In this document: positions 1-64,000 of the stretch, one piece after another | Position numbering within the stretch: the stretch's first letter is position 1 | How the letters are laid out: each line of letters opens with the position of its first letter | Assembly: GCF_029167625.1 (NCBI RefSeq) | Contig: NZ_CP119146.1 | Span: 124,001 to 188,000 of the forward strand | Source: Streptomyces sp. AM 4-1-1 | GTDB taxonomy: Bacteria; Actinomycetota; Actinomycetes; Streptomycetales; Streptomycetaceae | Direction: 5' to 3' | DNA: 64,000 bases | Notes under the pieces: generated by a model | What the model was told of the DNA's origin: nothing | The model's database searches: none | What the model saw: the letters and a program-made list of their open reading frames with translations, nothing else | Position numbers and translations under genes: made by a program

Positions 1-1005
1 GAGACGCTGGTGCTCGCGTACGGACTGCGCCCGGCGGAGATCACGCGCATCCCGGAAGGCACCGCGACGGACAACTACGCCATCGTGGACCAGGCGGGCC
101 GTCAGCACTTCGGCAAGGTCTACCGCACGGGCAGCAACTTGGATCTGGAGCTGGCGTCGGTCGAGCTGTCCGAGTACGCCGCCGACGGGGGCGTCGCCAC
201 CGCGCGGGCGACCCGCACGCGCGGCCACGAACTCATCGCGACCCATGGGAGGCTTCCGATGTCTCTGTGGTCGTACGTGCCGCACACCGAGACCGCCGAG
301 GGCACCCTGACCGGTGCACGCTGGCCCGCGGTCGGCGAAGCGATGGGCCGTCTTCACCGCCGGCTCGCCACCCACCCCGCCGCCGCACCCGCGCTGGAAC
401 CCGGTGCCGCGATCTGCGACGTCGCCACTGCCCGAGACCGCTTCGCCAGGCTGATTTTCGCCTTCCAGCGCAAACCCTGGCTGGGGGAGTTCGAGGCATG
501 GGCTCTGCAAGCGGCGCGGGAGCGGCACGCCGTCCTGGGGGACGTCGAGAACGTCCTCGTCGGGCTTCCACCGCTGACCGTCCAAGTCATGCACGGCGAT
601 CTGGCCGGCCCGAACGTCCTGTTGCGGAACGACGCCGTTGCCGCGCTCGTGGACTTCGGCCCCCCCGCACCCGGCTACCTCGCCTGGGAACTCATGCGCC
701 TGGGCTGCGACCCCAAGAGCTTCCAGTCCCACGGCGTCGAGAAGTGGCTCACGAGCTACACCGACCTCGCCCTCGCCTACCGAGACGCCAACCCCTCGGC
801 ACCCACGGCCGACCTCCTGTCCTCGGTTCGCGTCGGCTGCGCCGCCATGCTCTGCTCGGCTTTCCCCCTGTCGGCCCCCGTAGACCGACCCCACCTCGTC
901 GACGCTGCGCTTGAGTCCTACGCACGGGCACGGCACGCGGCCGCGCTGACGATTCTGGAGCAACTGCCCGCCTTGGAGCAGGTCCTGCGCGACGCTCTTC
1001 GCTGA
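1..1005 (+). CDS. APH/ChoK-family phosphotransferase, 5' end cut by window
   Basis: This is a small-molecule kinase of the aminoglycoside phosphotransferase/choline kinase fold. Counting from the GTG at base 10, the catalytic loop HGDLAGPN lies at residues 195-202 and the DFG metal-binding triad at 215-217, as in APH and homoserine-kinase-like enzymes. The reading frame is open to the left edge (GAG ACG CTG before that GTG), so the true start may lie outside the window. About 330 residues is a normal size for the family. The substrate cannot be inferred; nothing here argues specifically for antibiotic resistance. It converges on the NUDIX gene. Family confidence is good, substrate unknown. 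Confidence 0.8.
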   Translation, partial: ETLVLAYGLRPAEITRIPEGTATDNYAIVDQAGRQHFGKVYRTGSNLDLELASVELSEYAADGGVATARATRTRGHELIATHGRLPMSLWSYVPHTETAEGTLTGARWPAVGEAMGRLHRRLATHPAAAPALEPGAAICDVATARDRFARLIFAFQRKPWLGEFEAWALQAARERHAVLGDVENVLVGLPPLTVQVMHGDLAGPNVLLRNDAVAALVDFGPPAPGYLAWELMRLGCDPKSFQSHGVEKWLTSYTDLALAYRDANPSAPTADLLSSVRVGCAAMLCSAFPLSAPVDRPHLVDAALESYARARHAAALTILEQLPALEQVLRDALR

Positions 1006-1120
1006 GCCGCGGACCCTCGCTGTCGGCGTACTCACCTCGCCCGCGGTCCTGCACAGCGGACTCCCCTGGCTGCCCGGGCCTGCCGCACCGGCAGCGTTTG
1101 AGGGTCGCCTGTCGGCGCGG

Positions 1121-1141
1121 CCGCCGCCCGGAGAGCGGCGG
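1121..1141. terminator. Hairpin between convergent genes
   Basis: CCGCCGC and GCGGCGG form a 7-bp stem around a 7-base loop. It lies between the ends of two convergent genes. There is no T tract, so a terminator role rests on position and stem only. Confidence 0.35.
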
Positions 1142-1176
1142 GGTCGCGGAGGGTCAGGGCCGGGGCGGGGCGGTGA

Positions 1177-1698
1177 TCATCGGGTGAGCAGCTCCACTTG
1201 GAGCAGATCGTCGGGGCTGACCTTGATCGCGGCGATGTCGGCGAGCCACTCCATCCACACCGGTTCGACGCCGGGCGCGGCCTCGAACTCGGCGTCCGTC
1301 ACGCGTCCCTGCGCGTAAGCGACCGTGCGGTCTGCCAGCTCCTGCAGGGCGTCGGGGGCGATCCAGCGGACATTCTTGGTCTCGCGGGCGCTCGGAGTGA
1401 GGTCGCCGGTGACGGTGGCCTGGTAGACGGTCCAGTCATGGCCGGTGCCGCGGGCGTCGGGACGTCGGCGGCATCGGTTGTCCCGCCAGCCGCCGGTGAC
1501 GCGGGTGAGGCTGGTGACGGTGAGGCCGAGTTCCTCCTCGACCTCGGCGCGGCCGGCGTCCTCGGCGCTGCCGTGGTCGTCAATGTGGCCGGCGGCCGGT
1601 GACGCGCCGACGGGGAAGGTGGCGCGATCGAAGATGAGGTAGCGGCCGTGGCGGTCGGTGATGACGATGCCAACGGAGGCGTTGTCGCAGGTCTTCAA
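1177..1698 (-). CDS. NUDIX hydrolase
   Basis: This 173-aa protein has a NUDIX fold and should hydrolyse a nucleoside-diphosphate-linked substrate. The Nudix box lies around residues 37-60 and ends in AEVEEELGL, so the metal-binding Glu cluster (E-x2-EE) is present. The canonical first Glu is Gly and the Arg of REUxEE is Ala, so the box is degenerate. The family includes house-cleaning and isopentenyl-diphosphate-isomerase-like enzymes; no substrate can be assigned. It is last in a leftward series behind the PPC, asparaginase and regulator genes. The start is the ATG giving MKTCDN. Confidence 0.85.
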   Translation of the reverse strand: MKTCDNASVGIVITDRHGRYLIFDRATFPVGASPAAGHIDDHGSAEDAGRAEVEEELGLTVTSLTRVTGGWRDNRCRRRPDARGTGHDWTVYQATVTGDLTPSARETKNVRWIAPDALQELADRTVAYAQGRVTDAEFEAAPGVEPVWMEWLADIAAIKVSPDDLLQVELLTR

Positions 1699-1783
1699 GG
1701 TCTGGCTCCTGCCGGGCGCTGAACATCACCGGCGTGCGGCGGCACGTCCGGCTTCACGGGATGCCGGGCCGTGCCCGGCGGCA

Positions 1784-2272
1784 TCACAGGGCCCCGGTCT
1801 CGGGGCGCGGGACGAAACCTAGCGTTGGGACGGCGTGCGGTCCGCACAGCGGTCGCACCATCCGGGGGGAGAGGACCTCCTGGAGGAACATCTCCTGGAT
1901 GAACTGCACCTGCGCCCGCAGCAGATGCGACACGCTCCCGGCGGCGGCAAGGTCCTTGCGGCCGACCGCGACATGGATGTGCGGGGCGAGGGCGTCGTTC
2001 TCCGGGCTCCAGGCAAGGGTGGCCGCGCCGACGGCCTCCACCGTGTGCAGCACCGTCTCGTCCCACACGGGTGCCTCCGGGTTCTCCAGTGGGCCGTTCG
2101 TTCCCACCAATGTCACCTGCCGGAACCCGCCGAGGAACATCGGGATGATCGCTTGCCGGATCCCCATCTCGGGGCAGAAGCCGGTTAAGCCGGTTAGCTC
2201 CGCGACGAAGTCGTCGCCGTCGTCGAAGGCCAGCGCGAAGCTGCGCCCCATCGTCACTTCTGCGTGCCGCAT
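1784..2272 (-). CDS. PPC (DUF296, PD1-like) domain protein, copy 1
   Basis: This 162-aa single-domain protein resembles the plant-and-prokaryote-conserved PPC/DUF296 fold: a glycine-rich strand (FLGGFRQ), the acidic WSPENDA segment and the PHIHVAVG strand with two His. Family members are trimeric; in plants the domain sits on AT-hook proteins, and its bacterial role is poorly known. Its ATG shares one base with the asparaginase stop (TGATG), so translation is probably coupled. Leu29 is encoded by TTA, the rare codon read by the bldA tRNA, which suggests translation depends on developmental stage. A paralogue lies at 26398-26859 in the same context. Confidence 0.82.
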   Translation of the reverse strand: MRHAEVTMGRSFALAFDDGDDFVAELTGLTGFCPEMGIRQAIIPMFLGGFRQVTLVGTNGPLENPEAPVWDETVLHTVEAVGAATLAWSPENDALAPHIHVAVGRKDLAAAGSVSHLLRAQVQFIQEMFLQEVLSPRMVRPLCGPHAVPTLGFVPRPETGAL

Positions 2273-3295
2273 CAGCCACGGCCCTCCGGTGTCGTCCCGG
2301 CAGGAGCGAAGGCGGCGAGGACCGCGCCGCGGTCGGCGCCGCTGCGCAACAGGACCGTCAGCAGCAGGCGGGCCTTGTAGGGGTCCAGGTGGCCGGCACC
2401 GATCAGGCCCCGCTCCAGGAGGTCCTTCTCCGAGCCGTCGAAGCCGTACGCCTGGGTGAGGGTGGTGCCGCCGCCGGTGCGGGAGGCGAGGACGACCGGG
2501 ATCCGCTGGGCGGCCTCTTGGAGGACGGGCACCCAGGCGGCGGGTACGTGGCCGACTCCGAAGCCGGCGACGACCATGCCGTCGACCTGTTCGAGGAGCG
2601 GCGCCAGCAGGCTGCCGTCGTCTCCGAGGGATGCGGTATACACCCCGACGTGGACCCGGCGCGCCGTCGCCGAGGAGAGGGGCAGCGGCTTGTGCGTCGG
2701 GACGGCAAGGAGTCGAAGGCGGCCTTCGGCCACGACGCCCAGGGGGCCGGTGTCGGCGGTAGACGTGTTCGTGCTGGTGCTGTGGATCTTCCGGACCCTC
2801 GCGGCGTCGAAGACCTGGTCGTTAAAGACGACCAGGACGCCCAGGTCGCTGGTCTGGGGGCTCGCCGCGACGGTGACCGAGGCGAGCAGGTTTGCCGGCC
2901 CGTCGGCTCCGGCCAGGTAGGGGGCGCGCATCGCGCCCGTGACGATCACCGGCGTTTTGCCCCCGTACAGCAGGCTCAGCAGGAACGACGTCTCCTCCAG
3001 GGTGTCAGTGCCCTGGGTCACGACGAAGCCGTCGAAAGCGCCCTGGCTGTCCATGGCCCGCAGCTGGCCGGGCGAGGTCCTCGATCTCGTCGAGCGTCAG
3101 GGACGCGCCCGGCTTGGCCGTGAACGACTGCGTCGTGACGACGATGCCGGTGGCGGCCAGTTGTGGCACGGCTACGATCAGGTCATCCGCGCTCAGGGTG
3201 GGCTTCGCCGCGCCCTCCGCGGTGGTGGGGGTCATCGCGATAGTGCCGCCGAGGCCGATCACGAGCACCGTGGGAGGGGAGCTTGGCTTCGTCAA
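2272..3295 (-). pseudogene. Type I-like L-asparaginase, frameshifted (copy 1)
   Basis: The N-terminal part (3295 down to about 3070) reads VLVIGLGGTIAMT, the first catalytic Thr region of the asparaginase/glutaminase fold. The rest, in another frame, has the second motif TQGTDTLEET and continues to the normal C-terminus (LLRSGAD). The frames change near 3066-3076: reading EDLA then QLRAMDSQ needs one base removed from the GGCCGG run. The intact paralogue at 26887-27888 is collinear across this point and supports the frameshift. It could be a true null or an assembly indel; all active-site motifs survive. It is followed by a coupled PPC gene and preceded by the HTH regulator. Confidence 0.82.
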
Positions 3296-3337
3296 CGCGC
3301 AGTCCTCGAATCGGTGCTTGAGCAGGGCGAGTTGAGC

Positions 3338-4867
3338 CTATCGGTTGTCGGCGGGGCCGCCCAGCCTGCCGAGGAAGCACAGGGTCCGGTCGAGCGCGCT
3401 GAGGGTGAGCAGGCGACTGCGCGGACGCAGCATGCCGGTGAGCCCCTCCTCAGCCAGGCTCCGGCCCCGGCCGGTCAACCAGGTCCAGTCCAGGTCGAGG
3501 TAGTCGGCCAGGGCCGCGAGCCGTGCCGCCGGTGTCGGCCCGTCGACCAGGCTATGGGCCCGTGCGTAGCCGATCACCTCCTGGTAGGGGGCGACCTCCC
3601 GGCGCGCGCTGGTCGTGGCGACCCGCCAGACGGACTCCCCGCGCACCCAGTTCGCGAGTATGGCCCGGTGGCTCGCCAGGACGAACCCCTCGACCTCCTG
3701 GTACTCCGGCTCCGCGGTCAGCCACACCTTGACCCCGTACATCTCCATCATGGCGATCGTGATGAACAGGAGAATTCGCTCATATGTCTCGCTGGAGCGG
3801 ACGACGGACTCGGGGACGCAGAACGCGCGACCGAGCGCGTTCCCCGGTCCCGCGAAGCGATCGGCGACGTTCTGCAGGTAGTCGTGCTTGTGCCTGAACA
3901 GCAACCAGGGTGCGCACTCCTCGCCAGTGGCTTCGCGGGTCCAGAACGCAGGTACCTCGGGAAGGTCGCCGAGATGGCGGACGATGAACTGGGCGCAGAG
4001 GCTGGAGCCCAGCCATGCGGCGCCTATGGGGGACAGGTCGGGCATCTCGGATCGTGGCGGCGCGGAGTTACTGATCCTGACGTAGTGCCGAAGCTGTTCG
4101 GCACGGTCAAAGAGAGGGTTGTCGTCCGCCAGCAGGCCGTCGTCCATGACGTGCAGCGCCCAGATGATGGCGTAGACCAGGTCGTCCAGCTCGTAGGCGA
4201 GCGGTACACGTGAGTCCTGGCCCACAGCGAGGTTCTGGCGGGCGAGCGCGGCGTCCATCACGTACAGGCCGGACCCGCCTGCGGCACCGGGGGAGGCCAG
4301 GATGACGCCTCTGCGCGAGGAGCGGACGAAGGTCTCCAGGTGGGGGAGGTCTGCGGAGCTGATCTTCATGACGTCGCCGCGGGGCTGAGCTTCATAGATC
4401 TGCACGCCGATCGAAGTGCCGTCGAAGTGCCGTCCGCCGGCGAGCTCCCAGTTCCCGAAGATGCCAGCGTCCGGGTCACCGGGGACGTGCCGGGAGGTGG
4501 GCCAGGTGTAGTCCAGGGTTCGGACCGCGGTACGCGTCCTTCGGTCAAGCGGACGGGGGTGGACAAAGTCACGTATGGGGACGAGCTGGAAGAGGGCCTC
4601 GGCCTTCTTGCCGAAGTAGGCCTCAAGGATGGTGCGCAGGTCCCCGCGAGGAATGTGGGTTCCGGCCAGCCACCTCTTGTAGGTAGCCGGGGAAGGCCGG
4701 ACCCTAGCGAGTCGCGGCTCCTGTAATGCCTTCGCGGCGTCCTCGGCCATGATCGGCCAGAGGACCCGGAACTTGGTCGGTGAAGCGCAGTTGAGCTCCG
4801 GAGCGTCCAGCAGGTGAAAGAGGAGGGGCACGACGGTCCGGGTCTGTGACCCCTCTGAGTGGGTCAT
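3338..4867 (-). CDS. HTH regulator with large C-terminal domain, copy 1
   Basis: This 509-aa protein has an XRE-like helix-turn-helix at about residues 38-95, whose core is TYKRWLAGTHIPRG followed by AYFGKKAEALF. About 400 further residues match no named domain I recognise. The paralogue at 27946-29355 shares blocks such as WLGSS.CAQ, FWTRE.TGE and YERILL. Both are followed by asparaginase and PPC genes, so it probably controls them or senses their substrate; this is inference from synteny. No membrane segment is evident. The start is the ATG giving MTHSEGS; a later start cannot be excluded. Confidence 0.78.
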   Translation of the reverse strand: MTHSEGSQTRTVVPLLFHLLDAPELNCASPTKFRVLWPIMAEDAAKALQEPRLARVRPSPATYKRWLAGTHIPRGDLRTILEAYFGKKAEALFQLVPIRDFVHPRPLDRRTRTAVRTLDYTWPTSRHVPGDPDAGIFGNWELAGGRHFDGTSIGVQIYEAQPRGDVMKISSADLPHLETFVRSSRRGVILASPGAAGGSGLYVMDAALARQNLAVGQDSRVPLAYELDDLVYAIIWALHVMDDGLLADDNPLFDRAEQLRHYVRISNSAPPRSEMPDLSPIGAAWLGSSLCAQFIVRHLGDLPEVPAFWTREATGEECAPWLLFRHKHDYLQNVADRFAGPGNALGRAFCVPESVVRSSETYERILLFITIAMMEMYGVKVWLTAEPEYQEVEGFVLASHRAILANWVRGESVWRVATTSARREVAPYQEVIGYARAHSLVDGPTPAARLAALADYLDLDWTWLTGRGRSLAEEGLTGMLRPRSRLLTLSALDRTLCFLGRLGGPADNR

Positions 4868-4922
4868 GGCGTCCGCCTCGATGTCTCCAGAGCCGGGCTG
4901 CTCGCGGGGCGTTCGTTCAGCC

Positions 4923-6230
4923 TCACTGGGCGATCCCTCCGTCCTTCGCCGTCAGGCGACGGACGGGAGAGCACCACAGCGTGGCCGCGAACAGCAACAG
5001 GACGAGGATGCCGATGAACATGACGGCGCGGACGCTGGTGAAGAGGGCGAAAGCGCCGGCCGCGAGGGCGGCGAGGGGTCGGAACCCGTTGATCAGCCAC
5101 AGCGCGGTCTGCTGGACGCGGGCCCGTAGACGTGGCGGGCTGTACCACTGCTGAACGGTCCGCTGGGTGGTCCCCACGCATGTCGCCGCGGCGAAATGGC
5201 CGAATCCGGCAAGGGTGAGGACGGTCAGCCAGACCGGGCCCGGTGTGGCGACGATCGGCGGCATCTGCATCAGGGCGTGGACTACGAACCCGACGGCAAG
5301 GACGGTGCCGGAGCCGTAACGTCCGACGAGGCGGGGTGCGATGAGGGCTCCGGTAAGGCCGCCGAGACTGCCCGCAGCCATGATCGAGCCGAGACCGGTC
5401 GTGCCGACCCTCACCGTGGTCAGCAGGTGGTAGGCCAGCAGGGTGGTGGTCAGACCGCTGCCGACGCCGGTGCCGATCAGGGTCAGGAACAGCGGTCGCA
5501 GCACGCGGTTACCGGCGGAGTAGCGAAGGCCCTCTCGGATCTCGTCGAGCATCGGCCGCCGGGCCGCCTGCGACTGGCCGGGCGCGGGAAGGCCCTGTGC
5601 GCGGACCGCGCACCACGCGGAGATGACGAAGGACAGGACGTCGGCGACCAGGGCCCGGGCGGGCCCGGCTGTCGCGACGAGGACCGTGCCCAGGGCGCTC
5701 CCGGTGACGCCGGCCGTGGTGATCACAGCGGTGAAGTGCGAGTTGGCCCGGTGGAACTGCCTGGAGCCGGCCAGGAGGGGAATAGCTGCCATCGAGGCGG
5801 CCGTGTGCAGGACGGACAGGGAGCCCAGGGCCAGTGCGGTCGAGTAGAGGAGCGGCATCGTCAGCATGTCGAGGACGGCGGCGGCCGGGATCAAAAGTGC
5901 CACAGCGGCTGCCGCGAGGTCGGTGGTGATCAGGACGGCGCGTGCGGGATGTCGGTCGACCAGCACGCCGGCGGGCAAGGAGACGAGCAGCGCCGGGACG
6001 GTTGCGGCGAAGGCGAGGAGGGCGACTTGACCGGTGCTGGCGTTGAGGTAGAGGACAGCGAGGGCGGGGACAGCGACCTTGTGGACGGCGGTTCCCGCGT
6101 AGCCGATGCCCTCGCCGACCAACAGAAACCCTAGGGACCGCGTCTTGGACCTACCGCCGGAACGCCGTAAGAGGCTGCTGGTGTCCGATGCCGGTGTCAC
6201 AGAAGGTGCTCCAAGAGTCAGAAGAGGCAA
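4923..6230 (-). CDS. MFS transporter
   Basis: This 435-aa membrane protein has about 12 hydrophobic segments and MFS features, including GVLVDRHPARAV after the second segment (the loop 2-3 signature). It resembles the EntS/MFS_3 group of drug or siderophore exporters found in actinobacteria. The first 40 residues are polar, so translation may begin slightly downstream. It lies upstream of the HTH regulator on the same strand with a 55-bp gap and may be co-transcribed. The substrate is unknown. Confidence 0.88.
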   Translation of the reverse strand: MPLLTLGAPSVTPASDTSSLLRRSGGRSKTRSLGFLLVGEGIGYAGTAVHKVAVPALAVLYLNASTGQVALLAFAATVPALLVSLPAGVLVDRHPARAVLITTDLAAAAVALLIPAAAVLDMLTMPLLYSTALALGSLSVLHTAASMAAIPLLAGSRQFHRANSHFTAVITTAGVTGSALGTVLVATAGPARALVADVLSFVISAWCAVRAQGLPAPGQSQAARRPMLDEIREGLRYSAGNRVLRPLFLTLIGTGVGSGLTTTLLAYHLLTTVRVGTTGLGSIMAAGSLGGLTGALIAPRLVGRYGSGTVLAVGFVVHALMQMPPIVATPGPVWLTVLTLAGFGHFAAATCVGTTQRTVQQWYSPPRLRARVQQTALWLINGFRPLAALAAGAFALFTSVRAVMFIGILVLLLFAATLWCSPVRRLTAKDGGIAQ

Positions 6231-6270
6231 ACGCGCGGAGGTTGTCGGCCGTCAAGGCAGTGGCCCGTCG

Positions 6271-8418
6271 TCAGGACAGGCGAGCGCGGACGCGTGCGGC
6301 GTCCGTGGCGCTCAGCGGCTCGTACGACGCCAGCGCGCGGGAGAAGAGCTCGCGGGCTTCGTCCTCGGCGCCTGCTGTCGCAACGCTCTCGCCGAGGAGT
6401 TCCAGGCTCCGGGCCATCCACTGACGCGATCCCGTCTGCTCGAACTCGAGCTGCGCCGTCGAGCCCGCCTGCCGGGCTTCGTCGTGGCGCCCGGCGGCCG
6501 AGTACGCCCGGCCGAGCCAGGCCAGGGCCCGGGCCGCGTCGTGCGGGTCGTCGACCTCGATCAGGGCTGCCCGGGCAGTGGCGAGGGTATCGACGGCTGC
6601 CGCGGCGTCGCCGCGGCCCAGATGGACCTGCCCGAGCAGAACATCGGACAGGGCGATGCCGCGGGGGTCACCCGTGCGCTCGCGCAGAGTTCGTGCCTGT
6701 TCCAGGTGTCCCACGGCTTCCTCGGGGCGTCCGGCCTCGTACGCGGTGACGCCGAGTTCGTGGAGCGCCTGCGCCTCACCTCGTGCGTCGCCGCGGGCGC
6801 GGGCGCTGGCCAGAACGTCGGTGAAACACTGGCCCGCTTCGTCGAAGGCGCGCGTGCCGCGCAGGCCAATGCCTAGGGTGTTGGCCATCTCCTGGACGGC
6901 GAGGGCGTGGTTGTAGAGGCGTGCGGCCTCCAGGCCGAGGCGGTGGACGTCGACCCACGCGTCGTACATCCGGGCGGCGCGCCACCAAGGCCACATGGCG
7001 TGGACGAGCTGCCATACCAGCCCGTACGAGCCGCCCGCGTGCGCGGCGCGGATCGTGGCCAGGAGGTTGGCGGACTGCGCGTCGAGCCAGGACAGGGCCG
7101 CCGCCCGGTCGGGAAGGACGAGCGGGTGTTCGGCGGGGTAGACGTAGGTCCGGTCGAGCTGGCGGTGGCTGGGGGTCACCAGCCGCTCGGCCGCAGTGGT
7201 CGCGGCCAGGTACCAGTCGGCCGCCCGCCGCCGGGCTTCGCTCTCCGCTCCGTCCGTCTCCTCCCGCACCGCGTGGTCACGTGCATGGACAAGAGCGGAG
7301 CGAGAGTAGCGGTAGACGGCTCCGCGTACGGGGTGCGTGCCGTCCCGGAGGAGAAGGCCGCCGGTGGCGACCTCTTCGAGGAGGTCGGCTGCTTCGGCCG
7401 GGCCGAGCAGCGCGACGGCGGCCGTGAGGGAACTGTCGACGCTCTGCACAGGTAACTGGGCGAGCTTCCGGTACAGGCGGGCGGCGGGGCGGGAGAGGTC
7501 CGCGTACGCGGTATCGAGGGCGGAGGTCACGATCGCTCCGGGGAGGTCGGCGGCGGGGCTGGTGCTCGCGGTCCAGCGGCGGCGTTCGCTCAGGGCGCGG
7601 GTGGCAGCGCTGAGCGGCCGGTCCGGGTGCCGGGCGAGTTGGGTGATGCTGAGGGCGAGCGCGAGGGGCAGGCCGGCGGTGAGCGCGATGAGTTCGGTGA
7701 CGGCTTCCGGTTCCCGCTGGACGCGTTCGGGGCCGAGGCATCGCGTCAGGTAAGAGCTGGCGGCCGAGCGGTCGAGGGGGTTCAGGGCGAGGGCGGCCGC
7801 GCCATGGCGGGCGAGTTCCGGCAGCGGGATACGGCTGGTCGCGACGACGAGGTGCCCACTGCCGCCCGGCAGTAGACGGTGGATCTCGTCGGCGTGGGAG
7901 ACCCCGTCGAGCAGCAGGCACATCGGGTCACGGGCAGCAGTTGCGGACCGCCACCAGGTCGCGAGTTCCTCGGCACCGGCAGGCAGCGGGCCCGGCAGGA
8001 TGGAGCGCAGCAGTCGGCTGAGGACCTCCCCGGGGTGGGCGGGACCGTCCGGGTCCTGTCCGCGCAGATCGACGTGGAGCTGTCCGCCCGGGTAGTGGGC
8101 GGACAGCCCGTGGAGGAGGCGTTCGGCCAGCGCGGTCTTGCCGATGCCGGCGGGCCCGGTCAGCACCGCGATGGGTACGGCGTACTTGGGCTGGGTCTCG
8201 ATCCACCGGGTGAGCTGGGCCTGCTCCCGTTCCCGGTCGGTCCACGCGGGCGCCACCGGCCGCAACTGCCGTGGCACCGGCGGCTCGTGACGGGGCTGGT
8301 GGAAATGGACGGCGCCGACCGTGCCTGCCTGCACGCTGGTGTGCAGGACGGCGTCCCCGCCGACGGTGTTGGTCACCACCGCGGGCCGGAGCGGAGTCCC
8401 GGGGGCCTGCTCGGTCAT
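6271..8418 (-). CDS. NB-ARC/TPR signalling ATPase with N-terminal amyloid-like motif
   Basis: This 715-aa STAND-type protein has a P-loop GPAGIGKTA at residues 88-96, a Walker B CLLLDG at about 167-172, the GLPLAL motif at 249-254, and a C-terminal half of TPR-like repeats from about residue 400. It resembles AfsR without its DNA-binding and BTAD parts. Residues 16-40 are rich in V, G, H and T with alternating small and beta-prone residues (VLHTSVQAGTVGAVHFH), like the amyloid signalling motifs known at the N-termini of actinobacterial NLR-like proteins. That part is inference. No effector domain is fused. It ends the leftward operon, 34 bp after the preceding gene. Confidence 0.88.
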   Translation of the reverse strand: MTEQAPGTPLRPAVVTNTVGGDAVLHTSVQAGTVGAVHFHQPRHEPPVPRQLRPVAPAWTDREREQAQLTRWIETQPKYAVPIAVLTGPAGIGKTALAERLLHGLSAHYPGGQLHVDLRGQDPDGPAHPGEVLSRLLRSILPGPLPAGAEELATWWRSATAARDPMCLLLDGVSHADEIHRLLPGGSGHLVVATSRIPLPELARHGAAALALNPLDRSAASSYLTRCLGPERVQREPEAVTELIALTAGLPLALALSITQLARHPDRPLSAATRALSERRRWTASTSPAADLPGAIVTSALDTAYADLSRPAARLYRKLAQLPVQSVDSSLTAAVALLGPAEAADLLEEVATGGLLLRDGTHPVRGAVYRYSRSALVHARDHAVREETDGAESEARRRAADWYLAATTAAERLVTPSHRQLDRTYVYPAEHPLVLPDRAAALSWLDAQSANLLATIRAAHAGGSYGLVWQLVHAMWPWWRAARMYDAWVDVHRLGLEAARLYNHALAVQEMANTLGIGLRGTRAFDEAGQCFTDVLASARARGDARGEAQALHELGVTAYEAGRPEEAVGHLEQARTLRERTGDPRGIALSDVLLGQVHLGRGDAAAAVDTLATARAALIEVDDPHDAARALAWLGRAYSAAGRHDEARQAGSTAQLEFEQTGSRQWMARSLELLGESVATAGAEDEARELFSRALASYEPLSATDAARVRARLS

Positions 8419-8452
8419 CGCCAGATACCTCGTCGTCGCGTCCGGTAAGGGG

Positions 8453-8986
8453 TCAGATCTGGGTTTCGCCGCGGACGAGCCACAGCCCGGCCCGCCGCGC
8501 GGCGTACCAGGTCAGCTGGTCCTGGTAGAGGCGGTCGGCGAGGGTGATCGCGGTCCGGCTGACCGCGATCACACCGCGCACCGGGCTGGCGGGGTCGGCC
8601 AGCATCCGCAGCGCGCGGGCATAGCCGCGCCGCAGGAGCGGGTCGTCGCCGCCGGTTCGCACATCGGTGGCGTCCAGGGCGTCCACGATCGGCGGGCCAT
8701 GGACGGTCAGACGGTGTGCCGCGGCGTATCCCCGTACGGCGGCTAGGTCGTCGTGGACTTCCCGGCCGGGCCCGGTCAGGGCGTACAGCACCACGTCCGT
8801 CGGTCCCGGCACGGAGAGGACCACCCGGTTCATCGTCAGGCGCTCCGCCTCCAGCACGCCGAGGGCCGGGACGGGCGGAGGCTCCGCCGGTGCGGGCCGC
8901 TGAGCGCCGGCACGCGGGTACAGACGGCGGCCCGGCAGTACCGGGGCTATCTCGGGCACCTGGGCGGCGAGAGTGAGGGCATTCAC
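8453..8986 (-). CDS. Unknown protein, resolvase-like fold
   Basis: This 177-aa protein is not firmly recognised. The pattern VVLYALTG, then AAVRGYAAAHRL, then RALRMLADP, then RGVIAVSRTAI follows the layout of the serine-recombinase N-terminal domain. The catalytic Ser of the usual YARVS motif is absent and no DNA-binding tail is seen, so recombination activity is unlikely. A similarly built protein lies at 32284-32826. Its ATG overlaps the GNAT stop by 4 bp, which makes co-translation likely. Confidence 0.68.
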   Translation of the reverse strand: MNALTLAAQVPEIAPVLPGRRLYPRAGAQRPAPAEPPPVPALGVLEAERLTMNRVVLSVPGPTDVVLYALTGPGREVHDDLAAVRGYAAAHRLTVHGPPIVDALDATDVRTGGDDPLLRRGYARALRMLADPASPVRGVIAVSRTAITLADRLYQDQLTWYAARRAGLWLVRGETQI

Positions 8987-9636
8987 CGCAGGGCTCCGAT
9001 CCCGTGCGCGGGGCGAGGGGCGTCGAGAGGGACGGCACAGGTGATCAGGCCCGAAAGGCCGTCCCGTTCCTGCGCATTGAGCCGTAGCCGTTCCACCAGT
9101 TCACCGTCGCGGTTACTGCCCGTGCCGGTGACCAGCCAGCCCAGGGACTGGAGGTAGTCGAGCAGCGGGTCCGTGGCAGCGCCGCTCGCCGGGGACGGCG
9201 CCTCGGCGTATACCCGCGTCGCCCCGGCCCGGGCGGCGAAGTCGCTCGCCCAGAGCGTGATCAGCCAGCCGTACCGCTCGCTGAGACCCACAGCCGTGTA
9301 GAAGAGCGAGATCCCCAGGCAGGGCCCATCCTCGTCCTCGATTCGCGGGTGCTGTTCGTGCCGGCGGTGCAGCATCAGGCAGCCCAGGAGTCTTTCCTCG
9401 CCGGCGGCGTCGTCCTCGTACAGGCCGACGCCCTCCGCCCAGGCGTCCCGGTAGGCGGCGATGTGGCGGTGGGGCAGCGTGATGCCGCACGCGGCGAACT
9501 GCCGGGCCCGGTCATCGACCAGGGCGGCGGCCGTCGCACGGTCGGCGTCGGTGATCAGCGGTCGCATCTCATACTGCGGTCCAGCCGACCGGTGCTCGTC
9601 CTGGTCTCCAGCCGGGGGTGCGGTGGTGGTGTTCAC
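8983..9636 (-). CDS. GNAT-like N-acetyltransferase
   Basis: This 217-aa protein starts with a polar 20-residue tail, then a GNAT-like body (MRPLITDADRATAAALVDD, then LGCLMLHRRHEQ). The acetyl-CoA loop is not a clean Q/RxxGxG/A, so the assignment is by overall pattern. It overlaps the neighbouring genes by 4 bp on both sides (ATGA junctions). The substrate is unknown; inside an operon with a LanB dehydratase it could acetylate a product or act on protein, but this is conjecture. Confidence 0.68.
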   Translation of the reverse strand: MNTTTAPPAGDQDEHRSAGPQYEMRPLITDADRATAAALVDDRARQFAACGITLPHRHIAAYRDAWAEGVGLYEDDAAGEERLLGCLMLHRRHEQHPRIEDEDGPCLGISLFYTAVGLSERYGWLITLWASDFAARAGATRVYAEAPSPASGAATDPLLDYLQSLGWLVTGTGSNRDGELVERLRLNAQERDGLSGLITCAVPLDAPRPAHGIGALR

Positions 9637-10136
9637 CGTGCGGCTCCTTCACCGACGGCGGTGGACGAGGACGGGACAACTTCTGCGTCCGCACCGAGTA
9701 GGCCCAGGGCGTGGCCCCAGCCGACGAGCTGCGTGGCGTTGGCAACGCCCGCCGCGCGTACGAGGTCCTCCGTGGAGGCTTTGACGTCGGCCGGGGTGAT
9801 CTTCGCCGCCTTGGCGATGTCGGCGAGCGCGGAGTGCTCGGCGAGTGCCGTGAGCAGCCGCCGCTGGTCCTCGTCGGCCGCGAAGGACGGCCGTACCACG
9901 GAGAGCGAGGGTACGGGGACCTGCCGGTGCAGGAGCAGGGCGTGGGCGAGGACCGGGCGGGAGGAGCGGGGCGGGCAGCGGAGGCTGCGGCGCATGCCGC
10001 GGATGTGGGAGGTCACCGTGGCGCCAGACAGGTGTCCTTCGGCGGCGATCTCGCTGTTGGTCCGGCCCCGGACCAGGCGCTCGGCGATCCGTTTCTGGGC
10101 GGGGGTGATCGGAGTGATGGGGGCTGCGGTGGTCAT
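9633..10136 (-). CDS. Tandem LuxR-type HTH protein without receiver
   Basis: This 167-aa protein begins with a GerE/LuxR HTH (ITPAQKRIAERLVRGRTNSE, continuing IAAEGHLSGATVTSHIRGM). Its second half has another LuxR-like C-terminal helix pattern (LVRAAGVANATQLVGWGHAL). No receiver or ligand domain is present. I chose the ATG giving MTTAAPIT because upstream in-frame sequence is low-complexity Pro/Arg. It is probably a DNA-binding regulator encoded within the operon. It starts 26 bp after the P450 stop and overlaps the GNAT start by 4 bp. Confidence 0.72.
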   Translation of the reverse strand: MTTAAPITPITPAQKRIAERLVRGRTNSEIAAEGHLSGATVTSHIRGMRRSLRCPPRSSRPVLAHALLLHRQVPVPSLSVVRPSFAADEDQRRLLTALAEHSALADIAKAAKITPADVKASTEDLVRAAGVANATQLVGWGHALGLLGADAEVVPSSSTAVGEGAAR

Positions 10137-10162
10137 CTGGGGGTCCTGGTCGGTTGGGGTAG

Positions 10163-11443
10163 TCAGGCGGACGGGGTGCCGAGGCGGACGGGGAGCTCCT
10201 GGTGCCCGTTGGAGATGAAGCTGGGCAGGGGCCGGAGCTGGTCGGGCGTGACGGCCAGGTGGAGGTGGGGGAAGCGGGTGAAGAGCGCTTCGAGGGCGAT
10301 CCGGGCCTCGATGCGGGCGAGTTCGGCGCCCAGGCACAGGTGGGTGGCGTGGCCGAAGGCGAGGTGGTCGCGGGCGCTGTGGCGGGTGATGTCGAACTGG
10401 TCGGCGGTAGGGCCGTGGAGGTCGGTGTCGCGGCCGGCGGCGGCGTAGTTGATAGCGAGGGCGTCGCCCTGGGCGAAGGTGATGCCGGTGGCGTCGTCCG
10501 TCAGCTCGCGTACGGCGAAGCGCAGGATGATCGTCGCGATCGGGGCCTGGTGGCGCAGGGTCTCTTCGACGACGGGTTCCCAGCCGGTTTGCCCGGTGGT
10601 GGCCCGGGTGAGCTGGTCGGGGTGGGTCAGGAGGTTGGTGATGGCGTGGTCGAGGAGGTCGACGGTGGTCTCGTGTCCGGCGCCGATGAGCAGGACCAGG
10701 CTGTCGGCGAGTTCCTGTTCGCTGAGCTGGCCACTGTCGTGGGCGGCGATGAGGCCGGAGGTGACGTCGTCTCCGGGCTGCTCGCGCTTGCGGGCCACCA
10801 GGGCGGCGATGAGCTCGTAGACCCGGACCGGGGCGGCTTCGGCCTCCTCGGGAGCGAGGTCGGTGGCGAACAGGGCGCCGGCCGCGTCGCGGAAGTCGTC
10901 GTGGAGGTCCTCGGGGACGCCGAGGATCGCGTTGACCACGAGGAGCGGCAGGCGCCAGGCGAAGCGGTCGCGCAGGTCGACGGTCTCTTCGGGGCCGGCG
11001 TGCTGGAGGTCGTCGAGGAGGGTGTGGGTGATGGCCTCGATCTGCGGGGCCAGGGCGCGGACCCGGCGGGTGCTGAACGCGGCCGCCAGGGGGCGGCGCA
11101 GGCGGTGGTGCTCGTCGCCGTACGCACTCAGCGCGTTGCGGACGTCGACCCAGATCCGCAGTGGCCAGTCGGCGGGGACCGTGCGGTTGATGTAGGCGGG
11201 CCAGTGCTGGTGGGCGTCCTTGGAGATGTCGGGGTGTTTGAGCAGGCGGCGTATGAGGCCGGGGTCGGTGACGGACCAGGTGGGGATGGAGTCGGGCAGG
11301 CCCGGCAGGACGACCCGGGTGGCCGGGCCGCGGGTGCGCAGAGCGGCGGCCTCGGCGTGGATGTCGGAGCCGGTGGCGTCGAGGCGGAAGGGGCAGCCGG
11401 CGGCGGGGGACTGGGTGGTGGAGGTGCTGGCAGTCATGGTCAT
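10163..11443 (-). CDS. Cytochrome P450 (CYP154/156-like)
   Basis: This 426-aa soluble haem monooxygenase has an I-helix AGHETT at residues 255-260, an ExxR (ETLR) at 294-297 and a haem loop FGHATHLCLG with Cys370, so the catalytic set is complete. The loop has Ala where most P450s have the second Gly. It starts with an ATGA overlap on the preceding P450 gene. Conservons in Streptomyces often carry a CYP157/CYP154-type pair at this position. The substrate is unknown; with LanB upstream it may oxidise a peptide or another small molecule (inference). Redox partners are not encoded here. Confidence 0.95.
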   Translation of the reverse strand: MTMTASTSTTQSPAAGCPFRLDATGSDIHAEAAALRTRGPATRVVLPGLPDSIPTWSVTDPGLIRRLLKHPDISKDAHQHWPAYINRTVPADWPLRIWVDVRNALSAYGDEHHRLRRPLAAAFSTRRVRALAPQIEAITHTLLDDLQHAGPEETVDLRDRFAWRLPLLVVNAILGVPEDLHDDFRDAAGALFATDLAPEEAEAAPVRVYELIAALVARKREQPGDDVTSGLIAAHDSGQLSEQELADSLVLLIGAGHETTVDLLDHAITNLLTHPDQLTRATTGQTGWEPVVEETLRHQAPIATIILRFAVRELTDDATGITFAQGDALAINYAAAGRDTDLHGPTADQFDITRHSARDHLAFGHATHLCLGAELARIEARIALEALFTRFPHLHLAVTPDQLRPLPSFISNGHQELPVRLGTPSA

Positions 11444-12711
11444 CGCCTTCTGGTCGTGGGCAGGTGGGTGTCGGGCTGGAAGGTCACGGGCAGCGCGGTG
11501 AGCCCGGCGTGGAAGGTCGCGGGCCGGGCGGTGAGTTCGCCGGGGGTCACGGCGAGTGCGAGGCCCGCGAGGCGGTCGACGGCGCATTCGAGTGCGGTCT
11601 CGGCGATGATCCGGGCCAGGTCGGGGGCCGGGCACATGTGGGCGCCGGCCGAGTACGCGAGGTGACCGCGGTTGCCCGCGCGGGCGCCCGCCGCGAAGGG
11701 CAGGGCGGGATCGGCGTTGGCCGCGGCGAAGGACACCAGGATCGGGAAGCCTTCCTGGAGGTAGACGCCTTCGTAGCTCTGCTCGCCGATGGCGTACAGG
11801 GGGCTGTAGTTGGAGACGGGCGGGGTGTGCCACAGGACTTCGTCGAGGGCGTCGGCGAGGGGCTTGACGCCGGTGTGGACGGTGCCAGCGAACCGCTCGT
11901 CGGTGATGATCCTCCGCAGTGAGTTCATGATCAGGTTGCTGGAGGGGGTGGATCCGGCGCCGATGACCAGGAGGATCGTCTGGACCATCTCGGCGTCGTT
12001 CAAGCCGGCCGCGATCAGGTAGGTGGTGACGTCCCGTGCGGGCTGGACCCGCTTGAGGCGGGTCAGTTCCAGGCAGGCCGACTCGAGTTCGGCGTTGGCC
12101 TGCACGCCGTCGGAGTCGGCATCGAACAGGCGGGTCACCGCGACGACGATGCGCCGGCCGAGGGCGGGCGGGCAGCCGAACATTTCGATCATGGTGAGCA
12201 TCGGCAACGGGTCGGCGTACTGCGACACCAGGTCGGCCTGCCCGTCGGCGGCGAAGGCGCTGAGCAGCTGGTCGGCGATCTGGCGGACGGTGGCGGCCAG
12301 GGCGTGGGTGTCGACGCCGTCGAGGCTGGCGGTGATCGCGCGGCGTAGCCGGGTGTGCTCCGGCCCGTCCTTCCACAGGGCGTTGTCGCGGGGCTGCATC
12401 ATCATCAGCGCCGGGCTGTCGGGCGGGACCTGCCCGCGGCGCAGGGCTTCCCAGCGCCTGGGGTCCTTGCCGAAGCGCGAGGGGGTGTTCTGCAGGAGGT
12501 AGAGCGCCGCCCGGTAGGTGACGGTGAGGTATCCGTAGACGCCGGGGGAGATCTCCACCGGCATGATCGGGGCCACGTCGCGCAGCCGCTGGTAGGTGGC
12601 ATCCGGGTTAGCGTTGAAGGCGGGTCCGTAGATGGGCAGCGGCACCTCGGGCGGCGGTGCGGACGTGTGGGCCGGGCACTGGCCGGTGCCGGATGTCGGG
12701 TGTGTGGTCAT
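11440..12711 (-). CDS. CYP157-like cytochrome P450 lacking ExxR
   Basis: This 423-aa P450 has the haem-ligand Cys at 360 (YSAGAHMCPAPDLARI) but EVLW at 291-294 in place of ExxR. Its I-helix has GAGSTPSSN without the usual acid-alcohol pair. The CYP157 family is known for lacking ExxR and for sitting in conservons, which fits here. I chose the ATG giving MTTHPTSG because it overlaps the cvnD stop by 4 bp. It is paired with a canonical P450 downstream. Whether it is catalytic or a partner or sensor is unknown. Confidence 0.95.
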   Translation of the reverse strand: MTTHPTSGTGQCPAHTSAPPPEVPLPIYGPAFNANPDATYQRLRDVAPIMPVEISPGVYGYLTVTYRAALYLLQNTPSRFGKDPRRWEALRRGQVPPDSPALMMMQPRDNALWKDGPEHTRLRRAITASLDGVDTHALAATVRQIADQLLSAFAADGQADLVSQYADPLPMLTMIEMFGCPPALGRRIVVAVTRLFDADSDGVQANAELESACLELTRLKRVQPARDVTTYLIAAGLNDAEMVQTILLVIGAGSTPSSNLIMNSLRRIITDERFAGTVHTGVKPLADALDEVLWHTPPVSNYSPLYAIGEQSYEGVYLQEGFPILVSFAAANADPALPFAAGARAGNRGHLAYSAGAHMCPAPDLARIIAETALECAVDRLAGLALAVTPGELTARPATFHAGLTALPVTFQPDTHLPTTRRR

Positions 12712-13334
12712 CGGGCAGGCTCCGGCGTACGGGTCAGCAGGTGGCTGACGAGGGCTATCAGGGCGTCGCGGGCGCTGGGGCGCTCGCGGGCGTCGCACCG
12801 CACCAGCGGGGTGTCGGGAGGCAGGTCCATGACGTAGCGCAGCCGCTCGTCGGTGACGGCGGGGGCTTCGGCGAAGGTGTTGACGGCGATGGCGTACGGC
12901 AGCCGGAGGTCCTCGACGAGCTGGAGGATGGGGTAGGTGTCGGCCAGCCGGCGGGTGTCGACCAGGACGAGCGCGCCGAGCGCGCCGATGGCCAGGTCCT
13001 GGAGGATCGGGAAGAACCGCTCCTGTCCGGGGGCCCCGAACAGGTAGAGGACCAGGTCCTCGGAGAGCGAGTGCCGCCCGAAGTCCATGGCCACGGTGGT
13101 GGTCTTCTTGTCCGGCAGAGTGACGTCGTCGACGTCCGTGCCCGCGCGTGTCATCACCTCCTCGGTGCTGACGGGGGCGATCTGCGACAGGGCGTGGACG
13201 TAGGTGGTCTTCCCGGCGCCTAGGTGCCCGCAGACGAGGACCTTCACGGTGCGCTCGTCGCCGCGCAGCCTGGGCGGTGCGGTCTCAGATTCGGCGAAGG
13301 CCGGCAAGGACTTCCTCCAGCAGTGCTCGGTCAA
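12708..13334 (-). CDS. cvnD: Conservon GTP-binding protein CvnD
   Basis: This small Ras-like/MglA-like GTPase of about 208 aa has its P-loop GHLGAGKTT at residues 36-44, then GAPGQERF (the G3 region) and an IAVNTF segment near G4. Conservon GTPases work with the sensor-like CvnA, roadblock CvnB and DUF742 CvnC as a membrane-linked switch resembling eukaryotic G-protein signalling. The chosen ATG overlaps cvnC by about 50 bp; a later non-ATG start is possible. The stop overlaps the CYP157-like start by 4 bp, coupling the switch to the P450s. Confidence 0.95.
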   Translation of the reverse strand: MTEHCWRKSLPAFAESETAPPRLRGDERTVKVLVCGHLGAGKTTYVHALSQIAPVSTEEVMTRAGTDVDDVTLPDKKTTTVAMDFGRHSLSEDLVLYLFGAPGQERFFPILQDLAIGALGALVLVDTRRLADTYPILQLVEDLRLPYAIAVNTFAEAPAVTDERLRYVMDLPPDTPLVRCDARERPSARDALIALVSHLLTRTPEPAR

Positions 13335-13653
13335 CGGTGGTGGTGTCGGTCATGCGCCGCTGGGTGGTGATGTGTCCCCACTCCATTAGGTCGGCCAGCA
13401 GGACGCGGGTCACGCTGACCGGCAGGCGCAGGAGCGCGCCGAGTTCGGCGACGGCCTGCGCCCCGCCGGCCAGCACCCGCAGGATCGAGAGGTGCTCGGG
13501 GTTGAGGGGGGCACGGCTGAGGTGGCCGGCGGAGGCCGACAGGCTGATGAGCGTGATGTGGTCGAAGTGATTGCGGCTGGGCGCGGCCCGGCCGCCCGTC
13601 ACCACGTAGGCCCGCACCAGCCGGTCGTCGCCTGCCTGCCGTGCCCCGCTCAT
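13285..13653 (-). CDS. cvnC: Conservon DUF742 protein CvnC
   Basis: This 122-aa DUF742 protein has VRAYVVTGGRAAPS at its N-terminus, the LNPEHLSIL segment and a winged-helix-like half (VAELGALLRLPVSVTRVLLA, then DLMEWGHI). The start is the ATG giving MSGARQ, which overlaps the cvnB stop by 4 bp. DUF742 proteins are the third element of Streptomyces conservons and probably connect the roadblock protein to the GTPase. Confidence 0.93.
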   Translation of the reverse strand: MSGARQAGDDRLVRAYVVTGGRAAPSRNHFDHITLISLSASAGHLSRAPLNPEHLSILRVLAGGAQAVAELGALLRLPVSVTRVLLADLMEWGHITTQRRMTDTTTVDRALLEEVLAGLRRI

Positions 13654-14057
13654 GCCGGACTGGCCAGGTTGTGCCGCGGCGCGACGCGCAGCGCCGGGCC
13701 GAGGCTGTCGATGGTCTTGCGCATGCGGTACGAGAACGCCTCGATGTCGACGTCCGAGGTCGCGGAGGCGACGAGGTAGGCGCCCTCGGCGGCGGTGAGG
13801 ATGAACAGGAAGCCGCCCGTGAAACTGACCATCGTCTGCTCCCACGGGGTCGGCTCGTCCTGGACGAACGCCGCGCCGCGCTGGCTGAGGGACTGCATCC
13901 CGGAGGCGATCGCGGACACCCTGTCCGCCAGCTCACGGTCCACCTGGTCGGATGAGCCGACCGTGAGCCCGTCCGAGGAGAGCACGACCGCGTTGCGGGC
14001 GCCGGGGAAGTTCACGAGGTCGTTGAGGATCCAGCTGACGTCGGGGGAGGCGCTCAT
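13650..14057 (-). CDS. cvnB: Conservon roadblock/LC7 protein CvnB
   Basis: This 135-aa roadblock/LC7-fold protein has the features WILNDLVNFPGARNAVVLSS, then DGLTVGSSDQV, then GGFLFILTAAEGAYLVA. Family members act as GTPase-activating or scaffold subunits for small Ras-like GTPases, here presumably CvnD. It overlaps cvnA and cvnC by 4 bp each. Confidence 0.95.
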   Translation of the reverse strand: MSASPDVSWILNDLVNFPGARNAVVLSSDGLTVGSSDQVDRELADRVSAIASGMQSLSQRGAAFVQDEPTPWEQTMVSFTGGFLFILTAAEGAYLVASATSDVDIEAFSYRMRKTIDSLGPALRVAPRHNLASPA

Positions 14058-15346
14058 GAGATCTGCTCCTGATCGGTGGAGTTGGTGGAGTTGGGGCGGG
14101 CGGAGGAGGTGCCGCGCACGAACGCGGCGAGGCCCCGGCCGGCGCCGGGCCGCGGGACGCTGGTGGCAGGCGCGGCGGCCGGGAGCCCGGACCCGCGCCT
14201 GCCCCGGCGCATCGGCAGGCCGTCCTCCACGGCCACCGGATACGGGTGGCCGCCCGGTGCCGACGCGTCCGGCACATATCCGGCCGCGGGCTCGGGAGCG
14301 GGCGCGTGGGTCGGTGCCGTGACCAGGAGGGCTCGCGGCAGGTGGAGGACCGCGCGGACTCCGCCGTGCACGGACTGCTGCTCCACCGAGACCGTGAAGC
14401 CGTAGCGCGCGGCAAGCAGGCCGATGGCCTGGAAGCCGAAGCGCGGCGGAGTCCGCAGTTCGGTGATCCGCACCGGGTTCTGTCCGGACAGCAGACGGGC
14501 CGCGCGCTCACGCTCCTCCGGGGCCATACCGATCCCGGCGTCCTCGATGACGATGCTGATCCCGTTGTGTCCTTCGAGGTACCAGACGTAGACCTTGGTG
14601 CCGGGGTGGCTGTGCTGGGCGGCATTGTTGAGCAGCTCTGCGGCGGCAAGGACCACCGGCTCGACAACGCGACCGGCCACGTACGCGGTGGGCTCCCCGG
14701 TGATCTCCACCCGGGGGTAGTCGCGGATCCGGGAGACTCCGCCGCGGATGGTTTCCAGCAGGGGGGTGTCGGCCCGCTGACGGCCGGGCCACATGCCTGT
14801 CAGGATGCCCACGATCTGGGCACGGCGGGCGAGTTGGCTGCTGGCGTGGTCGATGGGGATCGTGATCGCGAGGGTCTTCTCGTCGCTCTGGAGATCCTGC
14901 AGAGCGGTCACGGCGACCTGCTGCTCGTTGATGAGGGACTGCATCGAGCGGACCACAGCCTCGACCGCCGCCCTGGCCGCGCCCTCGGCGCGTTCGGCGG
15001 CCTCGTTCGCCAGCACGGCGACCTGGTCCAGCACAGCGTGGTAGGCCGCGCCCGTCTCGGTGTCGGCGAGCTGCGGGTGAAGCAGACCGGCGTCACGATG
15101 GCGGCCGCCGTCCCCACGGCTCAGCGCGACGATGAGCGCCGGCAGCCGCTGCGCGGCAAGATTCCGTGCCTCCTCGTCCCGGGCCGACACACGCTGCTCA
15201 CCGTCGCGGACCCGGCCCTCCAGCTGGCGGATGACGCCGAGCCGCTCGGCGGCTCGGCGCCGGTAGTGCACCGCCACCGCGCCCGCGCCTGCGGCGGCAC
15301 CGGTCGGCACCGCCAGCAGCACGATGTTCTGTATCAGCGTGCTCAT
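14054..15346 (-). CDS. cvnA: Conservon sensor-kinase-like CvnA
   Basis: This 430-aa protein has one N-terminal membrane segment (IVLLAVPTGAAAGAGAVAVH, about residues 6-25), a coiled coil-rich middle, and a HATPase domain with N-box LLNNAAQHS and G-box DAGIGM, followed by a disordered Pro-rich tail. It is the usual first gene of a conservon; no receiver partner is nearby. The start is the ATG that shares a base with the upstream stop (TGATG). It probably senses a membrane or intracellular signal and controls CvnB/C/D. The ligand is unknown. Confidence 0.93.
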   Translation of the reverse strand: MSTLIQNIVLLAVPTGAAAGAGAVAVHYRRRAAERLGVIRQLEGRVRDGEQRVSARDEEARNLAAQRLPALIVALSRGDGGRHRDAGLLHPQLADTETGAAYHAVLDQVAVLANEAAERAEGAARAAVEAVVRSMQSLINEQQVAVTALQDLQSDEKTLAITIPIDHASSQLARRAQIVGILTGMWPGRQRADTPLLETIRGGVSRIRDYPRVEITGEPTAYVAGRVVEPVVLAAAELLNNAAQHSHPGTKVYVWYLEGHNGISIVIEDAGIGMAPEERERAARLLSGQNPVRITELRTPPRFGFQAIGLLAARYGFTVSVEQQSVHGGVRAVLHLPRALLVTAPTHAPAPEPAAGYVPDASAPGGHPYPVAVEDGLPMRRGRRGSGLPAAAPATSVPRPGAGRGLAAFVRGTSSARPNSTNSTDQEQIS

Positions 15347-15882
15347 CAAATCCCCACAGAAGTAAGGTCGGTTCGGACAGAGCCGCAGTTCGCGAGGCCC
15401 GCCGTGTGCTGCGGGAACAGCGCGAAGTGCAGCAAGATCGGCGCGGAGAAGACCCGGCATTCACGGTTGCCGAGACGGGCCCAGCTCAAGTCGTTTGCCG
15501 GTCCGGCCGCCCGCGGCGGGACCGTGAGGACGCCCTCGTCGCGGTGGTCGACCAGCCCGCTCCACTGCATGCCGTCCCCGGATCCGGGCGGGAGGATGAG
15601 GACCCACTTGTCGGTGAGCGGCCGGGCCACGGCGGCACCGACCGGGTGAGCACGGCGCTCCCCGAACCGGGCGATGAGATCCAGAGCGGTACGTCGGGGC
15701 ATTGTCAGGGTGTCGAAGCGATCCCCGACCGCCACCTCGAACGGCGCCCGCGCCGTCGTCGAGTCCGGGAAGAGGTCGTCCACGCTGACCTCCGCCCCGG
15801 CCCGGACCACATGCGCGGCCGGCGGGACGAGTCCGGGGTTGGCGGCGTCGGCTGCGGGGGCGCGTACGGCGAGGGCCCTCAT
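15346..15882 (-). CDS. Unknown small protein between GH15 and conservon
   Basis: This 178-aa protein begins MRALAVRAPAADAAN, with a later segment WVLILPPGSGDGMQWSGLV and an HRDEGVLTVPPRA stretch. That segment is reminiscent of prim-pol-derived small proteins common in Streptomyces, but I cannot confirm it. It has no signal peptide. It overlaps the GH15 stop by 4 bp and its own stop overlaps cvnA by one base, so it belongs to the operon and may be stoichiometric with CvnA. Confidence 0.72.
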   Translation of the reverse strand: MRALAVRAPAADAANPGLVPPAAHVVRAGAEVSVDDLFPDSTTARAPFEVAVGDRFDTLTMPRRTALDLIARFGERRAHPVGAAVARPLTDKWVLILPPGSGDGMQWSGLVDHRDEGVLTVPPRAAGPANDLSWARLGNRECRVFSAPILLHFALFPQHTAGLANCGSVRTDLTSVGI

Positions 15883-17891
15883 CGCGCGGTCCCGGCGACC
15901 AGGGCGTGGCCGCTCCGCGCGGCATGCACCGCCAGCGCCGCCAGGATGAGCGCCAAGTGCGAGAAGCCTTGCGGGACGTTGCCGAGTTGCCGCTGCTGGT
16001 GCGGGTCCCACTCCTCGGACATCAACCCGAGGTCGTTGCGGGTGCTGAGCAGACCGTCGAGGAGGATCTCCGCCTCGTCCACCCGACCGATCCGGGCCAG
16101 CGCCGTGATGAGCCAGCCCGAGCAGATCAAGAACGCGCCCTCGTCACCGGGCAGCCCGTCGCGGCCAGGGACCGCACCGCGGGTGTGGTAGCGCAGCATG
16201 AAGCCGCCCTGGATGGACAGATCCCGCTGGACGGCTTCGACGGTGCCGATGATCCGCTTGTCGGTGGACGGCAGGAAGCCGACCGTCACCATCTGCAGCA
16301 GCGCCGCGTCCAACTCCTTGGATCCGTAGGACTGGGTGAACGTATTGCGCTGCTCGTCGTAGCCGAGCAGGCACACCTGGGCGTGGATCTCCTCACGCAA
16401 GCCCCGCCACCGCTCCACCGGACCGTGGGCGTGACCGGCGTCGATGAGCGTGACCGCACGGTCGTAGGCCACCCAGGCCATCACCTTGGAGTGCACGAAG
16501 TGCCGCCGGTCGCCACGCACTTCCCAGAGCCCCTCGTCCGGCTCTGACCACAAGTTCTCCAGGCAGGCGGCCAAGTCGGTGATCATCGTCCCGACGGCCG
16601 GCGCCAGCGACGGGTCGCGCACCTGCGCGTCGTACAGTGCGCTGATGACCTCGCCGTATACATCGACCTGGAGCTGCTTCGCCGCGGCGTTGCCCGTGCG
16701 GACCGGGGCGGAGCCCTTGTGGCCGGGGAGCCAGTCGAGGACGGTCTCCGGTAGGTCGCGCTCGCCGCCCACTCCGTACATCACCTGGAGCAGCTCGGGG
16801 CAGCCGCCGATCGCGGTGCGCAACCAGTCGACCCAGGCCCGCGCCTCGTCGATGAATCCGCAGGCCAGGAACGTTTCGACGATGAACGCGCTGTCCCGCA
16901 ACCAGCAGTAGCGGTAGTCCCAGTTACGGATGCCGCCGATCTCCTCGGGCAATGAGGTCGTCGCCGCCGCCACGATGGCGCCGGTCGGTGCGTAGGTGAG
17001 GGCCTTGAGCGTGATGAGGGACCGCTCGAACGCGTCCCGGTGCGGTCCGGTGTAGGTGGACTGGCTGATCCAGTCTTGCCAGAAGTCGACGGTCTCCTTG
17101 AGGAGTCCGGTGGCGTCCGGCAGCGGGGGCGGGGCGTCGGTGTCTGGCGACCATGTCAGGTTGAGCGACAGCGTCTCGCCCTCGGACACCTCGAACTGCG
17201 TCAGCAGGTCGCCGTCGGCGGTCTGGGTAGGGGCGGGAGTGTCGAGCCACAGGCGGCCCGGCTCAAGGTCGACGCTCGCCCGGTGCCCGTCGGCGTTCAC
17301 GGTCGGGACGTGGCGGCCGTAGTCGGGGCGGGCCCGCAGCAGGGACCGCATTGCGACCCGTCCGCTGATGCCCCGCACGTTCCGGACCACGTGCGGCGCC
17401 TGCCCGGCGGTCGGCATGAAATCGGTCAGCTGCACCGTGCCGTCCCTGGTGATCCAGGTGGACTCCACGGCCAGGGTGCCCGGCAGGTACCGGCGCCGGT
17501 CCGCCACGGGCGCCGGCCTGTCCTCTGTGGCGGGTCCCACCCGCCACAGACCGTGTTCCTCGCTGCCCAGCAGCCGGGCGAAGACCGCGGGGGCGTCGAA
17601 CCTACCGGGTGACAGCATAGTGATGGCGCCGTCCCGGTCGACGTGCGCTGCGGTACGCATGTTCCCGATGAACGCCTGGTCCTCGATCCGCCCCACCGAC
17701 CGCGTCGCGGCCGCACGCGCGGAGGGGAATTGCTGAGGGCGCGGGAAGGCCGGGAGGATGCTGCCCGCGGGCAGCGGGCCCGGCTGCTGACCGCGCGCGT
17801 GGGCGGTCAAGGCGGCGGGGAAGTGCTGGGACATGTATCGGGTCCTCGGTGGGTTGCTCGGGCAGGGCAGGGAGCGGGCGAGGGCGTTCAT
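15879..17891 (-). CDS. Glycoside hydrolase family 15 protein
   Basis: This 670-aa protein resembles GH15 glucoamylase/trehalase-type enzymes of actinobacteria: an N-terminal beta domain, then the (alpha/alpha)6 barrel with the hallmark GGIRNWDYRYCWLRD at about residues 319-333. It has no secretion signal, so it is probably cytoplasmic and likely acts on trehalose or a maltose-like glycan. It is unusual to find it between a LanB and a conservon. The ATG used overlaps the lanB stop by 4 bp; an in-frame ATG at residue 20 (MSQHFP) is an alternative. The lack of other sugar genes argues against an ordinary catabolic operon. Confidence 0.92.
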   Translation of the reverse strand: MNALARSLPCPSNPPRTRYMSQHFPAALTAHARGQQPGPLPAGSILPAFPRPQQFPSARAAATRSVGRIEDQAFIGNMRTAAHVDRDGAITMLSPGRFDAPAVFARLLGSEEHGLWRVGPATEDRPAPVADRRRYLPGTLAVESTWITRDGTVQLTDFMPTAGQAPHVVRNVRGISGRVAMRSLLRARPDYGRHVPTVNADGHRASVDLEPGRLWLDTPAPTQTADGDLLTQFEVSEGETLSLNLTWSPDTDAPPPLPDATGLLKETVDFWQDWISQSTYTGPHRDAFERSLITLKALTYAPTGAIVAAATTSLPEEIGGIRNWDYRYCWLRDSAFIVETFLACGFIDEARAWVDWLRTAIGGCPELLQVMYGVGGERDLPETVLDWLPGHKGSAPVRTGNAAAKQLQVDVYGEVISALYDAQVRDPSLAPAVGTMITDLAACLENLWSEPDEGLWEVRGDRRHFVHSKVMAWVAYDRAVTLIDAGHAHGPVERWRGLREEIHAQVCLLGYDEQRNTFTQSYGSKELDAALLQMVTVGFLPSTDKRIIGTVEAVQRDLSIQGGFMLRYHTRGAVPGRDGLPGDEGAFLICSGWLITALARIGRVDEAEILLDGLLSTRNDLGLMSEEWDPHQQRQLGNVPQGFSHLALILAALAVHAARSGHALVAGTAR

Positions 17892-20800
17892 CGCGGGGGC
17901 GGCTTCGCCGCGTTCCTTGAGCTCTGGTCCGGGGGAGAGGGACGGCGGTCGGAAGGCGGGCGGGACGTCGTCTCCCGGGCCGCCATGGCGTGGCCGCGGG
18001 CGATCCTCCGCGCGGTCTGCTCGGCGGCCGGGTCGGGGCCGAGCATCCGCAGGCAGTGCAGATGCAGCAGTTCATTCAGCACGTGGTCGGTGTTCACGAC
18101 GCCGGTGCGGCGAACGAGGGGCCCGTAAGCGCCGAGCGCACGGTGGCGCACCATCCACGGTGGGGCGTCCTGCGTGTCCCCGGTGGGTGTCAGGGCGTCA
18201 ATCAGACGGCCGGCTTCCTGTCCGGCGCCGGTCGGCAGTCGCTGGCCGGACAGTTTCGGCTGCGCTCTCAGCCAGGCCAGCCCGGTCTCCCGGTCGCCGA
18301 AGAAGCCGCGGACGATGCCGAGGAGGTGGGTGGCCGCGAGCAGGTGCCGGTCGGTTCCGGGGCGTGAGGGAAGGTGGCGGGCGACGGCGGCGGAGTCGGC
18401 TGCAGCGACCTCTTCGGCGGCCTCCAGCAGCGCCCCGCCGCCCCACAGGCCGGTGTGCGGCCGGTAAGGCGCCAAGGTGATCTCCCGCAGGGCCCCGGCT
18501 TCCACGAGCTGCCCCGCCCATGTGCCGAGGTGGCGCACCGCGTCCCCTGCCCCGGCGGCATCGGGTAGGCGCAGCGTCAGTTCCAGGTGCGGGTCCCGTC
18601 CGGCGCGGGGCCGGCTCCACCACAGCGGATGCCCCAGGTCGTCCAGCACCGCGGGCAGGTGATCGGCGATCAGGTCGTCGCGGCCCTGGGGCGGCCCGTA
18701 CAGGCGGGCATGGAGGTAGCGCGAGGCGCCCGGCAGGTGCGCGCGAGGCTCGCGCGGTTCGTGCACGGCATGCAGATCGGGTGCCGGGCGGGGCGGGGCG
18801 GCGGATCGCAGGAGGGTGACAACCTCGGTCGCCCGGCCGCCGGACCAGCCGAACGCATCAGCCGCTGGCCCTTCGACGAGGTGGACGGGGCCAGACTCGA
18901 TGTTGGCCAGTTGGGACCGCAGGAGCGCGAGGTCGCTGGGCGTGCCGAGGTCCAGGGCGATGCGGACGTCGAAGCGCTCCAAGAGCACCCGGTCGGGTAC
19001 GGGGATGCCGCGCTGGGCCCGCCAGGCGGAAAAGCCGTCCTCCCACTCAGCGCTGACGGCGCGGGGCCCGGGCAGTCCGGCGTGGTTGAGGCTCCACATC
19101 GCCGGACTCAGGACGGACCGCCCGGCCCTCAGGCGGGGCAGTTCGGGCAGACGGCCGGCCGCTCCCCAGCTCATGGGCCGCAGAGTGCCCAGCGGGCCGA
19201 CCATCCGCATGGCCTGGCCACACGACAGCTCCTCCAGAAAACGGACGACCGCCGGGGTCTGGCATTCGATCTGCAGCGGGTGGATCTTCCCGGCCTCGAT
19301 GACCTGCCGCCGGGAGCGCGAGACCAGATGCAGGACTTGTCCGTCGCACAGCACGGCGAGGTCGGACAGCTCAATCCGGTCTGCGTCGGCGGCGGAGCGA
19401 TCCCGGTGCTCGGCCAGGGAGATGACGACGGGCGAGATGAGGGGAGTGCGGGTGATGTGCAGGCCTCCCGGGATCAGCCCAGGGAAGGAGAGCTGCGCGC
19501 GCTGCGCGCCCGCAGTGCTCACCGGCCGGTTTGCGAGCGTGTCGAGCAGGCGGCTGCCCGGTTGCTGGGCGAGCAACGCGGCGAACCTTCCGCCCGTGAA
19601 GTAGCCCCACCCTCGCGTGCCGCGTACGGCGAGCTCGAACTGCCCGGCCGCCAGGTCGCCGGGCGAGGCACTGTGCAGCTCGAACAGCATCTCAAGGTGT
19701 GCGGGAGGGGTCATCCGGTCCGGGTCTCCGACAGCGACTCGGACGGCCAGCTCATCGTCGAGTTCGAGATCGGAGCCAGTCAGGGCCGCTTGCTGGGCGG
19801 CCACGAGGAGTTCCGTGTCTCGAGTGGTCAGGGTCTGCTGCCGGGCTCCGACGGTCGGTGTGCCGTGGAATCCGTCCGGCAGGCCCAGTCCTGTGGAGGC
19901 GGTCAGCTCCAGCAACGGCACCGCGACGCTGGGCCCGTACTCGGCAAGGAAGCGATCTCGGTAGTCACTCCAGTCGGTGGTCCCGTACGGCTCCGGGCTG
20001 ATCCGCGCGAGGAGTTCCGCGGTCCGTTCTGCCTCCCACGCCACCTGCCGGGGCAGAACCACGTCGGCGTCCAGCAGGGTGTCGATGGCCACGGGCTGCT
20101 GCGTCGTCGAGTGCGGGGCCATCACCTCGCGGAGGTCCCTGCGCAGCGGCGCGCCGTCGGCCGCCGCGGCGTTGTGCGCGAGCATCAGCTGGTGAGTACG
20201 GTGCAGTTCGGCGATCAGACTGGCTGCTTCGGGGACGTGGTGCGCATTCACCCGCTCCAGTTGGTCCAGGACGTAACCCAGGGCGTCGGTTTCGGTGGCC
20301 GGCGGCTGCAGGCAGGTGATCAGGACCCGGCGTGCGATGAGCACGTCAAGTAACTCCCGTACTTCCCCGCCAGCGTGCCGGGGCGCCTCCGCCTGCGCCT
20401 TGTCCAGGAGGTCGCCGTACGGGACAGGGGAAGAGGCGAGATCGACGAGCACCCGCACTTCGGGCTCCAGCCGCACGGAGGTTTCCATCACCTCGGTCCC
20501 GGTCACATCCGGTTGCCGCGTCCGCCAAGGAAGAACGACCCGGTCGCCGCGCTGGACCAGGGTGTTCGACGCGACCAACCGCAGCCGCTCCCGCAGGGGC
20601 GAGATCGACTCCAGCGTGTTGATGACCTCGGCCAGCCACCGTCCGTCCGCGCGGGCAACCGCCCGGTGTTTCTCACCCCACCGGACTGCTGGCTCGGAGC
20701 CGAAGGCGATCTCGGTAATTCCGGCAAACAGCCCGAACGGCACCGCGCGGGACAGCAGGCGCGTGCGGTAGGCGAGCAGCGACAGCGCCACGCTGAAGAT

Positions 20801-21058
20801 CGTGTCCGCGGTCGAGTCACCGCCTTCCACGAGCAGGTCCAGGCTGTGGGCTAGGTCGGCGCTGGCATGCCGCACCGGCTCTTGGACATCCGCGTGGCGC
20901 CATGTCGCTTCGACCCATGCGCGGGTGGCGATGACTCCGGCTGCCGAGCGGTCGGTGAGGTCCGGGACGGCGGGCAGTGGATGGGTGGCGGGATGGCAGA
21001 CGGCCCGCAGCATGGCGGACTGGGCGCTGACGAAGCGCAAACGGCGGCCGGCGCTCAT
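17888..21058 (-). CDS. Class I lantibiotic dehydratase (LanB-like), full length
   Basis: This 1056-aa protein has the length of LanB/NisB-type dehydratases. The N-terminal glutamylation part (SLLAYRTRLLSRAVPFGLFA near residues 90-110) is followed by a C-terminal SpaB_C-like elimination domain (ASRYLHARLYGPPQGRDDLI at about 795-815, then HLELTLRLPDAAG). LanB enzymes use glutamyl-tRNA to dehydrate Ser and Thr in a precursor peptide. No LanC cyclase, protease or obvious transporter lies nearby. Small ORFs immediately upstream are possible substrates. It starts at the ATG giving MSAGRRLRF, about 50 bp after a 68-aa ORF. Confidence 0.93.
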   Translation of the reverse strand: MSAGRRLRFVSAQSAMLRAVCHPATHPLPAVPDLTDRSAAGVIATRAWVEATWRHADVQEPVRHASADLAHSLDLLVEGGDSTADTIFSVALSLLAYRTRLLSRAVPFGLFAGITEIAFGSEPAVRWGEKHRAVARADGRWLAEVINTLESISPLRERLRLVASNTLVQRGDRVVLPWRTRQPDVTGTEVMETSVRLEPEVRVLVDLASSPVPYGDLLDKAQAEAPRHAGGEVRELLDVLIARRVLITCLQPPATETDALGYVLDQLERVNAHHVPEAASLIAELHRTHQLMLAHNAAAADGAPLRRDLREVMAPHSTTQQPVAIDTLLDADVVLPRQVAWEAERTAELLARISPEPYGTTDWSDYRDRFLAEYGPSVAVPLLELTASTGLGLPDGFHGTPTVGARQQTLTTRDTELLVAAQQAALTGSDLELDDELAVRVAVGDPDRMTPPAHLEMLFELHSASPGDLAAGQFELAVRGTRGWGYFTGGRFAALLAQQPGSRLLDTLANRPVSTAGAQRAQLSFPGLIPGGLHITRTPLISPVVISLAEHRDRSAADADRIELSDLAVLCDGQVLHLVSRSRRQVIEAGKIHPLQIECQTPAVVRFLEELSCGQAMRMVGPLGTLRPMSWGAAGRLPELPRLRAGRSVLSPAMWSLNHAGLPGPRAVSAEWEDGFSAWRAQRGIPVPDRVLLERFDVRIALDLGTPSDLALLRSQLANIESGPVHLVEGPAADAFGWSGGRATEVVTLLRSAAPPRPAPDLHAVHEPREPRAHLPGASRYLHARLYGPPQGRDDLIADHLPAVLDDLGHPLWWSRPRAGRDPHLELTLRLPDAAGAGDAVRHLGTWAGQLVEAGALREITLAPYRPHTGLWGGGALLEAAEEVAAADSAAVARHLPSRPGTDRHLLAATHLLGIVRGFFGDRETGLAWLRAQPKLSGQRLPTGAGQEAGRLIDALTPTGDTQDAPPWMVRHRALGAYGPLVRRTGVVNTDHVLNELLHLHCLRMLGPDPAAEQTARRIARGHAMAARETTSRPPSDRRPSPPDQSSRNAAKPPPR

Positions 21059-21110
21059 GCCTCTCCCTTGCTGGTAGACGTGGACGGATGGGTGGGGGGG
21101 CGGCGGTCTG

Positions 21111-21317
21111 TCACTCGCAGTCCCGGCCGGTGACGAAGAACTTCGTCAAGGCGTCGGCCGTGCCGGGCACGACGACATCCCTGAGATCGGCTCGTTCAGC
21201 GAGCGGCACGCCGCGTCGGACGAGCTGCACCGTGCGGGACTTGCCTATCGACGCGCAGGCCGGTTCGGGGGCGCCGTGGGGGGCGTTCTGGTCAGGGCTG
21301 CTACTCATGCTCCTCAT
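21111..21317 (-). CDS. Small peptide upstream of LanB, candidate precursor
   Basis: This 65-68 aa peptide has two possible ATG starts (21317 and 21308). It has a polar N-terminus with one Cys, a central stretch RTVQLVRRGVPLAERADLRD and a C-terminus ending FFVTGRDCE. It lacks the FxLD motif and has few Ser/Thr/Cys near the C-terminus, so it is not a typical lanthipeptide. Its position directly before lanB makes it the first candidate substrate or accessory subunit. It overlaps the end of the 44-aa ORF. Confidence 0.55.
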   Translation of the reverse strand: MRSMSSSPDQNAPHGAPEPACASIGKSRTVQLVRRGVPLAERADLRDVVVPGTADALTKFFVTGRDCE

Positions 21318-21435
21318 CCACCTTCGATTCCGGTTCCCCAGAGCGATCGGGCCCCTGCCGCCGGGGCCCGAGGACCATCAGGACGGCCATCGCGCCGACG
21401 ATTACGGTGACCACGACCCAGCCGGCAGTTGTCAT
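21301..21435 (-). CDS. 44-aa single-span membrane protein
   Basis: This ORF is 44 codons. It starts MTTAGWVVVTVIVGAMAVLM, one strong hydrophobic segment, followed by a charged tail of about 22 residues rich in Arg, Glu and Asp. Topology is probably N-out/C-in. It ends inside the next ORF, and its start is 10 bp after the preceding 48-aa ORF. The tight packing supports translation; the function is unknown. Confidence 0.55.
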   Translation of the reverse strand: MTTAGWVVVTVIVGAMAVLMVLGPRRQGPDRSGEPESKVDEEHE

Positions 21436-21445
21436 GGCGCAGCCC

Positions 21446-21592
21446 TCACTGCCCGGGAACCGCGGTGATGACGAACAGCACGGCCGCCGCGAAGCCGGGG
21501 TTGACCTGCCAGTGCTCGTAGTCGCAGGCGGCCGTCGCGGGGAGAAGTTTCACGCCGAGAGGCTGGGGGCCCGACGTGGGGATAGTGGTCAC
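21446..21592 (-). CDS. 48-aa small protein with hydrophobic C-terminus
   Basis: It starts at a GTG that overlaps the stop of the preceding gene (GTGA). The sequence begins MTTIPTSGPQPLGVKLLPAT, has one Cys, then a Trp-containing polar stretch and a hydrophobic C-terminal segment FAAAVLFVITAVP. It could be a membrane peptide or a precursor with a leader; neither is proven. The stop is 10 bp before the 44-aa membrane ORF. Confidence 0.52.
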   Translation of the reverse strand: MTTIPTSGPQPLGVKLLPATAACDYEHWQVNPGFAAAVLFVITAVPGQ

Positions 21593-22152
21593 GCCGTCAC
21601 CGCCTCGCGCGGCAGCGGCCGCCGCGGCTCGACGACGTCACCGGTCGGCAGGAGACACCCGGTGTCCTCGAAGATCAGCACGCCGTTGCACAGCTCGCTG
21701 CACCCGATCTCGGGTTGGTGAAGGCGGATCTTGGCCGCCTCGCAGTCCTGGGCCGTCGCAGGCGGGCATTCGACCAAGTGGCCGCACACCCGATCAGCTA
21801 CGGCGAGTTCGACGACGACCGTGGCCACCGCAGTCGCGAGCTTCCGTAGATGTTTCCGCATGTCCAGGTATTGCGTCGGCACATCCGCCTCGCTGCTCTT
21901 CCGGGCCGCGGCGAGCGCCGCGTCGAGCTCCGGGCGGGACCGACCCAGTGATGCGTGTCCGAGTTCCATGAGATGGCCACGCAGCCTGAGGATGACGTCG
22001 TCGATGTCATGGTCGCTGTCGAGAAGCGGGGCGTTCTCGTCAAGAACCAGCGCCAGGGTCTCTCGGGTAGCCGCGATGATGGAGCGGGACGGAGCCTTGC
22101 GGCCGGAGGGCTGGCTACGGACGGCGCTACGGGGGAGGCGGAGGAGGCTCAC
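21589..22152 (-). CDS. Cys-containing protein, DUF6415-like
   Basis: This 187-aa protein has a helical core (VILRLRGHLMELGHASLG, later MRKHLRKLATAVATVVVELA), then a Cys-containing end (EIGCSELCNGVLIFEDTGC) and LPTGDVVEPRRPLP. The RLRGHL pattern is reminiscent of DUF6415 proteins of Streptomyces natural-product loci; this is from memory and weak. The C-terminal Cys residues could bind metal or FeS. It starts at GTG overlapping the stop of a 20-codon ORF and ends overlapping the 48-aa ORF. Confidence 0.72.
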   Translation of the reverse strand: MSLLRLPRSAVRSQPSGRKAPSRSIIAATRETLALVLDENAPLLDSDHDIDDVILRLRGHLMELGHASLGRSRPELDAALAAARKSSEADVPTQYLDMRKHLRKLATAVATVVVELAVADRVCGHLVECPPATAQDCEAAKIRLHQPEIGCSELCNGVLIFEDTGCLLPTGDVVEPRRPLPREAVTA

Positions 22153-22211
22153 GACGCTGTCCCGTCAGCGAGGACGGCCTTCGCGGTACAGGCTGTCGGC
22201 GTGCGGTCCAT
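22149..22211 (-). CDS. 20-codon ORF at operon head, possible leader peptide
   Basis: The peptide is MDRTPTACTAKAVLADGTAS. A strong GAGGAG ribosome-binding site lies 8-9 bases before the ATG, and the stop overlaps the next gene (GTGA). It may serve only to couple translation of the downstream GTG-started gene, act as an attenuation leader, or be a tiny product. It is the first translatable ORF of the leftward operon. Confidence 0.45.
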   Translation of the reverse strand: MDRTPTACTAKAVLADGTAS

Positions 22212-22317
22212 CGCGGAACTCCTCTGTCGGGCTGGGCGGGCTGCCACGCCTCACCTTCCGAAGTTCGGAACGGGAGCTGTCGGCATGACCCCACGGTGCC
22301 GTGAATCGCTGCGCACT

Positions 22318-22470
22318 GGTACGCCAAACGGTGGCCACTTCTTCGCCACTTCACCAGCGCGGCGACGTCGAGCCGTAGGAGATTTAGATGGTTTTGCCCG
22401 TCCGGCCGGAGGTGACGGCGGAGGGTGAGAAGGACGAAGTGGCGAAGAAGTGGCCACCGTTCGGCGTACC
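22318..22470. promoter_or_regulatory. 35-bp inverted repeat between divergent operons
   Basis: Arms at 22318-22352 and 22436-22470 are reverse complements at 34 of 35 positions, with an 83-bp centre. Each arm contains the octamer GCCACTTC twice, 11 bp apart, giving four copies in all. It fills the 340-bp region between the divergent starts at 22211 and 22552, so operator sites for both operons are the most likely meaning. A MITE with 35-bp ends is the alternative, but no target duplication is visible. Nothing else in this intergenic stretch is recognisable. Confidence 0.7.
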
Positions 22471-22551
22471 GCCGCCGCCGGGTTTCCGTCACCGTTGAGA
22501 CAGGCCGATCCCGGCTACGCCGTAGGGCGTCTCGAGCCCGAGGAGACGAGA

Positions 22552-23001
22552 GTGCCCCCGACAACCGCTGAGCTGGTCCACGACCGCAGTCTCGGAGACC
22601 TGTTGAAGCACCGCGACGTCGTGCTTGAAGGCCGCGAGGCCCCACAGCACATGGCTCGCGTCATGCTCGCTGACATACTGAACACGGACGAGGCTCGGAC
22701 CGATGACGCGATGCTGGTGGCCAGCGAGCTCATCGCCAATGCCATCCAGCACGCCGGCGGTGCGGTCTCGTTCCGAATCGAGGTCTACGAGCTCGGCTCG
22801 GCGCTCGGGGTCGTCGACCGCGCCTCTGACACGGGCGCGCTGCCCCCCAGCCCCTCCAACTCGTCCACTCGGCCCACGGACTTGGCCGTGAACGGCCGAG
22901 GACTGTTCATCGTTCAGAACCTCGCCAGTGCCTGGTCGGTCGAGCAGACCGAGAACGGAAAGATCGTCATCGTCGTGCTAACTCAGGCAGGCTCTCGTTG
23001 A
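22552..23001 (+). CDS. Anti-sigma-factor-like ATPase (HATPase_c_2)
   Basis: This 149-aa single-domain GHKL ATPase of the RsbW/SpoIIAB type has an N-box ELIANAIQHAGGA, then DRASDTGALP and GRGLFIVQNLA as G1 and G2. Such proteins are abundant in Streptomyces and usually bind sigma factors or anti-anti-sigma partners; none is encoded adjacent. I chose the GTG at 22552 because GAGGAG precedes it by 6 bases and upstream residues are not domain-like. Its stop shares a base with the aldo-keto reductase start. Confidence 0.85.
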   Translation: MPPTTAELVHDRSLGDLLKHRDVVLEGREAPQHMARVMLADILNTDEARTDDAMLVASELIANAIQHAGGAVSFRIEVYELGSALGVVDRASDTGALPPSPSNSSTRPTDLAVNGRGLFIVQNLASAWSVEQTENGKIVIVVLTQAGSR

Positions 23002-24086
23002 TGACCGCTTTCGATTCCACGAAACGTCACCTGGGACGAGGGCTCTTCGCTCACCCGCTCGGCGTGAACTGCGGCGCCGTCGCAGTATCTGACGACCCTC
23101 AGCAGGTCGAGGTGAGCAACGGACACTTTCTCGACGGCCTGCGCCGCGCCGTCGAGCTCGGGGCCAACCTGTTGGACACAGCCGACTGCTACGGCGCCGG
23201 CCACGCTGAGCGCATGCTGGGACGGCTCCTTCGGGAGCACCCGGACCGGGAGCACCTGGACCAGAGGCTTCTTACCAGCAGCAAGGTCGGGCGCATCCGG
23301 GGATCGGCCCCGCACGCCTATGCCGGCCGTCACATCCATCACCAGTTCCAACAGACGCTGGAGAACCTCTACACCGAGAAACTCGATCTCTACACGCTCG
23401 ACTCTTGGGACTTCGGCCCTCAAGACGGCTATCTGGGAAGTGCGATCGAGCAAATGTGCGGCCTACGTGACGTGGGGGCCGTGAGGGCCATCGGGATGAG
23501 AGGCCCGTACGTTCCCTACGGTGCCACGGCCGTGGAGCGGGACGCCTGCGCGGCACGGTTCCTGCACCTCTTCCGGATCATCAGGCCGAACGTCGTCTGG
23601 ACCCGCTTCAACGCGCTCACGCCGGTCATCACCCTGGACGGCGAGGACCTGTTCGCCTTCACAGCCCGCCACGGAGCCGGCGTGATTCTCGCAGCCCCCT
23701 TGGCCCACGGCCTACTCACAGGCCGGGCCCCCCGGAACGCCATGCTGCCCCCCGGCTCCGCCAATGGGCCGACGGGCCTGACGAGCCTTACGCCCGAGAA
23801 GGCCATGCGAGTCACGGCCGGGCTGCAGACGCTGCACGTCCACTTTGGGAACGAGCCGGGGACCTTGACCCGACTGGCGTTGCTTTCTTGCCTGCAGAAA
23901 GCGGACCACTGCGCAGCTGTCGTCGGTTTCACCGGCAAGGCGCAACTGGAAGAGAGTTTCGGGTGCCTGTCAGGACCCGCCCTCACAACTCCCGAGCTTG
24001 AGGTCATCGATCAGGTGTATGCCCAGATACGGACCGATATGGAAGAGCAGTCGCAACACCGAACGCCTCAGCCCGTTCGCACGTAG
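23001..24086 (+). CDS. Aldo/keto reductase-like protein lacking the catalytic His
   Basis: This 361-aa TIM-barrel protein has an AKR catalytic tetrad partly present: Asp59 and Tyr64 (LLDTADCYGAG) and Lys95 (SSKVG). The position of the usual His (DLYxxH) reads DLYTLD with Asp134, so the tetrad is incomplete. The family normally reduces carbonyls with NADPH. With Asp at that place it may act on a different substrate or be non-catalytic. The ATG follows the ATPase stop as TGATG, so the two are translationally coupled, suggesting a regulated or sensory role. Confidence 0.82.
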   Translation: MTAFDSTKRHLGRGLFAHPLGVNCGAVAVSDDPQQVEVSNGHFLDGLRRAVELGANLLDTADCYGAGHAERMLGRLLREHPDREHLDQRLLTSSKVGRIRGSAPHAYAGRHIHHQFQQTLENLYTEKLDLYTLDSWDFGPQDGYLGSAIEQMCGLRDVGAVRAIGMRGPYVPYGATAVERDACAARFLHLFRIIRPNVVWTRFNALTPVITLDGEDLFAFTARHGAGVILAAPLAHGLLTGRAPRNAMLPPGSANGPTGLTSLTPEKAMRVTAGLQTLHVHFGNEPGTLTRLALLSCLQKADHCAAVVGFTGKAQLEESFGCLSGPALTTPELEVIDQVYAQIRTDMEEQSQHRTPQPVRT

Positions 24087-24210
24087 GGCATCCGAAGCAC
24101 TCCGGCCGCCCGCAGCGGAGGGGCAGGGTGCGGTGCAGCCGCAGCCGAACGATTCGCCGACTGCGCGTCCTGGACGAGACGGCAATGCCGCGCCGTGGAC
24201 GACCCGGTGA

Positions 24211-24954
24211 TCACTTGGTCGGGAAGCTGGTCTGGGAGGCAACTTCAAGGGACAGGGGGGCCGAGTGCACGGTTCGCCATCGGTATGCCCTGTCCTGCCG
24301 GCGTAGTTCCACCAGATCCACCGATGTGACGTCCAGTGCGGCGTGCGGCAGTGAGCGCAGCAGCGCCACTGCATTAATGACGGGCGCGGCCGACCGTGCC
24401 TGGTTGTTGTAGGCGATCCCGAGATGCGGACGGAAGGCACTCGTAGGACTGCCACCAGGAACGCAGGCCTGATCACCGACAGCGCTGAGGGCGGCGTGGA
24501 GGTCTATCAGGGGGCGCCAGGGCGTAAGGCTGAACCGGACGGCACCGCGTGAGCCCGCCAGCGGATGGGCGAGGAGGCGAAACGCTCGAGCGGGCAGGTT
24601 CTGCGTCAGGGCAATGAGCTGCTCGACCTGGTCCTCGGACATCTGGTCCGTAGGGCCGACTCGCAGCATCGTTACGTGCAGCCCGTCACTCGGGACGGGA
24701 TCCATCCCGAGGTGATGCAGGGCCTTCTGGCAGTGTTCTGCCAGGCCGAGGAGTTCGGGCGCTTCGGAGAAGGTGAGCATCCAGTAGTACGAGCGATGGT
24801 GGTCGGACCATCCCGGCCTGTCCCAGTGATCGCCCATTCGTTTGACCTTTCGGAAGGCGCGCCAGTCGTGCCCGACGATCACGTCTGGATCGTCGAGATC
24901 AGCCGGCGGCTCACAAGGGAAGGCGCTGGGGTCGCTCGCCAGCTCGGGCGTCAC
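24211..24954 (-). CDS. 2H phosphoesterase (2'-5' RNA ligase-like)
   Basis: This 247-aa protein has two HxT/S-type motifs of the 2H superfamily: HVT at residues 93-95 and HLG at 177-179 (FRPHLGIAY). The second lacks the usual Thr/Ser, so chemistry may be altered. The family opens cyclic phosphates or ligates/hydrolyses 2'-5' RNA bonds. It begins 17 bp after the HTH/TPR regulator gene and likely shares its transcript. It converges on the aldo-keto reductase gene. Confidence 0.8.
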   Translation of the reverse strand: MTPELASDPSAFPCEPPADLDDPDVIVGHDWRAFRKVKRMGDHWDRPGWSDHHRSYYWMLTFSEAPELLGLAEHCQKALHHLGMDPVPSDGLHVTMLRVGPTDQMSEDQVEQLIALTQNLPARAFRLLAHPLAGSRGAVRFSLTPWRPLIDLHAALSAVGDQACVPGGSPTSAFRPHLGIAYNNQARSAAPVINAVALLRSLPHAALDVTSVDLVELRRQDRAYRWRTVHSAPLSLEVASQTSFPTK

Positions 24955-24971
24955 GGGGCTCCTCGGTTCTC

Positions 24972-26321
24972 TCAGGGGGTGATCTGGGCGTGCTGAATTT
25001 CGGCGAGCGGTCCTGCCTGGGGCTGCGCCCGCCAGCTCCGCAGCTCGTCGGCATAGTCCCCTACAACGGGTTCGTCATGCCATCGCTCGGCGCACACGTA
25101 CAACTCCTTCGCCCTCTCCCAGACCGATTTGATCGGCCGGCCGATGCCGGCCCGCAGTGCCTTACTGCCCAGGGCCATGGCGTGCTCGACCTCGGGGGAG
25201 TTCTGCTTCAGCAGGGCTGATGCCACGTCCAGGCCGACCAGGGCGCGGCTCCAGTCCGAAGGGGAGTGCTCGACCAGGTACTCGATCTCGGCGGCGTGTG
25301 CGACGACTTCGGTGGTGTCGCCGAGCGAGAGGCGCGTCGTGATGGCGTTCGCGAGCGTCCGGGGCATCGAGTAAGCGTCGAAGCTGATGCACGAGGTCAG
25401 GCCGTCGGGGAGCGATCGCTGCTGATCTGACAGATCGAGTGCCCGTCCGATGGTGGTCTCGGCTGCGCCGCGGTCGCCGAGACGTGCGAGGGCGCGGGAA
25501 CGGCCGTTGACGAGCAGCCGGATGGCCTGGGGGTTGTCGGGATCGAGCGCGATCCCGGCGGAGGCCGCATCGTCGGCTTCCGCGTACCGCTTCTGGTAGT
25601 ACAGGCCGAGCGAACGGGTGCCCGACGCCCACATCTGCATCGAGACCTCGCCGATCTCGCGGGCCAGCGACTCCGCCTCCGTGCAGTAGGCGTTGACCAC
25701 CTCGTACCGCGCGCCGGCGTTGACGGCCATGTACGCCAGGAGCCCAGCTCCCTGGGAGGCGAGGCGGAAGAGTTCCGCGCGTATGCGTGGGGGCTGCTGA
25801 CCACCGAGAACGCCGTGGAGCATCTCGCGGATGACGCGGGCCTCACCGGCCAGCTGGTGCGGGCCGAGCGTCTCGTACCGGCTCACGATGCTGGCGATCG
25901 ATTGGGTCACCATCATGAGGACGGGATCATCGGCGTTGGAACTGGTGAGCCTGTACGTCTGCGCGACGACTGCCAGCGGGTCGTCGAACTCGGGGGCCAT
26001 GGTGGGAGGGGTTGTGGCGTCGGTGGTGAAGTCGGCGGAGGGCCGAGCAACGGGTTCAACTTGCTCGAACAGTCGCTCGGGCGACATGTTGAACATGTGC
26101 CTGAGGACGAGGTAGGCGTCGTGGCGGGGAGTGCTCTTGAGTGTCCCCTTGCGGCCCATCCACCGGTCGAAGGAGCTGCGGGAGACATCTGCCCGCGCGA
26201 GCTGGGGGTTGTTTTCCCGTTCGGCCGCCCGTTTCGCTGCTTCGCTGAAGTGGATGCAGAACTTGTTGTACGAGTCCCAGTGCCTCTCCTGTACCAGGAG
26301 AGTGAAGCGTGTGGTGGCCAT
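24972..26321 (-). CDS. HTH/TPR-type regulator
   Basis: This 449-aa protein has an N-terminal HTH-like region (SSFDRWMGRKGTLKSTPRHD, then LRHMFNMSPERLFEQ) of the same kind as the regulators at 3338-4867 and 27946-29355. The rest is TPR-like helical repeats, as in many Streptomyces XRE/TPR regulators. The start is the ATG giving MATTRFTLL, directly preceded by GGAGGAGG. It lies between the PPC gene and the 2H phosphoesterase, all leftward, and probably controls or senses through that set. Confidence 0.82.
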   Translation of the reverse strand: MATTRFTLLVQERHWDSYNKFCIHFSEAAKRAAERENNPQLARADVSRSSFDRWMGRKGTLKSTPRHDAYLVLRHMFNMSPERLFEQVEPVARPSADFTTDATTPPTMAPEFDDPLAVVAQTYRLTSSNADDPVLMMVTQSIASIVSRYETLGPHQLAGEARVIREMLHGVLGGQQPPRIRAELFRLASQGAGLLAYMAVNAGARYEVVNAYCTEAESLAREIGEVSMQMWASGTRSLGLYYQKRYAEADDAASAGIALDPDNPQAIRLLVNGRSRALARLGDRGAAETTIGRALDLSDQQRSLPDGLTSCISFDAYSMPRTLANAITTRLSLGDTTEVVAHAAEIEYLVEHSPSDWSRALVGLDVASALLKQNSPEVEHAMALGSKALRAGIGRPIKSVWERAKELYVCAERWHDEPVVGDYADELRSWRAQPQAGPLAEIQHAQITP

Positions 26322-26397
26322 GCCTCCTCCTTCAGGGCTGGTTCCGGATGCGTGGATCGCGCGGCAGCACAGAACGACGTGGACGCCAGGCGCGCGG

Positions 26398-26859
26398 TCA
26401 GTCCTGCGCAAAGGTGATCAGGGGCACGTCGTAGAGGTCGGGATTGCGCGGGCGGGTCACCGCGGGGGAGGTCCATTCTTCGATCACGAGTTCGGTGACG
26501 AACTGGACGGTGGCGCCTAGGAGGTGGCTCGTCCGCCCGTCTGCTGAATCCGACTTGAGGCCGGCGGAGACATGGATGTGCGGAACGACACGGTCGTTCT
26601 CGGCATCCCAGGCAAGGGTTCCACCGCCGAGGACCTCCAGGGTCTCGACTTCGATCTCCTCCCAGAGGGGGCGCTCCGGGTGTTTGAGGGGCTCGCAAGT
26701 TCCGACCAGCCGGGCGTGGCTGAAGCCGCCGATGAACGTGACGTAGCCGGCGCGGATGCCGGATTCGAGACAGAAGGCGGCCAGCGCCTGGAAGAAGTCC
26801 TCGCCGTGGTCAAAGGCGACAGCGAACTTCCGGCCGATGGTGATCTCTGCAGCACGCAT
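26398..26859 (-). CDS. PPC (DUF296, PD1-like) domain protein, copy 2
   Basis: This 153-aa PPC-domain protein is paralogous to 1784-2272: it shares the start MR.AE.T.GR.FA.AFD.G.DF, the IGGFSHARLVGT strand, and PHIHVSAG with both His. It has no TTA codon, unlike copy 1. It begins 27 bp after the asparaginase stop. The fold is trimeric in known structures; its partner or ligand here is unknown, but conserved linkage to asparaginase suggests a joint role. Confidence 0.85.
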   Translation of the reverse strand: MRAAEITIGRKFAVAFDHGEDFFQALAAFCLESGIRAGYVTFIGGFSHARLVGTCEPLKHPERPLWEEIEVETLEVLGGGTLAWDAENDRVVPHIHVSAGLKSDSADGRTSHLLGATVQFVTELVIEEWTSPAVTRPRNPDLYDVPLITFAQD

Positions 26860-26886
26860 GGGAATCCGATCGTTGAGTCGTGAAGG

Positions 26887-27888
26887 TCAGCGCTGGGCCG
26901 CGAAGGCAGCCTGGATCGCGCTCGGGTCCGCACCTGAGCGCAGAAGGGCGAGCAGCAGGAGCCGAGCCTTGCGCGGCTCCAGTCGGCCACCGTTGATCAG
27001 GCCCCGGCCGAGGAGGTCGGTCTCCGAGCCCGGGCCGAAGTCGTAGGTGTGGCTGAGGACGCTGCCAGCACCAGTGCGAGAGGCGAGGACAACAGGGACG
27101 CGGGCAGCGAGGTCTCCCAGCCGTTGCGCCCATGTCCGCGGGACGTGGCCGGCGCCGAAGGCCGCGACGACGAGCCCGTCGAGCCGGGCCGCAGCCTCGT
27201 CCAGGAGGAGGCCCTCGCTGCCGAGCGTGGCTTCGATCAGCTCGACGGAAGCGGGGCGCGCCAAGGGCGAGCCGATATGCGCCTGGCGGGGCACCGCGAA
27301 GTGGATCCGGGGCCGGCCCTCCACCAGGTGTCCGACCGGCCCTGCGCCGGGCGAAGTGAAGGCCGACGTGCTGGTGCTGTGGGTCTTCTGGACGTGGCGG
27401 GCCGCGTGGAGCTCGTCGGCGAAAGCGACAAGAACGCCCATGCCGCGAGCATCGGGACACGCCGCGGTGCGTACTGCGGCGAGGACATTGGCCGGCCCGT
27501 CGGCGCCCGCCATCTGCGGGTTGCGCATGGCGCCGGTGATGACGACCGGCGCGTCCCCGGTGTACAGCAAGTCCAGGAGGAAGGCCGTCTCCTCAAGGGT
27601 GTCCGTGCCTTGGGTGATCACGAACCCGGCGGTGTCCGAGGCGCGCTTGTTGAGCAGGTCGGCGACGGCGGCGATGTCCTCCACCTCAAGCCACGCCCCC
27701 GGAATCTTCCGGAAGTCCACCAATTCCAGGGGCGCTTCCGCTGCGAGTTCAGGCACCGCAGCGACGAGATCCTCAGCGGTCAGCCGGAGCGCAACTCCAC
27801 TTCCCGTCACGTCGGCCGCCATGGCGATCGTGCCACCGAGCGAGAGCACCAGAACGCCCGGGAGCGGGGACTGGGATGTGGAGTCCAC
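26887..27888 (-). CDS. L-asparaginase family protein, intact (copy 2)
   Basis: This 333-aa protein has the asparaginase/glutaminase fold: LSLGGTIAM at residues 16-23 with the first catalytic Thr, and TQGTDTLEET at 92-101 with the second Thr-Asp pair. There is no signal peptide, so it resembles cytoplasmic type I enzymes that convert Asn to Asp and ammonia. The context (HTH regulator upstream, PPC gene downstream) repeats at 2.3-4.9 kb, so the substrate may be specialised rather than bulk Asn. The regulator stop lies 57 bp upstream. Confidence 0.92.
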   Translation of the reverse strand: MDSTSQSPLPGVLVLSLGGTIAMAADVTGSGVALRLTAEDLVAAVPELAAEAPLELVDFRKIPGAWLEVEDIAAVADLLNKRASDTAGFVITQGTDTLEETAFLLDLLYTGDAPVVITGAMRNPQMAGADGPANVLAAVRTAACPDARGMGVLVAFADELHAARHVQKTHSTSTSAFTSPGAGPVGHLVEGRPRIHFAVPRQAHIGSPLARPASVELIEATLGSEGLLLDEAAARLDGLVVAAFGAGHVPRTWAQRLGDLAARVPVVLASRTGAGSVLSHTYDFGPGSETDLLGRGLINGGRLEPRKARLLLLALLRSGADPSAIQAAFAAQR

Positions 27889-27945
27889 AGCGATTGCCTT
27901 TCACAGAAGCAGATCAAGCGCAGGTCGAGGCCAGCGTCGTGCCAT

Positions 27946-29355
27946 TCAGCGGTCGGGGGCAAGAGACCCGAAGAAGTGGAACACCTCGTCCAGGGCCTCC
28001 ACGCTGAGATGTCGGCTTCGGGGGCGCACGATGCTTGCTGTCCCGCATTCCCTCAGCTCACGGCACCGTCCGATCAGCCAGGCCCAGTCGATCTTTAGGT
28101 ATCCGGCCAGAGCACGCAATCGGGTCTGTGGATCGGGCCCCCGCATTACGCTGTGGGCCTGCGCTTCGCCAGCTGCTTCGCGGTATTCGCGAAGGGCGGG
28201 GCGCTGTGTGACCGTGTCCACGGCCCAGATGGCTTCGGTTCGCGTCCAGTTGGCGACCGCGGCCCGCTGCCCGGGAATCAGCGCGAAACCGTCCATCTCC
28301 GAGTATTCGGGGTTGGAAAGAACGTCGACGCGGATACCTTGCAGTTCCATCAGGGAAATCGCCAGAAGCAGCAAGATCCGCTCGTACCGGTCGCTTCGGC
28401 TGACCTCGCTCTCCGGGATACAGAAGGCGCGAGACATCGGCGCGGTGCCTTCCGGAAAACGCGATGACAGAGTCCTGAGGTAGTCGACCTTGTGCTGGAA
28501 CCACAGCCACGCGGCTGCCTGTTCACCGGTCTGTTCGCGCGTCCAGAAGACCGGAGGCTCCGTCGGCCCATCGAGCCGGCGCATGATGTGCTGCGCGCAG
28601 AAGCTCGACCCCAGCCACTGCGTGCCTACTGTGGTGAGGTCGGGCATTGCCATGCGGCTGGGAGCTGACCGCGGAAGGGCGAGGTAGGTGTCCAGGGCGT
28701 GGTGCTCCTGGGCCAGAGCGGAGTCGTCTGCGAGCAAACCGTCGTCGAACTGGACGAGCGACCAGAGCAGACGATAGGTGAGATCGTCCAGCACGTGCGC
28801 AGCCGGCAGTTCGAGCACGCTCCGGCCAGGGGACGTGGCGCGAGCACGACGGGCGTTCGCGGTATCGGTCACGAAGAGCTGGGGGGTGCTCTCCCGGTCG
28901 TCCACTCCGACGAGGAACCCGCGTAGGGCCGACTGCAGGAAGCGGTCGAGAGCCCCGGTGCTGGCGACGTCGATCTGAGCGATGGAGCCAGATCGGATGG
29001 CGGGGCGGAATGCGACGGCGGAGGCCGTCCTGTCCAGCGCTTGCCTGCCCACCATCTCCCACGACCCGGGCAACTCGCCCGCAGGCATGAATAGGCGGCT
29101 TGTGGACCAGTTCTCCGTGATCGTGAGCGAGGCGCTCAGGCCGTCACGATCGTGCGACGGGGTCTGTAGGTGAAGAGTCTTTGGGGCAGGGCTGAAGAGA
29201 TGCTCCGAACGGACCCCGAAGAGATGCTCCATGATCAAGAGCGTGTCTGGTCGCGGCACGCACTCCCCCTTCGCCCACCGGTCGAAGCGGAACCACCGGG
29301 TGGGCTTCGCGCCCCGCGGGCGCGTAAATCCAGTCGTCACTGATCCGGCGTTCAC
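27946..29355 (-). CDS. HTH regulator with large C-terminal domain, copy 2
   Basis: This protein is paralogous to 3338-4867 across most of its length. The HTH core (RWFRFDRWAKGECVPRP, then MEHLFGVRSEHLF) is followed by the same undescribed domain (VGTQWLGSSFCAQHIM, PVFWTREQTGE, RYERILLLLAI). The start is uncertain: I used GTG at 29355, preceded by GGGAG. The frame is open to 29481, and the HTH might need those residues. The 5' part overlaps the open frame of the ATPase gene by about 210 bp. Confidence 0.76.
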   Translation of the reverse strand: MNAGSVTTGFTRPRGAKPTRWFRFDRWAKGECVPRPDTLLIMEHLFGVRSEHLFSPAPKTLHLQTPSHDRDGLSASLTITENWSTSRLFMPAGELPGSWEMVGRQALDRTASAVAFRPAIRSGSIAQIDVASTGALDRFLQSALRGFLVGVDDRESTPQLFVTDTANARRARATSPGRSVLELPAAHVLDDLTYRLLWSLVQFDDGLLADDSALAQEHHALDTYLALPRSAPSRMAMPDLTTVGTQWLGSSFCAQHIMRRLDGPTEPPVFWTREQTGEQAAAWLWFQHKVDYLRTLSSRFPEGTAPMSRAFCIPESEVSRSDRYERILLLLAISLMELQGIRVDVLSNPEYSEMDGFALIPGQRAAVANWTRTEAIWAVDTVTQRPALREYREAAGEAQAHSVMRGPDPQTRLRALAGYLKIDWAWLIGRCRELRECGTASIVRPRSRHLSVEALDEVFHFFGSLAPDR

Positions 29356-29848
29356 CGCACGCTCCCGGTCGACTTGGTGCCAGGCGTTCCTCGCCACGCC
29401 GACGGGTCCGGTGCCCGGCGATTTCCATCCAGACGGACTTCCCACAACCGCTGGGGCTGATCTCAACGCCCCAGCGATCACAGAGCGCGCTCACAAGCTG
29501 CATGCCACGACCGCTCGGACGACTGGTCGACTCGCGCTGCTCGCGCGGTTCAACCTCGGACGGGTCGCGTACCGCCACCCGTAACCGGTGGTCACTCCAG
29601 GCCGCCGTGACGGTGAGCTCGGTGCTGGGCGGAAGATTGCGACAACCGTGCACGACAGCGTTGGCCATGAGTTCCTGGCAGGCCAGGGCCGCGTCGGCGG
29701 CGATCTCCTCCAGGCCGGCCGCCTCCAGGCACACCCGGAGCCGTCGTCGTACGGGCGAGATGGCCGCCGGGTCGGCGAGGAACGAAGCCTCGAAAGGCAG
29801 CCCTTCCGGAAGATCCACATCAGCGCGCTCACCGGGGGATTCGCCCAT
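29144..29848 (-). CDS. Anti-sigma-factor-like ATPase, C-terminus overlaps next gene
   Basis: This GHKL ATPase of the RsbW type has N-box ELMANAVVHGCR at about residues 60-70, and RGMQLVSALCDRWGVEI as the G2 region near 114-130. The domain is complete by about residue 143, yet the frame stays open for 90 more Arg/Pro-rich residues across the start of the regulator gene. The real gene may therefore end earlier, with a stop lost to mutation or an indel. The start ATG has AGGGAG 10 bases upstream; an ATG at 29962 behind GAGGAG would add 38 residues. Confidence 0.75.
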   Translation of the reverse strand: MGESPGERADVDLPEGLPFEASFLADPAAISPVRRRLRVCLEAAGLEEIAADAALACQELMANAVVHGCRNLPPSTELTVTAAWSDHRLRVAVRDPSEVEPREQRESTSRPSGRGMQLVSALCDRWGVEISPSGCGKSVWMEIAGHRTRRRGEERLAPSRPGACGERRISDDWIYAPAGREAHPVVPLRPVGEGGVRAATRHALDHGASLRGPFGASLQPCPKDSSPTDPVARS

Positions 29849-30172
29849 CGCACGCACTCCCTGAACCGAACTGGTCGACGGTCGCGCAAAGCCGTCCGTT
29901 GCAGCGGCGTGCGAGACCGCCGAAGAGCCAGGCTTACTTCGCGCCAGGTAGATCGTGTTCATCGGCCGCTTCTCCTCGCCTGCCAGTGTGCGATCAACTG
30001 CGGACACCAGCTGGACCAAAGTGGATGAGGTCGTCGATTCCCCTGCACCCCGGTGGCGTTGGAGGAATATCGTCTTCACGAGAGAACCGCGTTCGTGGAC
30101 CAGCGGGTAGTCCGCCAGGCTCGGCAGCGCGATACACGTGATACAAGATCGTCTCGGGGACAAGGGCGCACC
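29849..30172. other. Divergent intergenic region
   Basis: This separates the leftward ATPase gene from the rightward XRE/TPR gene. It holds the alternative ATPase start with GAGGAG near 29971, a CACGTG core at 30135-30140 within an imperfect palindrome, and AAGGG before the GTG at 30173. Promoters for both genes should be here; I cannot place -10 or -35 boxes with confidence. Confidence 0.4.
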
Positions 30173-31555
30173 GTGGGGCGCACGCGCAACACGCGGCTGG
30201 AAGCCGTCATTCATGAACTGGGCCTGTCCCAGCGGCAGCTGGCTGCCCGTTTCAGGTCGGTCGCCGCCGAGCACGGCGCAACCGAGCTGCAGAACGTGGC
30301 CCAGCCGTACATCGCCCGCTGGATCGCCGGAGCGCCAGTGGAGGGCCGCGCACCCTTTATCTTGGCCGAGACGCTCTCCCGCGGGCTCGGACGCCTCGTC
30401 ACGCTCGAAGAGATCGGGCTGGCGACAGACACCGAGCTCGGGCCGCAGCCGCCTGCGTGGAGCGACGACACTCTGACGACGCTGGTGACGCTCGGGAGCA
30501 CGGACATGGATATCGACCGCCGACAGCTGATGGCCAACTCGGTCTACTCGGTGGCCGCGCTGGCCCTGCCCGAGGACCAGTGGTTCGAGCAGGCCGCAGA
30601 CCGGGCCCGGACGCGCAGACCGCTGTCGAACTACACGGTGACGACTCAGGACGTCGAAGACGTCCGCGAGATGGCCGCCATCTTCTCCAGGCGCGACCAG
30701 AAGCGTGGGGGACGTGCCGGGCGCACGGCCCTCGTCGCCTACCTTCGGTCCGAAGTCGCGGAACTGCTGAGCGGTCGGTTCCCCACCGAGGAGATCCGAC
30801 GCGGCATGACCTCGGCGGCTGCCGAGCTCGCCTACCTGTCCGGCTGGACCGCCTTCGACGGAGGCGAGCATCCACTCGCCCAGCGCTGGCTCACGATAGC
30901 CACCAAGCTCGCCGAGGAGGCCGGAGACGCACCCCTGGCCGGCCACGCGCTCCGGGCGATGGCTCATCAAGCAGTCGACCTCGGCAAGCCGCAGCAAGCC
31001 GTCCGGCTTGCCGAAGCCTCGCTGGCGAGCCGCCGCTACGCCCAGGCGTGCTGGCGGGAGCGGTCCTTGCTGGGTGTGGTGCATGCCCGCGGCCTGGCCG
31101 CCGCGGGAGAGAAGAAGGCCGCCATCGCCGCGCTGCTGCGGGCCGAGGATGACCTCGGCCGTGCCAACGCGTCGGAGGATGAGCCGCACCGGGTGTTCTT
31201 CTTCGGTGAGGCGAGCCTTGCCCACGAGACCGCAGCCGCACTGCGCGACCTCGGTGACCTCCCAGGCGCTGAGAAGCAGTTCCGCCACAGCGTCCGAACC
31301 CGCCGCGGCCAATTCGCCCGGACTCACGCGGTGACGCTGGGCTACTTGGGCGCCGTGCAAGTGCAACAGGGCCAGCTCGAGGCCGCGTGCGCCACCTGGG
31401 GCCAGGCGCTGGACGCCATGACCGGAGTGCAGTCGGGCCGAGCCAGAGAAACAGTTGTTCAAATGAGGCGGTCGCTCAGCCCATTTCGAGGGCGAGGAGG
31501 AAGCCCAGCGGCCGAACTCGACGCCAGAGCACGCGCAGCGCTCGGCGTAGGCTGA
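30173..31555 (+). CDS. XRE/TPR-type regulator
   Basis: This 460-aa protein has an N-terminal HTH (RLEAVIHELGLSQRQLAARF, then QPYIARWIAG) of the Streptomyces kind that carries a long helical C-terminus. From about residue 200 it has TPR-like repeats (AELAYLSGWTAFDGGEHPLA; LGVVHARGLAAAGEKKAA). I chose GTG at 30173, with AAGGG 7 bases before; the sequence upstream in frame lacks coding bias. It is followed 63 bp later by TrmO. The ligand or target is unknown. Confidence 0.82.
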   Translation: MGRTRNTRLEAVIHELGLSQRQLAARFRSVAAEHGATELQNVAQPYIARWIAGAPVEGRAPFILAETLSRGLGRLVTLEEIGLATDTELGPQPPAWSDDTLTTLVTLGSTDMDIDRRQLMANSVYSVAALALPEDQWFEQAADRARTRRPLSNYTVTTQDVEDVREMAAIFSRRDQKRGGRAGRTALVAYLRSEVAELLSGRFPTEEIRRGMTSAAAELAYLSGWTAFDGGEHPLAQRWLTIATKLAEEAGDAPLAGHALRAMAHQAVDLGKPQQAVRLAEASLASRRYAQACWRERSLLGVVHARGLAAAGEKKAAIAALLRAEDDLGRANASEDEPHRVFFFGEASLAHETAAALRDLGDLPGAEKQFRHSVRTRRGQFARTHAVTLGYLGAVQVQQGQLEAACATWGQALDAMTGVQSGRARETVVQMRRSLSPFRGRGGSPAAELDARARAALGVG

Positions 31556-31618
31556 CGCGGCTGAAGCTGGCCCGGGCTCCGAACGGAACACCGCCCCACC
31601 CCGAGTGAAGGGATCCTC

Positions 31619-32107
31619 GTGTCGCAGCAGATCATCAACGTGCCGGTCATCGGCAGAGTCGTTGGAGGCCACACCGGACGGCTCGATGACTACAAGGGGG
31701 GAGTGGTGTCGATCATCCGATTGAATCCGGACTTCCCTCAGGAGACCCTTCAAGGCATCGAAGAGTTCTCCCACCTTCAGGTCCTCTGGCACTTCCACGA
31801 GGGATCGGCCGACGACGTTGCCCTGCACGCTCGGAGCCCGCGGGACAATCCGGCGTGGCTGGCCACCGGCACCTTCGTGCACCACAACCACCGGCGCCCC
31901 GCCCGTATCGCCGTCTCTCACCCCAGGCTGCTGCGGGTGGACGGGCTCGATCTGCACGTCGAGGACCTCGACGCCGATGATGGGACCCCCATCATCGATC
32001 TGGTCGCCTGCTTCGAGGAGTTCCTGCCCCGCGGACCGGTCAGGCAGCCGGCATGGCCCGGCGAAATGCTCACGAACTACTGGGCGGATTCCACAGAGCG
32101 GCCTTAA
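31619..32107 (+). CDS. TrmO-like tRNA methyltransferase (TsaA/UPF0066 family)
   Basis: This 162-aa protein resembles the TsaA/YaeB beta-barrel family whose E. coli member TrmO N6-methylates t6A37 in tRNA. Features are GRVVGG near the N-terminus, GIEEFSHLQVLWHFH, ARSPRDNP and VRVDGLDLHVEDLD-like strands, ending PIIDLVACFEEF. The start is GTG at 31619 after AAGGG. It is somewhat shorter than full TrmO, which carries a C-terminal extension, so a different tRNA or substrate is possible. Confidence 0.85.
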   Translation: MSQQIINVPVIGRVVGGHTGRLDDYKGGVVSIIRLNPDFPQETLQGIEEFSHLQVLWHFHEGSADDVALHARSPRDNPAWLATGTFVHHNHRRPARIAVSHPRLLRVDGLDLHVEDLDADDGTPIIDLVACFEEFLPRGPVRQPAWPGEMLTNYWADSTERP

Positions 32108-32283
32108 CAGGACAGAAGCCAGGGCACGCGGGCCCGGACCTTGCCGAACGCGAGTACCTCCTCCGCACCGCCTGCCAGTAGGGCTGTCTGCCTGCGCCCT
32201 GGGGAGTGCGTCCAGAACGTCGATCGCAGACGGGGCCAGGTGCGGGCTCCCGGTGGGCGGGTGCGCAACCCCGCGAGGCGTGC

Positions 32284-32826
32284 TCACAAGGCCCCCCTGA
32301 TCGTGGCCGTGACAGGGGTCAGGCGCGAGTCGCCCCCCTCGGGGCGGACGAGCATCAGCAGCGCGGGCCTCCCGCCGATCCACTGAACGACGACTTCGTA
32401 GAAGTCGTCCGAAGGGCTGATCACGTCTCGGTTCATGACCGCGATGCCGTCGACGAAGCCGAGCTGCAGCAGGCGGCACGCCTCAAGCCAGCCCGGGCGG
32501 TCGGTCGGGTCGTTCGTTCCGTACGAGTCAGTCACGTAGTAGCCGACCGCGCCCTCCGCGTCTTCGACGCACTGGCGCAGGACGCTCAGGTCCTCATCAG
32601 CGCTGCCGTTCGCGCAGTTCAACGCGTATGTGACGTAGCGCGTCCTGCGGCGGCTCTCTGGGGCTGGCAGGGTGTCCCACCAGTGGCGGTTGTTGGAGAC
32701 CCGCAACCGCTGGAGGTACAGGCTGCGGTTCGCCGCCGGCCTGAGCGTCGGCTGCCACCGGCGCTGACGCGTGTTGTCGAGGTCCATCCACGTCGTGTCA
32801 GGCAGCGGCGCTGTGCGGGATGACAT
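32284..32826 (-). CDS. Unknown protein, resolvase-like fold
   Basis: This 180-aa protein has a core following the serine-recombinase layout (YVTYALNCANGS, DLSVLRQCVEDAEG, RPGWLEACRLLQLGFVDGIA, VMNRD) but lacks the catalytic Ser position and a DNA-binding tail. It resembles 8453-8986 in layout and ends similarly (LLMLVRPEGG). I chose the ATG giving MSSRTAPL, with GGAG 8 bases upstream. It is divergent from the XRE-DUF5753 gene and converges on trmO. A non-catalytic role is likely. Confidence 0.68.
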   Translation of the reverse strand: MSSRTAPLPDTTWMDLDNTRQRRWQPTLRPAANRSLYLQRLRVSNNRHWWDTLPAPESRRRTRYVTYALNCANGSADEDLSVLRQCVEDAEGAVGYYVTDSYGTNDPTDRPGWLEACRLLQLGFVDGIAVMNRDVISPSDDFYEVVVQWIGGRPALLMLVRPEGGDSRLTPVTATIRGAL

Positions 32827-33011
32827 GGGGGTCTCCATCCGAGCCGGGAGTGGGCCGCCGCTCATCGCAGGGCGAGGGCTCACCGGGAGAGTCGGAGCCT
32901 GGGTGCGAGGCTCCACCCGAGCACAGTCGGTGTTGGCTGTTCTCCGTGGCGTAACCACCGTGCTCCATGCGACAGTTGCATTGCAAGCCCAAGTGAAGAA
33001 TTCAGATGAGT

Positions 33012-33023
33012 TGGCATATGCCA
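33012..33023. promoter_or_regulatory. 12-bp perfect palindrome
   Basis: TGGCATATGCCA, flanked by GAGT and CTC, lies 24 bp before the first GGACTC hexamer in a divergent promoter region. This suggests an operator; there is no other evidence. Confidence 0.4.
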
Positions 33024-33046
33024 CTCAGGCTGAAGCTTTGCAAGCA

Positions 33047-33178
33047 GGACTCCAGGTGCCAGACTCAGGACTCGAACCCGAATCCAACGGACTCTGCGCC
33101 AAGTTGGGGGGACTCTCTGCCAGTCTGGGGGGACTCTCGACTGATCACGCCGGACTCCGGGCAGGCCCGATCGGACTC
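33047..33178 (+). repeat. Seven GGACTC hexamers at exact 21-bp period
   Basis: GGACTC occurs at 33047, 33068, 33089, 33110, 33131, 33152 and 33173, each 21 bp from the next. Sequence between hexamers is not conserved. Twenty-one base pairs is two helical turns, so all copies face the same side of the DNA. The array ends 8 bp before the AGGAGG of the XRE-DUF5753 gene. In the regulator frame the array would read as a GL-x5 heptad repeat, but its codons have low GC3 for this genome. Cooperative binding by the downstream regulator is the simplest inference. The rest of 32827-33199 holds only the palindrome. Confidence 0.85.
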
Positions 33179-33199
33179 GCAGAAGCAGGAGGCAAGGAC

Positions 33200-34066
33200 T
33201 TGGCGGCCCCCACAGGACCCACTGTCAGGCGCGTGCAGCTCGGCCGAGAGCTGGAGCGGCTGCGCAAGCAGGCCGGCATCACGAACTTGAAGGATGCCGT
33301 CAAAGGGCTCGACGTATCCGACTCCCAGCTGTACAGGGTCGAGCGCGGTACCTCGGCCTTTCGTAAAGCCGCAGATCTCGTCGCGCTGCTCCAGCGCTAC
33401 GGCATCACCGATAAAGACGATGTGGAATTCCTGGTCGACATTCACCGCGACAGCTTGAACCGCGGCTGGTGGTCGATCTACTCCCGAACGATGCCGTCCG
33501 GCCTCGCGATGTACGTCGGCTTGGAGGACGGCGCCAAAACCATCCGAGCATGGCAACCAGACGTGATCTTCGGTCTGTTTCAGACCAAGGACTACGCCCG
33601 CGCCATCTTCGAAGCCGGGAAGACGGTTGAGGAGCGCACAACGGAATTCGTGGAGAAGGGGATCGCTCTGCGCATGGAGCGTCAGGAGATCCTGACCCGG
33701 GAGAATCCAGTCGAGATGCGTGCTCTCCTCGACGAGGCTGCGCTCCGACGAGTCCGAGGCAGCCGCGACATCATGCGGAAGCAGATCGAGCGGCTGGCAG
33801 AGCTGTCCACACTCGAGAACGTAACCCTGCAGGTAGTTCCGCAGGGCACCCCCACGTATCGGTTCTCCTACGACTTCTCGCTCATGGAGTTCGCCGATCC
33901 GATTCCGACCGTCGTTCAAATGGATATGGCCGACGGCGGGTCCAACCTCACGGACAAGGACACCGAGGTCTGGACGTATTCCCGCAGGTTCGACGCCCTG
34001 CGGGATGGCGCTCTCCCGGTCGCGGAGACGCCGAAGTTCCTGCAACGACTAGCCCGAGAGATCTAA
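33200..34066 (+). CDS. XRE-family regulator with DUF5753 domain
   Basis: This 288-aa protein has an N-terminal XRE HTH (LGRELERLRKQAGI, then LKDAVKGLDVSDSQLYRVERG), then the DUF5753 domain from about residue 100 (IYSRTMPSGLAMYVGLE, ARAIFEA, RMERQEIL, LQVVPQGT). I chose TTG at 33200 because AGGAGG lies 7 bases before it and 288 aa is the usual length; a longer open frame upstream crosses the GGACTC array. It forms the common Streptomyces pair with DUF397 directly downstream (3-bp gap). The pair may act in development or as a toxin-antitoxin-like unit. Confidence 0.9.
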   Translation: MAAPTGPTVRRVQLGRELERLRKQAGITNLKDAVKGLDVSDSQLYRVERGTSAFRKAADLVALLQRYGITDKDDVEFLVDIHRDSLNRGWWSIYSRTMPSGLAMYVGLEDGAKTIRAWQPDVIFGLFQTKDYARAIFEAGKTVEERTTEFVEKGIALRMERQEILTRENPVEMRALLDEAALRRVRGSRDIMRKQIERLAELSTLENVTLQVVPQGTPTYRFSYDFSLMEFADPIPTVVQMDMADGGSNLTDKDTEVWTYSRRFDALRDGALPVAETPKFLQRLAREI

Positions 34067-34069
34067 CAC

Positions 34070-34297
34070 ATGACCATCAGCAAGAACGCTCTTGACCTCG
34101 CGCCCAAGGGGGCATGGTTCAAGTCGTCGTACAGCAACGACGGAAACAACTGCGTCGAGATCGCCAACCTCGTTGCGACCGCTGGCGTCGTCGGGGTCCG
34201 CGACTCGAAGATCGAGGACGGTCCGGCCCTGCAGTTCGAGCCGTCCATGTTCGCCAGCTTCATCAACGACGTCCAGGCCGGCCACTACGACATCTGA
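34070..34297 (+). CDS. DUF397 protein
   Basis: This 75-aa DUF397 protein shows the hallmark WFKSSYSNDGNNCVEIA, then VGVRDSKIEDGP and LQFEPSMFASF. DUF397 proteins nearly always follow an XRE-DUF5753 gene, as here, and are thought to bind or antagonise that regulator. It is the last gene before a strong terminator. Confidence 0.92.
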   Translation: MTISKNALDLAPKGAWFKSSYSNDGNNCVEIANLVATAGVVGVRDSKIEDGPALQFEPSMFASFINDVQAGHYDI

Positions 34298-34310
34298 TCT
34301 CACCTACGAC

Positions 34311-34359
34311 GAACGGTCCGGTTCCCCCCACGGCAGATGCGGGGGGAACCGGACCGTTC
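34311..34359 (+). terminator. Strong intrinsic-type hairpin
   Basis: A perfect 19-bp stem (34311-34329 with 34341-34359) with an 11-base loop lies 13 bp after the DUF397 stop. It is followed by TCTCGT rather than a long T tract, as is usual in Streptomyces. Confidence 0.85.
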
Positions 34360-34673
34360 TCGTGCAGCCGTACCCATGAATGATCGAATCCTACCCGCGA
34401 CGGCCTCAAGCGTCAGGGTTCGCCCCGCTCAAACCACGATTTGCCTGCCGGTGGGTTGCCGGGCCTGACCAGACCGAGGACGACAGTGGCTCTCTACCCC
34501 GGAGTTGCGCCAGGTGGCTCCGCCTAGAGCCTGCCCAGGGAGACCTGAATCGACCGGTACGGGACAAAGCTCTGCTCTCGTGGCTGCACGACGCCAGGTT
34601 AAGCTGCGCGCGCCCAGCCTCGTCGTCAGACTATTGCGGATGCGTCGCCTGTCCCGCGCAGTGATCGCGAGAG
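34360..34673. other. Non-coding stretch
   Basis: Short open frames on both strands here lack ribosome-binding sites and codon bias. I see no repeat or RNA gene. Confidence 0.4.
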
Positions 34674-35297
34674 TCATTGCGCTGCTTCCACCGCAATTGG
34701 CCGCGCATTCTCCGTGAGAGGCATCCTCGATGACCTTCTCGCTGGCTCTGGAGTCGAAACTCCTGATGAGGAAACCCAGCTGGCGATCTCAGGGACTCGT
34801 GCTGCCTTGCGTTCTAGAGCGTACGAAGTGTGCCCCCCGGGAGCTGACACCTGGCGGATAAGTTGGAAATTCTGCTGCTGGTAGTACTCGGCGAGAGCGG
34901 GGGAGGTGCAGTCTCGACGTACGCGGCTGATGCCTTCGCGCGCAGCGCGGTCGACGACCCAGTGGGCGATGACTGCGCCGAGCTTGCGATGGCGTTCGGC
35001 AGGGTCTGTGACGGTGCCGTTGAGGTAGTAGGCGCTGTCGGCGGCCTCGGTCGTAGTCCAGGTCCAGGGCGCGGCGGTGCGAAGGATCGTGGTGCAGCCC
35101 AGGATGTGGTCGTCGTGTCCGGTGAGGACCCACATTTCGCTCGGGCGCCGTGTGCAGTTGCTGGCCAGCTCGTGGACGTGCTTTCCCCAGCTGTGCCAGT
35201 TCGGGAGCTGCTTGTCCTTCATCCAGTCGGAGCGGGCCTGGATCATCTCGGCGAGGCGGGGTTGGTCGTCCGGTGTGGCTGGTCGCATCGCGAGCAT
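34674..35297 (-). CDS. GNAT family N-acetyltransferase
   Basis: This 207-aa protein has MRPATPDDQPRLAEMI at the N-terminus and an acetyl-CoA-binding region GAVIAHWVVDRAAREGISRV followed by YYQQQNFQLIR, the normal end of a GNAT fold near residue 165. The last 40 residues are a Ser/Pro/Arg tail of unknown role and may be an extension. The start is ATG at 35297 or 35288. The substrate is unknown. Confidence 0.85.
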   Translation of the reverse strand: MLAMRPATPDDQPRLAEMIQARSDWMKDKQLPNWHSWGKHVHELASNCTRRPSEMWVLTGHDDHILGCTTILRTAAPWTWTTTEAADSAYYLNGTVTDPAERHRKLGAVIAHWVVDRAAREGISRVRRDCTSPALAEYYQQQNFQLIRQVSAPGGHTSYALERKAARVPEIASWVSSSGVSTPEPARRSSRMPLTENARPIAVEAAQ

Positions 35298-35460
35298 GCG
35301 GTCCGCTCCTGAGTGTGCTCGTCCACGAGCGGGTCAACAAGTTGGTGTGCTGGGCGGAACATTAGATGCCTACTGGCTGGTAGCTACAACTTTCCTGCCG
35401 GAGCACTCCGAAACTCTGAATGAACCATGCCGGTACGTGGAGGGATGCCCGGAAAGCGGT

Positions 35461-36555
35461 CTAGTGTCCTGAGTCGTTAATTCGTGTGCAGTATGCGGCG
35501 AGTGTGTCGAGGATGTCGTCGGCGGTCTTCGTCCAGACGAACGGCTTGGGGTTCTTGTTCCACTCGTTGATCCAGCGGCGGATGTCGCGTTCGAGTTCGA
35601 TGACGCTGCGGTGGGCCGAGCGGCGGAGTTTGCGGGAGGTCAGCTCGGCGAACCAGCGCTCGACGAGGTTGAGCCAGGACGCCGAGGTGGGGGTGAAGTG
35701 CAGGTGGAAGCGGGGATGCCGCAGCAGCCACTTCTTGACCGGTTCGGTCTTGTGGGTGGCGTAGTTGTCCAGGACCAGGTGAAGTTCGAGGTCCTTGGGG
35801 ACGGCGGCGTCGATGACCTTCAGGAAGCGGAGGAACTCCTGGTGGCGGTGGCGGCGGTAGTGCTGGGCGATGACTGATCCGGAGGCGATGTCGAGGGCGG
35901 CGAACAGGCTGGTCGTGCCGTGCCGGACGTAGTCGTGGGTCATCTTCGCCGGCGTGGCCGGGGCCATCGGCAGCACTGGTTGGGTTCGGTCCAGGGCCTG
36001 GATCTGCGACTTCTCGTCCACCGCCAGGACCAGCGCGTTCTCCGGCGGCGACAGGTAAATGCCCACCACGTCACGGACCTTGGTCACGAACTGCGGACCG
36101 GTCGACAGCTTCCACGTCTCCACGATGTGGGGCTTGAGGCCGAAGGCCCGCCAGATCCGCGAGACGGCCGACTGCGACATACCCTGCGCCTGGGCCATCG
36201 AACGTGTCGACCAGTGCGAATCGCCTGTTGGTGGGCTCTGGCCGAGCGTCCTGGCGACCATGGCTTCGACCTGCTCGTCCGTGATCTTCCGCGGTGCACC
36301 CGAACGCGGCCGGTCCACCAGGCCCTCCAGCCGGTCCGCGACGAACCGGGACCGCCACTTACGCACCGTCTCCCGCGAGACACCCAGGTCGTCCGCGACC
36401 TGGGCGTTCGACCGGTCCTCCGCGCACGCCAGCACGATCCTCGACCGCAGAACCAGTGCCTGCGACGCAGTCTGCTTGCGCAACCAGCCCCGCAGGACCC
36501 TGCGTTCGTGATCGGACAGCTCCAGCGACAACGGCTTCGGACCAGGCATCGCCAC
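35461..36555 (-). CDS. IS630-family transposase
   Basis: This 364-aa DDE transposase has an N-terminal HTH pair (LRSRIVLACAEDRSNAQVAD; ETVRKWRSRF) and catalytic residues Asp180 (LAVDEKSQ), Asp263 (LVLDNYATHKT) and Glu299 (WLNLVERWF), spaced as in IS630/Tc1-like enzymes. The frame is intact. The stop codon TAG is formed by the duplicated target TA plus the first flanking base outside the element. It is probably active or recently active. Confidence 0.93.
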   Translation of the reverse strand: MAMPGPKPLSLELSDHERRVLRGWLRKQTASQALVLRSRIVLACAEDRSNAQVADDLGVSRETVRKWRSRFVADRLEGLVDRPRSGAPRKITDEQVEAMVARTLGQSPPTGDSHWSTRSMAQAQGMSQSAVSRIWRAFGLKPHIVETWKLSTGPQFVTKVRDVVGIYLSPPENALVLAVDEKSQIQALDRTQPVLPMAPATPAKMTHDYVRHGTTSLFAALDIASGSVIAQHYRRHRHQEFLRFLKVIDAAVPKDLELHLVLDNYATHKTEPVKKWLLRHPRFHLHFTPTSASWLNLVERWFAELTSRKLRRSAHRSVIELERDIRRWINEWNKNPKPFVWTKTADDILDTLAAYCTRINDSGH

Positions 36556-36592
36556 ACTCTACAACCGCACGCGAACTAACGACTCAGGACAC
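35464..36592 (-). mobile_element. IS630-family insertion sequence
   Basis: This 1129-bp element has 26-bp terminal inverted repeats at 35464-35489 and 36567-36592 (24 of 26 matching, starting GTGTCCTGAGTCGTTA). TA dinucleotides at 35462-35463 and 36593-36594 are the expected target duplication. One complete transposase gene fills it. It is inserted between the GNAT gene and the secreted SH3-like gene. Confidence 0.92.
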
Positions 36593-36746
36593 TAGTCGGG
36601 CCCGAGCCGTCTGGTAGTTCCAGCTCGTCCCGTCGTTGTCAGGGCTGCTCCCACCCTTCCCGGCACTTCCCGGGTCGGGCTGCCCTCAGCTTCAAATCAC
36701 CCTGCTGCGACAGGGCAATCGAGAAGGTCTTGCACCTCCTTCGAAA

Positions 36747-37124
36747 TCACGGCGCTTCACGGCGCACGTCCAGCTGCATGGGCACGTTGATGTACTGGGC
36801 GGCGACCCAGCCCTTCTTGCCCTTGTGGGCGCCGGACTTCACGGTGACGTAACCCCAGGCGCCGGGCTTGCCGTTGTCGCCCTTGTTGCACTGCCAGTAC
36901 ACGTCGGTACCCCGGGAGAGCTGGCCGGTGGCGGTGTAGCCGGTGCCGGGGCCGGTGCGGAACTTCACCGTGGTGTACACGTCGGTGTTGAGCTTGATCT
37001 GGTGGGTGCAGGCTCCGCTGCCGACCGTCGCTGCGCTCGCGGTGGAGGCGGTGGCGACGGCGCCGCCGAGGAGCAGCGCGCCGGTGGTGGCCACGGTCGC
37101 GACGCGGCGGGTGAGGGTATGCAT
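36747..37124 (-). CDS. Secreted SH3-like domain protein
   Basis: This 125-aa protein has a Sec signal peptide: MHTLTRRVATVATTGALLLG, then an Ala-rich region ending ASAA. The mature part resembles a bacterial SH3 fold (VKFRTGPGTGYTATGQLSRG, WGYVTVKSGAHKGKKGWVAA). Such small exported proteins often bind cell-wall peptides. Two Cys (in GACTH and WQCNKG) could form a disulfide. AGGAAGAG lies upstream of the ATG. Confidence 0.82.
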   Translation of the reverse strand: MHTLTRRVATVATTGALLLGGAVATASTASAATVGSGACTHQIKLNTDVYTTVKFRTGPGTGYTATGQLSRGTDVYWQCNKGDNGKPGAWGYVTVKSGAHKGKKGWVAAQYINVPMQLDVRREAP

Positions 37125-37414
37125 GTGCGGCTCTTCCTGGTGTCGTCGGCCCGAATTCGCTCGCCGGACCTGCGCAGGGCCTCTCCGCCTCGGCACTGAT
37201 GAGGTGCGGCGAAAGGCGGGCGAAGAATGGTCCGGAACGCGATGTGTCTGTTTCCGGGTTCGATCTTCGTGCTGCGCAAAGATTTTGACCAGGCTCGGCT
37301 CGTTGCGGAAGATCGCACGCCGGAATAGTGGGGTCAGGTGAGAGCCGTTCCGGTAATCGATATTCAGGAAGAGCAATTACAGGAAGCGGCACTTCCGGGA
37401 ATTCGGGACGGGGG

Positions 37415-38152
37415 TCAGGCCGCAGCGACGGAGACGGCCAGGACCCCGATGACCATGTAGGGACCGAAGGAGACGTGCGTGCGGCGGGCGCGGCCAGCCA
37501 TCATCCGCGCCATCTCCGAGACGGCGCCGACGACGAAGCCCGCAGCCGCTCCCCAGAACAGGATCGTCCAACTGCCCCAGCCCAGGAGCGCACCGATGGC
37601 CGGCGCGAACTTGACGTCTCCGAGCCCCATCGCGCCGGTGAACGCCATGAGGAGGAAGACGATGGTGAGCACGGCAGCGGCGGCGGCCGCGCGGCCCAGG
37701 CTCCCGGACTCGCCCGCCACCGCAGCGGCGGAAAGCAGGATGAGCGTCCCGCCGCAGGCGGGAAGGGTGAGGACGTCGGGGAGCCGCTGCACGGCGAGGT
37801 CGATCAGAGCCAACGCGACGCCGCACGCGGCCACCCAGTACTGAGCGGCGGCGAACCAGCCGTTCGCCCCGCCCGCCGCGACGACGGCGAACGCGATGGC
37901 GGCCGCCGCTTCCGGCGCAAGCGGGCGTGGCCCGATCGTTTCTGAGCACGCCGGACAGCGACCGGAGAAGGGCAGGAGCGGCAGCCGGCGGTCGAGGACG
38001 GCGCTGCCGCAGTGCGGACAGCTGCTGCGTGCGGCCGTAGGCGCCGGCACGGACCGGGCGAAGACCGCGGGGCGCGCGGCAGCGCCGGCCAGGGCTCCGA
38101 CGGCGGCGGTCAGGGCAACACTGAGGGCGGACAAGACGGACTCCTCGTTCAC
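37415..38152 (-). CDS. Prepilin peptidase (A24/TadV-like)
   Basis: This 245-aa polytopic membrane aspartyl protease has an N-terminal cytoplasmic loop with two CxxC pairs (CPHC at 45-48, CPAC at 66-69), as in zinc-binding PilD-type enzymes. Catalytic Asp residues are Asp118 (ALIDLAVQRLPD) and Asp179 (GLGDVKF). It should cleave the Gly-|-x4-Glu leaders seen in the Flp and TadE-like proteins of the Tad operon about 12 kb away. The start is GTG at 38152; no peptidase gene occurs within that operon. Confidence 0.9.
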   Translation of the reverse strand: MNEESVLSALSVALTAAVGALAGAAARPAVFARSVPAPTAARSSCPHCGSAVLDRRLPLLPFSGRCPACSETIGPRPLAPEAAAAIAFAVVAAGGANGWFAAAQYWVAACGVALALIDLAVQRLPDVLTLPACGGTLILLSAAAVAGESGSLGRAAAAAAVLTIVFLLMAFTGAMGLGDVKFAPAIGALLGWGSWTILFWGAAAGFVVGAVSEMARMMAGRARRTHVSFGPYMVIGVLAVSVAAA

Positions 38153-38265
38153 GGCCGGCCTCCCCGTGACGGGCCGGTCGGATTCGACCCTACGACCCCC
38201 GCGCGACTGCTCCTCCTCCGCGTGCCCGGACAGCGGCCGGGCCGTGGACGTGGTGAGGCAGCAGG

Positions 38266-38748
38266 TCAGGCGCCTCGTGCTCCGGCGTCGAGGGTTTCCG
38301 CCGTGCTGAGTGCCGCCAGGACCTGGGCCTGCCCGTCGGCCAGGGGCAGGCTGCCGGCGGTGACCGCCTCGGCGATCCTCGCCGCGTGTTCCAGCGCGAT
38401 CGCCACGCCGGTCGGTTCCCGGTGCGCGGTCAGCAACTCGTGCCCCGCGCGCAGCGCGGCCGCGAGGTCGCCGTCGTGGTCCTGGGGACCGTTGGTGGTC
38501 AACGGCACCAGCCACAGGGCGGCGTGGGACTGCACGATCTGGGTGTAGGGGCGGTAGTCGGTGACCGTGCCGCACCGTCCGCCGGCCCCCTCGGCGCTGC
38601 GCCGTCCGGTCCAGTTACTCGCCAGCCAGCGGTGGCGTCGGCAGACCTCCAGCCGGTAGTCCACCGACCGGTCGCGTGCGCGGACGCGGCGTTCGATGAC
38701 GACGGTCGACGGCTCGGTGCACGTGGTGATCTGGCGCAGGACTGGCAC
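38266..38748 (-). CDS. Unknown protein
   Basis: This 160-aa protein is not recognised. The N-terminal half has strand-like segments rich in Arg and two Cys (YRLEVCRRHRWLASNW; GGRCGTVTDYRPY). The C-terminal half is helical (AAALRAGHELLTAHREPTG, AIALEHAARIAEAV). It has no signal or membrane segment. It lies upstream of the prepilin peptidase on the same strand with a 113-bp gap; a link is not implied. Confidence 0.6.
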   Translation of the reverse strand: MPVLRQITTCTEPSTVVIERRVRARDRSVDYRLEVCRRHRWLASNWTGRRSAEGAGGRCGTVTDYRPYTQIVQSHAALWLVPLTTNGPQDHDGDLAAALRAGHELLTAHREPTGVAIALEHAARIAEAVTAGSLPLADGQAQVLAALSTAETLDAGARGA

Positions 38749-38846
38749 AGCGGTACCCCCTCCTGGTCGCGGGTGAGGCTCTGATCATGACCAGTGGGAG
38801 GCAGGGCCAGCGTCCAGGATCGGACGCTACGACTGTGACCCGACTC

Positions 38847-39287
38847 TCATCCGTCGACCGGGGTGTGAGGCTGCGCGTCGCTCCCCGTGCCGCCCGGAGA
38901 GGCCGGGTGCGGCTCGTCGGCGTTCACCCAGACTCCCTCGGCGACCTGGTAGGACCCCGTCAGCTTCTCTCCGTCGGGCAGCCCGTTGGGGAAGATCCAG
39001 AATCCGTTCTCTCCCCGGTAGGCACCTGCGGCCTCGCGGGCCCGCTCGGTCTCCAAGGCTTGGCAGACGGTACTGCACAGCGTGCACGGGCATGCGGCCG
39101 GCCGCTCGGCTGCGACCCACGCCTCGTACAGCTCCTGCCCTCTGTCCGCGGGCAGCCCCCGAGCGATGGCGACCGCTTGGAGCATGGCGTCCCACCGGGC
39201 GGCCTCGGCCGCCGGCGGCTCGGCGGTGCCGGCGAGGGTCCGGTGGCTGTGCTCCTGGTGGACGTGGCGGAAGACGCGTACGGACAT
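38847..39287 (-). CDS. Unknown Cys-containing protein
   Basis: This 146-aa protein is not recognised. The first half is helical (WDAMLQAVAIARGLPADRGQ), then AACPCTLCSTVC has four closely spaced Cys, and then comes a strand region (GFWIFPNGLPDGEKLTGSYQ, VAEGVWVNADE). The composition and codon bias look genuine. The ligase frame runs through all of it in another frame; I take this gene as real and that read-through as an artefact. Confidence 0.65.
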   Translation of the reverse strand: MSVRVFRHVHQEHSHRTLAGTAEPPAAEAARWDAMLQAVAIARGLPADRGQELYEAWVAAERPAACPCTLCSTVCQALETERAREAAGAYRGENGFWIFPNGLPDGEKLTGSYQVAEGVWVNADEPHPASPGGTGSDAQPHTPVDG

Positions 39288-39362
39288 GCCGCGAGTCTGG
39301 CCCGCCGGGGACCGGCGGAGCCAGGGGTTTGCGGATACTTGCGCGCAATGGGTTCCGCGGCG

Positions 39363-40353
39363 TCACGGCCGGCCGGGGGAGGGGGCACGCCCGGACGTCG
39401 CCGGGGGGCATGTCGTCCCGGATTCGCACGTAGCGCACCGGGTGACGGTGCCGGCCTAGGTCGAGAGCGGTGTCGGCTTCGACCTCGGCGACGAGGTCGG
39501 GCGCCACGGGGTGGAAGGCCAACGGCTCCTTCACTCCCCACCCGGCCGAGAAGGTGCGGCCCCACCAGGGATGCTCCGCTCCCGCCGGCCGAAGGGCGGC
39601 GCCCAGCTCGGCGGCCGCCTTGCGGGGCAGCGGCGTGGAGCGGGCGACCAGGCGGAGCCGGCCCGCCGCGTCGAGCCGGCCGAGCAGGAGACTTCGGGGC
39701 GCGGCCACGGCGCCGGTGACCGCGCCGATGATCCCTTCCGTCGTGAGGCGGGTCCGCAGCTTCATCCACCCGCGCTCTCCGGGCCGGTATCGCGAATCCG
39801 GATCCTTGATCATGACCCCCTCGATCCCGGCCGTTCCCCAGGCCGGGTCCAGCCAGCCGAGGGCGAGCTCCCGGTCCAAGGTCTGCGGGCACAGCGCCCA
39901 CGGTGCTCTCAGCCGGCGTCCGGCGAAGAGGTCCGCCAAGGCGTCCCTGCGCCGCCACAGCGGCTCATTGAGGAGAACAGCACCGGACATCTCGAGCACG
40001 TCGAAGACGATCAGGTGGGCCGGCCGCTCCAGCGCCGCCCGCCTGGCGGTGGCACCCCGGCGCCGGGCTCGTTCCTGCAGCGCGGTGAAGTCGAGCCCGT
40101 CCGCTCCCACCGTGACCAGCTCGGCGTCGAGGACCGCTTCGACGCCGAGCGCGGCCGCGGCCGCGACGAGTTCCGGGAACGCGGGACCCAGATCCGCGCC
40201 CCGCCTGGACTGGAGGAATGGCTTGGGGCCGGCGAACACCAGCGCACGGAACCCGTCGGCTTTCTGCTCGAACAGCGCGGGCCTGGCCCCCGCAGGCGGC
40301 AGTGCGGTGACGGAGCGGGCGAGCATCGGTTCGATGGGCGGGGACAGGTGCAC
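39363..40353 (-). CDS. ATP-dependent DNA ligase, C-terminus frameshifted
   Basis: This ligase of the small LigC/LigD type has motif I KADG at residues 31-34 (nucleotidyl Lys31), IVFDVLEMSG near 115-124, EGVMIK at 178-183, WMKLR at 196-200, and an OB-fold ending VRYVRIRDDMPP at about residue 322. Homologues end just there. In the sequence as given the frame does not stop but runs to 38827, through the unknown gene at 38847-39287. A one-base shift in the G/C run at 39371-39387 would give a stop at 39363-39365, the end used here. No Ku gene is nearby. Confidence 0.8.
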
Positions 40354-40647
40354 CCTCCACTCCTACGCCCCGCGCGTCCCGCTCGCCCGTCGTGTTCGGG
40401 GCCGCCTGGTCGCCGGCACGGCGCTCCGGGGAGCACGGATCCTGCACTCTTGCCCCGAGCGGCGCACAATGCGGGGTCTCCACGCGCACGCCTCCCGCTG
40501 ACGGGAGGGCTGCCGGGGCCGCGGCGGGCCTGCTTCCTTGGGGAACGACGGCTCCTTGGCCTGCGGCGAAGGGTCAGTCCTGACGCCACGGCTCTTGGGT
40601 GCCGCGCCGACTCGAAGAAGAATTCGAACACCTGATTGAATTGCGTC

Positions 40648-40881
40648 ATGGAGCAGCACATCTATCCCCCCGACCTCGTCCAGGCGCAGATCGCCTTTCT
40701 CCGCACCTACCGGGCGCTCGCGGCCGACCCCCGCGCCTTCACCACCGTGCGGCGCCGTCAGCTGCTGCACCTGTCAGCCCGGGTCCTGTTCCACCCCTAC
40801 TGGGCGGGAACCGTCGGCAGAGCCCACCTTGAGGGCCTGCGGCGGCAGGCCCGGACGCTGGAGCAGACCCCCGCCGCCTGA
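40648..40881 (+). CDS. Unknown small protein
   Basis: This ORF of about 77 aa starts MEQHIYPPDLVQAQIAFLRT and is helical with many Arg and aromatic residues (RRQLLHLSARVLFHPYW). No family is recognised and no clear ribosome-binding site is seen. It ends 5 bp before the DUF6233-like gene, which suggests co-expression. Confidence 0.55.
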   Translation: MEQHIYPPDLVQAQIAFLRTYRALAADPRAFTTVRRRQLLHLSARVLFHPYWAGTVGRAHLEGLRRQARTLEQTPAA

Positions 40882-40886
40882 GCCCG

Positions 40887-41369
40887 GTGAACAACCGCCC
40901 CGGACCTCTACCTGCCCGGATACTGCTCGTCCTACCCGACGAGCAGACCGTGGAGGTACGTCTGTACGAGAGGTTCAAAAGCGCCCAGGGACCCCCGTGG
41001 CGCTACCGCATCGGCGTGCCCTCGTGGGTGGCCACGCAGGACGGGGTCGAAGCTGCCGAGTACACGGTGTGGGTCACCGACCGGCAGCTGAGGCCGATCG
41101 ACGGAGTCGACCTGTCGAATGTCCCGAACCACCGAGACCCCAGGACCATGCCTCCGCCCAGGCCGACCGGCTGGATCGTCCGGCCCGCCGGCCGCCGCGG
41201 CACGGTCGTCCACGACGCCGTCTGCCCGGCAGCAGCCGGAGGCGGACGCGAGATCGGCACCCTCGAAGCACTGGATGCTCTGATGCGGCCCGGAGCCAAG
41301 GCGTGCCATGACTGCCTGGCCGCCGAGATACTCATCCCCGCCCTGGAACTGGGCCAGGGCTACGGCTGA
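40887..41369 (+). CDS. DUF6233-like protein
   Basis: This 160-aa protein has an N-terminal strand region (LLVLPDEQTVEVRLYERF, WRYRIGVPSWV), an acidic middle with VSNVPNHRD-like turns, then a Cys pair (HDAVCP; KACHDCLAAEILIPALELGQ). The layout matches small Streptomyces proteins annotated DUF6233; function unknown. The start is GTG at 40887. It converges on the frameshifted membrane-protein gene. Confidence 0.65.
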   Translation: MNNRPGPLPARILLVLPDEQTVEVRLYERFKSAQGPPWRYRIGVPSWVATQDGVEAAEYTVWVTDRQLRPIDGVDLSNVPNHRDPRTMPPPRPTGWIVRPAGRRGTVVHDAVCPAAAGGGREIGTLEALDALMRPGAKACHDCLAAEILIPALELGQGYG

Positions 41370-41463
41370 ACCTCACCACCCCGAAAACGGTGCGCTACCG
41401 ACCCCACCCGATGAGGGGCCGGGTGACCTGCTCCTACCGCATCCGGCGCCCGGCCGGGCAGGG

Positions 41464-42139
41464 TCAGCACCCGTACTCGTCGAGCACCGCCCGGGTCGCC
41501 CGGTCGAGCGGGCGCAGCGGGTGCGTACCGCCGTCCTCGGCCGGTCCCAGGCGCAGCGTCGCGCCTCCCTCGACGGGGGTGACGGTCAGCACGCCGTCGT
41601 CGACCATGGCCCGGACGGCGTCGTGCCGGTAAGGGCTGGCAGCGAGGCATCCGTTCGCGTACTGGCGGTCGTAGCGGTCGTAGCGGGCCGGCGAAGTAGT
41701 AGTCGGCGACGGGCCCTTGGCCCTGCCACACCGTGAAGGCGACCACTGCCGCGACGATTCCGGGGAACAGGGCCTGGGGCCCGGGCGCGGTGATCAGCCT
41801 TGGGCCGTGCCGGTGGATCAGGGCCGTTCCGGTGCAGACGATGAGACCGGCCGCCAGGAACAGCAGCGTGTAGTGGGACAGCAGGTCCGCTCGCTGCCCG
41901 AAGGTGAGCGGCAGCCCGGTGCATGCGAGTACCAGCCAGCCGAGTCCGGCGAGTGTCGCGCCCTGGTAGCCGTTGAGCTTGGCCGGCCACTTCGGCCGGT
42001 CCGCCACCAGATGCTGCTCGCGCCCCACCCAGCGGCCGGCACCGCGCAGCCGTCCCGGATCCGGCGAGGCGCCCTCCGCGCGGTGCTCGACAAGGAGAGC
42101 GAGAACCGCGTCGCCGAAGGCGAGAGCTCTGGCGTGCAC
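41464..42139 (-). pseudogene. Frameshifted membrane protein
   Basis: One frame encodes three hydrophobic segments (LAGLGWLVLACTGLPL, LLFLAAGLIVCTGTALI, FPGIVAAVVAFTVW) followed by GPVADYYFAG. After that the sensible sequence continues in the next frame as RYDRYDRQYANGCLAASPYR and ends DEYGC. Changing frame near 41684-41693 by one base in GCCGGCCCGC joins the two parts; left uncorrected, the first frame runs on as Arg/Pro-rich sequence to 41360. The N-terminal start is uncertain (42139 or GTG at 42028). It is either decayed or an indel error. No family is recognised. Confidence 0.6.
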
Positions 42140-42156
42140 AGCAAACCGGTCGGTGC

Positions 42157-42816
42157 TCAGCTGGTTGAACTCAGCCTCCCGGCCGGGCTGGAGATCCGCG
42201 TGCCCGTGGCCCCGCCGCGGGGGAAGACCCGGTTGAGGGGGTGTCCGGGGTCGGGGAACCCGGGCAGTGTGGGGGCCGTTCGCCCCGCGCCGAGCAGACC
42301 GGCGGTACTGCCCGTCCGGTCAGGGATGTACGACTCGTACAGCCGGTCCACCCGTCGGTCTCCGCGGAGGCTGGCCTGCAGTGCCTCGGCTTGGTCGATG
42401 ACGGCAGTGAGGAGAGGATCGGACGGGGCGCTGCGCATCCGTGCCAGGGCGGCGTCCCGGGGCACGGCCTGCCACACCCCGCCGAGCCGGTCCAGCGCCC
42501 GGTCCTTCCACACATCGCGCAGGCACGGCCAGACGCGGGCGACCGGCAGCCGCCGGGGCGGACGCCGGTCGGTGAGGTGCGCTCGCAGCAGCGTGCTCGC
42601 GCTGCATAGATAGTCGGTCTCGGCCGCGTAGGAGATCGCGACGGCGGTCGTGCGCTGCCCGCTGGGAACATCCTGCACGCGTTGGGCGGCGGCCCGGGCC
42701 GCGTCCCCTTGGGCGCTCAGCTCGGCGATCGCCCGATGCCAGCGGCTGCTCACCGGCCGCCCCCTATCTGTACCCGGTGTGGTGTCGCCCCTGAGGCTAC
42801 CCGCACGGTCCGACAC
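42157..42816 (-). CDS. Unknown protein
   Basis: This 219-aa protein is not recognised. It is mostly helical (WHRAIAELSAQGDAARAAAQ, YLCSASTLLRAHLTDRRPPR, AVIDQAEALQASLRGDRRVD), with a Gly/Pro-rich end. I chose GTG at 42816 because GGGGGAGA lies upstream and 53 bp separate it from the DUF2637 stop. It may be the last gene of the Tad-linked operon. Confidence 0.62.
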   Translation of the reverse strand: MSDRAGSLRGDTTPGTDRGRPVSSRWHRAIAELSAQGDAARAAAQRVQDVPSGQRTTAVAISYAAETDYLCSASTLLRAHLTDRRPPRRLPVARVWPCLRDVWKDRALDRLGGVWQAVPRDAALARMRSAPSDPLLTAVIDQAEALQASLRGDRRVDRLYESYIPDRTGSTAGLLGAGRTAPTLPGFPDPGHPLNRVFPRGGATGTRISSPAGRLSSTS

Positions 42817-42869
42817 GGCATTCTCCCCCGGCTCGGTACTACCGGCCGGGGGAGACGGAAGCCGGGCAG

Positions 42870-44378
42870 TCAGGCCGCCACAGGTTGGTGGGACCAGTTC
42901 AGGTCGACGTGCGTGGCACCCTCGCGGACCAGGATGGGGCCGTGTTCCTTCTCCAGCCGGCGATACTCGTTGCCGCCGGAGTTCGGGTTCTTGTACCCGG
43001 CCCACTTGCCCAGGTCAGCCTGCAGCAGGGCTACGCCGGCGGCCTGGTGGGCGACGTAGATCCGCTCGGCCCGCTGCCGCTGGGTGAGGTTCTTCGGCAG
43101 CACGGAAAGGTCGATGTCGATGCTCAGCCGCTCCCGTGCCTCTTCGTCTTCCTCGTTGTCCGGCGGGTTGTCGTGCTCGGGGTCCGGCTCCTCGCCCTCG
43201 TGCTCTTCCTCCCCCTCCTCGTCGCCGAGGGCGGTCTCGCCTTCACCCGGCAGCGGCTCCTCCTCATCGAACTGACCGGCCGTGGAGCTCTCTGCGGCAG
43301 GCTCCGGGTCCTGCTCCGCTTCTGGCTCGGGCTCCGCCACCGGCTCGGGCTTCGGCTTCGGCTTCGGTTCGGCAGCGGCCTGGGAGCGCGGTTCGTCCAC
43401 CGCAGCAGGCTCCGGGGCCTCCCGGTCCTCCTGCGTGGTCGGCTCCTTCTCATCACGCGGCGCGAGCGGCGGCGCGGATGACGGGGCGGCGGGTGGCACC
43501 GCCACCCTCGCCGGTGGCTCTTCGGCCTTCTCGGCGGTGGCCTGCGGGCCGCTGACCGGCAGCGCGTTGACCGGAGCCGCGCCGACCGCGGCGGCCGTGG
43601 CGGGGTCCATGACGGGCGCCGGGGCGGCGCGCTCCACGGTCACCTCTGCCGCAGGGGCCGAGGGGCGAGGGCGGTGGGAGCCGATCACGCGGACGTTGTC
43701 GACGGTCCCCAGGAGCTCGGCCCGCCACGCCTTCCACATCCTGACCGGCGCGCCGATCGGCCAGGGCAACCACAGCAGCAGGCTGTAGGCGCGGTCCCGG
43801 TCGGCCTTGCGGCGCTTCTGCCGGCCCATGATGACCTGCTCGATCTTGTACAGCAGCATCTCGAGCAGGATCGCGTACACCAGCGGCGGGACCACGGCGA
43901 GGAACGCGCTGCCGGCTCCCGCCCCGGGGGCGTGGAGCAGGTTCATCGCCGCGGAGGCGGACACGAACCCCATCAGCAGGATCCGCGTGATCGCGCTGGA
44001 GCGCAGGGTCAAGGCTTCGAAGAAGCGGATGAGGGAGAGGCTGAGGGCGCCGGCGTCCAGGAGCAGCGCGAAACCGGTCGCCGCGTCCCAGTCACCGCCG
44101 TTGTGCGCGTGGGCGTACTCGCGTTGCGCCCCGAAGGAGAGCCAGGCGGCGATGCCCGCGAGGACGAACATCATCAGACAGCCGACGCCGAGTGCGATCA
44201 CGGCGAGGCGGCGCTGCCAGGCGTTGCGGCGCTGGAGGGCGAGCTGGGCGCGCTCCTCGGCGGTGGCGTTCTGCTCGGCGGCTCTGCGCTTGTTGCCGAG
44301 CACCATGGCGACGGCGGCCGCAGCGCCGATTCCGGCCACGGCGAGGCCGGCGGGCAGCGCCCACTGGAAGGTGGTCAT
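42870..44378 (-). CDS. DUF2637 membrane protein with acidic tail
   Basis: This 502-aa protein has an N-terminal membrane segment (about 7-26), then the DUF2637 region with about four further segments (LAVIALGVGCLMMFVLAGIA; GFALLLDAGALSLSLIRF; FLAVVPPLVYAILLEMLLY), then a disordered Pro/Glu-rich linker of about 180 residues with KPKPKPEPV repeats, and a C-terminal HTH-like module (LTQRQRAERIYVAHQAAGV, LQADLGKWAGYKN). DUF2637 proteins occur on Streptomyces plasmids and integrative elements and are often linked to transfer. The start overlaps the 27-aa ORF by 4 bp. Confidence 0.82.
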   Translation of the reverse strand: MTTFQWALPAGLAVAGIGAAAAVAMVLGNKRRAAEQNATAEERAQLALQRRNAWQRRLAVIALGVGCLMMFVLAGIAAWLSFGAQREYAHAHNGGDWDAATGFALLLDAGALSLSLIRFFEALTLRSSAITRILLMGFVSASAAMNLLHAPGAGAGSAFLAVVPPLVYAILLEMLLYKIEQVIMGRQKRRKADRDRAYSLLLWLPWPIGAPVRMWKAWRAELLGTVDNVRVIGSHRPRPSAPAAEVTVERAAPAPVMDPATAAAVGAAPVNALPVSGPQATAEKAEEPPARVAVPPAAPSSAPPLAPRDEKEPTTQEDREAPEPAAVDEPRSQAAAEPKPKPKPEPVAEPEPEAEQDPEPAAESSTAGQFDEEEPLPGEGETALGDEEGEEEHEGEEPDPEHDNPPDNEEDEEARERLSIDIDLSVLPKNLTQRQRAERIYVAHQAAGVALLQADLGKWAGYKNPNSGGNEYRRLEKEHGPILVREGATHVDLNWSHQPVAA

Positions 44379-44458
44379 CGGCGGCCTCCTTCCCTGGTGA
44401 GGCCCGCCGGGGTGGTGGGCCCGGCGGGCGGGATGAAGGCGTGCTGCCGGCGGCTCAT
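44375..44458 (-). CDS. 27-aa ORF coupled to DUF2637 gene
   Basis: The peptide starts MSRRQHAFIPPAGPTTPAGL. A strong AAGGAG lies about 12 bases before the ATG, and its stop overlaps the next start (ATGA). It is probably a coupling ORF or a microprotein. I have no family for it. Confidence 0.5.
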   Translation of the reverse strand: MSRRQHAFIPPAGPTTPAGLTREGGRR

Positions 44459-44565
44459 GTGCGCGGTCTCCTTCGTCGGATGAACGGCCGAAGAGGCCCC
44501 TCGCTCTCTACAGGTGTGATCGAGCGGTGCGGTGTGACACCGGAGGTCAGTGAATCTGGGACGGA

Positions 44566-47500
44566 TCATGAGGCCGCGGACCCCAGAGTGGGCTTGATCC
44601 TCTCGCCCTTGAGGAGCGTGCGGAGCAAGCCGACGGTCTCGGGCGAAGAATCAACGCCCTCTTCCATGTTGATCCGCGCCAGTTGGGCGGCCGCGCGCTC
44701 CAGGCCCTCGCGGTCGCCCATCTCGTGGCAGATGGTGAAGAGGTCCCGGTAGAGCAGCTCGCTCTGGGAGTCGACGAGCATGCCCTTGGTGACGGCCTGG
44801 GCCGCCGCCCGGTAGTCGCGGACTTGGCGGCGGCGCTCGGCGAGCTCGTGGGCGACATCGACGATGGCGCTGATCATCTCCTGGATGTCGGCCTCCGCCC
44901 AGCAGTACTTGGAGGGGTCGACGTCCGCGAAGGGGCGGCCGCGCACGAGGGCCAGGGCATGGGCGAGGGCGACGTCGGCGTCCTGCCCGTCGTGGTGCAT
45001 GCCCTGCTGGTACAGCTCCTTGAACCGGTCCCAGTCCGAGGTGACCGCGGGCCCGAGGCGGTAGATACCTTCGGTGACCGCGGGAAGGTAGGCGCCCTGG
45101 GGGTCGTCGGCGGGCAGATGGGGGTTGGGGCCGAGCCAGGAGCGCAGCCGCGAGATCGCGGTGTTGCGGGTGCTGGAGGTCTTGCGCAGCCCGGGCCAGA
45201 TCGCGTTGTCGAGGTCTTGGCGGCCCAGGCCTGGGTGCAGCACGAGCCAGGCGGCGATCTCCAGAAGGTGGTTGTGCCGGTTGCTGCCCACCCGGCCCTG
45301 CGCGCCGGTCAGTGTCACCGGGCCGAGGACTTGGACCTGGGGGCCTTCGGGCTCGGCCGGCGGGGTGGCCAGCGCGGCCAGGACGGTGGAGGTCGCGGCG
45401 CTGGGGCGGGGAATGATCCGTGCTTCGGCCGTTGTCACGGCTGGCGCGGTCACAGCGAGCGCGGCCGCGGTCAGACCAGACTCGGCATCGTCCTCTTCGT
45501 CGGCCAGGGCCGAGTCGTCTTCCGGGCTCCCCTCCTCGTCCGGGCTGTCGCCGAGCGCGGCGGCGGACAGACCGGAGCTGGCCTCTTCGTCGTCGGGCGG
45601 CACCGGGGAGTCGTCGTCCCGCTCGCCGAGCACTTCGCCGAGGACCGTTTCGAAGTCCTGCTCGGTGGTGTTCCACACCTCGGCACCCAGAGCGGACGCC
45701 TCCTCGGAGTCGCCGTCGTCCTCAGCAGGCTCGGGTACCTCCCAGCCGGTGGGCTCGCCCGCGGAGTTGCTGTCGGTGTCCTCGTCGGGCTGCTTGTCGA
45801 AAGCGGGGTAGCCCGCGACTGCGGGGGACAGAGCGCTGCCCTCCTGCTCTTCCTCCCAGCCATCGCCGCTGCCACTGTCGGCCGGGCCCTCGTCGGGCGT
45901 CAGGGCGGGGGAGAAGGCGGTGAAGGCCGGCAGAGCGGTCGCCAGGCCGCTTCCCTGTGTGGCGACCGCGGTGGTCACTGCGGGGGCGGCGCTGGTCTCC
46001 GGAGCGAGCGCAGAGTCCTCGCCCACCGGGACGGTGGAGCGGGGGCCGTTGGTGTCGGCCGGTCCGGTGTGTCCCGTCCACGCCGGCGGGGGGACGTCGT
46101 CGGTGCGGCTGGACGTGGCGATCAGCTGGACGAGCCGGTCGTAGGAGTCGGCATCCAGGTGCTGGAGCTTGACCGCGAGGTCCAGGTCGGGCAGTTCGAC
46201 GAGCGTGCCGGGCTGGGCGGGCAGGATCCAGGCGCCGGGCAGGTCGAGTTCGCCGCCCGCGGCGGTGACGACCGCGACCGAGGTACGGGGCCGGGAGGCG
46301 AGGAGGTCCTCGAGTTCGGCGGCCGCCGGGCCGGTGGGCGGGGCGGTGGCGATGAGGATGCGGGGGATCCAGGTGTCGCCGCCGTCCTCACCCAGCCGGG
46401 CGGCCCGCAGGTGGTCGTGCCCGCCGTCGACGAGGGCCTGGCGCTGGAAGGCGTCGTGCGCCTGGAGGCCGGTGGTGGCCGGGCCGAGGTCAGCGTGGTG
46501 CTCGATCTGGTCGGGGTAGAGGTGGTGCAGGTCGCTGCCGGCACCGGCGAGGACGACCTGCGTGTCGGGCGCCAGCCGGGAGGAGGCAAGTTCGACGGCC
46601 AGGGCGAGCATGACCGCGCGGACGTCGGCCGGGCTGCCGCCCAGCCGCAGCAGGCCGATGGCCTCCAGGTTGACCAGGACCGTATCCCCGTCCTCGGTCT
46701 CGCCCAGGCTCACCAGGGCCGGGTAGGGCACGGTGATGTCGGCGGCCTCGTCCTCGTCGAGGAGAGCCGCCCCGCGGGCGGGGCACACCCACACCGTCGG
46801 CTTGTTCTCGTGCTCGGTGAACGGCGCGACGGTCGGGGTCACGGCTGCCAGGTGGAGCTCGATGCCGCGCGCAGTGATGCGCATCGCCTCGACCTCGGGC
46901 AGAGGCCGGCCGGCCTGACGGCAGTTGGCGGCCAGGGTGCGCAGGGCGCGGTCGGCGAGCGCGGCGCCAGTGATGTCGGACGCCACGCGCAGCTGCTTCT
47001 CGAAGTCGGCGGTCGCACCGGAGGGCATCGGGATGCGCCGCTTGGGGCGCCGGCGGCGCTGCTGACGCGCGCGCCGGGCCGCGACGACCGCGAGGACGGC
47101 CGCAGCCAGGATGCTGCCCGCCGCAGCGATCGTCTGCACGCTCTGGTCACCGCTGTCGGCGGCCCCCGCGGCGTCGTGTGCCTCAGGCGCCTGGGTGGGC
47201 GTGCCGTGCTGCTCCCGCTCGCGGTCGGGAGCCGGGTCCTGCGCGGGCGGCTGCTCGCTCGGCTGTCCACCGTCCTGAATGTCCTGGTCCGAGCCCTGGC
47301 CGGGGGTCTGGGCCGTCTCGCCCTTCTCCCCCTGGTCGGCACCCGGGCCCGGCTTTTCCTGGGCGGGCGGCTGCGTCTGCTCAGCGCCAGGCAGCTCCTC
47401 GGCCTTGCCCTGGTCGGCGGGCTGCTCACGCGGCGGCTGCGCCTGGTCCGGCTTCGAGTCGCTTGGGTCGCTGCCGGCCGCGGCGGGGATCTTCAGCTCC

Positions 47501-48387
47501 CAGCCGGGGTAGATCTCGTCGGGGTCGTCGAGGGCGCGCCCGTCGTCCTGCTCCACGCCCTTGTTCGCCTCGACGATCCGGGGGTAGGCGTCGGCATCGC
47601 CGAGCTCGTCCTCGGCGATGCCGGTCAGCGTCTCGCCGGCGCGGACGGTGTGGGTCTCGGACGCGGCCTTGGAGCCGGCGGTCTGTGTCCGGGCCCCGCC
47701 CTGATCGGCGGACGGTGCGGGCGAAGCGTCGGCGGGCAGGCGCAGGATCCAGCCGGGCTGCAGGGCGGTGGTGTCGGCGGTGACGAGGGAGCCGTCCGCC
47801 TGGCGTACGCCGTCGTTGGCGTCGACGATCCGGTGCCACTCGATTCCGGCGCCCAGGCGCTTCTCCGCGATGTCCCAGAGGGTGTCGCCGTCCTGGACCT
47901 GGTGGACCGGCCCGCGATAGGTCGACGAAGCCGGGGCCGGCGTCTCGGTCTGCGTGCCGGCGCTCACGGAGGCTGTGGCCGCGGTGGCCGAAGCGGCAGG
48001 CGCAGCGGTGGCCGGGGTGGCCATGGCCGTCCCTGCGGGCAGAAGAATGAGGATGCCGCCGACGAGGGCGCCGGCCAGTTGCTGGGAGCCCCCCAGCATG
48101 CGGATGCGGGGCGCCCGGACGTGGCGCAGCGCGGCGCCCGTCTCCAGCACGACGGAGATCACGAAGCTGATCCAGCCGTACCAGCCGATGAGGGTGACCG
48201 CGCCCAGGAACAGCTGGCCGGTGTCGGGGCTGGTGAGCGCGGTGGTGATCTCGCCGACACCCGGGACGTGGTCGGGCAGGACGCCGATGCCCAACAGCAC
48301 GGCGGGGACGCCGGCCACGAGGGCGACCAGGGCGACCAGGGCGAGGAGCGCGCGGACGATCGTTGCTGCGGTGCTTCGGTTTCTCAT
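44566..48387 (-). CDS. LysM / transmembrane / SARP-BTAD regulator
   Basis: This 1273-aa protein has hydrophobic segments at about 12-34, 60-80 and 104-123. Two LysM-like modules follow at about 161-217 and 245-301 (VQDGDTLWDIAEKRLG; VRAGETLTGIAEDELG), then an acidic Pro/Gln linker, a membrane segment at about 418-437 and an Arg-rich stop. After a middle domain and an acidic linker, a SARP-type winged helix (about 1016-1110, VQVLGPVTLTG) and a BTAD region to the end lie on the cytoplasmic side. This suggests a membrane-spanning cell-wall sensor and regulator. It starts 5 bp after a TadE/G-like gene in the Tad operon. Confidence 0.9.
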   Translation of the reverse strand: MRNRSTAATIVRALLALVALVALVAGVPAVLLGIGVLPDHVPGVGEITTALTSPDTGQLFLGAVTLIGWYGWISFVISVVLETGAALRHVRAPRIRMLGGSQQLAGALVGGILILLPAGTAMATPATAAPAASATAATASVSAGTQTETPAPASSTYRGPVHQVQDGDTLWDIAEKRLGAGIEWHRIVDANDGVRQADGSLVTADTTALQPGWILRLPADASPAPSADQGGARTQTAGSKAASETHTVRAGETLTGIAEDELGDADAYPRIVEANKGVEQDDGRALDDPDEIYPGWELKIPAAAGSDPSDSKPDQAQPPREQPADQGKAEELPGAEQTQPPAQEKPGPGADQGEKGETAQTPGQGSDQDIQDGGQPSEQPPAQDPAPDREREQHGTPTQAPEAHDAAGAADSGDQSVQTIAAAGSILAAAVLAVVAARRARQQRRRRPKRRIPMPSGATADFEKQLRVASDITGAALADRALRTLAANCRQAGRPLPEVEAMRITARGIELHLAAVTPTVAPFTEHENKPTVWVCPARGAALLDEDEAADITVPYPALVSLGETEDGDTVLVNLEAIGLLRLGGSPADVRAVMLALAVELASSRLAPDTQVVLAGAGSDLHHLYPDQIEHHADLGPATTGLQAHDAFQRQALVDGGHDHLRAARLGEDGGDTWIPRILIATAPPTGPAAAELEDLLASRPRTSVAVVTAAGGELDLPGAWILPAQPGTLVELPDLDLAVKLQHLDADSYDRLVQLIATSSRTDDVPPPAWTGHTGPADTNGPRSTVPVGEDSALAPETSAAPAVTTAVATQGSGLATALPAFTAFSPALTPDEGPADSGSGDGWEEEQEGSALSPAVAGYPAFDKQPDEDTDSNSAGEPTGWEVPEPAEDDGDSEEASALGAEVWNTTEQDFETVLGEVLGERDDDSPVPPDDEEASSGLSAAALGDSPDEEGSPEDDSALADEEDDAESGLTAAALAVTAPAVTTAEARIIPRPSAATSTVLAALATPPAEPEGPQVQVLGPVTLTGAQGRVGSNRHNHLLEIAAWLVLHPGLGRQDLDNAIWPGLRKTSSTRNTAISRLRSWLGPNPHLPADDPQGAYLPAVTEGIYRLGPAVTSDWDRFKELYQQGMHHDGQDADVALAHALALVRGRPFADVDPSKYCWAEADIQEMISAIVDVAHELAERRRQVRDYRAAAQAVTKGMLVDSQSELLYRDLFTICHEMGDREGLERAAAQLARINMEEGVDSSPETVGLLRTLLKGERIKPTLGSAAS

Positions 48388-48392
48388 GACCC

Positions 48393-48830
48393 CTACCCCT
48401 GGTAGACGAGGTTGGCGCTGCCGGTGCCGGTGACTGTTCCGCTGGCGCCCCCGAGGTAGAGGGCGGTGTACGTCTCGGTCACGGTCACCTCCAGGGACCC
48501 GCCGTCCTCACTCACCCGGACCGAGCCGTTGACGCCCTCGCGGCTGAGGTAGGTCCGCGCGGCGGCAACGGCCGCGTTGCGGTCCACACTGACGCCTTGG
48601 CCGGAGATGGCCTTGCCCGCGTCGACGGCCTGACCGCCGGCTCGTGCGGCCTCGTGCGCGACGCCCTCGGCGTGGGTGAGGGCCCGGAGCTTCCCGGCGC
48701 CGTCGTAGACGAGCGCGGCCACAAGGAAGAGCGCCACGATGGTGACGAGGACGAACAGGCTCATCGCACCGCGGTCGTCGCGCAGGGCGTGACGGATCCG
48801 CGAGGTGAGAGCGAAGCGGGCGGGTGTCAT
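48393..48830 (-). CDS. TadG-like pseudopilin without Glu5
   Basis: This 145-aa protein has a short basic leader, then DDRG-|-AMSLFVLVTIVALFLVAALV, a type IV pilin-like leader and hydrophobic helix, then a globular domain (EDGGSLEVTVTETYTALYLG). Position +5 after the Gly is Phe instead of Glu, so recognition by the prepilin peptidase or polymerisation may differ. It is the last of three pseudopilins in the operon. Confidence 0.82.
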   Translation of the reverse strand: MTPARFALTSRIRHALRDDRGAMSLFVLVTIVALFLVAALVYDGAGKLRALTHAEGVAHEAARAGGQAVDAGKAISGQGVSVDRNAAVAAARTYLSREGVNGSVRVSEDGGSLEVTVTETYTALYLGGASGTVTGTGSANLVYQG

Positions 48831-48842
48831 GCGGTGGTCCTG

Positions 48843-49280
48843 TCAGCCGCGCTGGCGGTAGGAGTCGATAGACGAGGTGAAGCTGCTGGTCATCGTCTTG
48901 GCACCGGGCAGGCCGGGCAATCCGATATCGGAGAGCCGCACGGTGCACGTGACCGTGGCCGTGGTGCTGGCCGGTTCACCGATCGGTGCGGCGAACCCGC
49001 CGGTGGACACGGAGACGGACGTGGCGGTGCACTGCAGACCCTGTTGGGTCAGCACGCTGCGCGCCATCTGCGATCCGGCAGTGCTGGCGGACCCGCCGGT
49101 GCGTTCCAGCGACGCGGCGCGCGCCGCGTTGCGGGCTGCGGTGTCGACGGCGTTGTTGGCGGACCCGATCCGGCCGAATGCGACGACAAGGAGCAGCACC
49201 ATGATGAGGACGGGAAACAGGATGACCGCTTCCAGCGACAGCGAGCCGCGGTCGTCCCTGAGTCTGTGGATGATGGTCAC
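48843..49280 (-). CDS. TadE/G-like pseudopilin
   Basis: This 145-aa protein has DDRG-|-SLSLEAVILFPVLIMVLLLV with Glu at +5, followed by a globular domain with two Cys (LQCTATS; VTCTVRL) that could pair. The start is GTG at 49280 overlapping the previous stop by 4 bp. It is probably processed by the prepilin peptidase and incorporated in, or helps assemble, the Tad pilus. Confidence 0.85.
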   Translation of the reverse strand: MTIIHRLRDDRGSLSLEAVILFPVLIMVLLLVVAFGRIGSANNAVDTAARNAARAASLERTGGSASTAGSQMARSVLTQQGLQCTATSVSVSTGGFAAPIGEPASTTATVTCTVRLSDIGLPGLPGAKTMTSSFTSSIDSYRQRG

Positions 49281-49696
49281 CGGGCCTCCGTGACACGCTC
49301 GGCGGCCGCGTCGGCGTGCTGGTCGATCCTGAGCTTCAGACCGGGGATCATCGTGTCGACGTAGCCGGTCACGCGGATCGTCACCGTCGCTCCCTTGCTT
49401 CCACTCACCGACGTGCCCGAGATGCTGCCGCCGGCACGGGAGAGGAACTCGCGGGCCTCGGTGGTTCCGGCGCCCGCTGATGCTCCGCGGACACGTGCCG
49501 ACTCCACTCCCAGCTGGGCGGCGGACATCGCCACGTTCTTGGCGTGCCACCACAGCCCGACGTGTACGACCAGCAGGATGGCCATCAGCACGACGGGAAA
49601 GATGATCAGCATCTCCAGGGACATGGCTCCGCGGTCCCGCGCGTCGCGTTCGGCGAGCGCGCGGGACCAACGGCGGACAGTCCTGCGGAGGCGCAT
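49277..49696 (-). CDS. TadE-like pseudopilin
   Basis: This 139-aa protein has DRG-|-AMSLEMLIIFPVVLMAILLV with Glu at +5, then a region WWHAKNVAMSAAQLGVESAR typical of TadE. The ATG shares one base with the Flp pilin stop (TGATG). It is a minor pilin of the Tad machine. Confidence 0.88.
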   Translation of the reverse strand: MRLRRTVRRWSRALAERDARDRGAMSLEMLIIFPVVLMAILLVVHVGLWWHAKNVAMSAAQLGVESARVRGASAGAGTTEAREFLSRAGGSISGTSVSGSKGATVTIRVTGYVDTMIPGLKLRIDQHADAAAERVTEAR

Positions 49697-49893
49697 CACT
49701 TGATCGTGGCCGCCTTCTCGCTGATCTTGGTGGCGATCACGGCGACGGCCACACCGGCGGCGACCACGAGACCGGCGATGATCATCATGGTCTCAATGGA
49801 TATGGCACCGCGGTCGTCGCGGGCGTCGCGCAGCCGGTCGATGCGGGCGGCGAAGAAGGCCTTCAGGAAAGCGAAGTTCGGGTCGATACCCAT
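49696..49893 (-). CDS. Flp-type major pilin
   Basis: This 65-aa protein has a leader ending DDRG, cleavage before AISIETMMIIAGLVVAAGVA with Glu at +5, and a short C-terminus. The size and layout match Flp/Fap pilins, the main subunit of Tad pili. It lies directly between tadC and tadE-like genes. Confidence 0.9.
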   Translation of the reverse strand: MGIDPNFAFLKAFFAARIDRLRDARDDRGAISIETMMIIAGLVVAAGVAVAVIATKISEKAATIK

Positions 49894-49920
49894 CGTGTTC
49901 TTCCTTATCTCTTGCGGGCG

Positions 49921-50820
49921 TTAGCTGGCCATGATCCGCGAGATCGCGGGGTAGCCGATGTAGACGGTCATGATCAACACGAGCATGGCGACGGGCATCA
50001 CCATTTTTTCCGAGGCCATGTTGGCCTGGGCTTTCGCAGCGGTGACCAGGGCCCCTGAGAGCGACTTGGCCTGCGCGCCCAGGGTGTCGCCAACGGCTGC
50101 GCCCTCCTCGCCCGCGATGGCGATGATGTCGGCCGGCGCTCCGAGTTCGGGGACGTCGAGTTCGAGAGAGAGACGCTTGAGGCCCTCCCACGGGCTGATG
50201 CCCTCGAGTTCGGCGCGGGTGATGGTGTCGCGGATCTTCGCGAAGACCCAGCCCTCACCGACCTCCGCGGCCCGCTTGAGGGCCTGGGTGGGCGCGGCGT
50301 CCGCGGCACGCTCGAGCTGGACCAGGCGCAGGTATGCCTTGACGGCGTACCGAAAGTCCTCCTTGGCCTCCACAGCCTGCTGCTTGAGCTGGAGATCGGG
50401 CAGCAACCAGAAGATGACCGCGAGCCCCAGCCCGGCGATCGCGGGAATCGCCACGGGGAAGGGGTAGCCGGCCAGGTTCGCCAGGCTCACCACCAGCACG
50501 GGAAGCAGCAGTCCGTACAGAGCGAGGGCGAGCTTGCGGCCCAGATGCGCGGCCGGGGAGCGGCCCACGAGTTCCAACTGCTGACGCGGCAGGCGCAGGG
50601 TGCCCTCCCCGACGGTACGCAGCAGGAAGACCCCGGCCTTCTCCATCAGGGAGTTGGCCTGGCTGTCCCGGTTGCGCTCCAGGTTCTCCAGCCGGGTGGC
50701 ATCCATCCTCGAAAGGACGTCGCCCAGGTCGGGCCGGCCCGGGAGGACGCCGCGGGCGGCGATCACCAGGCCGAGACCTGCGACGGCGCCGCCGATGACA
50801 GCGTAAGGAGAGAGGTTCAC
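49921..50820 (-). CDS. tadC: TadC-like inner-membrane platform protein
   Basis: This 299-aa GspF-fold protein has N-terminal membrane segments, the cytoplasmic helical core (ELDVPELGAPADIIAIAGEE, AVGDTLGAQAKSLSGALV) and a final membrane segment MPVAMLVLIMTVYIGYPAI. With TadB it forms the platform on which the TadA ATPase assembles pilin. It overlaps tadB by 4 bp. Confidence 0.9.
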   Translation of the reverse strand: MNLSPYAVIGGAVAGLGLVIAARGVLPGRPDLGDVLSRMDATRLENLERNRDSQANSLMEKAGVFLLRTVGEGTLRLPRQQLELVGRSPAAHLGRKLALALYGLLLPVLVVSLANLAGYPFPVAIPAIAGLGLAVIFWLLPDLQLKQQAVEAKEDFRYAVKAYLRLVQLERAADAAPTQALKRAAEVGEGWVFAKIRDTITRAELEGISPWEGLKRLSLELDVPELGAPADIIAIAGEEGAAVGDTLGAQAKSLSGALVTAAKAQANMASEKMVMPVAMLVLIMTVYIGYPAISRIMAS

Positions 50821-51746
50821 GGTGTCTCCTCAGTGATCTGGCCGCCGGATCGGTCGGCCGGAGACAGGAACCGGGGCGCGGGCTCGATGATCGCCATGCG
50901 GCGCATCCAGACCTTGACCAGGACGAAGGCGATGGCGACGAAGACGAGGACGAGCTGCCCCGTCACGGTGTTGTAGGGCTCGACGTAGGTGCCGGAGAAC
51001 GCGGTGACACCGAAGATCCCCAGGCAGAAGATCGTCACCCAGCGGTCGTTGGTGCGCGGCTTCTGCCGGTCGGCCTCGACCTCACGGCGTGAGAGGACCT
51101 CGTGCTGAAGTGCGCCGGCGAGCTCGCGCAGGGCCTTGCTCAGACCGCTGCCGCGGTCCGTGACGTGCAGGATCAACAAGGCGGCGACCTCGTCGACCAT
51201 GGCGTCGTTCAGGTCATCGGCGAAGGCCCGGTAGGCATGCTCGGGCACCCAGCCGGCCTGCTGACGGGAGACGAGGAGACGCACGTCCTCGCGGATCGCC
51301 TTCGGCACGGTCTCCAGGCTGCGCTGAATGGTGGCCTCCAGGCTGACACCGACGGTGTGGATGTCGGACATGCGCCGCACCCACTCCTCGATCGCCTCCA
51401 ACTTCTCGATCTGCGACTTGCCGGAGCCGGACGTGTTCAACAGCCAGGGCAGACCGGTCACGACAGCGACGGTGAGCAGGCCGCCGACCAGCCACCCGGT
51501 GAACAGCCACACCCCCAGGCCCGCCACCACGGCGCCGGCCAGCCGGACCTGGCCGCGCGCCCACCACGACGTCGGCGTACGGGTGTCCTTGACGAAGAAC
51601 CCGCGGATCTTGCGCTCCAGACGGCTGCGGCGCCGGACCGTCGTCGAGGGCGCCCAGCCCACGCCGCCGGCCACGGCCACGACGAGACCGCCGACAGCCG
51701 CAAGGCCCGCGAGCGCGGCGAGCAGGGAGCTGAGGGTGAGCGTCAC
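50817..51746 (-). CDS. tadB: TadB-like inner-membrane platform protein
   Basis: This 309-aa GspF-fold protein has N-terminal segment LLAALAGLAAVGGLVVAVAG, a paired segment near 65-100, the cytoplasmic T2SSF domain (AIEEWVRRMSDIHTVGVSLE, LILHVTDRGSGLSKALREL) and C-terminal segments. The start is GTG at 51746 overlapping tadA by 4 bp. Confidence 0.9.
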   Translation of the reverse strand: MTLTLSSLLAALAGLAAVGGLVVAVAGGVGWAPSTTVRRRSRLERKIRGFFVKDTRTPTSWWARGQVRLAGAVVAGLGVWLFTGWLVGGLLTVAVVTGLPWLLNTSGSGKSQIEKLEAIEEWVRRMSDIHTVGVSLEATIQRSLETVPKAIREDVRLLVSRQQAGWVPEHAYRAFADDLNDAMVDEVAALLILHVTDRGSGLSKALRELAGALQHEVLSRREVEADRQKPRTNDRWVTIFCLGIFGVTAFSGTYVEPYNTVTGQLVLVFVAIAFVLVKVWMRRMAIIEPAPRFLSPADRSGGQITEETP

Positions 51747-53305
51747 AGCGGCACCACCGTCTCCAGCGGCGCGCCCCAGCCGCCCCACGGGCGCTGCAGC
51801 ACACTTCGGTCCAGGCCGGCGCGCACCAGGTCTTCCAGGTTGGTCTGGGAGATGTTCCCGTGCGGGACGGCCCGCGGTTCGCGGCGGCCGTCCTGCTCGC
51901 GCGGGGCGAAGACCATCTGGTACGAAGGCCGGCCGCCCTCACCGATGCCCGTGACCTCCATGACGTGACTGACGAAGCGGTGCTTGCGACCGGGCTTGCC
52001 GTCCGGGGCGACGAGTTCGCTCTCGTCGACCAGGCGTACGTAGACGACGAAGTCCACGGCCTGAGCGATCAGCCGGTAGGCCAGCGTCTCGGTCATGCCG
52101 ATGCCGGCTTCCAGACACAGGGTGGCCAGACGCTCGATCGACAACTGAGGGCTGCGGGCGTGAAGGGTGGCCATCGACCCGCCCTCGCCTTCGTTCATGG
52201 CGTGCAGCATCGGCACGACTTCCTTGGAGCGGACCTCACCGACGATCACGCGCCGCAGCGACATGCGCAGCAGCTGCGGGAAGAGGTCGGAGAGGTTCAG
52301 CTCGCCCTGGAGGCGTCCGTCCGGCCCGCGCTCACCGTTCGACTCGCGTCCCTCGTAGGCGACGACCTCGGGACCGTCGGGGTCCTCGTGGAGGTGGAGT
52401 TCGTACTCCGACTCCAGCGTTCCCACACGCTCGGTGCGCGGGATCTCCCGGGCCATGGCACGCAGCAGTGAAGTTTTTCCCACGCCCTGGGAGCCCACCA
52501 CGATGACGTTCTTGCGCCCCCGGACCGCAGCGCGCAGGAAGTGCGCGAGGCAGGAGTCGATGGTGCCCCAGCGGACCAGGTCGTCCAAGCCCTGGCCGCG
52601 GGTGCGGTGGCGGCGGATGACGATGCTGGGCCTGGGCGTGACGTACGCCGAGGCGGCAAGGCGGGAGCCGTCGGCCAGCCGGAGGTTCAGGTTCGGCGTG
52701 GCGGGCGTCAGCGCACGCTCACCCTGTCCCTGCATACGCGCGAGGTGGTTGATGAGGTTGATCAGGTCCCGGTCCGTCTTCGCGATCGGGTCCCACGTCA
52801 TCGTCGGGCGGTCGGCGTAGTCGACGCGCACCTTGTCGCCGTAGATGATGATGTTCTCGACGTGCGGGTCATCCAGGAGCGGCTGGAGACGGCCAGCGCG
52901 GAACAGCTCGTCGAAGACGGCCTCTCGCACAGCCCTTTCCTGCTCAGGGCTCAGGTCCGTGCCGCTGGCCGCGTACTTCGTCGCCCATTCCGAGACGACC
53001 TGCCTGATGATCGACTGGCCGCGCTGCCGGCGGTCCTGCTCGGTCATGGACGCGTCTGCGCCCGCGGCTTCGCCGATCTTCATGCTGGCCCGGGAGCGCA
53101 GTTCGGCGATCACCTCATGCCCGACCGGGAGCGCGGCCGGACCGGAGGCGTCGGAGACGCGCAGGTCCTCGGGCAGCCGGGCGGGAGAGACCTGGGCGGA
53201 CACCGGTCGCAGGACAGGTGCGCTCTGCCGGGTGGTTTTGCTGAGGGCCTGGGTGAAGAGGGTCGTGTAGTCGGGGGCCGGGGTCTCCGGCCTGATGTCG
53301 GTCAT
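51743..53305 (-). CDS. tadA: TadA/CpaF-type secretion ATPase
   Basis: This 520-aa hexameric ATPase has Walker A GSQGVGKTS at residues 271-279, the Asp box (LESEYELHLHED), Walker B (RRVIVGEVRSKE) and His box (GGSMATLHARSP). It powers assembly of Tad pili. I chose the ATG giving MTDIRPETP, which overlaps the TadZ-like gene by 4 bp; the region upstream in frame is not conserved-looking. Confidence 0.94.
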   Translation of the reverse strand: MTDIRPETPAPDYTTLFTQALSKTTRQSAPVLRPVSAQVSPARLPEDLRVSDASGPAALPVGHEVIAELRSRASMKIGEAAGADASMTEQDRRQRGQSIIRQVVSEWATKYAASGTDLSPEQERAVREAVFDELFRAGRLQPLLDDPHVENIIIYGDKVRVDYADRPTMTWDPIAKTDRDLINLINHLARMQGQGERALTPATPNLNLRLADGSRLAASAYVTPRPSIVIRRHRTRGQGLDDLVRWGTIDSCLAHFLRAAVRGRKNVIVVGSQGVGKTSLLRAMAREIPRTERVGTLESEYELHLHEDPDGPEVVAYEGRESNGERGPDGRLQGELNLSDLFPQLLRMSLRRVIVGEVRSKEVVPMLHAMNEGEGGSMATLHARSPQLSIERLATLCLEAGIGMTETLAYRLIAQAVDFVVYVRLVDESELVAPDGKPGRKHRFVSHVMEVTGIGEGGRPSYQMVFAPREQDGRREPRAVPHGNISQTNLEDLVRAGLDRSVLQRPWGGWGAPLETVVPL

Positions 53306-54123
53306 GATGCCCTCCCGGCGACCGTCGGCAATCCGGCAGGCCGCAGCTGCACACGGCGCCTGGTCACCAGTTCGTTGATCGTTTGGTGGGCGGTCCGTGC
53401 GGAGCGCAGCAAGGTCCGCGGCATCTTCTTGTAGGCCCCGTGCGTCAGGACGTCGGCACTGTCGGGGTCCCACGCGAGCATGCCGACCACGGGTGCCTGC
53501 AAGTGCTGCTGTACCTGGCTGGAGTTGAAGGAGCCCTCCTCGATCAGGAGCACCCCCAGTGCGTCGGAACCCGTCCCGTGGTGAGCCAGTTCCTCCCGAA
53601 GCACCCGCACCGCTGGCGCGGCGGCCGCGATGGAGGCCTGGGTGGTGCGTACGACCATGAGTACGACGTCGGCGCGGTGCAGCAGAGGCGTCGGGTAGCG
53701 GGTCGTGCTCAGCCGGGACTCGGACTCGGTCAGGATGCGGCCGGCGTCGATGATCACGTCGTGGCCGGTCTGGTCCATCACGCTCAACAGACGGGAGATC
53801 GGGTCCCAGGTGCGGCTGAGGGAAGCGGCCTGCGTGGGATCGGTGAGCCCCGGCAGGAGCAGCCGCTGCCCGCTGTTGTCGCGGTCCAGGCTGACGAAGT
53901 GCTGGGAGAACTCACGGGCGAGGGTGCCCTGGCGGTCCGCGGCCGCCAGGCGGTGCAGACCGACGGCTGCGCTGCCCTCGCCGCCCAGGTATCCGGCACG
54001 GACCGTGCCGCCGCCCGGGTCAGCCTCCACGAGCAGGGACGGCTTCGGCGAGGCCAGGGTGAGGGCGAGCGCCGAGCACGTGACCCCGCTGGACTTGCCC
54101 GACACCAGTGCGATGATCGCCAT
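53302..54123 (-). CDS. TadZ/CpaE-like ATPase
   Basis: This 273-aa MinD/ParA-fold protein has a deviant Walker A SGKSSGVTCSA at residues 8-18, then LLVEADPGGG and DVIIDAGRI. TadZ/CpaE proteins localise the Tad machine to its membrane site. It shares its ATG with the CpaB stop (TGATG). The missing second Lys of a full P-loop suggests weak or no ATPase activity. Confidence 0.85.
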   Translation of the reverse strand: MAIIALVSGKSSGVTCSALALTLASPKPSLLVEADPGGGTVRAGYLGGEGSAAVGLHRLAAADRQGTLAREFSQHFVSLDRDNSGQRLLLPGLTDPTQAASLSRTWDPISRLLSVMDQTGHDVIIDAGRILTESESRLSTTRYPTPLLHRADVVLMVVRTTQASIAAAAPAVRVLREELAHHGTGSDALGVLLIEEGSFNSSQVQQHLQAPVVGMLAWDPDSADVLTHGAYKKMPRTLLRSARTAHQTINELVTRRRVQLRPAGLPTVAGRAS

Positions 54124-54818
54124 CAGCTGGCCGCCTTCAGCACGACGGTCACCGCGCCCCGGGCGGCCCAGGTGGCCAGGGGCGCGCTGTCGGTGCCCGC
54201 GACCGCCACGTCGACGACGACCGCACCGTTCGCGTCCGGCGCCGAGACGCCCACGACGATCGCGTTGATGGTGTCCGCGGTCTTCTGCGTGGACGATCCC
54301 TTCGCTACATCGGCGTCGTCCTGCGGCGTGTGGACGAGGGCGACCGCGTCGCCGGCGCGCAGTCGCTGCGCCGGGAGCTGTCCCGGCTTGGCGAGGATGC
54401 CCACGGTGTCGCGGTCCTTGGCGACGGGACTGCCCTCGCGCACCGAGGAGTCGGTGACGAGCGTGCCCTTGGGCAGGTCGGCGACGGCGGTCTTGCCGAC
54501 GATGTCACCGCTGCGGCTGACCGGGACCGGCGCGAGGGCGGCATCGGGAGCGACTTGCGCGACGACGAGGTCGCTCTTCTTCACCTTCTCGCCCGCCTTG
54601 ACGTCGTGCGCGAGGGCGATGACCGGAGTCCGGTTCCCGGCCTCGTCGACCTGCCACACCGCGAGGAGCGCCCCGACCGCCGCCAGGGCCAGGCCGGCGC
54701 CGACGACAACAGGGCGGCGCCGGCGCCGGGGGGCGTCCTGGGTGATGGGGACAGGGCCGCCGGGGGCTGCCGCGGCGGGCTGGGCAGCCGTGTTCTTCTT
54801 CGCGAATGTCGTCGCCAT
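54123..54818 (-). CDS. CpaB/RcpC-like SAF-domain protein
   Basis: This 231-aa protein has one membrane segment (VVVGAGLALAAVGALLAVWQ, about 37-56), then a SAF/CpaB domain (VIALAHDVKAGEKVKKSDLV, LVTDSSVREGSPV, GDAVALVHTP). CpaB-type proteins lie outside the membrane and help build Tad pili. It is 18 bp after the secreted protein gene. Confidence 0.88.
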   Translation of the reverse strand: MATTFAKKNTAAQPAAAAPGGPVPITQDAPRRRRRPVVVGAGLALAAVGALLAVWQVDEAGNRTPVIALAHDVKAGEKVKKSDLVVAQVAPDAALAPVPVSRSGDIVGKTAVADLPKGTLVTDSSVREGSPVAKDRDTVGILAKPGQLPAQRLRAGDAVALVHTPQDDADVAKGSSTQKTADTINAIVVGVSAPDANGAVVVDVAVAGTDSAPLATWAARGAVTVVLKAAS

Positions 54819-54836
54819 GATTGCTGTGCTTCCTCG

Positions 54837-55805
54837 TTAGTTGACGACTTGGAGTTCGCCGATGTTGATCGCGGTGCCGGCGTTGCGCGTCTCGTTCGGC
54901 AGCGTGCCCGTCTCACCGTTGGTGGCGGTCCAGTCGATCACCCAGGTAGTCGTCGCGGTGACCTTGTAGGAGCCGCCGTCGGGCACCTTGGTGTAGGTGT
55001 GGCCGCAGTCGGGGGACTCCTTCTTCCCGAAGGACTGCTGGTACGGAGTGCCGGGCTTGGTGCAGGTCTCGGACGAGCCGTCGCCCATGGACCAGGTGAT
55101 GGACTTGACGTGGGCGGTCGCGGTCACCGACAGGCCTCCGGCGGCCGCGGTCGTGGACTGCGGGCCCCAGGTGTTGGGTGTCTCCTCGGTCCACAGCCAT
55201 ACCGGCATGCCGACCAAGCCCTTGGAGCCGGCGGGGGGTGCGCTGCCGACCTTGGCACCGTCCAGGCGCATCATGCTCAAGGCCCGCTGCGCCAGTTCGG
55301 CTGCCGTGGGGCCTTGCTGGCCCAGCGGATCGGTTTCGGACCAGCGGGCGAAACCGTCGGTGGGTGTGGGGCGGGCGTGGATCTGCGCCATGCACGCGAA
55401 GCCGTAGATGGCGCCGGTGGTGTGGCCGTCCCAGATCGGGTCGGACTTCGGGGGCTGCGGGTCGAGCTTGCGGATGTAACAGGCGTAGGCCTCGCTCCAG
55501 GTGCCGACGCCGGGAATGTGGCACTCCCATCCCTCGGTTCCTGGAACGGTCGTCGCGCCTGTGGCACACGTCTTGCCGTCGCCCTTGCCGCCTCCGCCGC
55601 CCCCTCCGCCGCCGTGCCCGCCCGTGCCGCCGTTGCCGCCGCCCCCGCTGCCTGTGCCGGGTACCTCGACGCCGGCGCAGACCCAGGAGCTGTTGCAGGA
55701 GCCGACGTCCGTGTCGCCTCCGTCCGCCCACGCCTGAGCGGGGAGGAGGAGGTAGACGATGCCGGCGAGCGCGGATATGACCGCCGCGGCCCTGCGGGTC
55801 AGCAT
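54837..55805 (-). CDS. Secreted PKD-like protein of the Tad operon
   Basis: This 322-aa protein has a signal peptide (LTRRAAAVISALAGIVYLLL, then PAQAWA) and a poly-Gly linker at about residues 50-75. A Cys-containing domain follows (CATGATTVPG, WECHIPGVGTW, YACYIRKL). Near the C-terminus is a PKD-like strand region (VKSITWSMGDGSSETC, DCGHTYTKV). It is exported and possibly surface-associated with the pilus. The start overlaps the lipoprotein stop by 7 bp. Confidence 0.8.
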   Translation of the reverse strand: MLTRRAAAVISALAGIVYLLLPAQAWADGGDTDVGSCNSSWVCAGVEVPGTGSGGGGNGGTGGHGGGGGGGGGKGDGKTCATGATTVPGTEGWECHIPGVGTWSEAYACYIRKLDPQPPKSDPIWDGHTTGAIYGFACMAQIHARPTPTDGFARWSETDPLGQQGPTAAELAQRALSMMRLDGAKVGSAPPAGSKGLVGMPVWLWTEETPNTWGPQSTTAAAGGLSVTATAHVKSITWSMGDGSSETCTKPGTPYQQSFGKKESPDCGHTYTKVPDGGSYKVTATTTWVIDWTATNGETGTLPNETRNAGTAINIGELQVVN

Positions 55806-56377
55806 GTGCGGTCCTGCTGCTGGGTTTCGACGATCATCCACTTCTCGCCGACGGTCCGGGCGGAGATCGTGGTGACGAAGCGGGTGAGCCGCTCCTTGGG
55901 CAGCTTGACCTCGTCGCCCGTCTTCTTCTTGAGCAGCTTCCAGTTGGTGACGTCGACGCAGTCGGTGATGGTGGCCTTCTTCGGCGACTCGTCCAGGCTG
56001 ACCGCCGTGACCTCCGGGGAGAGCTTCGGCTCGCCCTTGATGACGTTGCCGCTGATCTTGAGCGCGACGAGTTCGGACTCGGCCTTGCCGAGAGCCTTGT
56101 CGAAGGCGTATTTGTCCAGGTCCGTGCCAACGGGGCTGGCCTTCGCGTACGCCTTGACCTGCGCGTCCCAGTAGCTGCGGTAGACAGCCAGGACGTCGGC
56201 CTTGGCCGCGGCCTGCGGGTCGGCGCTCTTGCTCGCGCTCGGGCTGCTCGAGGCCTCGGGCTTCTCCTTCTCGCCGCTCCCGCAGCCGGCGGCCGTGACC
56301 GCGACGCTGAGAGCCGTGGCCGCGACCACCGCACGACGCAGCCAGTGGTTCGTGCCGGAAGCGTTTGAGATCGACAC
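55799..56377 (-). CDS. Lipoprotein at head of Tad operon
   Basis: This 192-aa protein has a lipobox-like AVTAAGC after a hydrophobic segment (LRRAVVAATALSVAVTAAGC), then a Ser/Pro/Lys linker and an NTF2-like globular domain (VLAVYRSYWDAQVKAYAKAS ... VGEKWMIVETQQQ). The start is GTG at 56377 with AAGGGGGA upstream. It probably assists the Tad apparatus on the outer membrane face. Confidence 0.82.
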   Translation of the reverse strand: MSISNASGTNHWLRRAVVAATALSVAVTAAGCGSGEKEKPEASSSPSASKSADPQAAAKADVLAVYRSYWDAQVKAYAKASPVGTDLDKYAFDKALGKAESELVALKISGNVIKGEPKLSPEVTAVSLDESPKKATITDCVDVTNWKLLKKKTGDEVKLPKERLTRFVTTISARTVGEKWMIVETQQQDRTC

Positions 56378-56821
56378 TGGCGTATCCCCCTTGTGAGTAG
56401 TGGTGACGGCTTGGATCGTAGGAAACGGAGGCGTGGCCTCAGGCAAGGGCACGGCCGAAGCCGGGGGTGACAGGGGCCGGACGTGCGGCGAGGCCGGGCT
56501 CCGCCGGGCACCGGACGCCTACGCCTGTCGGCAGACAGGCGGTGCGCTGCGGCCCGGGGGGTAGGGGCACGGCTCCGGGCGCGCCGAGGCGCGCGGCAGG
56601 AGCGGCCGGGTGGCCGAGGCTGTTTGCGGAGCCGGCGGCGGTCTGGTTCAACGCGACTGTCCCCCTCGCGGTCTGGGACTGGGCGTCTCCCACAACGCGA
56701 TCAGTCCGAGCCTGATTCTGGCCAGAAAGATCAGGTGCTGCCAGGCTCCGTTTTTTCCGGTAGACGCGCTACCGGTATATGCCGCTGGCGCGGGCGGTTC
56801 GAAAAGACTATGGCCAGGGTC
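56378..56821. other. Intergenic region upstream of Tad operon
   Basis: This should hold the Tad operon promoter, which I cannot pinpoint. A 7-bp-stem hairpin (CCGGTAG...CTACCGG) at 56757-56775 next to a six-T run lies 46 bp beyond the end of the leftward gene at 56822. Read leftward the tract is A, so an intrinsic terminator is doubtful. No gene is supported. Confidence 0.4.
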
Positions 56822-57349
56822 TTAGGGCTTGATCAGCAAGGCTGGTCCCGAGGCGCGCAGAGCGTTCCGCGCGGCTTCCTGGTCGGTGCCGGTGATGGCG
56901 TTAAGTCGACGTTCCACGAAGGGCGTGGAGGGGTGGTTTTTGCCGTAGACCGACTGCAGCAGCGCCAGGAGAGACGTTCCGGTCCTGACGGCGTCGTGCG
57001 CGTTGGTGACGGTGAGCCAGGAGGCCGCGCCGTTGCGGGCCTGCCGGCGGATCTGGCTGTGCTCGGCATCCAGGACCCGCTGCCAGGCACCGGCGGCGTA
57101 CACCGAGACGTCGGTGGCCATGGCGGGATGCCCGGCGAGCTGGGCGCAGAAGGCGACGAGCTCGAAGGCGTGGAGGGTGTAGTTATGCAGGGGGCCGTGG
57201 CTCTCGGCGAGCTCCTCGCTGAGCGTCCGGGCGGCCGTCAGGGCTTCGTCGCACCGGCTGGCGCGCAGCATCTGGCGGAGGCTCTCGATGCGGGGGGCAA
57301 GGAACTCGGGGATGGCGGCGGGGACCGGCAAGGCGATGGCGGGGCTCAT
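56822..57349 (-). CDS. TPR-like unknown protein
   Basis: This 175-aa helical protein has repeat-like segments (ASRCDEALTAARTLSEELAE, HAFELVAFCAQLAGHPAMAT, LLALLQSVYGKNHPSTPFVE) suggesting TPRs. There is no HTH, membrane or signal segment. I chose the ATG giving MSPAIALP, with GGGAGA just upstream. It is downstream of the MBL gene and separated from it by a hairpin. Confidence 0.65.
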   Translation of the reverse strand: MSPAIALPVPAAIPEFLAPRIESLRQMLRASRCDEALTAARTLSEELAESHGPLHNYTLHAFELVAFCAQLAGHPAMATDVSVYAAGAWQRVLDAEHSQIRRQARNGAASWLTVTNAHDAVRTGTSLLALLQSVYGKNHPSTPFVERRLNAITGTDQEAARNALRASGPALLIKP

Positions 57350-57541
57350 GAAATCTCCCTGGGGCGAGGCGGCTTCGAGCGGATGCCGCCACCGGGGGGC
57401 CGGCGGCGGCATCCGGAATCGAGTCCAGCAACGGAGTGCTGCTCGACCGCGCACGTCAACGGGCGTGGGAGTGCCCTCGGTGCCTGGGTGGGCGCTCCCC
57501 CGTGCATGCACGGCGCGCCGACATCGGTAGTTGACCGGCTC

Positions 57542-57571
57542 GGGCGGCGCGGGGCAAGCCCCACGCCGCCC
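57542..57571 (-). terminator. Hairpin after MBL gene
   Basis: GGGCGGCG-c-GGGGC with GCCCC-a-CGCCGCCC forms a long GC-rich stem with a 2-base loop, about 90 bp past the MBL stop. It is the only notable feature in 57350-57659 apart from the start of the TPR-like gene. Confidence 0.6.
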
Positions 57572-57659
57572 AAGCGGTTCATATTTCAATGATCGGAACG
57601 GAGCGGGCCGTGCTGTTTCACCAGCCGGAATTGGCGAGGTGTGGCCACCGGGCAGCAGA

Positions 57660-58631
57660 TCAGGGTGTGAGAGGGCCGGCCGAAGAGCGGTCCCAGGCGA
57701 TGCGCGCCGCGTGGTCCATCAGCTCCAGCAGGTCCGGGGCGGTGGAGTCCTGGTCGAGGTGGCGGTACTCGGTGCTGAGGGTGATCGCGAGCCGCTCGGG
57801 AAGGCCGAGGCCGGGGTAGCGGTTCTCCTTGATCAGGATGCGGGCCGCCTCGACGGCGGTCCGGCCCTGGCCGTGCATCACGTATGCCTGGTCCGCGAGG
57901 TCGTCGAGGTAGGCGATGTAGCGTCGCAGGCCGTCGGGGGTCATCAGCGGGCCGTGGCCGGGCACGATCCACTCGGGGTCGAGGTCCAGGATCCGCAGGC
58001 AGGCGGCAGAGACGCGCTCCAGGGGGCCGGCCCAGTGCGAGGGGTGGTCTCCCGCGAAGACGATGTCGCCAGCGAAGACAACGCGCCGCTCTGGCAGATG
58101 GACGACGAGGTCTCCGACCGTGTGGGCCGGTCCGACCTCGTGGAGCTCCGCGGGGATGTCGCCGACGCCGAGGTCGTGGCGCCCGGTGAACGTCGTGGTC
58201 GGCGGGAGAACCTGTATGCCCGCGAAGTCGAACCTGCCGAAGTGCTCCCGGAAGTACCAGCCGAGCGGCTGACCGGGGTCGGTCTCGTGGATGAGCGCCT
58301 GCAGCTGCTCCGGCTTCGGCTCCAGGCACTGGTGCTCGAGTGCGGCGTGGGTGGCGAAGACCTCGGCGCCGGGGAGTTGCTGAAGGCCCCAGGTGTGGTC
58401 GCCGTTGGCGTGGGTGACGGCGACCCGGTCCAGCGGGACGCCGGGGCCCGCGGCTGTGCGGGCCGCGGTGAGGAAGGCATCGGTCAGGGCGGGTGTGTAG
58501 GGCGTGTCGATGACGAGGGCCTGGTCCCCGGAGACGACAAGACCGCAGTTGGCCAGGCCCCAGGTCGCCCCGTGCCCGGGCTGCCAGACGAAGACGCCGG
58601 GCGCGATCTGCTTCAGGTCAGTGGTAGCCAT
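57660..58631 (-). CDS. Metallo-beta-lactamase-fold hydrolase
   Basis: This 323-aa protein has the zinc motif THANGDH at residues 73-79 (one His of HxHxDH is Asn), then HTVGD, a VFAGDIVF strand and a VPGHGPL motif. It belongs to the broad MBL superfamily that includes quinoprotein-relay and lactonase-like enzymes; the substrate is unknown. The start is ATG at 58631 (or 58637). It lies 68 bp downstream of the MmyB-type regulator, same strand. Confidence 0.87.
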   Translation of the reverse strand: MATTDLKQIAPGVFVWQPGHGATWGLANCGLVVSGDQALVIDTPYTPALTDAFLTAARTAAGPGVPLDRVAVTHANGDHTWGLQQLPGAEVFATHAALEHQCLEPKPEQLQALIHETDPGQPLGWYFREHFGRFDFAGIQVLPPTTTFTGRHDLGVGDIPAELHEVGPAHTVGDLVVHLPERRVVFAGDIVFAGDHPSHWAGPLERVSAACLRILDLDPEWIVPGHGPLMTPDGLRRYIAYLDDLADQAYVMHGQGRTAVEAARILIKENRYPGLGLPERLAITLSTEYRHLDQDSTAPDLLELMDHAARIAWDRSSAGPLTP

Positions 58632-58699
58632 GGGCATGCATTGTGCGGGCCGCGGCCGCCCGGACGAAATTTCTCCGCCGGGCGGCCGCGGGCTGGGCG

Positions 58700-59572
58700 T
58701 CAGGGGTGGGGTGTGAACGGAAGGAGAAAGAAGCGGGCACCCGGGCTGCCGAACGGCTGGGCGGCGCACATAGTGACGGTGCCCAGCTGGGACGGCGCGT
58801 GCCGCTCGCAACACCGGGTGCGGTGGTCCTCGGTGCCGCGCGGGGCCGCGTAGCCGGCGTGCCGCATCGGTCGGGCATCGCCGTCGGGGTGGATGTACGC
58901 GAGGCTGTGGTCGCGGTAGATCGGCCCCGCCACCGCGTCGTCGTTGACCTCCTTGTCGAGCAGCCGGAGGTCCTCGTTCTCGGGGTGAGCGGCCACCGCC
59001 GTTCGCAGCTGGGCTGCGACCTGCGGCGCCCAGCGTGTGTCCCAGTCGACCAGGTGATGCTCGCGCGCATCCTCATGCAGGAGCATCCACCGGATCAGGT
59101 TGCGTTCGGGCAGCTTCGGGGACTTCCCCTCGGGCTGCGGGAACATCCGCTTGAAGTCCTCGTTCGCGGCCAGCACGTTCCAGGCGACGTCGTTGATGTA
59201 ACAGGGCTGCCCGGACACACCGTTGACGGCCACCTGCCACGCGGGGTCGACGTTCGACCCCGCGCACGGATCCATGGGGAACGGGGGCTCGTAGCCGATC
59301 GCGTAGACGTAGAGCGCGGTCCGCTCGCGCTCCTCCATGTTCAGCACCTTGGCCACGTTGTCGAGGAACAAGGTGCTCGGCTGGGATGTGTTTCCGCGCT
59401 CGAACTCGGCGTAGGTCTTCTCCGTGACGAACAATGCCTGCGCCACCTGGGCCTGCGACAGCCCGCGCGCGCGCCGGCCCCGGCCGGTGCGCTTGGGCCA
59501 GCCGAGCTCGACCGGGTCTATCTGCTTGCGCTTCCATTGCAGCAGCTGCTGCAACGCCTCCTTCTGATTCAA
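58700..59572 (-). CDS. XRE/MmyB-type regulator
   Basis: This 290-aa protein has an XRE HTH at about residues 37-60 (GLSQAQVAQALFVTEKTYAE), then an MmyB ligand-binding domain (INDVAWNVLAANEDFKRMFP, NLIRWMLLHEDAREHHLVDW, RLLDKEVNDDAVAGPIY). I chose TTG at 59572 with AAAGG upstream, because residues before it are low complexity. MmyB-type regulators often control a neighbouring short-chain dehydrogenase; here FabG and the IclR-like gene are divergent. Confidence 0.85.
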   Translation of the reverse strand: MNQKEALQQLLQWKRKQIDPVELGWPKRTGRGRRARGLSQAQVAQALFVTEKTYAEFERGNTSQPSTLFLDNVAKVLNMEERERTALYVYAIGYEPPFPMDPCAGSNVDPAWQVAVNGVSGQPCYINDVAWNVLAANEDFKRMFPQPEGKSPKLPERNLIRWMLLHEDAREHHLVDWDTRWAPQVAAQLRTAVAAHPENEDLRLLDKEVNDDAVAGPIYRDHSLAYIHPDGDARPMRHAGYAAPRGTEDHRTRCCERHAPSQLGTVTMCAAQPFGSPGARFFLLPFTPHP

Positions 59573-59721
59573 CTTCGAACCTTTCCCCGTGTCGTCATCC
59601 CCGTGCTGACTCCGCGATATACCGGAAGCGCTCGCTCCTGAAATTCGAGGACCGGAAAATTCAGAGCCTGGTGAGCAGGATCTTGGCCGGTAAGAATCGT
59701 CCACTGGATCGAATCCGCGTT

Positions 59722-60540
59722 GTGGGAGACGCGAAGGTCCTCCACAACCGCGAGGGGGAGTTCGCGTTGCTGCATCCCGTTGCCACCCCGCCCGACCGCA
59801 CCGGCGGCACCGTGGCACGCACCATGGCGGTGCTCAGAGCGCTGGTCTGCCTCGGGCCGGGTGAACACCCTCTGGCCTCGGTCGCCGAGTCCGCGGAGCT
59901 TCCCGCGCCGACCGCTCACCGGTATCTGCAAGCCTTGATGCGGGAGGGCGCCGTCGAACAGCGGGGGCCGCGCGCTCGATACGCGCTGACTGACGCGCTG
60001 CACAGTCCCTCCCCTTCGACGCCTTCCCAGCCCCTCCAGGCCGGCACGCCCTCCCCTGCCGTGAGGGCCGAGATCGTCACACTACAGTCGAGAACAGGCC
60101 AGGTCGCATTTGTTTACCGACCGCACCTGATCGGCACTCCGATGAGGATCTGCGCAGAACGGGCATACGGCCCACACGCTGATGAGATCCTCACATCCCC
60201 TCAGATCGCATTGCGTTCTCTTGAGTCAGCGCCGCTGGAGACCGATGCCGCCGGGATGGCGATCCTCGCCTGTCTCGGCTCCGTCGGCGCCAACAAGATC
60301 GACACCGCGTACGTCCGTGAGGAAGGTCACGCGATCAGTCCTTCGCCGCTTCCGGGCCGCACCATGATCGCCGCGCCCGTCTGGTACGGCTCGGCCGTCG
60401 CCGGTTCTGTGGCGCTGCTGGCCAAGGACGGGCCCATGCGAAGAGCAGCCACCCGCGCCCGGTACGTGACCGCCGTGATGGACACCGCCGCGGCGATGAG
60501 CGGACACCTCACCCGTTCCGGCGCGCGCCGGGCCAGCTGA
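59722..60540 (+). CDS. IclR-family-like regulator
   Basis: This protein of about 272 aa has an N-terminal winged helix (GTVARTMAVLRALVCLGPGE, ELPAPTAHRYLQALMREGAV) and an IclR effector-binding-like domain (GQVAFVYRPHLIGTPMRICA, ETDAAGMAILACLG, GAVAGSVALLA-like). The start is uncertain; GTG at 59722 gives good codon bias, and leaderless translation is possible. It lies upstream of fabG on the same strand, 44 bp apart. Confidence 0.8.
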   Translation: MGDAKVLHNREGEFALLHPVATPPDRTGGTVARTMAVLRALVCLGPGEHPLASVAESAELPAPTAHRYLQALMREGAVEQRGPRARYALTDALHSPSPSTPSQPLQAGTPSPAVRAEIVTLQSRTGQVAFVYRPHLIGTPMRICAERAYGPHADEILTSPQIALRSLESAPLETDAAGMAILACLGSVGANKIDTAYVREEGHAISPSPLPGRTMIAAPVWYGSAVAGSVALLAKDGPMRRAATRARYVTAVMDTAAAMSGHLTRSGARRAS

Positions 60541-60584
60541 TTGACGACAAAGCCCCACAGAGTAGTACAGAAAGGCGCCATTCC

Positions 60585-61289
60585 GTGTCCCGTTCAGTCC
60601 TGATCACCGGCGGCAACCGCGGCATAGGCCTCGCCATCGCCCGTCACCTCGCCGAGGCCGGCGACCGCGTCGCCGTCACCTACCGCTCGGGCGAACCCCC
60701 CGAGGGCCTGCTCGCCGTCCGCTGCGACATCACCGACACCGACCAGGTCGACGCCGCGTTCAAGAAGGCCGAGGAGCAGCACGGCCCTGTCGAGGTTCTC
60801 GTCGCGAACGCCGGCATCACCAAGGACCAGCTCCTGATGCGTATGAGCGAGGACGACTTCACCTCCGTCGTCGACACCAACCTCGCCGGTGCCTTCCGCG
60901 TCACCAAGCGCGCCTCGCGCGGCATGCTCCGCGCGAAGAAGGGCCGCGTGGTGTACATCTCCTCCGCCGTCGCCCTGCGCGGAGAGAGCGGCCAGGCCAA
61001 CTACGCCGCCTCCAAGGCCGGCCTCGTCGGCTTCGCCCGCTCCATGGCCCGCGAACTCGGCTCCCGCGGCATCACCTTCAACGTGGTCGCCCCCGGCCTC
61101 ACCGAAACGTCCATGAGCCAGCAGCTGAGCGACGAGCAGCTCGACAACCTCAAGGCCCAGATCCCGCTCGGCCGACTCGCCCGCGCCGAGGAGATCGCCG
61201 CGGCCGTCGCCTTCCTCGCCTCCGAGCAGGCCGCCTACATCACCGGTGCCGTGGTGCCCGTTGACGGCGGCGCCGGCATGGGCCACTGA
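60585..61289 (+). CDS. fabG: 3-oxoacyl-ACP reductase (FabG-like SDR)
   Basis: This 234-aa short-chain dehydrogenase has NADPH-binding GGNRGIG at residues 9-15 and NAG at 75-77. Catalytic Ser127, Tyr140 and Lys144 lie in YISSAVALRGESGQANYAAS. The high similarity of layout to FabG, including DGGAGMGH at the end, suggests the fatty-acid synthase reductase or a paralogue. No other fab genes are adjacent, so it may be a duplicate under IclR/MmyB control. Confidence 0.9.
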   Translation: MSRSVLITGGNRGIGLAIARHLAEAGDRVAVTYRSGEPPEGLLAVRCDITDTDQVDAAFKKAEEQHGPVEVLVANAGITKDQLLMRMSEDDFTSVVDTNLAGAFRVTKRASRGMLRAKKGRVVYISSAVALRGESGQANYAASKAGLVGFARSMARELGSRGITFNVVAPGLTETSMSQQLSDEQLDNLKAQIPLGRLARAEEIAAAVAFLASEQAAYITGAVVPVDGGAGMGH

Positions 61290-61456
61290 CCGCCGTGACC
61301 GCCCGCCACCCTGGAGACCGATGAACGCATGACCTGACAGGAGGCAGTCCCCCGTGGGCTGCCCCGCGGCAGCAAGCCCCGGTGTGTCCAGCACCTCGGC
61401 CCGCCCGCCGCACTCTGCCACCACCGGGCGAGTGTCCAGCCCGCCCGGTGAAGAAC

Positions 61457-61474
61457 CCGGTCCGAAGACCGGGC
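61457..61474 (+). terminator. Hairpin after fabG
   Basis: CCCGGT...ACCGGG, a 6-bp stem with a 6-base loop, is followed at 61480-61496 by a second small hairpin (CGCCC...GGGCG). The position fits termination of fabG; the evidence is weak. Confidence 0.3.
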
Positions 61475-61573
61475 AGCACCGCCCCTGCCAGGGCGGATCA
61501 CCTTGGTTCCCGAAGAACCCGGCCCCACCGAAGAGGGGCTCGCGCATGCCCGAAAGGAGGGCGTGCCCTGCCC

Positions 61574-62824
61574 ATGATGCAGCATGCCCACGCGCCGGTC
61601 CACGCAGCCGCCGCTCCGCCGTGCCCTCCGCGCGGACAAAACCGAATATCCCCGAACAGCCGATTCACCCCGGTCTGTGCGCACGCGGACCAGGAGATCG
61701 GCACCACTGCGTCCCGGCGCACCCGGCGCGGTGACTTCCTGCGCGCCGCCACCTGGGCCATCACCCAACGCCTGCACCCCAAGGCCGGTGACACCACGCT
61801 GCGCGTCGCACGCGACCTCGCCACCCGCCTGAACGCCGACGGGCACGTCGCCTACTGCCGCGACACCATGTGGCGCCGCCTCGGCATCAGCCGACGCACC
61901 CTCGAGCGGCACATCGCCGTCCTGCGCGAGCTCGGTCTCCTCGTCTGGACCGTCCACGGAAGCCGCACCAACACCCGTCCCGCCGGAAGCGGCGAATGGG
62001 CCGGCACCGCCACCATCTACGCCGCCGTCGTCCCGCCTGCCTGGGACGACGCCCTCGGCCACCGCGTCTCCGGCCACGGCTACCACGCCCGGCACATCGG
62101 ATTCACCGACCACGGACGCCAGATGGCCATCGCCGACGCCCGCCGACGCGCCCGCCCTGCCCACCGCCGCGATCGCCGTGACACCCCTTCCTGTAAGACC
62201 AACCCCCCACCTCCTAAAGCTGAGATGAAAGGGAAGAAGAACAACACCAGCGCGACCCGCGGCTCGCGGCCGCAACCCCGCCGCCGACACGAAGTACCCG
62301 AGCCCTACCGGGCCACTCCCGGCCAGGCCGCGCACGCCGTCTCGGTCGCCGCCTGGGTGCGCCCCAGGGTGCCCTGGACCCAGGGCGAGAGCCTGCGCCG
62401 CCTCGCCTTCGCCCTGCGGCCCTGGATCACCAGCGGCCTCTCCGCCGCCGACATCACCGCCGACCTTTCGGTCTGGCGCGTGCCCCGGCGGCCGGCCTCG
62501 CCGGCCAGCGTGATCATGGCCCGCTGGAACGAGACCGCCACCCAGGACGGGCCTGCCGCCCTCGACATCGGCGAGGACACGCCTTGCGGGGTTCCGCCCA
62601 ACGCGGCCTTCCTGGCGGCCATGGACGCAGTCCGCGCCCGCCTCACCAGCCTGTCGCCGCCCGTCGTGGCGGAGCCCGATCCCCCCGGCTTCGTCATCCG
62701 CGACCGGATTCTTGCCTCTTTCGCGGAGGCGGACCGGGCCCGCCGCGCGCGCACCGCCGAGCAGTGTTCCACCTTCGCCGAGTGGGAGGCCGTCTGCGAC
62801 GCCCGAGAGCGCGCCCTCGAATGA
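61574..62824 (+). CDS. Winged-helix protein of the plasmid replication-initiator type
   Basis: This 416-aa protein has a winged helix at about residues 75-125 (YCRDTMWRRLGISRRTLERH, IAVLRELGLLVW), then a basic linker with KMKGKKNN-like Lys, then a second helical region (SVAAWVRPRVPWTQGESLRR). Similar proteins occur on Streptomyces linear plasmids and integrative elements and are presumed replication-related or regulatory. AGGAGG lies 13 bases before the ATG. I cannot show an origin. Confidence 0.7.
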   Translation: MMQHAHAPVHAAAAPPCPPRGQNRISPNSRFTPVCAHADQEIGTTASRRTRRGDFLRAATWAITQRLHPKAGDTTLRVARDLATRLNADGHVAYCRDTMWRRLGISRRTLERHIAVLRELGLLVWTVHGSRTNTRPAGSGEWAGTATIYAAVVPPAWDDALGHRVSGHGYHARHIGFTDHGRQMAIADARRRARPAHRRDRRDTPSCKTNPPPPKAEMKGKKNNTSATRGSRPQPRRRHEVPEPYRATPGQAAHAVSVAAWVRPRVPWTQGESLRRLAFALRPWITSGLSAADITADLSVWRVPRRPASPASVIMARWNETATQDGPAALDIGEDTPCGVPPNAAFLAAMDAVRARLTSLSPPVVAEPDPPGFVIRDRILASFAEADRARRARTAEQCSTFAEWEAVCDARERALE

Positions 62825-62928
62825 CCCCGCGCCGGCCCAGGCCACGCACGTACGGCACGCACCAGGCCACGGCGCCGATGAGGAACCCGACCGCGAAGCT
62901 CTCCGACCGGAACACGGTGCCCCCTCCC

Positions 62929-63306
62929 TCAGGACGACTCGGCCGTCGGGGCGGCCTCGGTCACGGACTCCTCGACGGTCTCCCCCTGCGCCTTGCCTTC
63001 GGCGCCGCGCCGGCGCGTGCGGATGACCGCCCGCACCGACCGGAACAGGGCCCGGACCAGTCGCCACAGACCGACCGCGCCGCAACCCACCGCCGCGCCG
63101 CTGGTCCCCAGACGCGCGAAGGTCTCCAGCCAGCCGGGCCAGTGCAGGTAGCCCAGCGTCAGCGACGTGCCGATCAGGCTCAGGCTGAGCACCATCAGGA
63201 CGCTGCTGTGCCCGATCACCCCCCAGGTGCGCTTCAGTTCGTCGTAGGCCTCCGGATTCACCTCCCGCCACGGGACGCGCCGGCCGGTCTGCTCGTGCTC
63301 ACTCAT
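62929..63306 (-). CDS. Unknown two-span membrane protein
   Basis: This 125-aa protein has two hydrophobic segments (SSVLMVLSLSLIGTSLTLGY; LGTSGAAVGCGAVGLWRLVR) flanked by Arg-rich loops and an acidic C-terminus. It overlaps the stop of the upstream gene by 8 bp (ATGAGTGA), so the two are coupled. It is possibly part of a transfer apparatus, given its partner. Confidence 0.68.
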   Translation of the reverse strand: MSEHEQTGRRVPWREVNPEAYDELKRTWGVIGHSSVLMVLSLSLIGTSLTLGYLHWPGWLETFARLGTSGAAVGCGAVGLWRLVRALFRSVRAVIRTRRRGAEGKAQGETVEESVTEAAPTAESS

Positions 63307-64000
63307 CGCTCTCTCCGCTCCTTGCAGTCCGAGCTCCGTCGTCGTGGGCGCCGCCCAGCACCTCCCGGGCATGGCGCAGTCCTGCTTCCAACTCCTCCAG
63401 TTCCAGCCGTGCCTCGTCCAGCACGTGCCGGGGCAGCAGCCCTTCGGGCAGCGCGGGCCTGACGGGCGCGGCGGCAGCGCGGTCGTCGCGGATCGCCGAC
63501 TCCACCGCTTCCTCCTGCCGTTCGACCTCGACGGCCTGGTCGACCAGGAGCGCGAGCGACTGCGCGTATCCGAGGAGAAGGCCGCGGGCTTCCACGTCGT
63601 CCGCCGCCAGCGGCACCGGCCCGGCCGCGTCCCACACCAGCCGCGGCAGTACCGCCGCCACGCGCAGTAGTTCATAGCGCTCGCTGCGCTCGGCGAGCAT
63701 GCGCAAGCGCTGCTCGTCAGCCAGCAGCCGGAAGAAGACCGCCGCGTACGCCTCGCCCGTCTCGACCGCGCGCACGCGACGTCGGGTGAGGCGCCTGGTG
63801 GTCGCGGGCAGTCCGACGGCCGCGGCCACGCCGACCGCGCCGGCCGCGAGGAGACCGGTGGCCGCCGGCAGCAGGGAGGTCGCCGGGCCCAGAGCGGCGA
63901 AGGCGGTCGCGGTGAACAGCGCGGTCCGGCCGACCGGGAGAGGGCGGGGGAGGTCGAGGCCTCCGAGCGTCCAGATGCGCAGGGCAGCGCGACGCCCCCA
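63299..64000 (-). CDS. TcpE/SCO-type membrane protein, 5' end cut by window
   Basis: The frame is open to the right edge. The first residues read RRAALRIWTLGGLDLPRPLP, like the N-terminal motif of TcpE/conjugation membrane proteins, followed by two hydrophobic segments (ALFTATAFAALGPATSLL; LLAAGAVGVAAAVGLP) and a long helical cytoplasmic part (RRVRAVETGEAYAAVFFRLL). The C-terminus is Glu-rich. The transfer-system link is inference from the motif; the gene continues outside the window. Confidence 0.6.
   Translation of the reverse strand, partial: WGRRAALRIWTLGGLDLPRPLPVGRTALFTATAFAALGPATSLLPAATGLLAAGAVGVAAAVGLPATTRRLTRRRVRAVETGEAYAAVFFRLLADEQRLRMLAERSERYELLRVAAVLPRLVWDAAGPVPLAADDVEARGLLLGYAQSLALLVDQAVEVERQEEAVESAIRDDRAAAAPVRPALPEGLLPRHVLDEARLELEELEAGLRHAREVLGGAHDDGARTARSGESDE

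Follow-up and report, generated by a model that had tools for sequence, protein, structure and literature searches.

A LanB with an altered lyase domain and its probable peptide substrate in a two-module Streptomyces plasmid operon

We analyzed a window of 64,000 nucleotides from the 296-kb second replicon, a large plasmid, of Streptomyces sp. AM 4-1-1, in which 17 minus-strand (leftward) genes fill positions 6271 to 22152. The explanation that we prefer, tentatively as a whole, is that this block is a real plasmid operon of two modules. The first would consist of a small peptide and a LanB whose glutamyl-transfer site is intact and whose glutamate-elimination site is remodeled; the enzyme would load glutamate from Glu-tRNA (Glu specificity being assumed) onto the invariant threonine of a P-x-T...FF motif, and the reaction would end at the glutamyl stage, yielding a glutamylated peptide and not a lanthipeptide. 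The second would comprise a GH15 hydrolase, a full conservon with its two P450s (one of the CYP157 type and one partner), and proteins of the LuxR and NB-ARC/TPR types; an MFS transporter gene lies downstream. If this conservon acts as cvn8 does, it would regulate genes both in cis and elsewhere.

The initial annotation had described about 18 leftward genes, nearly all overlapping by 1 to 4 bp. We counted 17 genes from 22152 to 6271, the downstream MFS gene making 18, and overlaps at 12 of the 16 junctions when the 177-aa ORF at 8453 to 8986 was used and not its shorter 126-aa form; 10 junctions overlap by 1 to 4 bp and two by 8 and 50 bp, the other four being gaps of 10 to 52 bp. These overlaps and the conserved gene order suggest a single transcript across the operon. 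A scan of the operon found no promoter-like site and five terminator-like sites, against 3.0 (SD, 1.8) in shuffled sequences. Rfam gave no match and ARAGORN no tRNA, and a PADLOC scan of five operon proteins returned a single weak TPR match.

All genes named in that annotation are present on the minus strand, as judged by domain matches and homology, and its list lacked a conserved 65-aa ORF just upstream of lanB. The operon is headed by a gene for a DUF6415/DUF5999 protein (21589 to 22152; PF19979 and PF19462), followed by a 48-aa ORF with no assigned role, called from its reading frame only (21446 to 21592), and by a 44-aa ORF with a single transmembrane segment according to hydropathy (21301 to 21435), which has a 72% identical copy in locus L044 and overlaps the 65-aa peptide gene (21111 to 21308). 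A 45-aa ORF resembling this single-pass protein lies upstream of lanB in loci L003 and L028. Next come lanB (17888 to 21058; PF04738 and PF14028) and the GH15 gene (15879 to 17891; PF00723), whose WDYRYCW and SEE segments we take to be catalytic. A homologue of the following 178-aa protein (15346 to 15882), weakly SCO3374-like (NCBIfam match below the cut-off, E = 0.005), also follows GH15 in L003 and L044. Beyond the conservon and P450 genes lie those for a LuxR-type HTH protein (9633 to 10136; PF00196), a protein labeled GNAT-like by eye (8983 to 9636) that has same-place homologues in L003 and L044 and no Pfam or NCBIfam match, and the 177-aa protein (8453 to 8986), which has no assigned function and has homologues in L003, L044, and L032. 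The last is an NB-ARC/STAND-like P-loop protein with TPRs (6271 to 8418), with the P-loop GPAGIGKT, a TPR_12 match above the Pfam cut-off, and NACHT and AAA matches below it. The neighboring MFS gene (4923 to 6230, minus strand; PF05977) is present in L003 and has no match in L044.

The central genes follow the order of a conservon: CvnA, a histidine-kinase-like ATPase with one hydrophobic stretch (14054 to 15346; PF02518); CvnB, a Roadblock/LC7 protein (13650 to 14057; PF03259); CvnC (13285 to 13653), with no NCBIfam match and assigned to the DUF742 type by homology only (93% identity to an annotated DUF742 protein in L044); and CvnD, a small GTPase (12708 to 13334; PF03029). CvnE (11440 to 12711) had no Pfam match at an E value of 0.001 and was called by homology (94% identity to an annotated P450 in L044); its K-helix carries EVLW in place of EXXR, as known from CYP157A (PMC3599690). 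CvnA showed no match to NIT/HAMP or any other sensor domain, and in CvnE-linked conservons CvnA is described as lacking one (PMC13343842). The second P450 (10163 to 11443; PF00067) has both EXXR and the heme cysteine. Because of the CYP157 motif, we rejected the idea that the P450s form a component of their own, and on their motifs we assign both to the conservon as its partners. The arrangement is thus that of CYP157 (cvnE) conservons, CvnA to CvnD followed by two P450s of which the first has EVLW, but here it is preceded by GH15 and, in some strains, also by the peptide-LanB pair. There is a precedent for a conservon next to lanthipeptide genes: cvn8 of Streptomyces coelicolor adjoins and represses the lan genes (PMC8510531, PMC13343842), and its product was named lanthiphage_Sco. 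The likeness to the lan genes (SCO6927 to SCO6938) is by description and not by sequence, and the accessory protein of cvn8, unlike those in the window, is a GAF protein (CvnF8). This analogy suggests a regulatory role for the conservon studied here.

A search for the gene order in other Streptomyces found it largely conserved, being near-identical in strains NBC_01216 and WZ.A104. The initial annotation had suggested that the set is one functional unit, a reading that it said would fall if conservon and LanB were regularly separate, and we found them apart in Streptomyces xanthophaeus NBC_01137 and on two more plasmids. In NBC_01137 lanB is cleanly deleted, whereas the rest of the operon is retained, at 88% DNA identity across window positions 6360 to 18014, with its genes still open. 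In the stretches read from the Streptomyces microflavus and NBC_00637 plasmids, GH15 occurs together with a conservon and two P450s but LanB is missing, and tblastn found no LanB in stretches L045, L049, and L050. Conversely, L027 has the peptide-LanB pair without GH15 or conservon, as far as its contig reaches. The association between the conservon and this LanB clade is nevertheless real though loose, since 8 of the 11 clade LanBs, versus 2 of 11 FxLD controls, have a conservon within 20 kb (Fisher P = 0.03, for loci that are not independent and have uneven flanks). The dN/dS values relative to L044 (0.17 to 0.75 over 12 genes) cannot separate lineages and therefore do not demonstrate selection after the loss of LanB.

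We then analyzed the 65-aa peptide. A profile search recovered a family of 42 proteins, including the window's own, which has no name. Its members share the C-terminal motif V-P-x-T-A-x-A-L-x-x-F-F, with P48, T50, F57, and F58 invariant, and their C termini vary. In 10 of the 11 clade loci a homologue immediately precedes lanB, and the clade locus of Embleya (L007) has no recognizable peptide. Among 100 relatives (own genome included), strong matches to the profile came only from the three genomes with the closest LanBs (G000, G023, and G025, at 100, 45, and 58% identity, respectively; the next is at 41%), and a fourth, weak match (E = 0.005) came from outside the genus. In the C-terminal part, defined as running from 10 residues before the motif onward, 12 of the 42 peptides have a single Ser/Thr. 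Cysteine occurs anywhere in 18 of the 42 and in this part in three, including the window peptide, where it is the next-to-last residue. The window peptide has no NCBIfam match, TIGR04363 included. We infer that peptide and LanB pair as substrate and enzyme, the 65-aa peptide being the probable substrate; the invariant threonine could also be a helix cap instead of a modified residue. In L029, L031, and L032, an ORF that precedes the peptide gene may be a relative of the 178-aa protein, but this lead is weak (hhalign probability, 16%; best E = 0.001), and for this reason we do not claim a four-gene core.

The window LanB belongs to a clade of 22 sequences (SH-aLRT, 100) nested among FxLD-type dehydratases. 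Equivalents of the NisB transferase residues R83, R87, D299, and R464 are present in all 22. The lyase residues R786 and E823, each kept in 29 of 33 other LanBs, are changed in every clade member, R826 is kept in 8 of 22 (versus 32 of 33) and H961 in 13 of 22 (versus 31 of 33). The H963 equivalent is kept throughout, and a clade-specific P-Y-R segment replaces the old loop (P864 in 21 and R866 in 20 of 22). Of the eight alignment positions that at least 85% of the other LanBs keep and the clade has nearly lost, seven fall in the lyase domain, in a test chosen after the data were seen. Within the clade, lyase domains share a mean pairwise identity of 0.437, against 0.533 for 12 hand-picked FxLD-like sisters (L039, L041, L042, and L043 were left out); for the transferase part the values are equal (0.513 and 0.507). 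The NisB mutants R786A, R826A, and H961A are described as glutamylating without elimination (PMC4979651) and R784A as having a mild effect (PMC4341554); we predict the first behavior for the clade, which is natural whereas these are laboratory mutants. Since H961, R826, and H963 are kept in part or in full, some lyase function could remain. R786 is also missing in 4 of the 33 other LanBs, and three of these (L039, L041, and L042) adjoin LanC and Cys-rich precursors, so the R786 change alone is no proof of lost dehydration. In such loci a lyase-like domain with Arg residues is present in FxlM.

In agreement with the earlier description of a LanB without LanC, a tblastn search of the window that used two FxLD LanCs as queries (E limit, 1e-4) found no LanC. 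No FxlM match was found there either, and neither FxLD-type protein was found beside the clade LanBs, except in a separate FxLD cluster in L003. FxLD class I clusters (FxLD precursor, LanB, LanC, and FxlM) resemble module 1 in having a small peptide with an LD-like motif upstream of a related LanB. We rejected an assignment of the operon to them because the window has no TIGR04363 peptide match and no LanC or FxlM match; 39 of the 42 peptides also have no cysteine in the C-terminal part, and the LanB lyase residues are changed. Measured against class I lanthipeptide systems in general, the LanB has both expected domains with altered elimination residues, whereas no cyclase match turned up in the window, and the Cys expected of a core with Ser/Thr and Cys is found in the C-terminal part of only 3 of the 42 peptides.

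Several other readings bear on the fate of the threonine. The LanB could still be a dehydratase whose lyase site has evolved anew, giving a linear peptide with dehydrobutyrine but no rings, given the absence of LanC and, in most cases, of cysteine. The retained PF14028 domain and H963 and the new P-Y-R segment are consistent with it, but the uniform loss of R786 and E823 and the divergence confined to the lyase domain lead us to consider it unlikely. Another PF14028 protein, such as FxlM or a chromosomal FxLD LanB, might instead carry out elimination in trans. FxlM of L006 has a TIGR03891 domain, FxlM of L041 and L042, where the LanB has lost the Arg pair, shows RLRLR/RLRIR and YEPE, and six of eight clade genomes searched contain further PF14028 domains (the window's own genome has five in all). 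However, the clade LanB is the sole PF14028 domain found in G143 and G145 (genome completeness not given), and we regard this reading as distinctly improbable. PEARLs, the LanB-related aminoacyl-tRNA enzymes presented in PMC11962472, add amino acids to a small scaffold peptide and need no elimination; the LanB could likewise extend the C terminus of its peptide and leave the threonine alone. A PEARL would be expected to form a C-terminal amide in an ATP-dependent reaction. Since PEARLs are described there as typically lacking the elimination domain that is retained here, the peptide C termini vary whereas the threonine is invariant, and the clade branches from within the FxLD LanBs, we give this very little credence.

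Equally little speaks, in our judgment, for the model of the initial annotation, in which a single unit produces a peptide signal and detects it by means of the conservon: the order shared by the three strains and the enrichment of nearby conservons favor it, but either module occurs without the other, as in NBC_01137, stretches L045/L049 and L050, and L027. That the LanB is a decaying passenger without function would fit its changed lyase motifs and its loss in one relative, and is hardly credible given an open, full-length frame, a transferase site kept in all 22 members, and co-conservation with the peptide. We retain glutamylation without elimination as the preferred reading of module 1.

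A broader claim, possible but doubtful, is that a natural class of LanBs, spread over Streptomyces plasmids and chromosomes and often accompanied by a GTPase-switch operon, has shed elimination to become side-chain glutamyltransferases that act on a dedicated, previously unrecognized peptide family and produce ester-linked glutamyl peptides. If true, this would add a novel type of modification to those of ribosomal peptides, and class I dehydratases could evolve into peptide-tagging enzymes that halt at the glutamyl intermediate. To our knowledge, NisB point mutants are the only other case of such halting. Genome mining of the kind described in PMC7268733, which takes LanC as its starting point and discards Cys-free cores, would overlook the peptide-LanB family. 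Another sample of 101 genomes, many of them shared with the first, gave no further close LanB; on the relatives' contigs, a single-LanB query recovered no relatives and an alignment query recovered five. The peptide-LanB pair is small and directly testable.

Directly upstream of the window LanB (17888 to 21058, minus strand) lies a 65-aa ORF (21111 to 21308), which we propose as the LanB substrate. The LanB belongs to a group of 22 with an altered lyase domain, and the peptide is kept immediately 5' of LanB in 10/11 loci of this clade (window, L003, L028, L027, L029, L030, L031, L004, L005, and L009); the remaining locus, L007 from Embleya, has no peptide homologue upstream of LanB. With a profile built from nine sequences, we collected 42 family members at an E value of at most 1e-5, counting the window peptide itself; as listed, they carry neither a Pfam domain nor a functional name. 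Besides the start Met, P48, T50, F57, and F58 are invariant, and L36, D41, V47, A51, and A53 are nearly so. Cysteine occurs anywhere in 18/42 peptides and in the C-terminal part in 3/42, and 12/42 have a lone Ser/Thr in that part. Across 100 relatives, strong profile matches were found only in the window's own genome, G023, and G025, the same three genomes that hold the closest LanB matches, and a single weak match (E value of 0.005) fell outside the genus. In contrast, a Cys-rich FxLD-like ORF takes this place in 9/12 sister loci examined (by eye within 500 bases before LanB; none at L035 and L040, and the twelfth, L032, is itself a clade member with a peptide gene). TIGR04363 was passed by two precursors, those of L003 and L006.

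We then analyzed the LanB proteins. The 22, labeled beforehand by peptide motifs, lyase motifs, and similarity, formed one clade among the FxLD LanBs (SH-aLRT 100) in a quick-method tree built from the transferase region alone (residues 1 to 700, lyase columns excluded). In NisB numbering, taken from HMMER alignments, the transferase-site equivalents R83, R87, D299, and R464 are kept in 22/22. The lyase domain was compared with that of 33 other LanBs (one of 34 being truncated in that region): the equivalents of R784, R786, and E823 are lost in all 22 clade members and kept in 30, 29, and 29 of the others, respectively, while R826 is kept in 8/22 versus 32/33 and H961 in 13/22 versus 31/33. 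Two lyase motifs hold 7 of the 8 sites that are conserved in at least 85% of the others and present in at most 2/22 clade members, a clustering with a chance of 0.0003 by domain size in a test picked after the data were seen. NisB variants R786A, R826A, and H961A are reported to transfer glutamate and not eliminate it (PMC4979651), and R784A to have a mild effect (PMC4341554).

Our preferred reading, though slightly less likely than not, is that clade LanBs glutamylate without normal elimination; the main rival is a re-evolved dehydratase. R786 is also missing from 4/33 other LanBs, three of which (L039, L041, and L042) are accompanied by LanC and Cys-rich precursors, which would count against a simple non-elimination reading. 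In L041 and L042, where the LanB Arg pair is lost, the aligned segment of FxlM contains RLRLR/RLRIR and YEPE, so the lyase work may have shifted to FxlM there; the one FxlM tested for it, that of L006, has an N-terminal lyase-like domain (TIGR03891). FxLD systems may thus be able to pass the lyase role from one protein to another. We found no FxlM next to the clade LanBs, save in a separate FxLD cluster of L003. Elimination may be supplied in trans in 6/8 genomes searched, which hold further PF14028 domains (five domains in the window's own genome), but is unlikely in G143 and G145, since no second such domain was found there, as far as the assemblies go. PEARLs typically lack an elimination domain (PMC11962472), whereas the window LanB has PF14028.

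We consider the LanB clade and its peptide family the worthwhile discovery. LanC-anchored mining in which Cys-free cores are dropped would overlook this family (PMC7268733). Among the listed titles and abstract openings on conservons, lantibiotic dehydratases, FxLD, NisB, and PEARLs, with most subscription journals outside this scope, none described these genes together or a naturally occurring LanB clade with an altered lyase domain.

The initial annotation had joined LanB, GH15, a conservon, two P450s, and an NLR-like protein into one 16-kb leftward unit. The run itself was borne out, with 17 genes from 22152 to 6271 (~16 kb) and overlaps at 12/16 junctions (10 by 1 to 4 bp; the other four are gaps of 10 to 52 bp). 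Domain matches covered LanB (PF04738 and PF14028), GH15, HATPase, Roadblock, GTPase, one P450, LuxR-type HTH, and TPR, the TPR protein having NACHT/AAA matches below cut-off; CvnC and the first P450 were assigned by homology to annotated L044 proteins. The gene order recurs in Streptomyces NBC_01216 (plasmid, L003) and WZ.A104 (L028), which share with the window the order peptide, LanB, GH15, CvnA-D, two P450s, LuxR-type, and "GNAT-like" (the MFS gene precedes the TPR gene in L003 and follows it in the window). S. xanthophaeus NBC_01137 (L044) keeps the operon with LanB deleted: 88% DNA identity extends over window positions 6360 to 18014, but a natural in-frame deletion (L044 13726 to 13992) fuses the peptide gene, cut within the motif, to the tail end of LanB. 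No internal stop interrupts any of the 12 genes compared there, which run from GH15 through the TPR protein. A conservon is present in 4/7 GH15 plasmid loci without LanB in the stretch read (L044, L045, L050, and L052, out of L044 to L047 and L050 to L052), accompanied in L052 by a GAF protein instead of P450s. The proposed unit therefore splits into separable modules, and the claim of a joint function for the whole set is weak.

GH15 lies within 20 kb of LanB in 8/11 clade versus 0/11 FxLD loci (Fisher P = 0.001); in a ninth clade locus, L004, the distance is 23 kb. For a conservon, the corresponding counts are 8/11 versus 2/11 (P = 0.03). The loci are not independent, at least one flank falls short of 20 kb in L027, L028, L030, L040, and L006, and flanks were lengthened afterwards for L005 and L007 only; the counts exclude L043, whose LanB is truncated, and the short loci L010 to L026. 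In S. coelicolor, the cvn8 conservon is already known to lie next to a lanthipeptide cluster, and deleting it is reported to raise expression of the adjoining lan genes (PMC8510531, PMC13343842). The window CvnA has a single hydrophobic stretch by hydropathy and no match to any sensor domain, resembling the CvnE-linked CvnA described without one (PMC13343842). The K-helix motif is EVLW in the first P450, as reported for CYP157A, a family linked to conservons (PMC3599690), and ETLR in the second.

The window (124001 to 188000) lies on a replicon that, with 296,355 bases beside a 7.17-Mb contig, is probably a plasmid. Relatives of its LanB are plasmid-borne in NBC_01216, L004, L005, and L007, and one is on a 7.9-Mb contig (G023). 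The same replicon carries T2SS/Tad-like genes (T2SSE, two T2SSF, and SAF; 49921 to 54818) and a DDE_3-type transposase gene (35461 to 36555, minus strand). Two plasmid loci carry type I-E Cas genes together with a DEAD/DEAH helicase, one near LanB (L004, 20472 to 26805) and one near GH15 (L052, 16219 to 22702). Asparaginase-type genes stand on each side of the window operon (2272 to 3054 and 26887 to 27888) and also near GH15 in L045, L046, and L051.
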